Source: Microglena sp. YARC
Lineage: Eukaryota; Chlorophyta; Chlorophyceae; Chlamydomonadales; Chlamydomonadaceae
Length of the DNA stretch: 64,000 nucleotides
Direction: 5' to 3'
Assembly: GCA_022414725.1 (NCBI GenBank)
Contig: CM039462.1
Coordinates: 76,010,515-76,074,514, forward strand
Part shown: positions 1 to 64,000 of the stretch, in pieces
Position numbering within the stretch: position 1 is the stretch's first letter
Layout of the letters: the number at the start of each line of letters is the position of its first letter
Translations under genes and position numbers: made by a program
The notes under the pieces: model-generated
What the model was told of the DNA's origin: nothing
Databases searched by the model: none
What the model saw: the letters and a program-made list of their open reading frames with translations, nothing else

Positions 1-180
1 TTTCTTTATTATTGTATTTACACCACAAGCATATTTATTTATTTATTTGCACCACAATCCCGGCAACATTCATGTATTTATTATTTTATTTACACCACAA
101 GCATATTTATTTATTTATTTGCACCACAATCCCGGCCACATTCATGTATTTATTATTGTATTTGCACCATAAGCACCACC
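1..180. repeat. AT-rich tandem repeat, about 76-bp unit
   Basis: Roughly two and a half copies of a unit containing TTTGCACCACAATCCCGGC and (ATTT)n, immediately 3' of the kinase stop on the minus strand. No coding signal was seen. Confidence 0.85.
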
Positions 181-498
181 CTACCATGGGTGTGCCAACA
201 GTGCACCGGCATCCGGCCGCATCATGGGGTCCTTCTGCAGCGCTTGCTGTACAAAGTCCTTCATCTGATCTGTCACACTTTCCGGGAGGCAAATATTATT
301 GCTGTGCATGATGTGTGATGCAGTCTGCTTCTCATCCTCCACCTCAAAGGGGGTCTTGCCACACACAAGCTCGTATGCTAGCACACCCACGGCCCAAATG
401 TCGACCTTGGTGTTGTATGGCTTGACGCCCCTGGACTCAAGGAGGGGCATGCTGATAGATGGGCACTCATGCAGATCGCAGTGAGGGTTCTTCAGAAC
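181..498 (-). CDS. Kinase exon 6 (C-lobe, subdomains IX-XI)
   Basis: Acceptor TACTTTTGTAG; reads VLKNPHCDLHECPS, then VDIWAVGVLAYELVCGKTPF, and ends at LLAHPW, the usual end of a kinase domain. TAG at 183-181 may be the stop. UGUAA-type motifs follow on the minus strand within the first 90 bases, which fits an algal polyadenylation signal. Alternatively CATG/GTAGGG is a donor splitting the Trp codon. Confidence 0.8.
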   Translation of the reverse strand, partial: VLKNPHCDLHECPSISMPLLESRGVKPYNTKVDIWAVGVLAYELVCGKTPFEVEDEKQTASHIMHSNNICLPESVTDQMKDFVQQALQKDPMMRPDAGALLAHPW

Positions 499-3437
499 CT
501 ACAAAAGTAAAGTAGGTGTTAGGAAATGCGAACACCCCATAAAGATGAAATATGTGAAGTTTGGTGCATTGTGACAAACCCAGCACTTTCACTTTGATCA
601 GAACTGTGTTGGGCGTTTAAATATGATCAGATGTGGTATATGAAAAGGCTGACATGTTGATTACAACCTGATTCGAAGATCACAGTGAGGGTTCTCCAGG
701 ACCTGATGAGGAAAAGGAAAAGAGCACTTGAGCAACTTCAGTCACTTTAATAAAAGTAAATCAACTCTTAAGCAACTAAACTCACTTTAATAAAAGTGAA
801 TGAGCACTTGAGTAACTAAAGTAACGTTCACAAAAGTAAATGAGCACTTGAGTAAATCAAGTAACTCTCACAAAAGCTAATGAGCACTTGAGCAACTTAA
901 GTCACTTTAATAAAAGTGAATGAGCACTTGAGTAACTTGAGTAACGTTCACAAAAATAAATGAGCACTTGAGTAACTTCCGTAACATTCACAAAAGTAAA
1001 TGACTAAATGAGCACTTGAGTAACTTTAGTAACATTCACAAAGTAAATGACTAAATGAGCACTTGAGTAACTTTAGTAACATTCACAAAGTAAATGACTA
1101 AATGAGCACTTGAGTAACTTTAGTAGCGTTCACAAAAGTAAATGAGCACTTGAGTAAATTTAGTAACTTTCACAAAAGTAACTGAGCACTTGAGTAAAAT
1201 TAGTAACTTTCACAAAAGTAAGTGAACAAACATTCAATCTATGTATGTGTGTATGTGTTTGCCCTGTCTTCCTGTTCTTTCATCATTCAAATGTCTCTTT
1301 ATGCTGGTACGCCATGGACAGACAGACAGACAGACAAACAAACAAAGAAACAAACAAACAGAAAAAAGGACAACAAGGTGACTCTGGGGGCTGGGGGCTG
1401 CTGACTCTGGGGGCCCACTTGACAAACCTACCTAGATGCACCATATATCCAAACCCTACACATGCACCATGGCTCCAAACCACAGCTTACCTCTGGAGCC
1501 ATATAGTCCAGGGTTCCTGCTCGATTGAAAGCCAGCTCCTTCGTGTGATCAATGGCCAATCCAAAGTCGCCCAATTTTAATGTCCCATGACGGCTGAGAA
1601 AGATGTTTTCGGGCTTCACATCTCGGTGTATGATGTTCATGGCATGGCACCGCATGAGCACATATAGGAGAGGGGTGATGACCTGAAGTGTGAGAGCAGC
1701 TGCACGTGAGCCCTACCGCAAGAATGCTTTGATTCAAATTTATTACGTTGCTGCCAAAGACGGCAAGCAGCCTTAAAGGCTGGAGCCATGCAACCAAATT
1801 CAAGTTCAAATTAATGCGTAGCACAAGCTGGTGCTTGATTGATGACCCAAGTCAGGCTGCAACCTACCCAGGTTGGTAAACAGGTGTTTAGGGTGTTAAA
1901 CACCTGTTTATTTACATTATTGGTTAAACATGTAGCTGTTGAACAGGTATTTAGGGTGTTAAACACCTGTTTATTTACATTATTGGTAAAACATGTAGCT
2001 GTTGAACAGGTGTTTAGGGTGTTAAACACCTGTTTATTTACATTATCGGTTAAACATGTAGCTGTTGAACAGGTGTTTAGGGTGTTAAACACCTGTTTAT
2101 TTACATTATTGGTTAAACATGTAGCTGTTGAACAGGTGTTTAGGGTGTTAAACACCTGTTTATTTACATTATTGGTTAAACATGTAGCTGTTGAACAGGT
2201 GTTTAGGGTGTTAAACACCTGTTTATTTACATTATTGGTTAAACATGTAGCTGTTGAACAGGTGTTTAGGGTGTTAAACACCTGTTTATTTACATTATTG
2301 GTTAAACATGTAGCTGTTGAACAGGTGTTTAGGGTGTTAAACACCTGTTTATTTACATTATTGGTTAACCAAGTAGCTGTTGAACAGGTGTTTAGGGTGT
2401 TATACACCTGTTTATTTACATTATTGGTTAAACATGTAGCTGTTGAACAGGTGTTTAACACCCTGGACACCTGTTAAACAACCTGAACAGGTGCAGGCTG
2501 CCATAGGGTGAGTGGTGGGGGCTTGTCCCTCTGTGTATGATATCCATTGCCTGGCACCGCTTGAGCACGCAGAGGACAGTTTTTTAATTTACAGCTACGA
2601 GTAGCAGCTTCTAGGTAGCTCCCCTGACTAGCTATTCAGCCAAACTTGGCACAAACTTGAGCACTTTGAAGCTGACATAATCAGCTTTCCAGAACTGCTG
2701 AAATAGTTCCGTGTAGCCAAGTGGTCGACTCAGGGAGCTGCCTAGAAGGTGCTATAAAAGACGAAAATAAAACTTGGGTAGAGGAGAGGGGCGGTGACAT
2801 GAGGAGGGGAAGCAGCAGTGTGTGAGTCGTCTTACCACACTAGGCTGCACAGAACAGGGGGCATTTAAGAAGTTTTTAGTACCTATGGTAGTTTTTGTTT
2901 TTGGCGGGGCCCCACCTTCTGGGGGGCGGGAGCCCCCAGTGTTACCCATTTGTCCGTCCGACCATCCATCCAACCATCCATCTGACCGTGATGAAGCCCG
3001 ACACGTCAGCCAACGGCCTCGTAACCAACTCGCTTCCGTTGCCACCTGTCGCTCCCTCGCGATCACTCTCCGCCATTTTTTAGCGTCGCAGGCGACGCTG
3101 CATCGAACTTGTGTTATGTGTCTTAACCTCCCCCCATCCCCACCCCACCCCACCCAAGAGGCCCATACCTCCTTCACCAATTAAAATTAGGAGGTCAAAG
3201 TAGGATTTATAGTGATCCTAATTTCGCATTAGGTGGCACAGCTCACCATGTTTTTCCTGCTTCTTGAAATGCATGTTACAGTCCAGGGGTAGCCAAGCAC
3301 ACTCGAGGCCCTCAGAGTTTTGTATTTAATATTTCTGCATGCCAGTTTCAGTAGCTACTTGGGCTAGTCAAGCCTGATTTCAGGATTGTTGCATAGCTAT
3401 CGCATGGCAGAGCGCAAAGCGCGGAGACCGGGGGGGT

Positions 3438-3481
<44 letters not shown>

Positions 3482-5422
3482 CATGCACACATACAAGGGA
3501 ACCTACCTTCATGCATGCATACATGCACACATACAAGGGAACCTACCTTCATGCATGCATACATGCACACATATAAGGGAACCTACCTTCATGCATGCAT
3601 ACATGCACACATACAAGGGAACCTACCTTCATGCATGCATACATGCACACATACAAGGGAACCTACCTTCATGCATGCATACATGCACACATACAAGGGA
3701 ACCTACCGTCATGCATGCATACATGCATACATACAAGGGAACCTACCTTCATGCGTGCATACATGCACACATACAAGGGAACCCACCTGCATGCATACAT
3801 ACATGCATGCATACAAGGGAACCTACCTTCATGCATGCATACATACAAGGGAACCTACCTTCATGCATGCATACATGCATACATACAGGGGAGCCTACCT
3901 TCATGCATACACTGAATTCATCCAGAGTGCCACCATGCTTCAGCGTGTGCTTGAACAGGTCTCCTCCTTCACAGCATTCCATCACCAAGTACAGGTTCGT
4001 CTCATCTGCCAAACACAAATGCAGATCTGTAACCAGGGGCCCCCTCATCAACACCATCGTATCCACCTGCAGTGTTGGGGTGGTGGTTATTGGTGTGTTG
4101 GTGTTGGTATGTAGGTCTGTAGGTGTTGGTGTTGGTGTTGGTGTGTAGGCCTGTAGGTGTTGGTGTTGGTGTTGGTGTGTAGGCCTGTAGGTGTTGGTGT
4201 TGGTGTTGGTGTGTTGGGTGGTGGCATTGGGGTGGTGGTGGTTGGGGTGGTGGGTGGTTGTGATGCAATACATATTACTTACTTTTTGTCAAGATGGTTA
4301 CAGCTATTGTGGAAAGCAGATTCCTTTTAGTATATTTATATGCTCTTGGCCTTTTAGTATATTTATATGCCCCTGGCCTTTTAGTATATTCATATGCCCT
4401 TGGCCTTTTGATCAATCAGTCTATCTGTCCATCCGTCTGAAGGTCCAAGTCCAAGTCCAAGTTCGAGTTCAAGCTCAGGTTCAAGTTCGAGTTCAAGCTC
4501 AGGATCAAGTTCGAGTTCAAGCTCATGTTCAAGTTCGAGTTCAAGTCCAAGTCCAAGTCCAAGTTCGAGTTCAAGCTCAGGTTCAAGTTCGAGTTCAAGC
4601 TCATGTTCAAGTTCGAGTTCAAGTCCAAGTCCAAGTCCAAGTTCGAGTTCAAGCTCAGGTTCAAGTTCGAGTTCAAGCTCAGGTTCAAGTTCGAGTTCAA
4701 GCTCAGGTTCAAGTTCGAGTTCAAGCTCAGGTTCAAGTTCGAATTCAAGCTCAGGTTCAATTTCGAGTTCAAGTCCAAGTCCAAGTTCGAGTTCAAGCTC
4801 AGGTTCAAGTTCAAGCTCAAGCTCAGGTTCAAGATTGAGTCCAACTACAGCCCAAGGCCATGTAAGACCCACCTCTCTTTGAAGCTTCTCGAAATGTTTG
4901 GAAGTCATCTTCTCTTTGTGGTAGCACTTGATCACCACAGGAGTGCCAGTGCTGAGATCAACAGCTTGGTACACAGTGGAAATTCTGTCATGGGGGGAAG
5001 GGTAGGGGACGAGTGTATGTGTGTATTTGGAGGGTGGGGGTGGGTAAAGGGTATTGTAGCCGGCAATGTGAAAGTGTACGTTGTTGTATATCACTCAGCC
5101 TTGCCCTGTCCTATCCTGGTCCTGGTGAGGTAGTCTTGGCAGGGTAGCACTTGATTACAACAGGAGTGTCGGTTGTAAGATCAAACAGCTTGGTACACAG
5201 TGGGAACTCTGTCAAGGGGGGAGGGAGGACAAGAGTATTGTAGTCGGGCATGTGAAGGTGCGCGTTGATGCATAATCCTATACTTCTCACTCATGCCCTG
5301 TTCTAGTCCTGGTGCTGGGGGGGGGGGGGGGAGGTAAAGGGTATTGTAGTCGGGCATGTGAAGGTGCGCGTTGATGCATAATCCTATACTTCTCACTTAT
5401 GCCCTGTTCTAGTCCTGGTGCT

Positions 5423-5456
<34 letters not shown>

Positions 5457-5855
5457 GGTAAAGGGTATTGTAGTCGGGCATGTGAAGGTGTGCTTTGTTG
5501 TATATCACTCAGTCATGCCCTGTTCTAGTCCTGGTGCTGGGGGGGGGTGGGGGTGGGGGTGGGGAGGTAAAGGGTATTGTAGTCGGGCATGTGAAGGTGT
5601 GCTTTGTTGTATATCACTCAGTCATGCCCTGTTCTAGTCCTGGTGCTAGGGGGGGGGGGGGGGGGGGGGTAAAGGGTATTGTAGTCGGGCATGTGAAGGT
5701 GTGCTTTGTTGTATATCACTCAGTCATGCCCTGTTCTAGTCCTGGTGCTGGGGGGGGGGGGGGGGGGAGGGTAAAGGGTATTGTAGTCGGCAATGTGAAG
5801 GTGTGCTTTGTTGTATATCACTCAGTCATGCCCTGTTCTAGTCCTGGTGCTGGGG

Positions 5856-5889
<34 letters not shown>

Positions 5890-6084
5890 AAAGGGTATTG
5901 TAGTCGGCAATGTGAAGGTGTGCTTTGTTGTATATCACTCAGTCATCCTTTGTCCTAGTCCTGGTAATATAGTGATGGCATGGTATTACTTTATCACAAC
6001 AGGAGTGCCAGTGGTGGGATCAACAGCTTGGTACACAGTGGAAATTCTGTCAATGGGGGTAGGGGGTGAGTGTGTGTGTGTGTG

Positions 6085-6115
<31 letters not shown>

Positions 6116-8439
6116 TAAAAGTTATTGTAGTTGGGAAAATGAAGGTGTGGTTTGTTGTATATCACGCATTCATGCTTTATCCTGGTCCTGGTAATATATA
6201 TTATATATATTATCCTGGTAATGTACCGGTAGTGGTGGCAGGGTTCCACCTGATCACAACAGGAGTATGCGTGATGTAATCAACAGCTTGGTAAATAAAT
6301 AAAAAGCTTGGTAAATAAATATACAGTACGCCCTATTACAAGGCTGAGGTTGAGGTTAAGGTTGAGGTTGCCAGCCTGTTTGCTTGCACTGGGGCCAACC
6401 ACCAAATCAACAGCTTGTTGTGTATTGGAAATTATGCAAGGATGGCCGTGGTTATTGAAGTTAGAGGAGTTGAAAGCCTTGTTGATGTGATGGGTATGTA
6501 TGTATGTATGTATGTATGTATGTATGTATGTATGTTACAGTCCAGGGGTAAGCCAAATAGGCTAAATATGGGTGTGTGGTAGGCTAAAGAAAGGCTAGAG
6601 TTGGGTGTCTGGTAGTGATGCTCCCTATGCTTGTACTGCATATTTGTGGTTGTACTGTCAGTTCTCTGATAATGCGTTTGAAAACAAAAACAAAATGAGG
6701 TTTAGGGTTTCTTTGGCGGGGCGTTTTGTTTATACTTTTTTGTTTTCCTACCCAGAAATCCCTCATCACTACATAAAAATAGGCGTAGTTATTTTGAGGC
6801 GCCTACTTGCATATTGATATATCAAGTGCATATTTGTGGTTGTACTGTCAGTCCTTCAATTTCATGTTTGAAAACAATTACTTGAATATTGATATGCTTA
6901 TGTACCCTCAATGCTAATTGAAATCAGCAATGTAGATAGCAAGCAAACAGCCCGAAAGCTAAATCCACAACTTTTTATTTCAAATGTGTCATATGGTTTG
7001 GTTTGGTTTGGTTTGGTTTGGTTTGGTTTGGTTTGGTTTGGTTTGGTTTGGTTCGATTATACAGTCTATCAGGCTGCTCACCGTCTATGGACAGACTAAA
7101 CATGGGTCGTATAAATGCACCACTGCACCACTCTCTAGATTACAGAATGGAGTGATATCAGGTTTTTGTTTCACAGCATCTACACACACACACCCCTCAC
7201 AGTTGTTTTCGTGCGAAGTGTTGCAAATTGAGCAACTCTGTGCAACCCCAGTGCAACGCGCTGCCCCCCAAACCCACGGAGCAGGAAGCGCAGGGCTTGG
7301 GAGGTTGGTTTTTTTTGGCTGGGTGGGTGGGTGGGTGGGTGGGTGGGTGGGTGGGGGGGGCATTTCTGACTAGTTTAGCCAGACCCATGGGTCGCCATGC
7401 AGAATGACAGAATGACAGAATGGCGGCACATCCCACAACAATAAAAAAGTAACTCACCTGCCGCGGTGAAGTTCCACCCGATTACGATATTGCTCGATGT
7501 TCCTTCCCAAGTTGCACGTGCTGGCTCTAGGCTTGGTCTGGTCACCTATCGGACTGGAAGATTGGCTCGACGTGTGATCAGGGTGCACAGATGGTGGGGG
7601 TGGACAGAACGGAGCCCCACGCATGGTTCCAGAGCTGAAGGGGCAGTCGACATAAAGAGATTAGTGTTAGCTTGGATTGGATTGGATTGGATTGGATTGG
7701 ATTGGATTGGATTGGATTGGATTGGATTGTTACATTCTTTTCCAGCCAACTCTGAGCTGCTCAGCGTCTTCCAATTCCAAGTCCCCCCGTGCAATACCCC
7801 ATGTAAACCAGGGAGCATACTAAGCAGATTAGTATTAGCTTGGCAACAAGTAAGAAACATGTTTTAGAAGTAGAATGCATCGATTTGTGCTGTTTCTGCA
7901 CTAGATGGTTTTTTTCACCGCCCCTGATTGAAGGAGTAACCTACATACCACGGGCGTACTGCCGGAAGCATGAAATGGAGGCAGGGGAGTTGTGTAAACC
8001 TAACAGGTTCAGGCACCCCGGAAGCCTGCATCCCATGCCACTTGTCGTTCACCTACACCACACCACACCACACCATGCCACATCGCACCACACCACGCCA
8101 TGCCACACATCACCATGCCAGACCACTACATGCAATCATGCAGAGGGCAGGCATCTCCTAGTTTTGTTGCATCCCTTTAGCTGGATCCCATAGCTTGTCT
8201 TTTCAGGTTCGAGCAGCAGCTTCTAGGCAGCTCCCTGATTCTGTCAGCTTCTAGCTGCACAAGGTTGTTTTAGGTCTGGCTGGGTAGCAAGCCAGTGGAG
8301 CTGCCTAGAAGCTGCTGCTCGAACCTGAAAAGACAAGCTATGCTGGAGCCATATACCCAAGTGCAGAACTGCAGACTCAAGGCAATCGTTTGGTTTGGTT
8401 TGATTGCATGGTTACATGGTTATATGGTTACATGGTTCC

Positions 8440-8471
<32 letters not shown>

Positions 8472-8659
8472 CCTCGTCCCAAAATCGGTCTGTCTCACCC
8501 ATTCAATTTGCACCTTGTCGGTGAAGTAAACGAAGCGGGCTGCAGGGTCCACCCCCGGGTCCACCCACCCACTGAGGGCTGTGGTCTGGGATCATCTACC
8601 TCCATCTCCTTCTCCATCGACATCACACCATCGCCAATTGTGACGAAAGCCACCGCCAT
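181..8659 (-). CDS. Serine/threonine protein kinase, six-exon gene
   Basis: Rebuilt from six minus-strand exons: 8659-8514, 7634-7458, 4984-4873, 4066-3899, 1682-1491 and 498-181. All junctions are GT-AG and in phase, giving about 370 residues if the TAG at 183-181 is the stop. Seen: a poor glycine loop (HRGRISTVY, one Gly), beta-3 lysine in VVIK (about K127), hinge LYLVMECCEGGDLF, catalytic loop HRDVKPEN (D222), DFG (240-242), MAPE and DIWAVGVLAYEL, so the catalytic residues are present. Family knowledge: it phosphorylates Ser/Thr using ATP; the substrate is unknown. The first 100 residues are Ser/Pro-rich and unrecognised. The kinase subfamily is not assigned. The 3' end is uncertain: the TAG after LLAHPW lies in CCATG/GTAGGG, which could instead be a splice donor leading out of the window. 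Introns make up most of the 8.5-kb span and are filled with repeats. Confidence 0.8.
499..1490 (-). repeat. Kinase intron 5: exon-6 decoy and GAGCACTTGAGTAA tandem repeats
   Basis: At 676-705 a near copy of the start of exon 6 (CAGTGAGGGTTCTCCAGGACC) recurs with an acceptor-like end. About 730-1225 holds some ten copies of a 40-55-bp unit with GAGCACTTGAGTAACTTTAG. About 1317-1350 is a GACA/AACA microsatellite. No other gene was seen. Confidence 0.75.
1491..1682 (-). CDS. Kinase exon 5 (catalytic loop, DFG, APE)
   Basis: Acceptor CACACTTCAG, donor CCAGAG/GTAAGC, 192 nt, phase 0. It carries IIHRDVKPENIFL, LKLGDFGLAI and GTLDYMAPE, the core catalytic and activation segments. A decayed partial copy lies at about 2525-2800, split by a MITE. 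Confidence 0.88.
1876..2475. repeat. 63-bp minisatellite, nine copies
   Basis: Nearly identical units of 63 bp contain GTGTTTAGGGTGTTAAACAC, itself partly palindromic, followed by CTGTTTATTTACATTATTGG. Because 63 is a multiple of three and the unit lacks stops in some frames, long open frames appear on both strands. These are a by-product of the repeat. It lies in kinase intron 4. Confidence 0.93.
2525..2830 (-). pseudogene. Decayed copy of kinase exon 5, split by a MITE
   Basis: 2535-2572 matches the catalytic-loop part of exon 5 (GTGTATGATATCCATTGCC beside GTGTATGATGTTCATGGCA), and 2777-2826 matches its 5' end and acceptor. The two halves are separated by the element at about 2578-2777. 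Stops and mismatches make it non-functional. Confidence 0.65.
2578..2777. mobile_element. MITE-1 copy (long inverted repeats)
   Basis: The left end has AGCAGCTTCTAGGTAGCTCC, the right end GGAGCTGCCTAGAAGGTGCT, with TTTTATTTTC-like outer ends. There is no internal coding. It interrupts the duplicated kinase exon copy. AGAGGA on both sides may be the target duplication (tentative). Confidence 0.7.
2870..3110. repeat. Dispersed repeat, GGCGGAGCC family, copy 1
   Basis: Starts near TTTTTGGCGGGGCCCCACC with GGGAGCCCCC, passes through CGTCAGCCAACGGCCTCGTAA and GTTGCCACCTGTCGCTCC, and ends in the hairpin AGCGTCGCAGGCGACGCT. The same layout occurs at 9405-9600 and 40425-40650. Confidence 0.75.
3430..3900 (-). 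repeat. Poly-G run and 38-40-bp minisatellite carrying splice-donor copies
   Basis: A run of about 48 nearly uninterrupted G is followed by some ten units with ACATGCACACATACAAGGGA and ACCTACCTTCATGCATGCAT. On the minus strand each unit reads ATGAAG/GTAGGT, the same context as the functional donor of kinase exon 4 at 3899. This unit is the exon-intron junction, amplified. Confidence 0.85.
3899..4066 (-). CDS. Kinase exon 4 (subdomains IV-V, hinge)
   Basis: Acceptor AACACTGCAG, donor ATGAAG/GTAGGC, 168 nt, phase 0 at both ends. It encodes VDTMVLMRGPLVTDLHLCL and the hinge LYLVMECCEGGDLFK. The donor end is repeated in the minisatellite that follows in the intron. Confidence 0.82.
4075..4855. 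repeat. Kinase intron 3: GTTGGT, 27-bp and GAGTTCAAG tandem repeats
   Basis: 4075-4215 is (GTTGGT)n-like with GTAGGCCTGTAGGTGTTGGT. 4320-4405 holds three copies of a unit with GGCCTTTTAGTATATT. 4437-4850 is a TTCGAGTTCAAGCTCAGG satellite, periods 12/24. Long open frames there (Glu-Leu or Gln-Val repeats) reflect periodicity only. Confidence 0.88.
4873..4984 (-). CDS. Kinase exon 3 (glycine loop and beta-3 lysine)
   Basis: Acceptor CATGACAG, donor AGAGAG/GTGGGT, 112 nt. It encodes ISTVYQAVDLSTGTPVVIK followed by a basic helix ending KLQRE, i.e. kinase subdomains I to III. At least four decayed partial copies lie upstream in the same intron. Confidence 0.85.
5130..6440 (-). pseudogene. Tandem decayed copies of kinase exon 3 with about 115-bp satellite
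   Basis: Partial copies of the glycine-loop exon lie at 5130-5215 (extra T gives a frameshift to TGA), 5980-6052 (reads ISTVYQAVDPTTGTPVVIK then TAA), 6230-6295 and 6400-6440 (fragments). The first two keep the TTGACAG-type acceptor. Between them a unit of about 115 bp with TAAAGGGTATTGTAGTCGG and a poly-G tract of variable length is repeated about seven times. Confidence 0.8.
6490..7457. repeat. Rest of kinase intron 2: simple repeats and dispersed fragments
   Basis: (GTAT)n at 6495-6533; GTTACAGTCCAGGGGTAAGCC repeat-family copy at 6534-6575; (GGTTT)n at 6992-7052; (GGGT)n at 7318-7352. A dispersed repeat at 7350-7410 has CATTTCTGACTAGTTTAGCC, also found near 30180 (inverted) and 45330. No exon was recognised. 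Confidence 0.7.
7458..7634 (-). CDS. Kinase exon 2 (Ser/Pro-rich, leads into glycine loop)
   Basis: The acceptor CCCTTCAG is preceded by branch-site-like CTAAC/CTAAT. The donor is GGCAG/GTGAGT. It encodes a Pro/Ser-rich stretch, then NIEQYRNRVELHRG. The last two bases AG join the A opening exon 3 to give Arg of the loop GRISTVY, which is strong evidence that the two exons are adjacent. Confidence 0.7.
7635..8513. repeat. Kinase intron 1: (GGATT)n, MITE-1 and (AAC)n
   Basis: (GGATT)n at 7672-7730. The phrase AGATTAGTGTTAGCTTGG before exon 2 recurs at 7822-7845, another junction duplication. CACCA-rich repeat at 8050-8125, MITE-1 at 8191-8340 and (AAC)n at 8440-8472. Confidence 0.7.
8191..8340. 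mobile_element. MITE-1 copy with perfect 44-bp inverted repeats
   Basis: 8191-8234 and 8297-8340 are exact reverse complements (TAGCTTGTCTTTTCAGG... in, ...CCTGAAAAGACAAGCTA out) around a 62-bp centre. The RNA or single strand would fold into a long hairpin. The core AGCAGCTTCTAGGCAGCTCC is shared with copies near 2600, 27470, 29430 and 50710. Confidence 0.88.
8514..8659 (-). CDS. Kinase exon 1 (N-terminal, putative)
   Basis: ATG at 8659 opens MAVAFVTIGDG and runs 146 nt to a donor ACAAG/GTGCAA. The two leftover bases (AG) join the C at the start of exon 2 to complete a Ser codon. The region is unrecognised. It was chosen because its phase fits the acceptor of exon 2, so it is the least certain exon. 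Translation could also start at the ATG at 7624 in exon 2. Confidence 0.45.
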
Positions 8660-9404
8660 CTGTGCCGTCTACGCTTCCAGCACCACGTTTCGAAGCGTCT
8701 GTCGTCGCCAAAAGAACGGTACTAGGGTCCGGGTACTGTAGGGTAACGTAGAACGATCGTAGGGCAACGTAGGACAATCGTGGGACGACTGACAGGTATG
8801 GTAGTGATCCTCGCTGGTGAATGTCGGTGTCTGATAATGTGCTGGGAGGCGCAGAAGGCTATGTCTGGTGGCGACGGACGTAGAGACTGTAATGGTGATC
8901 GCCCCCCAGGTTCTTGCAGCACGATGCGGGGTCTGGATTAGACGGTGGGATACCGAAGATGAACGTAGTGGCTGCGGGTAGGTTGCGGTGAGGAACAGGT
9001 ACAAAGTCAAATGTGTCGTTATTTGCAGTAGGCACGCGAGGGGGAAGATGGAGTGAGGTGTGCGGGGAGAGTAGATGGGCAGTTGACGGGTCTGCACTAC
9101 GTGAATTAAACGATGTCAGGGCCGCATGCATGCGCGCATGGGGGCGGGAGAGGTGGGTGGGTGATCAGCGCGGCGGGCCAGGAGTTTGGTGGGCGAAGCG
9201 AGGAATCTGTCAACCTTGGTTACGTAACGCCGGAACCCGATGTTAAGAACCTGTACGAACCTGTACGAAGGTTTCCTCGACCGTGTACACCAAAATTACA
9301 CCCTGCCTTGGTGATGTTTGTCTCGACATGGCTGACCTCGACAGGGACTCAACTCCCCTGCTACTCTCCGCCGAAGCGCTACCTATTCCGGAACCACCCT
9401 TCAC

Positions 9405-9600
9405 TCGTTAATGGCGGAGCCACCCCTTCAAGGGGGCGGGAGCCTGTCTGTCTGGCCGCTGGCCGTCTGACCAAGACGAAGCCTGACACGTCAACCAACG
9501 GTCTCGTAACTAACTCGCTTCCGTTGCCACCTGTCGCTCCGTTGCGAACTCTATCCGCCAATTTTTAGAGTCGCTTTCGACGCTGCAGCATAGAAATTGT
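9405..9600. repeat. Dispersed repeat, GGCGGAGCC family, copy 2
   Basis: Shows ATGGCGGAGCCACCCC, GGGCGGGAGCC, ACGTCAACCAACGGTCTCGT and GTTGCCACCTGTCGCTCC in the same order as at 2870-3110, ending in GAGTCGCTTTCGACGCTGC. Confidence 0.75.
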
Positions 9601-9976
9601 CGCTAAGCCCACTCTGGACCCCTGCTCTGGACCCCCCCAGGCCGAAGCCCCAAGTTTCACCCGTATCTCTCTGTCTCTCTCCGTCTCTCCAGGAGTTTGA
9701 ACGATTCTGGCCACCTCCGCACCCAAACATTTCTCTCGCCGAAGTTGGAGTGCGTATTACTAGAGGTAACAGCATCGCAGCGGCAATGATCCTTCGGAAA
9801 AGGTGTTGAATGTTTTGTAGCTTATTCCGCTGCGGAATGCTTGGGTGGTAGCTACTAGCTACTTACTTCGCCCTTCTTTGAATCTACCAGCCCTCCTCGC
9901 CCTATCGCCCCCTGCCCTACCCGTGACTGCTAAAGCGTTTTACCGTGTCGCTTGCGACATGCGCTTAGGACTTGTC
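9600..9976 (+). repeat. Dispersed element with terminal GTCGCTTGCGAC hairpin
   Basis: Reads from CTGGACCCCCCCAGG through CTCTCTCCGTCTCTCC, a CGCAGCGGCAATGATCC block and AGCTACTTACTTCGCCC, to CCGTGTCGCTTGCGACATG. The same blocks occur reverse-complemented at 34498-34810. Nothing coding was recognised. Confidence 0.6.
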
Positions 9977-10847
9977 TGGTCGAGCTGGAGAGAGCGTAGT
10001 TGTTCAGGATCATACTGCCCGCCAGGGTCGTTCAAAATGTTACGTTTCACGTCTCGCACAGATCGTGGGAAGTCTTTAACGTGGCGAGCATAGATTTTGG
10101 CTCAAGAAACGTAGATTTTGGCAACAGCCACGCCTCTAAACATAACTTTCTAAGTTCCTTAGAACAAACCTGCTGCCCATGTATGTATGGTATATTCCAG
10201 GGGTGGCCAATTAGGGACCATGTCCACTCCGCCTACACTCACAGTCCAGTTGTCCACAATGTAACAGACTCTCCAAAATCTGCTTTTGAGACGTGAAACT
10301 TAACGTTTCGAACTACCTTGTTCCAAAGTGCCCATGTATGTGTGTTACAGTCCAGGGATAGCCAAGTCAGCAGACGGGACCACGTCAAACCGTCCCTATT
10401 ATTTACTGAGATGGCACGAAAGCACGCTCACCCCAGTTACGATGTGTGTGATTTCACTCACTCATCCCTCTGGAGTGTGCGTGATTTTGTGACCAGGTCC
10501 ACGCAAAAACGTAGTACGTACGTCTTGAACTACACTGGAGCTGTGTACCACAACCAAGTTCAAAATTCAATTTGAAGTTCAAGCTCAAAGATGAGGAAGC
10601 CAGTTTCCTTATATATATATAACATATACAAGGTACGTATATTAGTATATAGGTTGCAAGGGACTTGCCCACCTTGGCCTCTATCAGCATCAATTGCGGT
10701 TCACTCAATCGTTTTATGACTTGGTGACTACTCTTGTACTTCCTTAGAACTATCGGTCCAGACAGTACTGTGCCAGCTTCCCGTAGACTGTGTCATTCTT
10801 CATGACACAGTGACAGCTTCCTGTAGGCTGCGTCACCGGTTCCCCTG

Positions 10848-11044
10848 TGTCAGCTTTAGCTGTTCGTTGGTTCTACCTGTCCTATTGGCTACGCAACCTA
10901 TCGCGTCTGTCCTTCCCCGTAACCTAAGGGTTCCGGGGTTTGCCGTCAGGACTCCTCTCTCAAGAGGCGTCCCTCGGCTCTTTTAACAGTCCAGTTGTCT
11001 AAACACTTCGTTCCTGGTCTCCTCACGTCCCCTGAACTCTGTCA
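10848..11044 (+). repeat. 5' LTR of element A
   Basis: 197 bp, TGTCAGCTTTAGC to GAACTCTGTCA, matching 17278-17472 and, reverse-complemented, both LTRs of element C. Confidence 0.95.
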
Positions 11045-11108
11045 GGTTATAGGTCTCATCAGTTGCGCTAAAGCGTACGCCACTGCGGACGTTGAGAAGC
11101 TCGGCATC

Positions 11109-12689
11109 ATGTCGTCAGTCAACCTGTCGATGATTAAGGACCTCGCCAAACTCGACTACGAGAATTACGAGGAGTGGCTGTTCAATGTCATTCCTGCGTT
11201 ACGTTTGGCGAACCTTGGCAACCATGTTGTCCCGAGCGCTGTGCCTGCAGTTGCACAGTGGCTACAACGTCGTGTTACGGCTGGATCGACCTCCTGACAA
11301 CAAGCGGGAGCGCCTTCAACCATGCGGTCAATGTGGACACGCGCTGGCGGGGTAAACCCTGGCCGGCCATTTCATCGCTCTATTTCTCCGCCCAGGGGCT
11401 CTGCCCACGCTGGAGGAGCCGGACCTTCGGCATCGTCTGTGACCGCTGGAGTCCTCGCTGCCGGTGGCTCTGTTTCAATGAGGACCTTCGGCCCTACAGG
11501 AAGCTCCGGCAGGCCTACTCCTGCCGATCTGGAGGAGCGAGCTAGGAACGAGCCTCTCCCTGAGGACTCGTCTGAGGTCTCTTCTGTGACAGGCATTGCT
11601 GGTGAAGAAGGTGGAGGTGAACCGGGGATTGATGCTGAGAATGCCGCCAGGCGTTCTTGGGTCAATCCCCTCGCGGGTAAGACGTCCGCGAGTGCAGTGC
11701 TCAAGTGGGATTTGAGGGGTGACCCTGATTTGATTCCGTTGACGGAGGAAGAGATGGATAGGAATGTAGAGGCGTACCGAGTTGAACTGAATCAGCAGAT
11801 GTCAAAATTGCAGCGCCTCAAGCAGGCTTCTAGGACACCCCTGCCTCCTGTTGACTTTCATTTTCCTGATCGTGTTTCTGATGCTGAGGCCATCAGGGCT
11901 CTAGATGGGGCTGAGGCCAGGCTTAGGTTACATGATGGCTCTGATGTGTGGGTTAGCAATGAGGAAAAGGCTTTTTCCTACATGTTACTCACAATGAGCA
12001 AGGAGTTACAGGAGGTCTTTAGGCACTATGGTTCTTGTCAGGAGATCTATGATGAGGTGGAGTCGTGGGCAGTGCAGCATGCTCGTAGATTGGGACCGAA
12101 ACTGGTAGCTGATTTGAGGGCGGTTCAGATGACCTACTCTGAATCCCCTACAACCTATTTCAATAGGGTGAAAAGGTTGGCACTCATGCTACTCAAATCG
12201 GGTACAACAGTTTCCGAATTTCAATGTATTGAGATCGCGATCGCTGGTGCATCTCATCCTCGATTTTCTGGTTTGCTGACCATGTTCAGTGGTCCTGAGT
12301 TTGTTGAGAATCAGATCACGTTTGCTGAAGTGCAATATCGTTATGAGTCCATAGACACAGCAAACCAGAGGCTGCTGTCTAATCACCCTCACTACCCACC
12401 ATGGGTAAAATCAACCCCCACTCACCTACCCTCCCCTTTGCCAGCAATGGCTGCTGCAGGATTACCTCAGGGCAGTGGAGTGCCGCAGTGCATCTACTGC
12501 CCTCGCCCTGGACACGCTTCGGAAACTTGCTGGACGCAGTTCCCGAAGCTTCGCCCTCGTGGTGCTGCTCGTGGAGGTCGTGGCGGTCAGAAGAAGCCAC
12601 CACCACGAGGTGGAGGAGGAGCTGCACCAGTCAGCCGTGCTGAATATACCGCATTGATGGCTCAGATGGCTCTACTTGCAAAGAAGTGA
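11109..12689 (+). pseudogene. gag: Element A gag (one nonsense codon)
   Basis: ATG at 11109 opens MSSVNLSMIKDLAKLDYENY, a typical copia Gag N-terminus, and the frame runs 527 codons to TGA at 12687. A TGA at 11295-11297 breaks it; element C has CGA at the same codon. The C-terminal zinc knuckle CIYCPRPGHASETC (CX2CX4HX4C) binds RNA in this family, and a Gly/Arg-rich tail follows. Gag forms the virus-like particle. Pol continues in the same frame after the stop. Confidence 0.88.
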
Positions 12690-14297
12690 GATGCAAACCC
12701 CCCCTTACCCGTTCTCATTAGTGTTGAAACAGCCTGGGCGCCTGCTCAGGCTGATGATTGTGTCGAAGCTACCTGGTACTTAGACAGTGGGGCTAGTCGG
12801 AGTTTGACTGGGGACGTCACCCTCTTTAAATCCATCAGATATCAGGCAAATTGCCCCTCTGTTAGATTTGGAGATGGTGTTGTTCAGCAGGCAGTTGGTA
12901 TTGGAACCATTGAACTATGTAATGAGTGGCTTGAGGCCCCCATTACCATAGACAATGTGCTCTACATACCTAATTGTCCTGTTAACCTTCTCAGTGTAAA
13001 TGCTACGGCTAGGTCCCAGGGTTGTATCATTAGTTTTGATGCAGATCGTTGTATTGCCAGCAGAGGGTGTAGAACTCTTTGGACTGTTTCGCCACCACCT
13101 CTGGTGTTTACCTCTTCGAATCGGTACACTGCCCTATCCCTGATTCTCATCCGCGGGCGCCGCGAGTTCGACCCTCTCCTGCGGCGTTTTCTGCTGACAC
13201 TGTTACTCCTGGTCTAGGCGATCCTACAGTTACTTGTCGTGACAGTGCGAAACTATGGCACCGCAGATTTGGCCATCCTGGTCAACCTGCTATGCACATG
13301 TTGTCGCACTCCGGCACTGTTACTGGCGGACCCAACTTTACCAGGGCTGCACTTCAAAAGTTCTCACAGGACCCTTGTGATGCATGTTGTTTGGGTAAGG
13401 CCATACGCAAACCACACCCAAATCGTACTAGGAATACTCACGAGCCGCTCGAATTGATACATATTGAAATCATGGGGCCGTTCAGTGCTGGGTTGAGAGG
13501 GGAACTTTATCTTCTTGTCATAGTTGATGATTTTTCTGGGTGGAGTGCGGTTATTCCGATTAGACTGAAATCGGATGCTGCATGGCAGATCCAATTTACG
13601 ATTAAGAAGTGGAGTGCGGAACTTTTAGGGGTAGCATTTCGAACGCTTAGGGGGGACCAAGCAAAAGAGTTTTTGGTCAAATGGTTTGTTGACTGGCTTC
13701 ATGAGGTAAATGCGACATACGAACATAGTAGCGTGTATTGCCCACAGCAAAACGGGGTTGCTGAGAGGTTCAATGGGGTAGTTGCTGCTATGGCTCGTAC
13801 GATGCTGATAGAATCAGGGATGAGCAAGGGTTTCTGGCCCTATGCCTTCTTGACTGCTTCGTACCTTCGAAATCGGTTACCCACAAAGACGAAAGATGGA
13901 AAGACTCCGTATGAGCTTTTTCTATCAGCGCGTCCCCGAGGTGTCCCACCTCCGCGTCTTTGGGTGTATAGCCTATGTAACCCTACTAGATGGGAAGAAG
14001 CGGGGGAAATTAGATCCTAAGAGTATCCAGGGTAGACTGGTGGGGTATAGTGTGGTGTCGAAGGCCTACCAGGTCTGGATTCCAAAGTTGCACAAAGTGA
14101 TTGAGGCTCGTGACGTGACCTTTTTTGAGGGCACTGGCCCAGTGCCCGTCGATGGGCAATTGGTGTATGATGGGAGTTCTTTTGCTTCTGGTTCTCCCTT
14201 GGCCGTCACTGAGGGGCGTACTGAACCGGCAGCATTAGAATATCTTCTACAGGACTCAGGCAGATGGAAACAGATGTGGGAGCAGTTTTCCATATGA
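12690..14297 (+). pseudogene. pol: Element A pol, protease and integrase part (frameshifted)
   Basis: In frame with gag after its TGA. Protease active site WYLDSGASRS (Asp codon at 12783). Pre-integrase zinc finger HRRFGHPG...CDACCLGKA, then integrase with VIVDDFSGWS, RGDQAKEF and QQNGVAERFNGV (D, D, E). Compared with C, A lacks one base near 13090 and has an extra T in the run near 13920. The frame then ends near 14297, and a further -1 change, shared with C, is needed to reach RT. Confidence 0.88.
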
Positions 14298-16648
14298 ACC
14301 TACGTTCTCGGCAGGCTGCTGCCCCCAATGTCTCCCCTGTTTTTGTGCCTGACACTAAGACTGCGGAAATTATTCCGACTCGCTGCCTTCCATTCTCTAT
14401 CCTCCCACCCTCTGTCCTGGCTGTTAGTGATTTAAGGGGAGAAGGTGGAGCTAGCGGCCTAGATAAAATTGTAGAGACTCCTTTCCTTGTTAGTGGTAAC
14501 CCATTGTTCGAGCCTGAGGTTCTGCAGCTTCCTATTGCTCGGGATGAGCAACTGCCTAGTGACTTAGGTAATGTTGACTCTAGTGATACAGCCAGTGATT
14601 CTACTCTTGCGTCTGCTATGAGCATGCCAGCCCCAGGTAGGATTGGGTTAGGTGATGTGGGAGATGCGCCGGACGTTCGACGTCCAGAGCTACCTCCTGG
14701 GAGAGTGATACAATCACTGCTCTCAAAGGTTACACCTCGGGAGCCTCGTCCACCCCCTCTTCCTTCTGCTCTTGGAGTTAGATCAAGTGGGAGGATGCGT
14801 GGGGAGGTTCCTGAGTTTGGTTTATTAGATGAATCGGTATTGAAGCGACACCCTTCAGTGCCAGATGTTACGGTTCCTGATGTTTTAGTTCCTTCCCCTT
14901 CTCCTTCTATTGCTGGTGATACTTCTGATGAGGTGGAGCGATCCCCTCCATCCCCGTCTGTTGATGGTTCTGCAGAAGAGGTACCAGAACCAGTTGGTGC
15001 TGCTTTTATCTCCATCCAGTGTGAGCTTTCTTATGCTCAAGCTATAGCGCTCGATAACCCTGAGAGGGAAGAGTGGCAGCTAGCAATGAGAGATGAAATC
15101 GCTTCCCTCGAGGGTCATGGTACTTGGATTCTGGAGCCTCATCCTGGGGATGAGTACAGACTTATGTCTGCCAGATGGTTATTTACTAAAAAGTTGGGTA
15201 AGGATGGAAGAGTGGAGCGCTACAAAGCGCGTTTTGTGGCTAGAGGTTACATGCAGCGTCCTGGTATTGAGTACGACCAGACTTTTGCTCCGGTCACCTC
15301 TAAAGCGACTTTGAGGGTGTTACTTGCAGGTGTTGTTCATCGTAAGATGTTCTCCAGGCAAATTGATGTGAAGACTGCATTCCTTCATGGAGTGATAGAT
15401 CCCAACCTCAAATTGTACTTGAGGCAGCCTGACGGCTTCATCAAGGTTGGGCCTAATGGAAAACCCCTGGTTTGTCGCATTGTGAAGAGCTTGTATGGAT
15501 TGAAGCAGGCCCCTAGAGCTTGGCATGACAATGTCCTGCAGGTTCTTCGCCTTGCAGGTTTCCGACCGACGCTCTCTGATCCAGCACTTTTTGTGCGCCT
15601 GGATGCTGATGGCCTGTGGTCCTGGGTCCTGACATATGTCGACGACTTTTGGATTGCTGTTGATGAGCTCGTGCTCTATGATGCACTTATTACCATCTTG
15701 CGTAATAACGGGTGGGTTATTACAGAAATGGGAGTACCTGAACAGTTCCTCTCTTTGGACTGTAATGTTACCCTTGATGATGAGGGGCGGTGTGTGAAGA
15801 TTGTACTCAGTCAGCATAATGCTATTAATGGGATGGTTGAGCGGTTAAAGCTTAATGCAGGGGAAGAGAAGTTGAAGGCTACGTCTGAGGTGCCCATGGT
15901 GTCTAAGTCAGTTACAGTTCATGCCATTGGCAGTCCTGTTCTACCTAACAACACTTTGTACGCATCTCTGGTTGGTAGCCTCATCTACTTGTCCACGTGC
16001 ACAAGACCTGATATTGCTTTTGCTGTTAGTCAACTTTCTAGATTCACAGCAGCACCTACTCAGGCTCACTGGAATGCAGCTCTGAGGGTTCTGGTGTACC
16101 TTCGCAAGCATACTTATATTGGTATTGCCTACACTCATGACCCAAAATTTGAGCTCCTTGCTTACAGTGATGCATCTTTTGGTGAGGATCCGGAGGACAG
16201 GAGATCTCAAACTGGTCTTGCTTTTCTAGCTTCTGGTGGAATTGTCAATTGGGTCTCCAAGCGACAAATCACCCCTGCAGTTAGTACTGGGGAAGCTGAG
16301 TATCAAGCTTTGGCTGGTTGTGCGAGGGAAGTTCAGTGGCTCAAGCATCTTAGGGTAGACCTGGGATTGCCTGTTCACTTGATTACTATCAAATGTGATG
16401 CCACGGTAGCTCTGTCCTGGACAGAGGACTACAAGCTTGAAAGCAAGGCTAAACACATAGATATAATGCATCACTACATCAAGGATTTGGTTCTAAGCCA
16501 GCGCATCGGTGTTACTAAGGTGCATACCTCCTTGCAGTTGGCTGATACTTTCACTAAGCCTCTCCCCGCAGAGGTTTTTTGGAGTATGAATGGTATGCTT
16601 GGTTTGGTCAAGTACAAGCTTCGCCCTAGGTTTATTGATTTACAGTGA
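14264..16648 (+). CDS. pol: Element A pol, reverse transcriptase and RNase H (open)
   Basis: An uninterrupted 794-codon frame. The N-part is a Pro/Ser-rich linker. RT shows RWLFTKKLGKDG, QIDVKTAFLHG, SLYGLKQAPRAW and the catalytic YVDD. RNase H shows YSDASFGEDPEDRRSQTG, STGEAEYQAL and SKAKHIDIMHHYIKD. Function: copies element RNA to cDNA. The start codon shown (METDVGAV) may not be the true translation start if RT is made as part of Pol. Confidence 0.9.
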   Translation: METDVGAVFHMNLRSRQAAAPNVSPVFVPDTKTAEIIPTRCLPFSILPPSVLAVSDLRGEGGASGLDKIVETPFLVSGNPLFEPEVLQLPIARDEQLPSDLGNVDSSDTASDSTLASAMSMPAPGRIGLGDVGDAPDVRRPELPPGRVIQSLLSKVTPREPRPPPLPSALGVRSSGRMRGEVPEFGLLDESVLKRHPSVPDVTVPDVLVPSPSPSIAGDTSDEVERSPPSPSVDGSAEEVPEPVGAAFISIQCELSYAQAIALDNPEREEWQLAMRDEIASLEGHGTWILEPHPGDEYRLMSARWLFTKKLGKDGRVERYKARFVARGYMQRPGIEYDQTFAPVTSKATLRVLLAGVVHRKMFSRQIDVKTAFLHGVIDPNLKLYLRQPDGFIKVGPNGKPLVCRIVKSLYGLKQAPRAWHDNVLQVLRLAGFRPTLSDPALFVRLDADGLWSWVLTYVDDFWIAVDELVLYDALITILRNNGWVITEMGVPEQFLSLDCNVTLDDEGRCVKIVLSQHNAINGMVERLKLNAGEEKLKATSEVPMVSKSVTVHAIGSPVLPNNTLYASLVGSLIYLSTCTRPDIAFAVSQLSRFTAAPTQAHWNAALRVLVYLRKHTYIGIAYTHDPKFELLAYSDASFGEDPEDRRSQTGLAFLASGGIVNWVSKRQITPAVSTGEAEYQALAGCAREVQWLKHLRVDLGLPVHLITIKCDATVALSWTEDYKLESKAKHIDIMHHYIKDLVLSQRIGVTKVHTSLQLADTFTKPLPAEVFWSMNGMLGLVKYKLRPRFIDLQ

Positions 16649-17277
16649 TTTTTCTGCAGTTCAGGTTTGTGCTCTCTGCGGGAGTCGCGGGTTTCGATGC
16701 CCACCTGCGGTGATTTCTGTATATTAATTTGCTTCAGGTCTACTGCCCCTTGCTTCACCTCGAGTGTTGTACGACTCCAATCCTGTAGCGATGGTGAATG
16801 GGTATGTAGTTTGTATAGACCTGTCGCACTGGATTTTGGGGGTTGATTTTACCTCGAGTCTCTGGTCATGACTACCTCGCTGGTAGATCTGTTTGGAATT
16901 ATTATTATTTTTGTTTGATTTCCCCTCTTTTGGGTAGAAATTGCACCTGGTTTTGGGATTGTTACACCTGCGGTCCAAGGATGGAGCCTGCAAGGTCTGA
17001 GTAACTGTTTTACCTCTTTTAGCCCCGATTGGCTTAAATAGAGGTTGCTTCAGTTAGGTGGAGTGTGGTACTATTCTGCGCTCTTTCCCCTCCCTAGATG
17101 AACATTTAGGTTGGTTAAATCTTAGAATGATATTGGAAGTATCGGTGTCGCCCTTGAGGATGTCTCTCTCTCTCTTAGATTTATTTTCTACTTGCTTTTG
17201 AGTTTCAGATTTCTTTTTCGAAGTTTATTGTTAAAGGTTTGAAAGTATAATTTCCTTGACAGTTAGAACAGGTGGAG
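16649..17277 (+). other. Element A 3' untranslated region
   Basis: Non-coding stretch between pol and the 3' LTR, CT-rich, ending in the polypurine-like AGAACAGGTGGAG. The same sequence is found in element C at 57425-58050 on the minus strand. Confidence 0.75.
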
Positions 17278-17472
17278 TGTCAGCTTTAGCTGTTCGTTGG
17301 TTCTACCTGTCCTATTGGCTACGCAACCTATCGCGTCTGTCCTTCCCGTAACCTAAGGGTTCCGGGGTTTGCCGTCAGGACTCCTCTCTCAAGAGGCGTC
17401 CCTCGGCTCTTTTAACAGTCCAGTTGTCTAAACACTTCGTTCCTGGTCTCCTCACGTCCCTGAACTCTGTCA
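17278..17472 (+). repeat. 3' LTR of element A
   Basis: 195 bp. Two single-base deletions in C runs are the only differences from the 5' LTR. Followed by the target duplication CCCTG. Confidence 0.95.
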
Positions 17473-17690
17473 CCCTGACACGCGCTGTATAGCCTGTACC
17501 CTTATTAGGTTCTAGGCTGCCGCCCTTTCCTCCGCTGGTGCCCCTTTGGGTTCCTCAGTCCTTGTAAAGTTATTCTCATCTCCGTGTATAGATTGGCGCG
17601 TCTGACCGCTGCAAGCATCTCTGTCCACTCTCTGAAGTGTATTAAGCTGATAGGTTATACGGTCCTTCATTTCTACCACTGCTTTATTCA

Positions 17691-18499
17691 ATGCAACTTG
17701 CGCGAGGGCCTCCCGCCGGCTTTGAGAAACTCCATCAGTCGAATGGTCTTTCTTGGTCGCGCGGTATGCGCCATGTCATTGTTAGCAATGGCTGCGACCA
17801 CGTCCTTCCTGAGGAGGAGAAGGTTCCTCATAAATGGCTTGATGTGTGTGCGCCAGCGGCCTCTGCTGCCGTAGAAGAGTCTCCTTCCGCCATCGTGGAA
17901 GCCACCCCCCCAGTCATACCTCCAACTTTTCCAATTTCTTCTCCTACTGTTCGACGCCTCTCTCCTGAGGTTGAGGACGTTCTGATGACTCTATGTTGTT
18001 TCAGACACAGATCATTCAGTATTCTTCGGTGTCATCCCTCCTACCGCCAGTTCTGGGGTGGATGCCAAACTGATGATGGCCTGACTGAGGATGAGGAGGA
18101 TCTCCAACGTGATGATGACGACGACTTTGATGATGATGATTTGAAGAGTGCTACGAGTGCGGACAACGGTGGAGGCACTCCGTCTACCGCTACTCGAGTC
18201 TTTGAGGCATCTCCAGTTTCGCCTGTTTTTGAGCCTGAGCCTCCATCTGCGCCTCCGTTTGTGCCTGTTCCACCAGTCAAATCGGAGGTGGCATTCTCCA
18301 GGCCGTCTAAGCTGCCTGGTTCTGCGTCTTTGAGCACTGGTTCCAACCCTATGAAGCGAGCTCTCGCTGGCTACCATCTGCGTTCTTCATCTGCTGCTGC
18401 TGCTGGCACATCTGCTGGCACATCTGCTGCTGGCACTTCGCATGAGCCCCCTCCGCCTCCGCCGGTGGAGATGCCTCCTGCCCCTGCCCCTCCCCCTCC
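17691..18499 (+). pseudogene. gag: Element D gag fragment
   Basis: Opens MQLARGPPAGFEKLHQSNGL, a clear match to the start of element B's gag (MQLPRGPPAGFEKLTPQNGL), and continues through an acidic Asp/Glu run and Pro-rich stretches to about codon 270, where it is cut by the B LTR. No pol remains. Confidence 0.85.
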
Positions 18500-18893
18500 T
18501 ATCAGCTATTAAGCACTTCTAAGAGTGGACAGAGATGTATGCAGCGGAGACAGACGCGCCAATCTATACACAGAGACGAGAATAACGTTACAAGCAAGGA
18601 CGTACACTAAAGGACACCAGCGGTGGGCGAAGTGGATGCCTGTAACCTGAATAGACCCTAAGCCCGGATCTTGTCACCCTGACACCGTTTAACACAGGAC
18701 ATGTCAGGGAGAGACCGATAAGACACAGAGAGACAGGCAGTCAATAGGAAGCTGACACTGAGTCACTAAAGGATGACTCAGTTCTACGGGAAGCTATCAC
18801 TATGGGAAGCTATCAGGGCCGATAGTTCTAAGGGAGTACATAAGTAGTCACCAAGTCATAAAACGCTTGAGAGCACCGCAATTCATGCTGACA
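18500..18893 (-). repeat. 3' LTR of element B
   Basis: 394 bp; pairs with 25160-25553 without any indel. Its distal end directly abuts the truncated gag of element D. Confidence 0.92.
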
Positions 18894-19224
18894 CTCCACC
18901 TATGACACAGGTGACATACAATACTACTACTCCACCTATGGCACTGGGGACATAGAACTATATGTAACAGATTAAAAAAAAAAAATTGAAGAACTCCGAA
19001 AAAACGAGAGAACTTCAAATGTAACCCAAAGGGTGTAAATGAAGGAATGGACCAAGGCAAAATACCAAAGAGTGCCAAGGGAGAAAAGAGGATAACCGAA
19101 TATCAATGACGGGTAACAACGGTATAGAAAACCCGATCCGGGAATAGGAACCTAATGCCATACAATGATAACAAAAAAAAACAAGAAACGTATGTAACAA
19201 AAAAAAAAAACTAAAAAAATGACC

Positions 19225-21321
19225 CTAAGAAGTAGCGGTCATTCCAAGCATACGGACAAACCGCCAGAACACAGCAGGATCAAGGGGCTTGGTGAAGGGG
19301 TCAGCACAGTTATCCACAGTGTTAACATAGGCAACAGCCAGTTGGCCATCCTCCACCAGCTCCTTGATGTAGTGATGAATAACATCAATGTGCTTGCTGC
19401 GAGGCAGAAGCTGCCAGTCAGTGGCCCAACTCAGGGAACCTAAGTTGTCACCCTGAATTGTAACCAAAGCACAAGGCAGACCCAGATCCACCCTCAATTT
19501 CTTCAACCATTGGACCTCCCTGGCAGCCTGGGACAGGGCCTGATACTCAGCCTCACTAGAGCTAATAGCAACAGTAGGCTGTCGCTTGCTCATCCAGTTA
19601 ACAATGCACCCACCAGCTAGAACTGCAAAGCCAGTCTGAGATCTCCTGTCAGACCCATCATCAGCATAAGATGAGTCACTAAAGACAGTAAAAGTGAAAT
19701 CAGGGCTGTGGGTGTAAGTGAGACCCAGGTGAGAATGTGTTCTCAAATACAAGAGTAACCGTTTGGCAGCCCCCAGAGAGGGACTGTAGGGTGAGCAGAG
19801 AACCTGGATAAATAGCTAACAGCAAAGGAAATATCAGGCCTGGTGCAAGTGGCCAGGTATAGCAAAGCACCTACAAGAGAGAGGTACTGGCTATTAGACG
19901 GCAGGGGCTCTCCAGGGGCGTCAGAAACAGTGGATTTGGCCATGGGAGCAGCAAACTTGGGTGGGGCAGCAGCAGTAAGACCAAACTGCTCCACCAGATC
20001 AACAATGTAGGTGTGCTGAGAGAGATTGATCTGAACGCACCTGCCTTCAGAGTCAAGGGTAACATCCATGTCCAAAGAGAGGAACTGAATTGGAACACCC
20101 ATCTCTTTGACCTCCCAGCCAGCTGCTTCCATTGCCTGGATCAGCAACACATACCTATCCAGCTCACTAAAAGCACAGATAAAGTCATCAACATAGGTCA
20201 GGACATAGCTCCACCCACCATCAGAATCCTTCCTAAAGTACAGAGCAGGTTCTGCCTTGCACATAGTAAAGCCATGAGCAACCAGAACCCGCTTGACATC
20301 CCTACTCCAAGCTCTGGGTGCCTGCTTCAATCCATAAAGGGACTTGATCAGTTTGCAGACAAGTGGAACACCGTTAGGACCAAGGTGCCTAAAGCCCTCA
20401 GGCTGGTGGCAGTACAGGTCCAGACCAGGCTCCAGCTTGGCATTTAGGAATGCAGTCTTGATGTCTAGCTGCCGAACAAACATCTTCCTATGAGTGATGG
20501 CAGCCAGGAGCACCCTAAGACCTGCTTTGGAGGAGACAGGGGCATATACATCATGAAAATCCAGCCCAGGACGCTGCAGAAAACCACGGACCACAAAACG
20601 TGCCTTGAAGCGTATAGTACCATCAACACCAATCTTCTTCACAAATAACCACCTGCCAGACAGGATCTTCTGCTTACGAGGCTGTGGAGTGAGAACCCAT
20701 GTACCATGGGCATGAAGGGAAGCCATCTCATCCTTCATGGCAAGAAGCCATTGATCCCTGTCAGGGTTGGTATGCAACATGGCAGCTTTGTAGGTCAGTT
20801 CAGTGGTGGATGCAACAGATGCTCCCACGTACAAGCAGTTTACTTGTACATGGGCAGCGGGGGTATCAGCAGTATCAGCAGTAACCATTAGGAAAGCCCC
20901 CAGTGCAGAACTACTGCCTGGTTGAACAGGGCCGGCCTTCTTTGCCTCTAAATCAACGAAGCCTGGGTCGACCGGAACACCCCAGCCATACGCAGTATCG
21001 GAGCCTGACCACGGTTCAAGATCATCACTTGCATCATCTGCAACGGCTACATCATTCACCCGGACTCCTGAGTAATCTATCAGAGACGGCAGGAGGTGAA
21101 GCGTTCACCAACTCCATCGAGCTATCAGTGATGATGGGAGTATGATGACTAGTAGGCAATGGATCTAACAAAGGATCCACTATGGTCTGAGTTGGTGTAA
21201 ATCCAACGACTTCACCGACGGAATGTGACGCAGAGGAGGGCCTGGCGACCCCCTGAGATTCGGCTAAGATTTTGTCCGTAGGAGCCGCAGAAACTCGCCC
21301 GCCCAGTGTGTTCTCACGCAA
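19225..21321 (-). pseudogene. pol: Element B pol, RT and RNase H part (frameshifted)
   Basis: RT frame 21059-19743 with RWLFVKKIGVDG, QLDIKTAFLNA, SLYGLKQAPRAW and LTYVDDF. RNase H frame 19752-19225 with FSDSSYADDGSDRRSQTG, SSSEAEYQAL and SKHIDVIHHYIKE. One frameshift near 19775 separates them. Another lies near 21060, where the linker frame 21321-21052 ends. Confidence 0.88.
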
Positions 21322-22846
21322 AACAGTACCACTGGCCCCGACCTAGGTCGCAGAGTCATCCTATGGCCAGGACAGTGGTCAACAATTGGGGAAGACAAAG
21401 GGTCTAGGGAATCAACCGCAACCTCAGGCATGTGTCCGTTGATGGCGGCAGGGATGCTAGAGACATATGGCGACCCATCATAGGGAGTTAGCCCAGGAAT
21501 GCAGTTATGATCAAACTGCTCATAGAAGAGTACATCACGACTCTCTACTACCTGGCGCAACTTAGGAACCCAAACAAAATAACCCTTACTCACCAGAGAA
21601 TACCCAACCAGTCTACCAGATAACGCCCTTTCGTCTAGCTTATTATGTTTCTTCCCATTGACTAGAGTAACATAGCAGGGGCATCCAAACACACGTAATA
21701 ACGACACATCAGGTTTCACCCCATAAAACAACTCAAAGGGTGTCTTGCGTCCCTGGTTAGGCAGACGGTTTCTAAGGTAACAAGCAGCCAGGAAGGCATA
21801 GGGCAAAAAGGACTTAGTAAGCTTAGAATCCAAGTGGATACTCCTAGCTATATTCTGAAGGACCCCATTATACCTTTCCACAGTTGCATTCTGCTGTGCA
21901 GTGTATGCCAAAGACAACTCATGTACTGCCCCAACCGATTCTAACCAATCCTCGAACCATTTAACTATAAACTCTTTAGCCCTGTCAGATCTCAGACACT
22001 TAAAGGCAAACCCCTGCAGCTGATTTGACCATCTGAGGATGATAGTCTGGACTGCTAAGGGAGCTTCATCCTTGGTCCTCAAGCACAATACCTCAGCATA
22101 GCCAGAGAATTGGTCTACAAGTCACAAGATATAAAACTCCCCACGAAGACCCCTAATATGAACCGGTCCCATGATATCCAAGTGAAGGCGTTGGAGGGGT
22201 GCAAGGACCTCAGTCATGCTTTCTTTAGGAAAAGGGAGACGCTTTCCCTTAGCCTTTTGACAAGCATCACATGGGATCTTACCCATCTTTTGTACTTGAT
22301 GAAGGCTGAGGGTAAGTTCTTAACCATACCACGCTTGACAAGGTTGTGCAAGGCATCATAACCGGGATGACCCAGTCGCCTATGCCACAACCATGCAGGA
22401 GTGGTAGGGATAATAACTCCACCGTCCTCATCAACATCAAGTGCAAAAGCTGGATAATATTCAGCAACCCTCAAACAACGACTGGAGGTGTGACAAGGCC
22501 TACATGCAAACTTATACACACCATCACTGGAAGCAGGAAAGGACCAGAGCACAGAAGAGCCCTGAGTGGCAGTACAACTAATACTATCAAAAGCAATCTT
22601 GCAGTGGAGGGAACGAGCTACAGCATTTACGGACAGGAGATTTACTGGACAGTGGGGTATGTATAGAACATTGGTTAAGGTGATTGATGTTGGTAACCAA
22701 TCACTACATAACACAATGGACCCCATACCCTCTGACCGTTGAATCACCCCATCAGCAAATCGAACTGCAGGCCCAACAGCAGAGGATTCAAACGCAGTGA
22801 ACAACGACCTATCACCTGTGATTGACATCCCAGCTCCCGAGTCCAC
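21264..22846 (-). pseudogene. pol: Element B pol, protease and integrase part (frameshift and nonsense)
   Basis: Protease WHVDSGAGMSITGD near 22846; pre-integrase LWHRRLGHPGYDAL; integrase core LRSDRAKEF and TAQQNATVERYNGV. A frameshift near 22290 precedes the CDACQKAKG zinc ligands, and an in-frame TGA near 22125 interrupts the first catalytic segment (LVDQFSGYAEV). Confidence 0.87.
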
Positions 22847-22927
22847 ATGCCAGATACCTTCAGAAAGACTTGGGCTGCAAATGTTTGAGAACTTAGTCGT
22901 GCAAGAAAATAGGACAGAGCTTACCTC

Positions 22928-25122
22928 CTAGTTCTTTGAAATGGCGTACCCATCGATCTGAGCCTGCAAGGACGACAGCTGCTTACGTGTAAGCGACCCT
23001 GGAAGGGCCAAAGCTACGGGCACCGGTTCAGAACCAGGTGCACGTCCCTTGGCCTTTCTGAGTTCCGGATACTTTGTAAAGCAGCGGTCTTCCGAGTGGC
23101 TCGTTTTCGAACGACAGGGTCCCCAAGTGCAATCCAAGCGCCTCTTGGTGCCCCCGGAACTCTGAGAACCAGATCCCTTGCCCCGCTGGAAAGCAGCATT
23201 AGCAGGGATCTGGGGAGGGTCGCGGGACCAGCCAGGATGCCTTGGATCAGACCTGGGGAGAGACACATTTAAGAAATCTAACGATCTATAAGCATCAAGA
23301 CAAGACCAGTAGTCTACGGTCTTGTTCTGGTACAACTCAAAGCCAAACTGGAGGCGCAGCGAATCGAATCGAGGGTGAGTGATGCCATTGATTATAGTGT
23401 GCATCGCGTGACGCTGCGGCTGCGGGTATCCGCACTGCGAAGATCAGTGCACAACTGCCGCACCCTGCGAAAGAACACATCCACGGGTTCAGAGTTGTTC
23501 ATGGTCACACTACGAAGCTCAACAAGCATGAGGGGAACCCGAGCAGCAAGGGCATCAGCAATGCTGCCTCTTGATATGCAGTAAGATATCGCGAGGTGTA
23601 GCAAAATCCTGATACACCTGTACCATCGGTTCCGTCATGTGCGCGAGCATCATGGTGAGACACATGAACTCCTGGCGTGCAAGGGGCAGGGTACTAAATC
23701 CTAACAGTGCAGGATCTACACGAGTCTGACTAGGAGAGGCAGGTGGTGAGGCAACAGGCGAAAACGGCGTGGCATCATACATAGCGCGAACCGACAGAAA
23801 GTACTCGGCAGCGATGCCAGCATCATATGCACGCTGGTCATCAAGGTTCTCAATCTCATCCAAAGAACTCGCAACATTTACGAGTAGCTCAAAATCTGGC
23901 CTAGGAGGTACAAGCTGAGAGGAACTTTGGCAAACTGGTACTTGCGTAGATTTGCATTTCGAACTCCCAATCCACCAAAGGTAGCACCACCAGGAGGGGG
24001 GTAGTCAATCCCTGCCTGCACAGGCCCCAGATAAGCACGGCATGCATGACCCAACTCAGAGAACACCATCACTCGCCTAGCCCGCCCCTTCGTATCTAGA
24101 TTAGCCCGAGTGGCAGCCTGATCCATCCTACAGTACAAAGTGCGGTCCAAGGAGTCACCAGCTTTCTGCGCCTGGCGAATTTGGCGGCAACTCCGCACAT
24201 CCATGCGCGAAGGTGTGGAGCCATCAAGCAGGTGCTCCCAGGATAAGCATCCCAGCGAGCGATTCGGGTAGTAGGGCAGGGGGGGAGGAAAAGGAGAAGG
24301 GGCAGGAGGCTGCTCCACCGGTGGAGGTGGAGGTGGATTCAGGGAGGGGCCAGCAGCATCGCTGTGGACACTCGAGGCAGCAGCAGCAGTCTCACGAGAC
24401 CGCGTGTGGTAGCCAGCCAGAGCTCGCTCAGAAGGGTTGCGAACAAAGGGGAGGGGAGGAATCAAAGGACCAAGTGACGAGCTTCTCAGCAAAGTCGGCA
24501 TAGCCAACTCAGGTACCGCAGGTGGATGCGGAGGAGCAGTCGGAGGCTTGTAGACAGGAGGAGGAGGAGGAGGAGAAGGAGCCGACTGGTGCTCAAACAC
24601 CGGAGACTCAAAAACACGAGTGGCAGTGGAAGGTGTGACTCCACCGAAGTGACCACTCCGCGCACTCTGTAGGTCTTCCTCTTCGTCGTCATCGTCATCC
24701 TCAGTGTAGTAGCCATCTTCATGCTTATGGCGAGCCAGATCAGCATTGTCATACTCAAAACGGGCATCAGGAGGCGGAGGAGAAGACTTGTATTTGATGA
24801 TCTGAGTCGAGACGCAGCATAGACGCATCAGAATATCCTCTACCTCAGGAAGGAGGCGTTGGACAAGAGGAGAAGGAGGGAGAGAAATGGAGGTTTGGTA
24901 GGGGGGGATGTCTTCCATGATGGCGGAAGGAGACTCATCTAAGGCAGCAGAGGCCGCTGGCGCGCAATCATCAAGCCAATCAGTGGGAACACGAGTCTTG
25001 AACGGAAGAATGCGGTCGCAGCCATTGGATACAATGACGCTCTCCATACCGCGCGACCAAGACAAACCATTCTGTGGGGTTAGCTTTTCGAAGCCGGCAG
25101 GAGGCCCACGCGGAAGTTGCAT
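22928..25122 (-). pseudogene. gag: Element B gag (three frameshifts)
   Basis: Frame 25122-23878 begins MQLPRGPPAGFEKL and has acidic and Pro-rich parts. It shifts near 23900 to ...SSLDEIENLDDQRAYD, again near 23580, and near 23400 to the C-terminal part. The putative zinc knuckle CTWGPCRSKTSHSEDRC has a changed spacing (CX4CX5HX4C). It ends with TAG at 22930-22928, and pol continues in the same frame. Confidence 0.83.
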
Positions 25123-25159
25123 TATAAAGCAGTGGTAGATCGAGATGAAGCCCAGAACC

Positions 25160-25553
25160 TATCAGCTATTAAGCACTTCTAAGAGTGGACAGAGATGTAT
25201 GCAGCGGAGACAGACGCGCCAATCTATACACAGAGACGAGAATGACGTTACAAGCAAGGACGTACACTAAAGGACACCAGCGGTGGGCGAAGTGGATGCC
25301 TGTAACCTGAATAGACCCTAAGCCCGGATCTTGTCACCCTGACACCGTTTAACACAGGACATGTCAGGGAGAGACCGATAAGACACAGAGAGACAGGCAG
25401 TCAATAGGAAGCTGACACTGAGTCACTAAAGGATGACTCAGTTCTACGGGAAGCTATCACTATGGGAAGCTATCAGGGCCGATAGTTCTAAGGGAGTACA
25501 TAAGTAGTCACCAAGTCATAAAACGCTTGAGAGCACCGCAATTCATGCTGACA
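25160..25553 (-). repeat. 5' LTR of element B
   Basis: 394 bp; in transcription sense it starts TGTCAGCATGAATTGCGG and ends AATAGCTGATA. GGTTCTGGGC follows as the primer-binding position. Confidence 0.92.
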
Positions 25554-26828
25554 CGAATCTAAGAAATCCTATCTGCCGCTAGCTCCAGGCACAGGCGCTT
25601 CAGAAGTGGGGAGCAAAGCAAGGAGGGAGATATTCGCAACCTCGGAACTTTGAAAAATATCTCTACCTAATGCTCTTCAGCCTCCGCCCAGCGTACCCTC
25701 TATAATTTTGAGTGTTTTGGAAACCTGCACTTGAGGCTGTACAACCTGTTGGGCTTGTGCAGGGTATCTTGTCCAGGCAGTTTCCAACACAAGGCATGTA
25801 TACAGGGGAGCTCTATGGTCTGCAATATAAACAACCCGCTTAAGCTGTGTATGCGACGCAACAGGCGATGTTCTACGCGTCCTGAACAATCCTGATCCAC
25901 GCATCAATACTTAAAATAGGAGTGCCAGGCTCAGAACACTTGGTTACAATATGTAGTCATCATGGTCCATTGTGTGGCAGACGCAGATCCAGTGGGTTGG
26001 TTGGGTCACCAAAGCAGATATTCGAGGGTCTGTTGCATTCCAGAGGGTCTGGGTGCTTTGCAAACGCAGGTTTGGTGGGATGTATAAATGATCAGGTGTC
26101 TACCGTATCAAGTACTTTGGGGTTAAGAACCGGTATGTTCCGCTGATTGCTATCCAGCCTCGGCAGGATGTTGTGAAGGCTTGTCTTAGTTTTTTTTTTT
26201 AAGTTGTGAAAGGACTTTCACCGCAGGAGGTGGGGCTCCAGACACAAAAATGGCATATCTATGACACTCAATATGGTGCGGATGGTAGGCCTGCAAAGTG
26301 CAGACCCGCCAGGAAACTTCCTGCCCCCCCCCTGCCCTCCCCCCCTGTTCTCTCTTGGCCCTCCCTGCCCCCCCCTGCCTACTCAGATCAATACGTAAAT
26401 CAGGTTGAACCCGTGCAGATGAAAGTTGAATCTTCCTCCATGCAGTATATTCCTAATTCCTTATAATGCCCGAGTGAAGGTTCATCTCGTACTCCTTCCA
26501 AGTTACAGCGTGATAGCATTCCTGTAGAGTGGTATCATTGTGAGCAGGGCTTTTAAGGTTTTTGAAGCTCGGGGTTTCTCACACTCGCCAAAGCACCTGC
26601 GTAGCTCGTGAAGCCACGCCAATCGCCACTACACACAGGCTCGCTCGGCAACAATGTACGCCAGCGTTTCCCCGTTTCCACGCGCCCTGCTTTTCGTCTT
26701 TACATCCTTTCACCCTTTCGAATCGCACTATCCGTCCAACAAACTCCAGCTGAGCTATATCCGTGCGACAAGAACGAACAAGAAAGGGAGACATGATCCA
26801 ATAGATTTCTTGATACCTGCGTTTCCAA
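25554..26828. other. Upstream region of the RBR ligase gene
   Basis: No coding motif recognised. It contains C-rich runs at 26320-26375. It should hold the promoter and 5' UTR of the gene starting at 26829, but no TATA box or initiator could be assigned with confidence. Confidence 0.45.
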
Positions 26829-26929
26829 ATGGCTGGACAGCCGGGCGCGCATGGGACTGCAGGAGCCCGTGCGGACGTCCCCCCTAGCCAGAATCGGCTC
26901 AGAAGAGCGCTCATGATGGGGGACGTCAG
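26829..26929 (+). CDS. RBR ligase exon 1 (start codon)
   Basis: ATG in [24 protein letters not shown], then [14 protein letters not shown], an ankyrin-like helix. Donor GTCAG/GTTAGT leaves AG, which joins T of exon 2 to make Ser. No upstream exon was found. Confidence 0.75.
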
Positions 26930-29900
26930 GTTAGTGTTTTGTCCGGGGCGTGGAATGTGTGTTCTGGGTGTGTGTTTTGGTGGTGGTGGTGGTGTGTGTG
27001 TGGGGGTGTGTGGGTTGGGTTGGGTTGGGTTGGGTTGGGTTGGGTTGGGTTGGGTTGGGGGGGGGGGGAGGGGTAGCTACCGGCTAGCTTCTTATAACAC
27101 ACTAGGATCTATCCCGCCGTTACCTACCACCTATGAGTAGGTTATTAAGCAGGTTACATGAACATGTAGATGTATGGTCATACATCAAGATGTGTGCAGA
27201 TACATGCAGAAACATGTATAAATATGCAGACATATGCACATGTGTGTTGGTACATGACGATACATGAAGATTAAAAAAAAAATACATGTAGACCGTACTG
27301 ACAGGAGAATTTAACGTTTCAAATAATTTGACGGTCATTTTGAGGGGTTAAATATAATTACATGTATTACATTTGATGGTATTGTCTAGAGGAATATAGT
27401 TTGACATTACACATTGGACAGTTGTGTATATACATGTAGAACCATAGCCTATCTTTTCAGCTGTGGGCAGCAGTTCCTAGGCAGCTCCCTGATCCAGCCA
27501 CTAGGCAAAGCCCCAAGATGTCAACAGTGCAGGAAAGCTGGTTGTGTCAGCTTCAAGGTGCATTGGGTTGCATCAGGTTTGCTTGACTATCTAGTCAAGG
27601 GAGCTGCCTAGAAGCTGCTCAAATTGATAAAAATAAAACCTAACATTGTTTTTTTGGGGGTTACGCAGATTAGCATCCTGCCCCCTCCATTAGCACTGGC
27701 ACAAGCCCAAAGCTGTAAGCTGCATTGGAATGCCCATCATGCCAGCTTTAAGACACACTAGCTTGGTTCAGGTTTGGCCAAAGGGTAGGGGAAAGGAGCT
27801 GCCCAGAAGCTGCTAAGCGTAGCCAATAAATGAAACAGTGGTAGGGACAGGAAGATACACGTTTATGTAGCACATGTTGACACATATAGGCGATTAGGTA
27901 GATGTAGATACACATGCATGTGTGTCCAGGCCCAAGGGTAGCCAATTAGGCTGGAGGGACTTGCTGAACCTCATACACGTACAGCTTGGCATGTTTTTTG
28001 GTTACAGTCCAAGGGTAGCTAATTAGGCTGGAGTCAGTGTACACATGTGTAGACATATAATTGCAAGTAAATGTGGCAAATGTCGATACATGTAAACAAA
28101 TGTAGACTCGTGTGGATACATGTTAAGAGCTGTACAAACAGTAAGATAAAAAGCTGGACAAACAGGAAGATAGCGAAATGTACAAACAGAAAGCTGTACG
28201 AACAGTAAGATTATGATAATAAGCGGCCAGAGCGATGCCATGAATCCTTGTCACATGTGAAACTTGTAAACTTGTTTGTTGAAATCTCCCACCCTGGAAC
28301 CCTTGCCTGTAGTGCCTTGAAGAAGCTGCTGAGGCAGGACATGGATGCCGTGGCCTGCCTCTCTGTCTGGCAGAAGATGTACGAGTTCTTTGTTGCCGCT
28401 ATTTGGGGATCACCAGTGAGTACTTCTTGATATTATATATTATATATTGCCTCTCTGTCTGGCAGAAGATGTACGATTTCTTTGTTTCCGCTATTTGGGG
28501 ATCACCAGTGAGTACTTCTTGATACTACATGTTATATATTATTCATTTACGCGCGCGCTAACAAAGCGCTGCCTTACGAGGAGGACAGAGGGGGGGGGGC
28601 GGAGGCAAATTCTGTCTCCTAGGCCTGCCTATTCCCTTGTACCCCTTCTTGTCCTCCCTAGCTGCCTTCTTAGCCTCTTTCTCAGCTGCTTCCGCTGCGT
28701 CAGCCGCCTCTATTTCCTTATATTCCTGCTCCAATCTGTCTAAGGTGATGAATCCATCCAAACTCTACCGCTTTCTTTGTTCTGGGGGGGCCTTGGCAGC
28801 CTTCAGCTCATTCAGCTCTGCTTCAAACTCTTTCTGCCTCAGCATCTTACATACGTGAGACATGTATATGCACTTGGAAATAATGTATATGCACTTGGAA
28901 ATAATGTATGTACACTTGGAAATAATGTATATGCACTTGGAAATAATGTATGTACACTTGGAAATAATGTATATAAACTTGGAAATAATGTGTGTACACT
29001 AGGAAATAATGTATGTACACTTGGAAATAATGTATATAAACTTGGAAATAATGTATGTACACTAGGAAATAATGTATGTACACTTGGAAATAATGTATAT
29101 AAACTTGGAAATAATGTATGTACACTAGGAAATAATGTATGTACACTTGGAAATAATGTATATAAACTTGGAAATAATGTATGTACACTAGGAAATAATG
29201 TATGTACACTTGGAAATAATGTATATAAACTTGCAAAAATGTATATACACATGAGAATAATGTATATATACTTGGAAAGATGGCGCTCTGCTGACCCCTA
29301 CAGCTTGCCGCCATGCAACATTCAACAAGTCCAAAATGTGCCATGGATGAATACAGTGCTTTCGTTATTTTCCTTGCAGCCTGCATGATGAAACAATGCA
29401 TAGCTTTATTTTCAGCTACAAGCAGCAGCTTCTAGGCAGCTCCCCGGGCTCTCTCTTCATCGAAACCGCAGGCAACCTAGGGCACCAGGATGCTGATTTT
29501 GTCAGGTTTCCAGTGCTCCTAGAATCTTTGGGTGTGGCCCTGTGGAAGCCTCAGGGAGCTGCCTAGGAGCTGCTGCTGGTGGCTGAAAAAAAAGCCTTGC
29601 AAGAAGGAGAGGATATAGCTCTTGCAGTTGTCCGCAAGATTAAATTATCACTGCAGCACGAACTAACGGCCCCTGTCAAAGGTTGTTTGGGGTGCACTTG
29701 ATCATTTCCCCATCTTTTTAACCCCTCTTAATTCTGAGGTTGGGAGAGTCCCCTAAGTCTATTTGGATACCCCCTGGACTGTAACAAATAACAGTTGCCC
29801 AATACAGCAATTTGTTGCGGCCAGCTCATCAGTTCTTGCTTTCGTTGTAGCCCCTCCTGATATTCAGGTTGGGCAAGTCCCTTTAGCCTATTTGGCTACC

Positions 29901-32900
29901 CTGGGACTGTAACATACATTTCGATGATAAACAACAGGAAGACTGGTGAAGGTAAAAATAACACAGGATGCAAATGCAAATGCATTCTGTGTGTTATTAT
30001 TACCTTTACCTGTGTTCCTGTTTGACTTGAATGTAACATACATACAGATAGTTGCCCAATCTTGTATATGCAAGGAGGGGCAAGCCCTTTTGGACCACTT
30101 GGCCACTTTTTTCATGACCAGGCGTCGCCATTCCGTCGCTGCATGGCAACGCATGGGTCTAGCTAATCTAGTCAGAACTGCCCCCCCCCCCCCCCCCCCC
30201 CCCCGGAACCCTGGGCTCCGCGCTTCACGCTTTGCGGGGTTTGTGGGGCAGCGCGTCACTCTGGGGTCGCACCGAGTTGGTCAATTGGCGACGCATCGCA
30301 CAAAAACACACACAGTTTATTTGGCCACACCTGTAACATGCAAACCTCAATATATGACTCATTCAAAACACCTCTGACAAGCCTCTTTCTTCTTATCCAA
30401 CCCCACCTGCCTCCTCCTTGTATCAATCTTGTATGTGTGAGCAGACGCAAGCCTTTTGTCTACTTGGCTACTCTTGGACTGCAACACGCAAACCTCAATA
30501 AATGACTCATTCAAACACCTTAGAAACACCGGTGTGTTCCTATCCAACTCCACCAGCCTCCTCCTTGTATCAATCTTGTATCTGTGAGCAGAGGCAAGCC
30601 TTTTTGTCTACTTGGCTACTCCTGGACTGCAACACGCAAACCTCAATAGATGACTCATTCAAACACCTCAGACACACCGGTGTGTTCCTATCCAACTCCA
30701 CCAGCCTCCTCCTCGTTTGGACTACTTGTACGCAGCGCCATGTGTGGATACTTGTGTGTAATGCAAGTATGAGTATATATATATGCAGGGAACGGTAATG
30801 TGATATCATATTATGCCGGCAGTCTGACTCGGCTAAAGTTATCATTTATATACAATACCACATGATGCAGTTAGTGTGATATCATACTCGCCTTTGGTCA
30901 ACATCATATGATATGCCTGTCCCTATGTATATGTGAATTGTGAGTTATAAGTGTGTTCATAAATGCATGCCTCTTTTCAACACCTACAACTCGCCTCTGC
31001 CCCCCCCCCCCCCCCACCCCACCCCCCACCCCCCTACCCCCTACCCTACCCCCTCCCTAGCCCCCCACCTACCCTACCCCCTACCCTACCCCAACCCTAA
31101 CCCCTACCAACCCTAACCCATACCCTAAACCCTGCCTACCCTACCCCCAACCCTGCCAGCCCCCCCCTCGTTTAGACTACGTATACGAGGACGATGCCGG
31201 GGCCACTGCAGTCCACTACCTAGCTGCCGGAAAGCTTCTCAGCACCTCCTCCTACACAGACGTTGAAGAGCTATATGTATGGACCCTGTACCGTGTCGCG
31301 TGGGGCGAGGGGAAGGACAGCTCACCAGCAAGGGCTGCAGCACTCCAGTGGTTGTGGAAGGTGGCAGCTGCAGGTGCTGAGGAGTCGAGTTGTATTAACT
31401 TGGGTTTGGTAAACTGGAGGTGGGTGGCTTTATTGATGTGGCACTCATGTGGGACTTGTCTCCTTGTGGTGGTTGGATGTAGTGTGTATGGGTACTACCT
31501 GTACCGTGTCGAAGAGCAACTCACCAGCAAGGGCTGCAGCACTCCAGTGGTTGTGGAAGGTGGCAGCTGCAGGTGCAGAGGAGTCGAGTTGTATTGACTT
31601 GGGGCTCGTGACCTGGAGGTGGGTTGATGAGGGGCTGGTCATGTCGACACTGCTTGCCGTGGGGTTGGTTAACTTGATGTGGGTCGTGGAAGGTGGCAGC
31701 TGCAGGAGCTGAGGAGTCCAGTTGTATTCATGTGGGGCTAGTCAACTTGAGTTGGCTTGATGAGGGGCTTGTTAAGTTGACACGGCTTGCTGTGGGGTTG
31801 GTCAACTTGATGTGGGTCGTGGGAGGTGGCAGCTGCAGGAGCTGAGGAGTCCAGTTGTATTCATGTGGGGCTAGTCAACTTGAGTTGGCTTGATGAGGGG
31901 CTTGTTAAGTTGACACGGTTTGCTGTGGGGTTGGTCAACTTGATGTGGGTCGTGGAAGGTGGCAGCTGCAGGAGCTGAGGAGTCCAGTTGTATTCATGTG
32001 GGGCTAGTCAACTTGAGTTGGCTTGATGAGGGGCTTGTTAAGTTGACACGGCTTGCTGTGGGGTTGGTCAACTTGATGTGGGTCGTGGAAGGTGGCAGCT
32101 GCAGGAGCTGAGGAGTCCAGTTGTATTCATGTGGGGCTAGTCAACTTGAGTTGGCTTGATGAGGGGCTTGTTAAGTTGACACGGCTTGCTGTGGGGGTGG
32201 TCAACTTGATGTGGGTCGTAGAAGGTGGCAGCTGCAGGAGCTGAGGAGTCCAGTTGTATTCATGTGGGGCTAGTCAACTTGAGTTGGCTTGATGAGGGGC
32301 TTGTTAAGTTGACACGGTTTGCTGTGGGGTTGGTCAACTTGATGTGGGTCGTGGAAGGTGGCAGCTGCAGGAGCTGAGGAGTCCAGTTGTATTCATGTGG
32401 GGCTAGTCAACTTGAGTTGGCTTGATGAGGGGCTTGTTAAGTTGACACGGTTTGCTGTGGGGTTGGTCAACTTGATGTGGGTCGTGGAAGGTGGCAGCTG
32501 CAGGAGCTGAGGAGTCCAGTTGTATTCATGTGGGGCTAGTCAACTTGAGTTGGCTTGATGAGGGGCTTGTTAAGTTGACACGGTTTGCTGTGGGGTTGGT
32601 CAACTTGATGTGGGTCGTGGAAGGTGGCAGCTGCAACAGTAGAGGAGTTGAGTAGTATTAACTTAGGGCAGGTAAAAGTGAGGTGGGTGGATGCAGAATT
32701 GCTTTGTGGCTTGTCAACTTTAGGAGGGTGGATGTAGCAGTGATGCAGGGCTGGTAAACTTGAGATCAATTGGTGCAGCATGTAAGGACCCTGAACCGTG
32801 TTGCATGGGGCGAAGGGGAGGATCGCCTCATCAACCAGGGCTGAAGCAATGTAGTGGTTGTGGAAGGTGGTAGGCGTGCAGTAGAATACATGTGGGGCTG

Positions 32901-33213
32901 GTAAACTTTAGGAGGGTGTATGTAGAAGTGATGCAGGGCTGGTAAACTTGAGATGGATTGGTGCAGCATGTTTGGACCCTGAACCGTGTTGCATGGGGCG
33001 GAGGGGAGGATCACTTCATCAGCCAGGGCTAAAGCACTGCTTCAGTTGTGGAAGGTGGAAGCCTCAGGATCGGAAGAGTCCAGTAGTATTAATGTGGGGC
33101 TTGTAAAATTGAGGTGGGTTGCATTGCTGCCTCATGAACGGTGGCTCACCTTATTTGCTTCTGAAGTGCAGGACCTAATGCCAGATCTGCTCATCCCCCC
33201 CCCCCCCCTCACA

Positions 33214-33253
<40 letters not shown>

Positions 33254-36200
33254 CCCCTCCCCAACCATCCCCCCCCCCCCTATCCACCCACACTCACACC
33301 CTATCCCCCCATGTTGATTAGGCTGGAGAACGCCCTGCGCTGCTGCCTCATGAACAGTGGCTCACCTCATTTGCACCTGAATCGCAGGACCTAATGCCAG
33401 ATCTACCCCCCCCCCCCCCCCCCCCTACCCTACCCACCCACCCAACCCAACCCATGTTGACCAGACTGGAGAACGCCCTGCACTGCTGCATCGTGAACCG
33501 TGGTTCACCTCATTTGCTTCTGAAGTACAGGACCTCATGCCAGATCTGCCCCCACCACCACCACCACCACCATACACACACACACACACACACGTACCCT
33601 CCCTCCCTCCCCCGCCCACCCCCCATGTTGATTAGACTGGAAAACGCCCTGCACTGCTGCCTCCTGAACGGTGGCTCACCTCATTTGCACCTGACGTGCA
33701 GGACCTTATGCCAGATCTGCCCCCCCCCCCCCCCCCCCCCTCTCCCCCCCTCTCCCCCCCCATCCACCCACCTCACCCCACCCAACCCAACCCATGTTGA
33801 CCAGACTGGAGAACGCCCTGCACTGCTGCCTCATGAACGGTGGTTCACCTCATGTCCTGGCTACCCTGCTTGCAATACTGTGGGATCCAGCACCAGCTGA
33901 AGCACGGGATCAGCCGGCTGCTGCTTCTCTGCTAAAGCTGTTAAGCGGTGCAGATACAAGGGGCTTGACAGCACTACAGTCTGCACTGACAACTAACCAA
34001 TGGTCAGCTGCTGGTGCACTCATCTCAGCTGGGGGGTTGAAGGTATGAGGGGAGGGGAGGGGGAGGGAGGGGTGGGTGGGTGGGTGGGGGGGGGCACGAT
34101 ATAGTTAGGGCCAGGGTTATGTGCCGACAGACAAACAAACAAACAACCGGACAAAAGGGTGGCCCTGGGGCTCCCGCCCTCCAGAAGACGGGGGGCCCCC
34201 CCAAAATATGAGCAATAATTGAAGGAGGATTAGCAGGAGGAATATAAATAAAAGTATGCGCTGGCAGCCCACCAGTGGTCGGCTGCTGGTGCTCTCGTCT
34301 CTGCTGGTGGGTTCAAGGTATATATGGTGTATGTATGTGTGTGTATATGTATTTTACATTCCAGGGGTAGCCAAATAGGCTAAGGGGACTTGCCTAAACT
34401 TACAACCAGGAAAGGCAGTTTAAAAAACAAGCAATGGTGAACTGAACCCCAGCAAATTGTGTAGGTAGGGAAAACAGGATGATAAGATGCAGGATGACAA
34501 GTTCTAAGAGCGTGTCACAAGCGACACGGAAAAAGGCTTTAGCAGTCACCGTCAGGGAGTTTCGAAAGTAGCGGAGAAAGTAGCTACTTGTAGCCGAATA
34601 AAACTACAAAACAATGAACAACTTTTGTGAAGGATCTTGACCGCTGCGATGCTGTTGACTCTAGTCATGCGAACTCCAACTATCAGCCACATATTTGGGT
34701 GCAAGGTGCCCGGGATGGTTCAACCGCCTGGACGGAGGCATGGAGGTATGGCGGAGAGAGACACGGGGGGAAACTTAGGGCTGGGGGGGGTCCAAAGGGG
34801 GCTAAAGCAAAAAACAGGAGCAAGAAAAGTAGCAGGATAAATAACAAAGCAAAGCTTAGTGGCGGCGGCAGAAACTCTAACCCCTAAACCCTTAAAACCT
34901 AAACCCTAAACCCTAAAACAGGCGGGAAATAAATTGCAGTTTGCAATGACAACTCTCCAATGGTCAAGGCTTCAGCCTCCAGACAATGTGTCTGTGTCTG
35001 TGTCCGTGACAGTGGCAGCCCTCTTTCACTACCCATGGACTGAAATATACATCACCAGTCACATACAGGCAGTCGCATACTTCACCAGTCACCAAACCTG
35101 CAGTGCTGCTAACTGTGTGTCCATCTCGTGTTACAGGCTGCCCCCGACCAGTGTGAGGCTGCAGTGACAGTGACAGTGACAGTGACAGTGACAGTGTCCG
35201 CGCCCGTGCCCGTGCCCGTGTCTGTATCTGTGTCTGTGTCTGTGTCCGTGTCCGTGTCCGTGTCCGTGTCACTGATAGTGACATTGACAGTGTCAGCCCT
35301 CTTTGGCTACCTCTGGACTGTAACACACATCACCAGTCACATGCAGACAGTCACATACATCACCAGTCACCAACCCTGCTGTGTAGCTAACCGTGTGCCC
35401 ATCTCATGTTACAGGCTGCCCCCGACCAGCGTGAGGCTGCGGGCAGGATCTTGGAGCTCAAGCTTCAGACCCCTGACACCACGTCGGTTTCCGCTCTACC
35501 CTCATACACGTCGCTAGCTGTCCCTAAAATCACAAACATGGTGGCTGGGGCACTACAGCGGTACCTTCCCTACGGCTTGGGAAATGACCTGGCATCATGG
35601 CTGGGAGCCTCCACTCCACCCACTGCTGCTGCTGCTGCTACTGCTTCTGGTCCATCCTCTGCCCAAGCCAACCGTTCAGTAGGTCAGTCTTCCACAGCAC
35701 CTACACCCACACCCACACCTACCCCCCCCCAACCACCCCCAACCACCCCCAACCACCCCCCAACCACCCCACCCCACCCACATCCACACCCACACCCGAA
35801 CCCACCCACACCCACACCCACACCCGAACCCACCCACACACTCACCCACACTCTATCCCCACTTGTTGATCAGTAGGTCAGTCCTCCCTTGGTGCTTGCT
35901 TCTCTAGCCCCTGCTGTTCTTCATTGCTTGAGGATGGGCAAGTCCCTTTAGCCAAAATTGTTGGGCACCCGCTCGTTCAGGGTCTCTTTTAATTAGTCCC
36001 TCCTGGTAATCTAGAGCTGATCTTGATCGTCCGAGGTTGGTCAAGTCCCTTAAGCCTAAATCGTTGGGCACCCGTTTGTCAAGCGTCTCTTCCAATTAGT
36101 CCCTCCTGGTAATCTAGAGCTGATTTTACCAGTCCAAGGTTGAGCAAGTCCCTTAAGCCTAAAAAGTCGGGCACCCGTTTGTCAAGCATCTCTTTCAATC

Positions 36201-36955
36201 AATCCCTCCTGGCAAGAGTTGGGCATCCGTTTGTCAAGCATCTCTTTCAATTAGCCTCTCCTGATAATCTAGAGCTGATCTTGCTTGTTCAAGGGTGGGC
36301 AGGTTCCTTTAGCCTAGCAGGCTACTCCTGGCCAGGCTTTTATTGAAGGTGCTACTTGGAGCACAAGTGCCCAGTTTGTTTTGTGCGACCCATCGCCAAA
36401 TCTGCGACCCAGGTGCGACCACTGTGCGACCTTCAGGTGTGTGAGTTTAGGGCGAAATCGGCCCTTGGTCGCCACAAATGCGACCGCGAGTAAGTGATTT
36501 GTGCCCTGGGTCAAGTGCTACATTATTAGGGACCGGCAAATCATATGATGTTGACCAAAGGGGAGTATGATATCAAATGATATCAGACAAATTGCATCAT
36601 ACCATTCAAATGATATTGTATATAACTGGTGTAGGCTAGACTGCCGGCATCATATGATATCATATGATGATATGATTATGTGATATCATATGATACCATA
36701 TTGCCGTTCCCTATATATCTTGCCCCTTGGTACTTTTGGGGAACTATATTAGCCTAGATAGTTGGGCACCTGTTTGTCTATAGTCTCTTTCAATCAGCCT
36801 CTCCTCAAAATCTAGAGCTGATCTTGCTTGTTCAAGGGTGGGTCTCTTTAGTCTATCAGGCTACTCCTGGCCAGGCTATTACAGGAGGTGCTGCTCGTAG
36901 CACATGTGCTATATTATGCACCTTGGTGCTTTTGGGGAGCTACGGTAGAGCCGTT

Positions 36956-36986
<31 letters not shown>

Positions 36987-37053
36987 GCTTTTGGAAGGGG
37001 GGGAAGTCTCATGTCATTGAGTCTGTGTGTGTGTATGTGTATGTGTGTGTGTG

Positions 37054-37091
<38 letters not shown>

Positions 37092-37611
37092 GGGGGGGGG
37101 GAAGTCTCATGTCATTGAGTCTGTGTGTGTGTGTGAGTGTGTGTATGTGTGTGTGTGTGTCCCAAAAACTGCTGGTAGCACCATGAAGGCTCCAAGAAGC
37201 ACCATGGTGCTACGTAATGAAACTGGTTCCTACCCTGGTACCTCTATTTAGCTTTGAGCTTCTAGCGTTCCACAAGACTTAAAACAACTAAAAATATAAA
37301 AATGTCGAAATGTCAGTCGCAGTAGTGGTCTACGAAAGCAAAGCCCACAGTAACCATTCCCCAGTGCAAGAGACGGGGAAAGTTCGTTCAAACTCACGCC
37401 ACGTGGCAAGGCGTATCATTTTTCATTTTTCATTTTTTACGTACACAGATCCACCAGTGGTTGGCATAAGGCTTCAAAAGAAAAAGAAAAACGGATGAAC
37501 AGAACCACAAACAATCGTTTTACCAACGGGGCCCCTTAATTTTTGTTACCGTGAAAATTGTATTCTACAATTATATAAAATAAAAACTTATCCAGGGAGA
37601 TGACAGCCTCC

Positions 37612-37656
<45 letters not shown>

Positions 37657-40600
37657 TGCTTTTTGGTGGTTGGCCCCAGAGCAAGTAGACAGGCTGGCCA
37701 CCTCAACCGCATGCCTCATAATAAGGCGTACTTTTCATTTATGTATACAAACTTATATGCGTGCAGGTCTAGTGGCCGGTAGCCCTACTGGGGGATGGGA
37801 TGCGAAATCATTAGGGGGAAAGGACGGCCACGAGGGCTTGCCTCCATCATCATCTGTTGCCTTTCGACAGGAGATCCAGGGCATCCTGGAGGGAGCTGTA
37901 GAAGCCGCCAAGGTAGTGGGACTGCATTGTTTTTTGGGTTGGGTTGGGTTGGGTTGGGTTGGGTTGGGTTGGGTTGGGTTGGGTTGGGCATCCTGGAAGG
38001 AGCTATAGAATCAGCCAAGGTAGGGATACTTCTTTGTATTTTGTTTCACCTCAACATGAGAGGCAGTGCTTATAATTATTACAGTTATCTGCAGTTATTA
38101 TAATTATACATCATTTGTGTAACCACTCAACATGCATATTTGTGTTCATATAATTATACTAAATTTCCTTTGGTTCATTGAACTGAACTGAGCTGAACTT
38201 GATTGGCTCAAGGATATGGAAAGGGACCTGCCTAGAAGCTGCTATGCGTAGCCCCAAAAGTAATAGTGCTGACATTTCCATGCTGCATTCATGCAATTTG
38301 GTTTAAAAGTAATTTAGATTAAAAGCAATTTAGTTTGAAAGCAATTTAGCTTAAAAGCAATTTAGTTTAAAATCAATTTAGTTAAGAAGCAATTTAGTTA
38401 AAAAGCAATTTAGTTTATAAGCACTTTAGTTTAAAAGCAATTTAGTTTAAAATCAATTTAGTTTAAAGGCAATTTAGTTTAAAAGCTATTTGGTTAAAAA
38501 GCAATTTAGTGTAAAAGTGATGACTTAACAAGGGATGCCTTCTACTGCCACATCCATGCAAATGCACTGGGAAGCACAAACACATGAGAAGCACAAACAC
38601 TACTGCACGCAAGAGTGTGGTGCACTAGTGTGTGTGCTTCCCCTGTGTGTTGTTACAGTCCAGGAGTAGGACAAATAGGCTAAAAGGACTGGCCCAACCA
38701 TGATATCAGGAGAGGCTAAAACAAAACAAAAACTGATGAATTGAGCCCCGAACAATCGTTGAACCGACGGGGGCCCTGAGTTCGTGCTACAGTGATAATT
38801 TAATTATACAGACAAATTGCTTTCCATGTGTATACCGCCTTCAAACATGAATCGACCTCGAGGCTGATAAACCATGAAGGTATATGAACGCTAGACCATC
38901 AGACCAAACCACAAAACATATACCATCAAACCATAAACCATAAACCATAAACCATAAACTATATTCGTCCCGTAGGCTGATAAACAATGTAGGTAAACCA
39001 ATGACCATAAACCATAGACTATCAAACCAAACCATACAACTTAAACCATAAACCATCAACCATAAGCCATATTCATCATGTAGGCTGATAGACAATGCAA
39101 ACATATCATTAACCATAAACCATAGAACATCAAACATCACCATGAACCACAATCCGTATTCATCCTGTAGGCTGATATACAATGTAGATGTACCATAAAT
39201 CCTTTCCTTGTGAATGCCATTTGCTAGAATTTTTACAAATTTGTAAATTTGAACCATATTTATAAAGAGATTTATGATCATAAACAAACAATAAGCAGGT
39301 GTGTATCTGCCGGAGCTAGGTCGCCCAGGATTAGAGGCTTGAGCGCAAGGGAGGGGGCAGCTGGGAGAGTGATAAACCATGTTTCTATTTCCACATGACA
39401 ATACACAAAAAACACATCTGCAGTTGCCAGGTCGCTCAGGGTCAAAAGGCAAGAGCATCTGGGAGCCAGGGTACTTCCATTGACCAAATTGGCCAGCGCT
39501 GTAGCGCACTTGAAAACAAAAAAACTGCGCTTTGTAGTGCAAAAAGCGCAAAAATTGCTCGCTGCGACCACAGGGGGTTGCAAAAAACTGCGTGAAACGC
39601 GCAGTGTGGCTCAAAAAGGCAGCGCGCAAAAGCGCGCGCTTGGAAGTACCTTGCTGGGAGGGGGCAACATCCTGAAAGGTGATAGACCATGGTTTCATTC
39701 CCACATCGCAGTACACCTTGTTTCCATTTCCACATAGCAGGACACCTTGTTTCCATTCCCACATGGCAGTACACCTTGTTTCCATTCCCACACGGCAGTA
39801 CACAAAAACCCACATCTGCAGGTGCGAGGTCGCTCAGGATCAAAGGCAGGGGCATCAAGGAGGGGGAAGCAGCTCCAGGATGGCATTGTGGTTGGTATGG
39901 ACCCATCAGCTGTGGCCAACAGTGTCAAAGATTCTGTGCAGCACCTGTCTCATGTGCTGCTCATTGATGAAGCTACTGCTGCTTCCATACTTGCTGTGGT
40001 AAGAGTTAGGGCTAGGCTGCTGAAACCATATTTTTGTGCACTTGATTTTTGTCGGTATAGGCTCCTCAACTGGCCAACAGTTGAAAGGAAGTTGTGCAGA
40101 ACCTGTCTCAGTGTCTCATGTGCTGCTCATTGGTGAAGCTACTGCTGCTTCTATTCTAGCTACGGTGAGCTTAAGAACTAGGAGTAAGACAACACTATTG
40201 AAAACAGTGTTTTACTTTCTGCTTGCTGCTTGCTGCTTGCTGATGAATCTACTTTTGTTTTGATTCCAGCTGCGGTGAGCTTAAGGACTAGGACTAAGAA
40301 TACTGTAGTGAACACAGGTTTTTACTTGCTGCTTGCTGCTTACTGATGAAGCTATCGCTGTTTCCATACTAGCTACGGTGAGCATCAGGACTAGGGCTAA
40401 GGCTACGCTAGTGAAAACAGTTTTTTGGCGGAGCCCCCCCTCCTGGGGGGGTGGGAGCCCCCAGAATCACTCCATTGTCCGTTTGTCCGTCCAATTGACC
40501 GACCAACCGACCGGAAAAGAGACCCCTGACCCGTCAGCCAACTGTCTCAACTAACTGGCTTCGGTCAGCTCCAGTCCGCTGCCACCTGTTGTTCCGTTGC

Positions 40601-43371
40601 TAGCACTCTCGGCCAATTTTCCGAGTCGCTTGCGACGCTGCCTAGGACTTGTTTACTTGCTGCTTGCTGCTCATTGATGAAGCTACTGCTGCTTCCATTC
40701 CAGCTACGGTGAGCTTGAGGACTAGGACGAAGACTGAGCTAGTGAAAACGGTGTTTTACTTGCTGCTTGCTGCTTGCTGCTCATTGATGAAGCTACCGCT
40801 ACTGCTTCCATTCCAGCTGCGGTAAGACTTAGGGCTAGGCTGCTGAAACCCACTCTTTCCAATCCTCCTTTGCCTTCATTACTATCAAAGCCCTCCAGGC
40901 TGTTAGCAGCTGCCTCCAACCACCTACCCTAGTCCCTCATAACCATAACCAGCTCCTCAACCCCACCACTCACCACTTTCCTATCAACGTCCTCAACCCT
41001 ATATCCCGTTGCGTCGAATGGTTCAATGGTTGATCATTCATTAAACTGACAAAGGTGCTGGGTTTGAATCCCTACGGGTGCGCTTTAGTGTCCGCGGTCG
41101 CTGTCAACTGCCATGGTAGCTTTGTCCAGGTAAAGTAGCAGCCCGTTCTCTACTGCTGTACGACGGGGCTCCATTAATACCACGCCCCACCAGGCGTCCT
41201 CATTACTTGTTTTCTTTCCTCAGCCCAACTCAGTCCACCCAGCATCAGCTCCTCACCCCCACCCTGACGCTTATACCTAGGGACTGGCATATCACATGAT
41301 GTAGACCAAAGGCAAGTATGATATCATATGATACCATAGAAACTGCGGCATATGATTTTGTATATAAATGGTAGCTTTAGCCTAGTCAGAATGCCGGCAT
41401 TATATGATATCATTTGATGACAAGATACCGGTATCATATGATATCATATTGCCGTTCCCTACTTATACCCCTTTGCCTTCACCAAACCACAGCACTCCTA
41501 TGATGTCAACCTGCCTCCATCACTCCACCTCCAATCACCCACCCCAGTACCTCATAGCTAACTCCTCATCCCTATCCTCACCACTTCCCTATCAACGTCC
41601 TTAACCCAACTCAGCCCCCCTAGCCTCAGCTCCGCTTCCCCACCATCATTCCTATCCCCCTGTCCCTCCACCACACCACAGCACGCTGTCACCACCTGCC
41701 TTCAAGACTCCACCTCCTTTCAACTTTCTATCCCCACTTCCACCACCATCCAACCAAGTTACTCCAACCAAATCCTCACCCCATCCTATCCAGCCTCAGC
41801 TCTGTCATCCCTATCCCTCTCTGCCTTCACCACCACCACCACCACCACCACAGCACTCCTATGATGTGGACGCGGCTGTCTCCACCTGCCGCCAACACTT
41901 CGCCTCCAACCACCTGCCCCAGTACCTCAACACCTTCACAAGCCACAGCTCTGCTATCGTCCTGCCAAGCAGCACCTGCTCCAGCAACTGCCAACCCGCT
42001 CCCTCTGTCAGCGCACGCCCACCATGCCCAGACGACCACCATCAAGACCCAGCAACGACCACAGCTCTCGTCATGGCCCCTGCCTGTGCAGCATCCCATG
42101 CTCCCTACCCTGGTCCACCAGCTTTGGCGTTCACAACCAACACAGCCAGGGCCTCCTATGGTGATACAACAAAACCTTGTGCCTCAAATCGAGATACAGA
42201 AATAACTCCAGGTTCAAGTAGGGGAACAACCATACCAACTGACTATAATCTTGTCACAACCCAACCCATTGGTGCAAATCAAGGCACAGACAAGCAGAGT
42301 AGGTCCAATGGAGGTTCATCCATATCAACTGACTCCAATCCTGGCTCAATCAAACCCAGTGCCTCCAATCCTGACACAATCAAACCCGGTGGCACAAATC
42401 CTGGCACAATCAAACCCAGTGGCTCCAATCCTGGCACAACCAAACCCGGCGGCACATGTCGAGACACCAACAAAGCCAGTGGTTCCAGCGCTGACGCAAC
42501 CAAAAGCAGTTGCTACAATAAAGACCCGACCAAAGCTTGTGGATCAAATAGAGGCACAGACAAACGCAACAGCTCAAAAGGAGGAACAGACCAACCCAGT
42601 GGCTCAGCTGCTGACACAGACAAACACACAGGCCCCCATGCTGATGCAACTATAACCAGTGGCTCAGCTGCTGACACAGACAAACACGCAGGCCCCTATG
42701 CTGATGCAACTATAACCAGTGGCTCAAAAGGAGGAACAGACCAACCCAGTGGCTCAACTGCTGACACAGACGAAAACACAGGCTCCCATGCCGATGCAAC
42801 TAAAACCAGAGGCTACAATGGAGGCACAGCCCAACCCAGTGGTTCCAAAGGAGGAACAGACACACCCAGTAGCTCAAAAGGAGGTGCAGACCAACCCAGT
42901 AACTTAAATGCTGACACAGACGAACACAGTGGCTTAAACAGTGGCAGGGTACCCAGTGGCTTAAACAGTGGCTTAATCAGCGGCAGGGTCCCCCCGTCAG
43001 GACCCTGCCTTGTCTGTTTTGAAGAGGGCGGCGATGCTGTGCGCTCTGTATCGCTCCCTTGTGCCCACGCCACCTGCGATGATTGCTGGCGTGGGATTTT
43101 GAATGCCAGGCTGGATGAGGGGGACCCCCACCGCTGTCGCTGCCCCCATCCAGAGTGTGGCGTGGCGTTGCCGGTTACTGCAGCAGAGCTGTTGCTAGAA
43201 CCTGCGGAGTACCAACGTTTGCTGCACATGCTTGGCAACCACTACGTGGAACTTCACCCAAGAACGGCATGGTGTGTGTGTGTGTGTGTGGTGGTGGTGG
43301 TGGTGGTGGTGGTGGTGGTGGTGGGGGGGGGGGGGGCATGTGCATGTGTGTTTGTGTGTGCTTGTGTGCAT

Positions 43372-43402
<31 letters not shown>

Positions 43403-46400
43403 GGAACGAGCCAAAAAATAATGTTCCAATCAATAATATGTATGCATGGTGTGTGGTGCGCATGGTGTGTGGGGCTATGTGCCAGTTAGTAATATGTATG
43501 CATGGTGTGTGTGGGGCCATGCGCCAATTAGTAATATGTATGCATGGTGTGTGGAGCCATGTGCCAATTAGTAATATGTATGCATGGTGTGCGGGGCCAT
43601 GTGCCAACTAGTAATATGTATGCATGGTGCGTGGGGGGCATGGTGTATGGGGCCATGTGCCAATTAGTAATATCTATGCTTGGTGTGTGAGGCCATGTGC
43701 CAATTAGTAATATGTATGCATGGTGTGTGGGGGGCATGGTGTGTGGGGCCATGTGTCAATTAGTAATATGTATGCATGGTGTGTGTGGGACATGGTGTGT
43801 AGGGCCATGTGCCAATTAGTAATATGTATGCATGGTGTTTGGGGGGCATGGTGTGTGGGGCCATGTGCCAATTAGTAATATGTACGCATGGTGTTTGGGG
43901 GGCATGTTTTTTGGGTCCATGTGTCAATTAGTAATGTGTAAACATGGTGTGTGGGGCCATGTGCCAATTAGTAGTATGAATGCATGGTTTGTGGGGCCAT
44001 GTGCCAATTAGTAAAAGACAAACATGTAGTTTGAGGGAAACTGGACGAGGTAGATCCCCACTACTGTCGCTACCCCCAGCCACCCACCCATACTACCCAC
44101 CTACCAGTACCCACCCACACTAACCACCTACCACTACTCACCTACCCACCCATCGACCCACAAATCCACCCTACCCACCCACCAACGTACTCACAAACCC
44201 ACCCTACCACCCTACCCACCCACCAACGTATTCACAAACCCACATACCCACCCTACCCACCCACCAACGTACTCACAAACCCACCCTACCCACCCACCAA
44301 CGTACTCACAAACCCACCCTACCCACCCTACCCCACCAACGTACTCACAAACCCACCCTACCCACCCACCAACGTATTCACAAACCCACATACCCACCCT
44401 ACCCACCCACCAACGTACTCACAAACCCACCCTACCCCACACACCAACGTACTCACAAACCCACCCTACCCACCCACCAACGTACTCACAAACCCACTCT
44501 ACCCACCCTACCCACCCACCAACGTACTCACAAACCCACCCTACCCACCCTACCCACCCACCAACGTATTCACAAACCCACATACCCACCCTACCCACCC
44601 ACCAACGTACTCACAAACCCACCCTACCCACCCACCAACGTACTCACAAACCCACCCTACCCACCCACCTACGTACTCACAAACCCACCCTACCCACCCA
44701 CCAACGTATTCACAAACCCACATACCCACCCTACCCACCCACCTTACCTAACTACCCAGCCACCCTACTCACCCACCCACCCACCCACTCTACCCACCCT
44801 AACCACCCACCCAAACACCCACCCAAACACCCACCCACAACCCTACAGGTGCCCCCGGCCAGGTTGTGGCCACTCCATCCTACTCCAGCCCCAACCCTCT
44901 GACCTAGAGAAACTCCAGCCAGCCCTCGCAACCAGCCGTGGCATTAACGTCACATGCCCTAGCTGCCACTGGGCCTTCTGCTTCCACTGTGGGGGCCATC
45001 AGCACGAACCTGCATCCTGCCAACAGATCGATGCATGGAACCATCTACGTGAGAAGATCGCTGAGCTAGAGGAAGTGGCGAGTGAGAAATGGGTGGGCAC
45101 ACACACCAAGGAATGCCCCAAGTGCCATGTGCGCGTTCAGAGGGATGGAGGCTGTAACCATATGGTAGGGACTGTAGGCGTTTGTATGTATGTCTGTATG
45201 TCTGTTGGAGGTCAGTGGGTTGGCTACCCTTAGCTATTGAATTGGAGGAGGTTGGAGTGATAAATGGGTGGGCACCGACACCACACCACACACACGGTGT
45301 GAAGCGCCGAGCCCGTGAAGTTCGGGGGGCATTTCTGACTAGTTTAGCCAGACCCGTGTGTTGCCATGCAGCGACGGAATGGTAAGGCGTTGTCGTAAGA
45401 TAAAAATGAAATTTGAAATTTGAAATTGGGAGGATCCAACTTACTTTCAACACTGAAACCCAAAGCCGATTACCACCTTTGCCTCCACCCCTCCACCTTC
45501 AGACTTGCAAGCGCTGCAGTTATCAGTGGTGCTGGGTGTGTACGGCAAATTGGGAGGATCATAGCGGTGACTTCTACAATTGCAACAGGTGGGTCTCTCT
45601 TCAAGCTACAGCCATGGATGGATGGATGGATGGATGGATGGATGGATGGATGGATGGATGGATGGATGGATAGATGGATGGATGCATGGATGGACGGATG
45701 CATGCATGCATGCATGCATGCATGGATGGATGGATGGATGGATGCATGGATGGATGCATGGACGTATATATGTATGTTTAGTAGGGTAGCCCATGTGGCT
45801 GTTGGCCCCCCCTACCTGCCCCCCTTCCCCTCCCTCCGTGCCCCCCCCCCCCCCCCCCCCCCCCCTCGTTTCTGTCTCCTATCCTTCTTTACTTCCCCTT
45901 CACCCTCCCTCCATCTCTGCCCCTTCTTAGTACCAACTCCTTCCCTGCCTTCTGGTATCCTCCCGCTGCAAAAGATGCTGGCTTCTGGGATCCTCCTGCT
46001 GCTGCTAGAGATGCTGGGTGCATGTGTTTGGGAGGGAAGGATGGTTTGTAAGGGTTTGGGGGATTTCCATGATTTGAATGGTCCCCTCTCCTTTGTTTGT
46101 TTCTTCCATTGGGACTTTTACCTCGTCTGGGAGTTCAGCACTGCTTCTTTCTTGGGTTGATGTTAGGTGAGGTCTGCTAGGCCTATTTTCATTTGGTACC
46201 AAACTGACCATGTCTTGATGAGGTAATTCCATATGACCAAAGCAGCAAGCGTTGTCTAACCCAGGTTCAAAAAACCTTAGGTCTAGATGAATATGCACAG
46301 TGGATAATGGGTGTAACAGAGTTCAGCCCTGCTTCTTTCTTGAATAGGTGTTAAGTGAAGTCTTCTAGGCCTATTTTCATTTGGTACCAAACTGACCATG

Positions 46401-48101
46401 TCTTGAAGAGGCAGTTTCGTATGACCAAAGCAGCAAGCGTTGTCAAACCCAGGTTCAAAGAAACCTTAGGTCTAGATGAATATGCACAGTGGGTAATCTA
46501 TTATATAAAGTTGGGCGTAGGGTTTAGCGCGAGGTTTCAGGGCATTGGTTTCATATCTTGCTGACCTGTTGCCAGGTTGCAGCGAGTCTCGGATCTCGAT
46601 GTTCCGAGACCTGTCGCTGACGTGGCCACGGGGGTCCTCCCGTCGGTATGACGGGCTTAGATGCTAGTACTATGTATAATAGCGCTCTGTCCGGGGTTTA
46701 GCGCTTGGTTTCAGGGTACCCCGATCTCGATTCTCGATATCTTGCCTACCTGTTGCCGAGGTGGCCCCAGGTGGCCCGAATCCTGGATCTCCATTTCCCG
46801 GGCGCCACAGGAACGAGCTTCCTGACCTGTGATGAATAAAGCTGACCTGTCGTTCCTCTCGGAAGACCTGCTCCGTACATCTTCGTCCGGTTCGGGTGGG
46901 GTGGGGGGGGGTGGGGGGGGGGCTCCCCGTCGGTACGACGGGCTCTATGCTAGTGGGTGTAACATAGTTCAGCCCTGCTTCTGTCTTGAGTAGGTGTTGT
47001 GTGAGGTCTTCAGGGCTAGTATAAAGGCATATCTTTTACATCATAATAACTCACTTCTTAGAACTGTGAGTGTCGCGCTTATTGGTCAATTCACGGATTC
47101 TCGCTTCCTTGGTTATAATTGTCTGATTATACTCGATTTCTCATTCTGCCAATCTGGCCTTTGCGACGCGAGTAATTACACCCGGGTACTAAACGAAAGT
47201 GAGTTTCTGACCCTCTTAACAAGACCATCATGGGACGTTCCACCTTTCTAATCAGTCTTCAGGCTTGATGACGTGAGTTTGGATAGATGTTGCTCCTTGC
47301 TTAATCTCATTCTTCATGATCAACTCTAGATGTTTTCATTCTCTCTTTTATAGTGCAGCACTAGCTACTTGTTTGCCCAATGCAGGAAGTACTTCCTGGT
47401 TATTTTGGATTTGTCATGAACGTGTTCTTCACGCCAAATTTGATGCACTTGATCAGATAAAGTGTGTGCAGCTGCGGTAACTACGTTCACCTCTCAATCC
47501 TTATTCCATGGCTGGGTGGAGTACATTTGGGCCATTTCTGTTAAACCCATTACCCACTGTGCATATCCATCTAGATTTAAGGTTTCCTTGAACCTGGATT
47601 TGACAGCGCTTGCTGCTTTGGTCATGTTAAACTGTTTCTTAAAAACATGGTCATTTTCAAACCAAAAGGGAAGTAGATTTCTTCATCCGTAAGTGAATAG
47701 GCTCCGAAACCAGGGTGACAGAATCTATAGGTTGCAGTGGTATGTGAATAGCGTGAATACGTTTACAGATAAATGGGGGTGCCTAGGGACACCGATACAT
47801 TAATATGTATTTCTATTTAATCACTGAGTTGCTTGACTCCTATATACAGCAGCACGCACGGCCAGCATCGGCGGGCTGTCGAGATGTTATTCTACTAGCA
47901 CTAGCTGGATCTAGGATTAGCAAAGGCGGGCGGTTACCTGGACCGGGTCCGATACCAGGTCCAGTATAGGTTACCGGATGCGAGCGCTAGCTATTTCTTG
48001 GCATGGTTACGGACAGGTAGGACGACGATTGCTCTAGATGCTATATATGTACCCTCTCCCTCAAGATATTCCCCCCATCAAAAAGAAAAATACATAACGC
48101 A

Positions 48102-48143
<42 letters not shown>

Positions 48144-51100
48144 TAAGGATCTACATGATCCCCTACTTGTCCCTAAATCTTGCTGCCCCCCATCCCCACC
48201 CCCCTTGACACACTCCCTTTCTCCCCCCTACCCCATTCCACTTAGCCATCTCCACCCTTGCTCAGCGCCTTCTTCTCCCCCCGCTCCCACAGACAGACAC
48301 GTACACCCCTCCACCCTACCTCTTCCCCTTCTTTTCAGCAGCCCCCCACCCTGTATCACACACGCATACCATTCCAACCCACCCCCAGCAAGACCCACAT
48401 CATCCCCAACATTCCCCGACCTCTCCCTGCCCCTTACCCACCCACGCCCACATGAACACAGCCATCCCCACCCAGGGTGGGCCACCCTCGACCCTCCCCT
48501 GAGAACCTGCGAAAGCTTACATAGCTACCCACCCCGCAGAGAAAACTGCACATGCGCGATCGCCAAGCTACATACTTGAGGCTTGTTCTTCGCACTCATT
48601 TGCCCAGTCGGGCCAGTGCACTGGCCAGTGGTGTTGACCAGAAATCCATTTATTACCGCTTGAAGGTATCAAGATTGAGCAAGATTCGCGTAACAGGTGC
48701 AACACCTGCTGCTGTTGGACGGCAATCAAAAGTCGTCGCAAATCCTGTTGCTACTTGCACAAGATGAAGTCGAGGCAGGTCTTCTATAGAGTCACCTCTG
48801 CCACCCGCTCGCTGTCGTACGATGTGCATCAACAGATTTCTCGATGCATTGGGAAGAGGCTGCAGATATCGAATGAACGGTGCAAGGCCGATAACGCTCA
48901 GTGAGAAGGAATGGCCAAGAAGGAATCGAGACAGTCAAAGAAGTGGCCATAGCATTGCAAAGGCCGTACAATGGTGGGGAGAGATGGCACATCCAGTGAG
49001 CATGTGCGAGGCAAATGGTGGCAACGCTCTTGTTTTAGCTGAAAAGGCGCTACTGTTATTTTGATTCATAAGCTTCACGTCTGGTCTGATTAGCAGCATG
49101 GCCTTCATCTTCAGGCCTGGCAGCCTCCCTTGTAGCATGGGCTTCACGCTGGGTCTGGTTGTAAGCCGCGCGCCGCTGTGGGTAAACGGCATTGGCTAAT
49201 CGTCAACACTGGTTTGCATGGCTCCTTTCCTTGCAGTTCTGAAGAGCTCGCCTTGCTCGCTGAGTGGCAGTGGTCGCTACCCTTCCGGCATATACAATTG
49301 GTTGCTGGTGCGGTAACATTGTAGCCTCAAGGAGCAATAGGTTGTAGGCGATCAGCCTGAGCGCCATGTGTGCCATGAGTTCGCGAAGAACCAATCAAAG
49401 TCGAAGGATTGAAATTACTTGAATATTCTGTGAGGCATGATACGGAAGACACGACAGCGAAACAATTGTTGTGGGTGAAAGGTAGGGCTTGGTGGAAAGG
49501 GAACAATGCCGAGAAGCGCAGTGAATGGCAAAGAAGCGGTTGAGAATCGAATGGCGGGTGGCGAAGCTGGGTTGGTAAAGTTTGTGAAGTTAAGTTTGAA
49601 GTAGGTAGTACAAACCTAAAAACATTATATGAATGACAGTTATGATCTGACTGCCAAAGCATGATCTGACATGGTACATCTCTTATTAGTGCACTCTAAA
49701 CAAACAAACAAAACACTGAAACAAACACAAACAACATTATACGTATGGCAGGTATGATCTGAACGCCAAAGCATGAGCTTGCATGGTCATTCTCTTAGAA
49801 ATGCACTAAAAAAACTGAAACAAATCTAAAACAATATTCCAAGTGCGGCAGGTATGATCTGACTGTGGAAACATGAGCTGGACCGGGTGCATCTCTGAGA
49901 ATGCACTAAAAACAAAACAAACACTGAAACACAACATTACATGTGTGGCAGATATGATCCGGCTGCGGAAACTGGAGCTGAAACGGGTACATGCCCGAGA
50001 ATGCACTAAAAATAAAACAAACACTGAAACAAAACATTACATGTGTGGCAGATATGACCCGACTGCGGAAACTGGAGCTGAAACGGGTGCAGATGGTGAA
50101 GAGGCTCCTGGGCCCTCCGCAAATCCCACCACAGGAGCATCTGGGGGCATTGTGTCTAGTATCATGCAGCTCATAAAGAGCAGTGCAGCAAGGCACAAGC
50201 TGGAGTACTACACAAACAGGTATTGCTTGTTGTCATGTCCTTGTCGTACTTCATGTGTACTGCCCTCAACTTCGGCCCTGCATGTATTGCGTATGATGCA
50301 TCATACAACACACAAAAGATATTGCTTGTTGTCATGTCCTTGTCGTACTTCCTTTGTACTGCCCTCACCTTTTGCCCTGCATGTATTGCGTTCGATGCAT
50401 CATACTACACACAAAATATATTGTTTTCTTTCATGCCCTTGTCGTACGTCCTGTGTACTGCCCTGAACTTCGGCCTTGTATTGCGTACGTTGCATCATAC
50501 TACACTAGCAGGTACTGCTTGCGCACTGTTGATCTCGATTGTTCGAGTTTGGGCAAGTCCCTTTAGCTTATTTGGCTACCTTCAGACTATATCACGCATA
50601 CACAGAAGCAGGTATTGCTGCACAATCTAGAGTTGATCCTGATTGTTCAAGGTTTCGGCAGGTCCCTCACAATGCAAAACAACACAACACCAATGCTTTT
50701 ATTTTCAGCTACGGGCAGTAGCTTCTAGGCAGCTCCCCTGACTGGCTATTCAGCCCAACCTGACGTGAGCTAGTGCACCTTGAAGCTGACACAATCCTGG
50801 ACAGGACTGCACAAATAGTTCGGTGAAGCCCTGTGGCTGGCTCGGGGAGCTGCCTAGAAACTGCTTAGAAAATCCGAAAATAAAAGCCCTGCACAACACA
50901 TCACAACACAACACAACACAACAAAAAAACACCACAGCACAACACAGGACAACAGAGCACAGCACAACTCAGCACAGCACAACACAACAGCTCAACAAAA
51001 CACAGCACAACTCAGCACAACACAACGCAGCACAACACAACTCAACACAACAGCACAACACAACACAACACAGCACAACTCAGCACAGCACAGCACAACA

Positions 51101-52561
51101 CAGCACAATCACTTATGAACTTCCGTCCGTCATGTCCCCGCACTCTCTTCAGGCTTATGACCGAGCCGACCAGCCTAACCAACCCAAGCAACCTACCAAC
51201 ACAACCAACCAGTGGTGAACACCCATCACCCATCCATTATGTGCCTGCATCCTCTTCAGGTCCATGGTTCAACTAACCAACCAACCAACCAAACAACCAA
51301 GCAACCAAACTGTGCAACCTACCCATCCGACCCAACCAACCAAACTAACCCAACCAACCCGTTGTCAACACATGTCACCCATCATGCGCCTTCACCCTCT
51401 TAAGTCTCATGGACCAAACAAACAAACAAACAAACAAACAAACAAACAAACAAACAAACAAACAAACAAACATTCAAACAAACAGTGCAACCTACCCATC
51501 CAACCCAAACAACCAGACTAACCCAACCTGCATGTTGTCAATAGCCACCCATCATGCGCCTTCACCCTCTTTAGGTTTATTGTTCAACCAAACAACCAAA
51601 CAACCAAGCAACCAAACAACGAAACTGTGCAAACTACCCATCCAACCCATCCAACCCAAACAACCAAACTAACCCAACCAGCCTGTTGTCAATAGCCATC
51701 CATCATGCGCCTTCACCCTCATCAGGTTCATGGCCCACGAGTGCAATGAGCGCCAGATCAGCGCCTCGCTGTCTCACATGCAAGGGCTCTGTGCCCTACC
51801 CAAGCTTCGCCTCCTCAAAGGAACTGAACGCTCTAGCCAGCTGGGCGCTGAGCTGTCATTAGCGCTATGTCTCACCCTTCCTAACCCCTTTGAGAACCTT
51901 CAAGACGACGACTTCTGGAGCGAGTGGAGGAGCACTATAGTGGAGGCTAAGATGGTTCTGCAGTGCTCATATGTACTAGGCTACAACATGACTGATGCCT
52001 ACTCCAGGAGGTAAGACAATGGTGCCTGCTTCTACTTTTTATTTTATGTTTGAACGCGCGGTGGAGTTCAAGATGGTTATGTAGTGCTCATACGTCCTAG
52101 TCTACAACACGACCGATGCCTACTCCAGGAGGGAAGGAAAGAGTATCTGCTTCTACTTCGTGCTTTTGTGTATGAGTGCGTGGTGGAGTTTAAGATGGTA
52201 CTGTACTGCTCATACGTTCTAGGCTACAACATGGGTGATGCCTACTCCAGGAGGAATGTATGCATGTATGTATGTTCCGACCTTCCCTCTGAGATCGGAA
52301 AAATGGAAATTGTTACGCCTTGCCACAGGGCGTGAGGTTGAAGGAACTTTCCCGTTCTCCCTTGCGTCCGAGATCTTCTATAGCGGTTGTGCTTTCAACT
52401 GCTTTGCTTTGCATTTGCTGCGGTTGTGTAATTCTCATACGTTATATGATACAGCATGACTGCAGCCTACTCCATGCGGTACGTGTGTATAATGATGATG
52501 GTGATGATGATGGTGATTGTGATGTTGATGATGATGATGATGATGACGGTGATGATGATGA

Positions 52562-52613
<52 letters not shown>

Positions 52614-53481
52614 AATGGTGTGGATGTGGGCCCCAAGATCGTGCTACAGTGGTAATTATATTTAAAACAATATGTATGCTATAGATTAACTCTTTGAACA
52701 AGGTGAAACAAATATGAAAGACCTGCCCCCAGAGAAAGAAAATAAAATCTCTGCCTCCACTCGAGTCCTTTTCTTCCCTCCTACCAGGCTTCCACTAGCC
52801 TTTTTTCCTTGCACATTTTTGCAAAACCTGCCTCTATGTTGCATTGTTTTGTATTTCCCTGGTACTGGTACTGCTATGCAGAGCAATCTGCAGAGCAGTG
52901 TTGATCTCCCCTCTGGAGCTACACTACTGCTACTGAACTTGTTACTCGGCTTTGCATGCCTTAGGTACTTGGAGGTGCTACAGGGCAAGCTGCAGAGTAG
53001 CGTTGAGTCCTTGATATCCCCTCCGGAGCGCCTGCCCCATGCATCAAAGCTTCTACCCAAGGTTGATGGAATCCAAGAAGTGGCTGCCCCCTCTGCTACC
53101 CTATACAGGGCTGTTGTTGGTGTCCTATCCAGCACTGCTGGTATGGTGGATACGATGGTGGCCAATGCTCAGGGCGCTGCTGCTATTGCAGGTGGGGCAG
53201 GTGCCAGCTCAGCACGTGGTGGGGCTGCGGGAGTCCAGGCTGGCAGTGACGCTGAGTTGTCAGAGGAGCAGAAACTGGTGTTGATCTTACGACAAGGGAA
53301 ACTGAGTGGTGTCCAAATCCAGCTGCAGCTTTTGTATGTGTGGCTGCTGCTTCGCAATCATAGAGGAACTCTGAAAGCTATCATGGAGGAAGCGAGAAGA
53401 ATGAAGGAGGCAATAGTGCGGGCTGCTAGGGCAGGGCTGTTCACGGACCCCATGACTAGCCCTCCAATCGATACTAAATAG
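26829..53481 (+). CDS. Ankyrin-RBR E3 ubiquitin ligase, Ariadne family (ANKIB1-like), 13 exons
   Basis: Thirteen exons: 26829-26929, 28313-28415, 31160-31419, 33805-34042, 35415-35682, 37767-37912, 39879-39998, 41854-43271, 44849-45164, 45503-45588, 50052-50219, 51726-52010, 52965-53481. All junctions are GT-AG, every phase matches, and the sum is 4026 nt (1341 aa). Domains: ankyrin-like N-terminus (residues about 15-235), UBA-like segment (about 395-430), Ser/Thr/Gly repeat linker (about 500-790), RING1 (from C797), IBR (about 886-942), RING2 with catalytic Cys about 987 in GGCNHM, and Ariadne helices (about 1020-1240). Known for the family: takes ubiquitin from E2 at RING1 and passes it through the RING2 Cys; the Ariadne domain is autoinhibitory. 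Order and N-terminus ([19 protein letters not shown]) resemble animal ANKIB1. Introns are about 85% of the span. Confidence 0.87.
26930..28312. other. Intron 1 of the RBR ligase gene
   Basis: (GGTTG)n at 27010-27060 with a short poly-G run, ACATG-rich imperfect repeats at 27150-27290 and 28030-28140, MITE-1 copies at about 27450-27640 and 27670-27835, and GTCCAAGGGTAGCCAATTAGG repeat-family fragments at 27925-28030. Confidence 0.7.
27450..27640. mobile_element. MITE-1 copy
   Basis: Left end ATCTTTTCAGCTGTGGGCAG with CTAGGCAGCTCC; right end GGAGCTGCCTAGAAGCTGCT followed by AAAAATAAAACC. Internal sequence resembles the other copies (GTGCATTGGG, GTCAGCTTCAAG). A more decayed neighbour lies at about 27670-27835. 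Confidence 0.75.
28313..28415 (+). CDS. RBR ligase exon 2
   Basis: Acceptor CTTGCCTGTAG, donor TCACCA/GTGAGT. It encodes [20 protein letters not shown] and the aromatic-rich [14 protein letters not shown] second copy of its last 65 bases with the same donor lies at 28447-28511. Confidence 0.78.
28560..28858 (-). pseudogene. Minus-strand Glu/Lys/Ala-rich coding-like fragment
   Basis: The minus strand reads about 70 residues including [20 protein letters not shown] and [16 protein letters not shown], helical and strongly charged like a coiled coil, preceded by [17 protein letters not shown] in another frame (frameshift near 28775). No start or splice context was found. Possibly a relic of a host gene or element; function unknown. 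Confidence 0.4.
28863..29275. repeat. 19-20-bp tandem satellite
   Basis: About twenty units of ACTTGGAAATAATGTATATA-like sequence with a higher-order pattern alternating TTGG and TAGG variants. Open frames on both strands are periodic artefacts. Confidence 0.92.
29398..29597. mobile_element. MITE-1 copy
   Basis: Left AGCTTTATTTTCAGCTACAAG with AGCAGCTTCTAGGCAGCTCC; right GGAGCTGCCTAGGAGCTGCT ending GGCTGAAAAAAAAGCC. About 200 bp, no coding. Confidence 0.82.
30786..30925. mobile_element. hAT-like MITE, copy 1
   Basis: Ends CAGGGAACGG ... CTGTCCCTA with internal TGATATCATATTATGCCGGC. Flanks TATATATG and TGTATATG match at seven of eight positions, fitting an 8-bp target duplication. Shorter than copies 2 and 3. 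Confidence 0.7.
31160..31419 (+). CDS. RBR ligase exon 3 (ankyrin-like)
   Basis: Acceptor CCCTGCCAG, donor CTGGAG/GTGGGT. Encodes [20 protein letters not shown] and [18 protein letters not shown], ankyrin-like ([11 protein letters not shown]). The donor choice is supported by several downstream copies that keep GAG/GTGGGT. Confidence 0.78.
31420..33804. repeat. Intron 3 of the RBR ligase gene: amplified exon-3 donor and exon-4 acceptor copies
   Basis: 31495-31620, 32630-32690, 32800-32900 and 32970-33115 are copies of the end of exon 3, several keeping GAG/GTGGGT. 31690-32630 is a 133-bp satellite (TCGTGGAAGGTGGCAGCTGC; GGGGCTAGTCAACTTGAG), about seven near-identical units. 33118-33720 holds four partial copies of the start of exon 4 separated by poly-C and CA/CCA tracts. 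Confidence 0.85.
33805..34042 (+). CDS. RBR ligase exon 4 (ankyrin repeat)
   Basis: Acceptor GTTGACCAG, donor TTGAAG/GTATGA. Encodes [17 protein letters not shown] and [20 protein letters not shown], an ankyrin repeat. Four partial copies of its first 70-90 bases precede it. Confidence 0.82.
34498..34810 (-). repeat. Inverted copy of the 9600-9976 element
   Basis: Starts GTGTCACAAGCGACACGG, then GGCTTTAGCAGTCAC, GTAGCTACTTGTAGCC, GACCGCTGCGATGCTGTTG and GGAGAGAGACACGGGG: the blocks of 9600-9976 in reverse complement and reverse order. Confidence 0.65.
34878..34920. repeat. Interstitial telomere-like CCCTAAA tract
   Basis: A short run of CCCTAAACCC/CCTAAAACC units, the Arabidopsis-type telomere repeat used by many green algae, inside an intron and thus not a chromosome end. 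Confidence 0.7.
35415..35682 (+). CDS. RBR ligase exon 5
   Basis: Acceptor CATGTTACAG, donor TTCAGTAG/GTCAGT (phase 1). Encodes [18 protein letters not shown] and an Ala/Ser-rich tail. The acceptor with the first 30 bases is duplicated at about 35136-35170, and the donor is duplicated at 35870-35885. Confidence 0.75.
35683..37766. other. Intron 5 of the RBR ligase gene
   Basis: CCACACCC-rich tract 35700-35860; exon 5 donor copy 35870-35885; about five units of an 80-bp repeat with GGGCACCCGTTTGTCAAGC at 35930-36330 and again near 36760; hAT-like MITE copy 2 at 36527-36713; poly-G and (GT)n at 36957-37160; poly-C at 37612-37656. Confidence 0.7.
36527..36713. mobile_element. hAT-like MITE, copy 2
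   Basis: TAGGGACCGGCAA ... TTGCCGTTCCCTA, 187 bp, with ATGATATCATATGA palindromes. The 8-bp flanks TACATTAT and TATATCTT match at only five positions, so the target duplication is degenerate or absent. Confidence 0.75.
37767..37912 (+). CDS. RBR ligase exon 6
   Basis: Acceptor TGCGTGCAG, donor GCCAAG/GTAGTG. Encodes [17 protein letters not shown] and [15 protein letters not shown] copy of its last 33 bases plus donor occurs at 37989-38021 after a (TTGGG)n tract. Confidence 0.72.
37913..39878. repeat. Intron 6 of the RBR ligase gene
   Basis: (TTGGG)n at 37935-37986, then an exon 6 end copy at 37989-38021. Half MITE-1 at 38190-38270; 16-bp satellite GCAATTTAGTTTAAAA at 38300-38515; CAGTCCAGGAGTAGG family copy near 38655; imperfect ~115-bp repeats with AACCATAAACCATAAACC at 38890-39190; 30-bp repeats CATTCCCACATGGCAGTACA at 39680-39815. 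Confidence 0.75.
39879..39998 (+). CDS. RBR ligase exon 7 (UBA-like, first half)
   Basis: Acceptor AGCTCCAG, donor GCTGTG/GTAAGA, exactly 40 codons. Encodes [18 protein letters not shown] and [15 protein letters not shown], which continues into exon 8 as HSYDVDAAV: the UBA-like pattern found before RING1 in Ariadne proteins. The last ~50 bases plus donor are repeated five times downstream. Confidence 0.78.
40425..40650. repeat. Dispersed repeat, GGCGGAGCC family, copy 3
   Basis: TTTTTTGGCGGAGCCCCC, GGTGGGAGCCCCC, CGTCAGCCAACTGTCTC and CGCTGCCACCTGTTGTTCC, ending GAGTCGCTTGCGACGCTGCC and TAGGACTTGT. It splits the array of exon-7 copies. Confidence 0.78.
41005..41215 (+). repeat. tRNA-related SINE-like element (tentative)
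   Basis: GGGTTTGAATCCC at 41060-41072 resembles a pol III B box (T arm), and CGAATGGTTCAATGGTTG at about 41014-41032 resembles an A box. The spacing is right for a tRNA-derived head, but no full cloverleaf was found, so it is not called as a tRNA. Confidence 0.3.
41278..41461. mobile_element. hAT-like MITE, copy 3, with perfect 8-bp target duplication
   Basis: TAGGGACTGGCAT ... ATTGCCGTTCCCTA, 184 bp, flanked by CTTATACC on both sides (41270-41277 and 41462-41469). TAGGG-type ends and 8-bp duplications are hallmarks of the hAT superfamily. Non-coding, so it needs a transposase from elsewhere. Confidence 0.9.
41854..43271 (+). CDS. RBR ligase exon 8 (UBA-like end, repeat linker, RING1)
   Basis: The acceptor follows (CAC)n: CACCACAG. 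The donor GCATG/GTGTGT splits a Trp codon. After [12 protein letters not shown] comes a low-complexity linker (42130-42990) of about 10-residue units such as [14 protein letters not shown]1 follows: [21 protein letters not shown] and CRCPHPEC, all zinc ligands present. Confidence 0.87.
42130..42990 (+). repeat. In-frame 30-bp coding repeat in the RBR ligase linker
   Basis: Units of about 30 bp, paired into 60-bp repeats (GGCTCAGCTGCTGACACAGA), encode Ser/Thr/Gly/Asn-rich decapeptides. The frame stays open and leads directly into RING1, so it is a coding microsatellite likely to vary in length. Confidence 0.85.
43272..44848. repeat. Intron 8 of the RBR ligase gene: donor-derived and CCCACC satellites
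   Basis: (GT)n, (GTG)n and poly-G at 43272-43400. 43435-44020 holds a dozen units with ATGCATGGTGTGTGGGGCCA, each repeating the GCATG/GTGTGT context of exon 8's donor, plus CCAATTAGTAATATGTATGC. 44085-44835 is a CACCCTACCCACCCACCAAC satellite with GTACTCACAAACC. Confidence 0.87.
44849..45164 (+). CDS. RBR ligase exon 9 (IBR and start of RING2)
   Basis: Acceptor CCCTACAG, donor CATATG/GTAGGG. Encodes [46 protein letters not shown]. Joined to exon 8 it gives AWCPRPGCG, as expected for Ariadne. Confidence 0.9.
45503..45588 (+). CDS. RBR ligase exon 10 (RING2 end)
   Basis: Acceptor CACCTTCAG, donor CAACAG/GTGGGT. Encodes [20 protein letters not shown] and FYNCN, the conserved Ariadne RING2 tail. 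The leftover AG joins A of exon 11 to form Arg of NCNRYD. Confidence 0.88.
45589..50051. other. Intron 10 of the RBR ligase gene
   Basis: (GGAT)n at 45613-45765; poly-C at 45840-45865; two direct copies (46090-46310, 46320-46500) and one inverted copy (about 47330-47670) of a protein-like segment; a GC-rich element at 46530-46960; poly-C at 48104-48140; unrecognised DNA at 48150-49600; four or more copies of the exon 11 acceptor region at 49630-50000. 45165-45502 (intron 9) holds only a CATTTCTGACTAGTTTAGCC repeat. Confidence 0.65.
46190..47680. pseudogene. Three copies of an unrecognised coding-like segment
   Basis: Plus-strand copy ending near 46500 reads [20 protein letters not shown] then EYAQWV. 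The inverted copy reads [33 protein letters not shown] and, after a [23 protein letters not shown]. Conservation at protein level suggests a relic of an element gene. The family was not recognised. Confidence 0.45.
50052..50219 (+). CDS. RBR ligase exon 11 (linker to Ariadne domain)
   Basis: Acceptor GTGTGGCAG, donor ACAAACAG/GTATTG. Encodes [18 protein letters not shown] and a helix ending [10 protein letters not shown]. At least four acceptor copies precede it between 49630 and 50000. Confidence 0.83.
50220..51725. repeat. Intron 11 of the RBR ligase gene
   Basis: Three units of about 115 bp at 50215-50510 (TATTGCTTGTTGTCATGTCC) begin with the exon 11 end/donor sequence. GTCCAGG-family copy at 50530-50595, MITE-1 at 50692-50890, (CAACA)n-like 50890-51110, and four ~140-bp units with CAACCAACCAA and CATCATGCGCCTTCACCCTC up to the acceptor of exon 12. 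Confidence 0.8.
50692..50890. mobile_element. MITE-1 copy
   Basis: GCTTTTATTTTCAGCTACGG ... CTTCTAGGCAGCTCC, and GGAGCTGCCTAGAAACTGCT ... CGAAAATAAAAGC. About 195 bp, non-coding, no clear target duplication. Confidence 0.82.
51726..52010 (+). CDS. RBR ligase exon 12 (Ariadne domain)
   Basis: Acceptor CTCATCAG, donor CAGGAG/GTAAGA. Encodes [20 protein letters not shown] and [19 protein letters not shown], the helical Ariadne core. Two to three decayed copies of its 3' end follow. Confidence 0.85.
52011..52964. repeat. Intron 12 of the RBR ligase gene: exon-12 end copies and (GAT)n
   Basis: Copies of the last ~75 bases of exon 12 at 52060-52135 and 52180-52255 (CTACTCCAGGAG kept), and a weak one at 52430-52482 with GTACGT. 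(GAT)n at 52485-52618. A decayed copy of the start of exon 13 at about 52855-52925. Confidence 0.83.
52965..53481 (+). CDS. RBR ligase exon 13 (Ariadne C-terminus, stop)
   Basis: Acceptor CATGCCTTAG; begins [20 protein letters not shown] and ends [11 protein letters not shown], then TAG at 53479. Includes an Ala/Gly-rich stretch and a basic helix [20 protein letters not shown]. No TGTAA polyadenylation signal was seen in the next few hundred bases. Confidence 0.82.
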
Positions 53482-55904
53482 ATACTGCATTGCACTGCCA
53501 TGGACAGGCCATAGTCGACCGAAGACAAGCCCACTCCACAGCATCCAGGGGGGTCTTCCAACTATGTAGATGCATGTAGCTTACAGCCATTCAGCGGATC
53601 ATTTGGAAATCGAGGTCCTAGGTCGTACTTCGTACCTCAACTTTTGTATGGCCAGATTACGTCAGTTCTCCGTGAATTGGGATTTCTGGCCAAATCTGAG
53701 GTACAAACTGCGACCAATAATTATTTCGAAAAATCGATTCCCAAATGACTTGAAGTATATACCCTTGCACTACTGCCAGCTACACTACTACCCTCCCCTT
53801 GCACTACAGTGTTGTACTGCTCCTACAGTGTTGCCACAACACTGAACAACACTGTGTTCCTCTTGTCCGCTTGTCACGACTCAGAAGTCTATTCTTTGAT
53901 TGTTTCCCCTTAGCAAGGTTCTATATGCCGGCCATTCGGTGTTTAACCGTCTGCATAATACAATACTTTCCCGCGTGGGATAGCCACGGAAATCAGCCAG
54001 GGAGTGTGGCAGGGTTTGAACTCAGACCGATTATAGACATTCCCAGATCTCTACACCGACCGTTTAATGACTTGCCAAGGTCCCTCTTGACCGCAGTCGG
54101 GTGTGGCACTTGTGAATTAGTCTAAGAGAAGTGGCACTACTGATACTGTACTGCATCAAGTATTTAGGACGGGAAAATCATTTCTGTCTTACTCGTTTGT
54201 CTATGATTTCTCTATCAGGGTACTTCAACAAGTACGCGGCTGTGTGTGAATACGCACACTTCAGAGGGGCTCGTGCATGTGAACACGCACACTTTCACCA
54301 GGATGTGGATGTTAACACGCACATCCCAGCCCCCCTAATATGTGTTGCACCCACATCCCAGACCCCTTAGTTCGTGTTTGTGTGTCACTTTGTGGCAAGT
54401 GCGTAAGATGTAGCCACGCAATGATTGGAATGATTTGAATTACTGCCGTAGCAAGTTCTGTGGACAGTTGAGCCTGGTGAACATTCGAAGCAAAGGTCGG
54501 TCTGAAGTCTGAACCTTAAATCTCGATTTTTGAAATTTACCAGGATTTCACAATCAAGGCTTGAAGATCTCCCGACCAAAGACCATTCTGCGTGGATTGG
54601 TTGATTGATCCAGGATGTCACCGAAGATGAAGCAGACCTTGTTTGATTACTGTGAGTAATTCGCTGATTGAACTTGAACTTGAACTTGGTTGCATAGTGC
54701 CAGCCAGCAATTCGGCTGCTCGCCGTCTTTAACAGTAAAAAAACAAAAAACGAAAAGGCTGATATTTGCTGATTGTCTCATGCAGTTATGCGTCCAGATA
54801 GCCGTCACGCTGTCCATACCTTATATTCCTGCTCTATCAATGCAGTCAAGCCGAAGACTTCCAGCCCACCTGCGCCAACGAAGATGGAGCATCTACCTGC
54901 CCATATCAATGCTTGAACTGCTGGGTCGTTGCCTTCAATTTAAAATAGAAAATTCGAGAAAAATGCTGAAATGTATATGGTAATATGAAAAGCACCCTGA
55001 TGTTACAATTGACTCGCGAATTGTGACTGTGTTAGAAGCAACGTACAGGAATGTCGCCTTGGGGGCGAATAAGAAGTTCCAGGCGATTTACGAGGGGTCA
55101 AGGAAGGTTAAGGTCGCGAAGGCCATACAATGAAAACAAAGTTACACACACATTTTGACAGGGTGGCACACGCACACTCTCAAAGGGTTTCAAAGTACCC
55201 TGGTCCCTATTATTTTCCTCTTTATCCCCGAATCCTCTTAGCCCCAAATCCGGTGTCACCCCTAACAATTAGTGAGGTAGGTAACGTAACTCGTGTCATC
55301 CGTTGTACACTTCAGGCTGATGATTCGTCTGTGACCAGTTCGTCACTAGTGGCAGTTTCATGTAGTAATGTTATTGGTTATTCGAGTCCCTTTGGCCTAG
55401 TAGGCTCCCCAGAAGCTTCTTTACGTGTGACAACTGCTTCGAAATCTCAGAGGAATTATGAAAGTTATTTTGGAGGAAGCGAGAAGAATGAGGGAAGAAA
55501 TAGTTAGGGTTGTTCACCGATCCCATGACTAACACTATGTAATGTTACAGCCCAGAGGGTATCCAATAATCTAAAGGGACCTGCCCAACCTAAACTAATG
55601 AAGATAATTATATACTATCCGGAGGGGCTATTAACAAGCTCTACTGGTGGGGAAAACAGTAAAAAATATGATCCCCTACCTGCGAATCAGAAGGGTGGGA
55701 CGGAAGACCTGAGATCACGTACTCCTCAGATAATTCAATGTAACACTCCAAATGGTACCTAATAGACAATGTCCAATAAACACGTTTTGTTTTGCTGGGG
55801 ATACTCACCGGTGGAGGTGGGCCTGCAATCTTCCAGCTTTTAGAATTGTCACAAGGTTATATTTGACGGGAATTCGGCGTCGAGCCATCTTCAGAATATA
55901 GTAC
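53482..55904. other. Region downstream of the RBR ligase gene
   Basis: No intact gene recognised. 55437-55540 is a decayed copy of the end of exon 13 (GAGGAAGCGAGAAGAATGAGG; CCCATGACTA). GTTACAGCCCAGAGGGTATCC-family copy at 55545-55600. 54230-54350 has short ACACGCACAC repeats. Confidence 0.55.
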
Positions 55905-57227
55905 AGGTTAATAAGCAGGTATATATATAGATGTATAGATGGATGGATCAATAGATGTATAGATGGATGGTTGAATAGATGTATAGATGGATGGATGAAT
56001 AGATGGATGGATGAATAGATGTATAGATGGATGGATGAATAGATGTATAGATGGATGGATAAATAGATGGATAGATGGATGTAGGGTCCCCAAAGTTTAA
56101 GCCCATGTATGTTTATTTGTGCATATCTCGTGTGAAGACAGATTCATCACATTGTGTATGGGTTGCAGTTGGGCTTTTTTACAAGTAATTTAATGATGTG
56201 GTGCATGGCCATCCTTTTGCTAGGTGCTCCTTGTATTCCCATGCCTCAAATTTGATGTAAATGGGCTATTCACGTTACACACACAATCCAAGGGTGACAC
56301 TTTAAAACATGCAAGTGAACGGACCAAGTTGCAAGCTATGTTTGGGTGCCCATGTGGCATGTATTGGGAATACATGGAGTACACATCCATAATAGGTAGA
56401 GCTGCTAGGTGTGCACCATGTGCCATGCACTTGGATATAAATGCCACATGACACTGCCTAGGCACCCCCATTAAGGCTTGCATATGGAGGGAGTGCTCAT
56501 GGTGCCCATGAGGCCTAGCCAGACCTCCACCCCTACATGTAGGTGTACCCTATGCATCCCTTAAGTATGCTTTTTGGTTACCTAGACAAAGCTTGTAACT
56601 TGGTCCGATGACTTTACCATTTGAACGTCGCATACCGAGAAAAGATCACCAGCCTGGCTCCGACTGGAGTTCCGATCTCGCTCTACCACCGAGCCTGGCC
56701 TTAGACATGGAGCTGTCAGAGAAGACGCAATTAAAGTTGAGCCCAACTACTCTTGCTATGATGCAGTATAGAAGATGAAATTCGCTTAAAGCGTCGTTGC
56801 CCCTAAAAAAAAGTGGCGCCATGGGCCTAAGCTCTGCGCACCCTAATGGATGAATAGATGGATATATGGATGATTGAATAGATGGATAGATGGATGGTTG
56901 AATAGATGGATAGAAAGATGGTTGAATATATGGATATATGGATGGATGAATAGATGGGTATATGGATGGATGAATATATGGATATATGGATGGACGCATA
57001 TATGGATGGATATATGGATGGATGAACAGATGGATATATGGATGGATGAATATATGAATAGATGGATGGATGAATAGATGAATAGATGGATGGATGAATA
57101 TATGGATATATGGATGGATGGATATATGGATAAATGGATGGATGCATAGATGGATGGATGGATAGATGAATAGATGGATGGATGGATAGGTGGATAGATA
57201 TATAGATTGATACATAGATAATATATA
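55905..57227. repeat. GGATGAATAGATG satellites around unrecognised DNA
   Basis: 55915-56085 and 56845-57225 are GATGGATGAATAGATG-type satellites. Between them 56090-56840 is non-repetitive DNA without a recognised gene. Element C is inserted at the right end of the second block. Confidence 0.75.
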
Positions 57228-57424
57228 TGACAGAGTTCAGGGGACGTAAGGAGACCAGGAACGAAGTGTTTAGACAACTGGACAGTTGAAAGAGCCGAGG
57301 GACGCCTCTTGAGAGAGGAGTCCTGACGGCAAACCCCAAAACCCTTAGGTTACGGGAAAGGAAAGACGCGATAGGTTGCGTAGCCAATAGGCCAGGTAGA
57401 ACCAATGAACAGCTAAAGCTGACA
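57228..57424 (-). repeat. 3' LTR of element C
   Basis: 197 bp, TGACAGAGTTCAGG to AGCTAAAGCTGACA on the plus strand; GGTGGAG precedes it in transcription sense. Confidence 0.95.
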
Positions 57425-58050
57425 CTCCACCTGTTCTAACTGTCAAGAAAATTATACCTTCAAACCTTTAACAATAAACTTCGAAAAAGAAATCTGAAAC
57501 TCAAAAACAAGCAGAAAATAAATCTAATAGAGAGAGACATCCTCAAGGGCGACACCGATACTTCCAATATCATTCTAAGATTTAACCAACCTAAATGTTC
57601 ATCTAAGGAGGGGAAAAAGCGCAGAATAGTACCACACTCCACCTAACTGAAGCAAACTCTATTTACGCCAATCAGGGCTAAAAGAGGTAAAACAGTTACT
57701 CAGACCTTGCAGGCTCCATCCTTGGACCGCAGGTGTAACAATCCCAAAACCAGGTGCAATTTCTACCCAAAAGAGGGGAAATCAAACAAAAATAATAATA
57801 ATTCCAAACAGATCTACCAGCGAGGTAGTCATGACCAGAGACTCGAGGTAAAATCAACCCCCAAAATCCAGTGCGACAGGTCTATACAAACTACATACCC
57901 ATTCACCATCGCTACAGGATTGGAGTCGTACAACACTCGAGGTGAAGCAAGGGCAGTAGACCTGAAGCAAATTAATATACAGAAATCACCGCAGGTGGGC
58001 ATCGAAACCCGCGACTCCCGCAGAGAGCACAAACCTGAACTGCAGAAAAA

Positions 58051-61000
58051 TCACTGTAAATCAATAAACCTAGGGCGAAGCTTGTACTTGACCAAACCAA
58101 GCATACCATTCTCACTCCAAAAAACCTCTGCGGGGAGAGGCTTAGTGAAAGTATCAGCCAACTGCAAGGAGGTATGCACCTTAGTAACACCGATGCGCTG
58201 GCTTAGAACCAAATCCTTGATGTAGTGATGCATTATATCTATGTGTTTAGCCTTGCTTTCAAGCTTGTAGTCCTCTGTCCAGGACAGAGCTACCGTGGCA
58301 TCACATTTGATAGTAATCAAGTGAACAGGCAATCCCAGGTCTACCCTAAGATGCTTGAGCCACTGAACTTCCCTCGCACAACCAGCCAAAGCTTGATACT
58401 CAGCTTCCCCAGTACTAACTGCAGGGGTGATTTGTCGCTTGGATACCCAATTGACAATTCCACCAGAAGCTAGAAAAGCAAGACCAGTTTGAGATCTCCT
58501 GTCCTCCGGATCCTCACCAAAAGATGCATCACTGTAAGCAAGGAGCTCAAATTTTGGGTCATGAGTGTAGGCAATACCAATATAAGTATGCTTGCGAAGG
58601 TACACCAGAACCCTCAGAGCTGCATTCCAGTGAGCCTGAGTAGGTGCTGCTGTGAATCTAGAAAGTTGACTAACAGCAAAAGCAATATCAGGTCTTGTGC
58701 ACGTGGACAAGTAGATGAGGCTACCAACCAAAGATGCGTACAAAGTGTTGTTAGGTAGAACAGGACTGCCAATGGCATGAACTGTAACTGACTTAGACAC
58801 CATGGGCACCTCAGACGTAGCCTTCAACTTCTCTTCCCCTGCATTAAGCTTGAACCGCTCAACCATCCCATTAATAGCATTATGCTGACTGAGTACAATC
58901 TTCACACACCGCCCCTCATCATCAAGGGTAACATTACAGTCCAAAGAGAGGAACTGTTCAGGTACTCCCATTTCTGTAATAACCCACCCGTTATTACGCA
59001 AGATGGTAATAAGTGCATCATAGAGCACGAGCTCATCAACAGCAATCCAAAAGTCGTCGACATATGTCAGGACCCAGGACCACAGGCCATCAGCATCCAG
59101 GCGCACAAAAGTGCTGGATCAGAGAGCGTCGGTCGGAAACCTGCAAGGCGAAGAACCTGCAGGACATTGTCATGCCAAGCTCTAGGGCCTGCTTCGATCC
59201 ATACAAGCTCTTCACAATGCGACAAACCAGGGGTTTTCCATTAGGCCCAACCTTGATGAAGCCGTCAGGCTGCCTCAAGTACAATTTGAGGTTGGGATCT
59301 ATCACTCCATGAAGGAATGCAGTCTTCACATCAATTTGCCTGGAGAACATCTTACGATGAACAACACCTGCAAGTAACACCCTCAAAGTCGCTTTAGAGG
59401 TGACCGGAGCAAAAGTCTGGTCGTACTCAATACCAGGACGCTGCATGTAACCTCTAGCCACAAAACGCGCTTTGTAGCGCTCCACTCTTCCATCCTTACC
59501 CAACTTTTTAGTAAATAACCATCTGGCAGACATAAGTCTGTACTCATCCCAGGATGAGGCTCCAGAATCCAAGTACCATGACCCTCGAGGGAAGCGATTT
59601 CATCTCTCATTGCTAGCTGCCACTCTTCCCTCTCAGGGTTATCGAGCGCTATAGCTTGAGCATAAGAAAGCTCACAATGGATGGAGATAAAAGCAGCACC
59701 AACTGGTTCTGGTACCTCTTCTGCAGAACCATCAACAGACGGGGATGGAGGGGATCGCTCCACCTCATCAGAAGTATCAACCAGCAATAGAAGGAGAAGG
59801 GGAAGGAACTAAAACATCAGGAACCGTAACATCTGGCACTGAAGGGTATCGCTTCAATACCGATTCATCTAATAAACCAAACTCAGGAACCTCCCACGCA
59901 TCCTCCCACTTGATCTAACTCCAAGAGCAGAAGGAAGAGGGGGTGGACGAGGCTCCCGAGGTGTAACCTTTGAGAGCAGTGATTGTATCACTCTCCCAGG
60001 AGGTAGCTCTGGACGTCGAACGTCCGGCGCATCTCCCACATCACCTAACCCAATCCAACCTGGGGCTGGCATGCTCATAGCAGACGCTAGAGTAGAATCA
60101 CTGGCTGTATCACTAGAGTCAACATTACCTAAGTCACTAGGCAGTTGCTCATCCCGAGCAATAGGAAGTTGCAGAACCTCAGGCTCGAACAATGGGTTAC
60201 CACTAACAAGGAAAGGAGTCTCTACAATTTTATCTAGGCCGCTAGCTCCACCTTCTCCCCTTAAATCACTAACAGCCAGGACAGAGGGTGGGAGGATAGA
60301 GAATGGAAGGCAGCGAGTCGGAATAATTTCCGCAGTCTTAGTGTCAGGCACAAAAACAGGGGAGACATTGGGGGCAGCAGCCTGCCGAGAACGTAGGTTC
60401 ATATGGAAAACTGCTCCCACATCTGTTTCCATCTGCCTGAGTCCTGTAGAAGATATTCTTATGCTGCCGGTTCAGTACGCCCCTCAGTGACGGCCAAGGG
60501 AGAACCAGAAGCAAAAGAACTCCCATCATACACCAATTGCCCATCGACGGGCACTGGGCCAGTGCCCTCAAAAAAGGTCACGTCACGAGCCTCAATCACT
60601 TTGTGCAACTTTGGAATCCAGATCTGGTAGGCCTTCGACACCACACTATACCCCACCAGTCTACCCTGGATACTCTTAGGATCCAATTTCCCCCGCTTCT
60701 TCCCATCTAGTAGGGTTACATAGGCTATACACCCAAAGACGCGGAGGTGGGACACCTCGGGGACGCGCTGATAGAAAAGCTCATACGGAGTCTTTCCATC
60801 TTTCGTCTTTGTGGGTAACCGATTTCGAAGGTACGAAGCAGCCAAGAAGGCATAGGGCCAGAAACCCTTGCTCATCCCTGATTCTATCAGCATCGTACGA
60901 GCCATAGCAGCAACTACCCCATTGAACCTCTCAGCAACCCCATTTTGCTGTGGGCAATACACGCTACTATGTTCGTACGTCGCATTTACCTCATGAAGCC

Positions 61001-61995
61001 AGTCAACAAACCATTTGACCAAAAACTCTTTTGCTTGGTCCCCCCTAAGCGTTCGAAATGCTACCCCTAAAAGTTCCGCACTCCACTTCTTAATCGTAAA
61101 TTGGATCTGCCATGCAGCATCCGATTTCAGTCTAATCGGATAACCGCACTCCACCCAGAAAAATCATCAACTATGACAAGAATATAAAGTTCCCCTCTCG
61201 ACCCAGCACTGAACGGCCCCATGATATCAATATGTATCAATTCGAGCGGCGCGTGAGTATTCCTAGTACGATTTGGGTATGGTTTGCGTATGGCCTTACC
61301 CAAACAACATGCATCACAAGGGTCCTGTGAGAACTTTTGAAGTGCAGCCCTGGTAAAGTTGGGTCCGCCAGTAACAGTGCCGGAGTGCGACAACATGTGC
61401 ATAGCCGGTTGACCAGGATGGCCAAATCTGCGGTGCCATAGTTTCGCACTGTCACGACAAGTAACTGTAGGATCGCCTTGACCAGGAGTAACAGTTTCAG
61501 CAGAAAACGCCGAAGAACTCGCGACGCCCGCGGATGAGAATCAAGGATAGGGCAGTGTACCGATTCGAAGCGGTAAACACCACACGTGGTGGCTGGAACA
61601 GTCCAAAGAGTCCTAGACACTCTGGTGGCAGTACAACGATCTGCATCAAAACTAATGATACAACCCTGGGACCTAGCCGTAGCATTTACACTGAGAAGGT
61701 TAACAGGACAATTAGGTATGTAGAGCACATTGTCTATGGTAATGGGGGCCTCAAGCCACTCATTACATAGTTCAATGGTTCCAATACCAACTGCCTGCTG
61801 AACAACACCATCTCCAAATCTAACAGAGGGGCAATTTGCCTGATATCTGATGGATTTAAAGAGGGTGACGTCCCCAGTCAAACTCCGACTAGCCCCACTG
61901 TCTAAGTACTAGGTAGCTTCGACACAATCATCAGCCTGAGCAGGCGCCCAGGCTGTTTCAACACTAATGAGAACGGGTAACGGGGGGTTTGCATC
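58051..61995 (-). pseudogene. pol: Element C pol (frameshifted)
   Basis: Protease-side frame 61881-61237, integrase frames 61402-61127 and 61154-60459 (QQNGVAERFNGV), linker 60432-59869, RT 59572-59090 and RT/RNase H 59106-58051 with YVDD, RRSQTG and STGEAEYQAL. The integrase frame ends in TAA at 60459, and the next frame lies -1, as in A. Non-functional. Confidence 0.87.
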
Positions 61996-63587
61996 TCACT
62001 TCTTTGCAAGTAGAGCCATCTGAGCCATCAATGCGGTAATATTCAGCACGGCTGACTGGTGCAGCTCCTCCTCCACCTCGTGGTGGTGGCTTCTTCTGAC
62101 CGCCACGACCTCCACGAGCAGCAGCACCACGAGGGCGAAGCTTCGGGAACTACGTCCAGCAAGTTTCCGAAGCGTGTCCAGGGCGAGGGCAGTAGATGCA
62201 CTGCGGCACTCCACTGCCCTGAGGTAATCCTGCAGCAGCCATTGCTGGCAAAGGGGAGGGTAGGTGAGTGGGGGTTGATTTGACCCATGGTGGGTAGTGA
62301 GGGTGATTAGACAGCAGCCTCTGGTTTGCTGTGTCTATGGACTCATAACGATATTGCACTTCAGCAAACGTGATCTGATTCTCAACAAACTCAGGACCAC
62401 TGAACATGGTCAGCAAACCAGAAAATCGAGGATGAGATGCACCAGCGATCGCGATCTCTCAATACATTGAAATCCGGAAACTGTTGTAGCCGATTTGAGT
62501 AGCATGAGTGCCAACCTTTTCACCCTATTGAAATAGGTTGTAGGGGATTCAGAGTAGGTCATCTGAAACCGCCCTCAAATCAGCTACCAGTTTCGGTCCC
62601 AATCTACGAGCATGCTGCACTGCCCACGACTCCACCTCATCATAGATCTCCTGACAAGAACCATAGTGCCTAAAGACCTCCTGTAACTCCTTGCTCATTG
62701 TGAGTAACATGTAGGAAAAAGCCTTTTCCTCATTGCTAACCCACACATCAGAGCCATCATGTAACCTAAGCCTGGCCTCAGCCCATCTAGAGCCCTGATG
62801 GCCTCAGCATCAGAAACACGATCAGGAAAATGAAAGTCAACAGGAGGCAGGGGTGTCCTAGAAGCCTGCTTGAGGCGCTGCAAATTTTGACATCTGCTGA
62901 TTCAGTTCAACTCGGTACGCCTCTACATTCCTATCCATCTCTTCCTCCGTCAACGGAATCAAATCAGGGTCACCCCTCAAAATCCCACTTGAGCACTGCA
63001 CTCGCGGACGTCTTACCGCGAGGGGATTGACCCAAGAACGCCTGGCGGCATTCTCAGCATCAATCCCCGGTTCACCTCCACCTTCTTCACCAGCAATGCC
63101 TGTCACAGAAGAGACCTCAGACGAGTCCTCAGGGAGAGGCTCGTTCCTAGCTCGCTCCTCCAGATCGGCAGGAGTAGGCCTGCCGGAGCTTCCTGTAGGG
63201 CCGAAGGTCCTCATTGAAACAGAGCCACCGGCAGCGAGGACTCCAGCGGTCACAGACGATGCCGAAGGTCCGGCTCCTCCAGCGTGGCAGAGCCCCTGGG
63301 CGGAGAAATAGAGCGATGAAATGGCCGGCCAGGGTTTACCCCGCCAGCGCGTGTCCACATTGACCGCATGGTTTGAAGGCGCTCCCGCTTGTTGTCGGGA
63401 GGTCGATCCAGCCGTAACACGACGTTGTAGCCACTGTGCAACTGCAGGCAACAGCGCTCGGGACAACATGGTCGCCAAGGTTCGCCAAACGTAACGCAGG
63501 AATGACATTGAACAGCCACTCCTCGTAATTCTCGTAGTCGAGTTTGGCGAGGTCCTTAATCATCGACAGGTTGACTGACGACATGAT
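61996..63587 (-). pseudogene. gag: Element C gag (several frameshifts)
   Basis: Opens with the same MSSVNLSMIKDLAKLDYENY as A. An extra T near 63450 shifts the frame after HVVPSAV, and further shifts lie near 62880, 62740, 62550-62450 and 62200. The zinc knuckle CIYCPRPGHASETC remains readable at about 62200. It keeps CGA where A has a TGA. Confidence 0.85.
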
Positions 63588-63648
63588 GCCGAGCTTCTCA
63601 ACGTCCGCAGTGGCGTACGCTTTAGCGCAACTGATGAGACCTATAACC

Positions 63649-63845
63649 TGACAGAGTTCAGGGGACGTGAGGAGACCAGGAACGAAGTGTTTAGACAACT
63701 GGACAGTTAAAAGAGCCGAGGGACGCCTCTTGAGAGAGGAGTCCTGACGGCAAACCCCAAAACCCTTAGGTTACGGGAAAGGACAGACGCGATAGGTTGC
63801 GTAGCCAATAGGCCAGGTAGAACCAATGAACAGCTAAAGCTGACA
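63649..63845 (-). repeat. 5' LTR of element C
   Basis: 197 bp, three substitutions from the 3' LTR. In transcription sense it is followed by GGTTATAGG, as in A. Confidence 0.95.
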
Positions 63846-64000
63846 ATATATTTATTTATAGATAGATATAAAGAGACAAGATAGATGGATGGATGGATGG
63901 ATGGATAGATTGATGGATTGATGGATTATTGGGTGGATGGACAGATAGATGGATGGATGAATAGATTGATAGATAGATATATAGTTAGATAGATATACAG
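63846..64000. repeat. GATA/GGAT satellite, right edge
   Basis: ATATA target duplication followed by GATAGATGGATGG-type repeats that continue the block interrupted by element C. Confidence 0.9.

Follow-up and report, generated by a model that had tools for sequence, protein, structure and literature searches.

Transposons are the usual explanation for long introns. Intronic minisatellites form tandem arrays of 40-200 bp units, and introner elements are dispersed near-identical intron copies found at unrelated sites. Hellsten et al. in 2011 and Gao and Lynch in 2009 reportedly dealt with intron-related tandem duplication. As far as the available outline of that process goes, the duplications described here are the same kind of mutation, tolerated as the mRNA is unchanged, but no new intron arises: the copy lies wholly inside the old intron and, judging by the frame, its sites are apparently unused. 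In a potato RdRp gene, according to the accessible part of the report, a single event of tandem duplication across an intron-exon boundary made a new intron (PMC4974935). Compared with that partial account, the events found in the present study are many, affect 19 of 32 junctions on both donor and acceptor sides, concern several genes and seem to lengthen introns that already existed. According to the available portions of three publications, which make no mention there of exon-end copies, Chlamydomonadalean algae possess unusually long introns (medians 198-343 bp, means 516-934 bp; PMC8226300, PMC11228838, PMC11247165). Against those medians of related algae, the introns of the two genes studied here have a median length of 1716 bp, and their exons one of 184.5 bp.

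The window (the whole stretch of DNA that was analysed, 64,000 nucleotides) belongs to a genome assembly of 568 Mb in 2390 contigs and contains the genes of an RBR-type ligase and of a kinase (Table 1). The ligase frame has a single stop, at its end, and its IBR domains were matched in Pfam. The kinase model comprises the five exons K2-K6, the most 5′ exon of the gene lying outside it, and the relatives of the kinase are green algal proteins at most 56% identical to it (Haematococcus lacustris, 56%; Volvox, 54%). Together with the EukProt match of the ligase described below, these relatives mark the organism as a green alga, probably one of the Chlamydomonadales. The Rfam search gave no match, and no relative was found among the viral contigs compared. 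Retroelements, read as Copia-like from their frames, lie at about 10.9-16.7, 19-25 and 57.6-63.8 kb.

Table 1. Gene models of the window and copies of their exon ends (positions within the window).
Feature	Position	Strand	Remark
RBR-type (IBR domain) ligase gene	26829-53481	+	13 exons, 4017 bases, clean frame of 1338 residues
Ligase exons La, Lb, L1	26829-26929, 28313-28415, 31160-31353	+	
Ligase exons L2, L3, L4	33805-34042, 35415-35682, 37767-37912	+	
Ligase exons L5, L6, L7	39822-39998, 41854-43271, 44849-45164	+	
Ligase exons L8, L9	45503-45588, 50052-50219	+	
Ligase exons L10, L11	51726-52010, 52965-53481	+	
Kinase gene, exons K2-K6	181-7545	-	Open frame to stop; Pkinase in Pfam
Kinase exons K2, K3, K4	7458-7545, 4873-4984, 3899-4066	-	
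Kinase exons K5, K6	1491-1682, 181-498	-	
K3 acceptor and exon-start copies	4919-6293	-	5148-5238, 5988-6103; exon part only, 6247-6293
Array between K3 acceptor copies	within 4919-6293	-	102-bp unit
K4 exon end and donor, repeated	3480-3911	-	About eleven 40-bp units
K5 exon-start copy	2530-2579	-	Exon part only
K6 acceptor and exon-start copy	677-704	-	
Lb exon end and donor, copy	28448-28540	+	Fresh, head-to-tail; 92-bp unit, 94.6%
L1 acceptor and exon-start copy	30692-30732	+	
L1 exon-end and intron-start copies	31511-33121	+	Including 133-bp array
L2 acceptor and exon-start copies	33120-33684	+	33274-33370, 33406-33513, 33606-33684; exon part only, 33120-33154
L2 exon end and donor, copy	34258-34321	+	
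L3 acceptor and exon-start copy	35077-35162	+	
L4 exon end and donor, copy	37986-38043	+	
L5 acceptor and exon start	39305-39465	+	Two copies
L5 exon end and donor	40112-40850	+	Four copies
L6 acceptor and exon-start copies	41480-41717	+	41480-41538; exon part only, 41685-41717
L9 acceptor and exon start	49619-49991	+	Three copies; fourth with 6 exon bases, 49719-49757
L9 exon end	50304-50475	+	Two copies, GT changed to AT in both
L10 acceptor and exon start	51230-51416	+	Two copies; third with 6 exon bases, 51517-51580
L10 exon end	52072-52481	+	Three copies, first two without GT
L11 exon start, weak copy	52871-52904	+	Exon part only; position from intron offset

Exon-end copies in the adjacent introns

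As the original prediction had proposed, the exon ends resemble their own introns above chance. When the pure exon end (50 bases, final exon boundaries) was compared with its own intron at a score of at least 30, a match was found at 16 of the 32 ligase and kinase junctions. No match appeared in any of the four control sets, which comprised the intron on the opposite side of the same exon (0/28), other introns (0/480), the own intron in antisense (0/32) and pieces of 11 systematic unrelated stretches (0/1056). The antisense result agrees with the earlier statement that the copies lie in the same strand. With preliminary boundaries of exons L1, L3 and L5, some of which also entered the strand-row, exon-distance, family and span counts given below, 14 of 32 junctions outscored all 200 dinucleotide shuffles, and one of 48 exon-interior 50-mers taken as a control matched. 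Chance similarity is ruled out by the shuffles together with the other-intron, other-side, antisense and unrelated-stretch controls. Introner elements were also rejected, since the exon ends match neither any other intron nor any unrelated stretch.

When a junction-spanning copy was defined by at least 8 exon and at least 2 intron bases, 34 such copies were counted at 17 junctions; the acceptors of K5 and L11, where only the exon part matches, complete the 19 junctions with copies. The other 13 of 32 fell below the thresholds (donors La, L3, L6, L7, L8, K2, K3 and K5; acceptors Lb, L4, L7, L8 and K4). Very short copies were seen by eye at the L3 and L6 donors. Copies accompany 10 of the 13 ligase exons and four of the five located kinase exons, which bears out the numbers predicted, ten of 13 and at least four of six. 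The predicted one to about ten copies per junction likewise fits the arrays, with about 11 units at the K4 donor and about 8 units of 133 bp at L1. The units of the L1 array contain only some four exon bases with the frame-consistent end of L1 and are thus mostly intron-side copies.

The copies are incomplete and unequally diverged; in the exon part they differ from their source by 3-25%. The differences are spread over all codon positions (12.8, 10.7 and 17.5%), the third position being somewhat more changed, as changes on the exon side would give. Some copies extend as far as the query allowed, to 60 exon bases, as might be expected if they were decayed duplications of whole exons of the kind that gives rise to mutually exclusive exons. 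Such an origin is very improbable and is largely contradicted by the data: no exon is copied in full with its two splice sites, the crossed ends that such a copy should leave are missing both in the window and among the MCM segments described below, and many of the units directly adjoin the junction and do not reach the length of the exon.

The pattern was also found outside the window. A Pfam search of the same genome gave 27 MCM matches, of which 26 were tested, and one (L024), itself a copy, was omitted. With segment ends taken as the Pfam ends, not exact splice sites, 20 of 52 ends matched their own flank (11/26 5′ ends upstream and 9/26 3′ ends downstream), compared with 0/52 for crossed ends, 0/52 in antisense and 1/1716 for unrelated stretches. 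At least one end matched in 15 of the 26 segments and at seven of the nine MCM loci; when four segments holding internal stops were left out (L036, in a masked-base stretch, among them), 16 of 44 ends matched. In MCM segment L030, an acceptor copy with the exon start was seen by eye at 4335, the exon occupying 4491-4712, and two exon-end copies 3′ of the exon, where GT has become GC and AT. The exon-end copies are not peculiar to one place: both genes of the window, which are unrelated, have them, and so do these MCM loci. Of the genome-wide mode of intron expansion that had been proposed, this recurrence stands, with MCM as the one gene family covered outside the window. It also speaks against an assembly artefact, to which the long homopolymers in some arrays might point; with the divergence of the exon parts, the side- and strand-specificity of the copies and the intactness of both coding frames, that explanation has next to no probability.

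Local duplication and the share of junctions in it

Local direct duplications make up 44% of the 29,123 intron bases and were found in 15 of 16 introns, the local self-matches comprising 316 direct rows and 28 inverted ones. The layout is head-to-tail (ratio of nearest-copy alignment to distance of at least 0.88) at eight of the 15 junctions examined, and at the other seven other sequence lies between copy and source. With the in-frame repeat of L6 left out of the count, the duplicated part of exon bases falls from 42% at 0-19 bp from the junction to 0/544 at 100-159 bp. The L6 repeat, with a 30-bp unit and the frame kept, is the sole array inside an exon. One segment of exon L11 also has a copy 2 kb into the 3′ flank. 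Tandem arrays whose units range from tens of bases to a few hundred are present in the introns, as in intronic minisatellites; unlike in these, about half of the families have a founder unit that takes in an exon end.

It is probable (at roughly 0.7) that recurrent local tandem duplication, together with insertions, lengthened these introns, events straddling a junction being neutral and exonic ones being purged. This reading builds on the homology of the copies, their strand and side-specificity, the tandem layout found at roughly every second affected junction, the fading of duplication into the exons and the replication in MCM genes. The internal intron families of like kind, the frame-keeping array of L6, the spread of differences over all codon positions and the absence of a preferential loss of splice dinucleotides also speak for it. 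The duplicated units would be about 40-280 bp long. A duplication within a coding exon would be removed by selection and one within an intron would be neutral, and one across a junction would add to the intron either a second exon end plus donor or a second acceptor plus exon start. The last event would be silent because the exon-side splice site would still give the same mRNA and protein. With repetition and point decay, an intron that was presumably short at the outset would come to carry donor-derived sequence towards its 5′ end and acceptor-derived sequence towards its 3′ end.

The more specific claim, in which it is the junctions whose duplication made the introns grow, was not upheld in that form. 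Among the duplication families of the introns, 17 include an exon end and 16 are internal (junction share 0.51), the former number falling to 15 when the doubtful L7 and the non-spanning K5 families are dropped, and junctions are spanned in 12 of 33 cases, compared with 43% for random intron points. The expected numbers were simulated as random tandem duplication with exonic events purged, on random sequence, with fixed exon length and guessed rates, so that the results are bounds, not proof. In the coverage-matched simulations, the mean number of junction families was 14-15 for 250-bp starting introns without arrays, 10-12 for 120-250-bp starting introns with arrays and about 4-11 for starting introns of 600-1200 bp. 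Between 0 and 10 runs out of 30, mostly those starting from short introns, yielded at least 17 junction families; the junction share found in the window was attained in 0-2 of 30. Simulations with less decay and without insertions, starting from 250-bp introns, gave 17-22 junction families and larger shares at a coverage above that observed. Judging by these models, growth from short introns would explain most junction families; a modest junction excess, about 1.1-1.8 fold, may be left over, and slower loss of exon-anchored families might explain it.

A different reading of such an excess is that duplication is aimed at genes and at exon-intron borders by transcription or splicing, breaks linked to these processes being repaired by local duplication. 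Growth would then start at the junctions and be the main engine of intron lengthening, and splicing, paired across exons, would ignore even near-identical decoys next to about half of the exons. Favoured borders are suggested by the family counts, which lie above most matched simulations, and favoured genes by the non-Copia flanks of the window (8.1 kb), which are nearly without local duplications (0/2955, 0/1329 and 2.6% of 3819 bases) compared with the introns. However, this reading seems rather unlikely, as junctions are spanned no oftener than random intron points, families anchored in an exon can be recognised for longer and are thereby over-counted, and some of the runs with growth from short introns arrive at comparable numbers. 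Duplications also occur in stretches picked regardless of genes: 9 of the 11 systematic stretches elsewhere, which are unannotated, carry at least 2% local duplication, the mean being about 31%. Intronic segments of the flank lengths are equally poor in duplications at 90/1390, 9/1309 and 0/1266 positions.

Recurrent tandem duplication with purging has points against it as well. In its simple neutral form it meets the fact that the matched simulations fall a little short of the observed junction families, and as a process acting everywhere it meets the nearly duplication-free flanks, yet most of the systematic stretches do carry duplications. The single exon-interior match, the L11 piece in the 3′ flank and the somewhat greater change at third codon positions were also counted against it. 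The exon anchors allow duplication events to be counted and dated.

True and copied splice sites

The splice dinucleotides are kept in 30 of the 34 copies (GT in 15/18, AG in 15/16), and the identity around the copied sites is about 87%. When the sites were scored with a matrix built from 15 other sites, the true site was strictly best at nine of 17 junctions, tied at two and beaten by a copy at six; site strength was rejected as the discriminator of true sites. The kept dinucleotides and the six outscoring copies would be consistent with copies retained for a function, be it as alternative sites, as decoys in regulation or as steps by which long introns are removed piecewise. Such retention seems very improbable: with the identity of the surroundings, the number of dinucleotides kept needs little selection, entire families have lost GT (those of L9, of L10 and, as seen by eye, of an MCM exon), and truncation and variable divergence are common to the copies.

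The geometry of the copies could tell true sites from copied ones. In all seven introns holding both kinds, the donor copies come before the acceptor copies, so that within the intron an acceptor copy never has a donor copy after it, the decoys enclose no pseudo-exon, and each true site is closer than its copies to the opposite end of its exon. Exon definition is the pairing of sites across the exon; where exons are short and introns long, it predicts the use of exon-proximal sites. By such pairing, splicing would take the exon-proximal site. If the rate found here (16/32 and 20/52 ends) holds genome-wide, the genome would amount to a large natural experiment in how splice sites are chosen, the similarity and the distance of the competing sites being known.

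The ligase frame is carried by 13 exons joining across the copies, and it requires no further exon among them. The EukProt protein P0121 is identical to the part of the ligase encoded by L9-L11 (exons 11-13). This public model contains only the last three of the 13 exons and begins with the intron sequence directly before exon 11, which is a warning to annotators.

Extent of local duplication

In 11 systematic 10-kb stretches of the genome outside the window (L038–L048), the level of local direct duplication was widely spread, from 0 to 80%. Within the window, the duplication scan found no local direct duplications in the first intron of the RBR-type ligase gene or in the 5′ flank of the kinase gene.

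Coordinates of the features in the window
Feature	Position
Tandem repeat past the kinase stop codon	5–175
Kinase 5′ flank	7546–10500
First ligase intron	26930–28312
Repeat array in ligase exon L6	42227–42934
Final intron bases before ligase exon 11	50041–50051
Segment of terminal ligase exon	53327–53425
Copy of this segment, 3′ flank	55414–55512

Annotation of the ligase gene

The first residues of the EukProt protein model P0121 are the translation of the final intron bases preceding exon 11, and the P0121 annotation therefore splits the ligase gene.

Other repeats

The array within coding exon L6 consists of 30-bp units and is in frame. A 99-bp segment of the terminal ligase coding exon has a copy (79.8%) in the 3′ flank, approximately 2 kb away. 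The tandem repeat immediately following the kinase stop codon comprises 2.4 copies of a 72-bp unit (94%).
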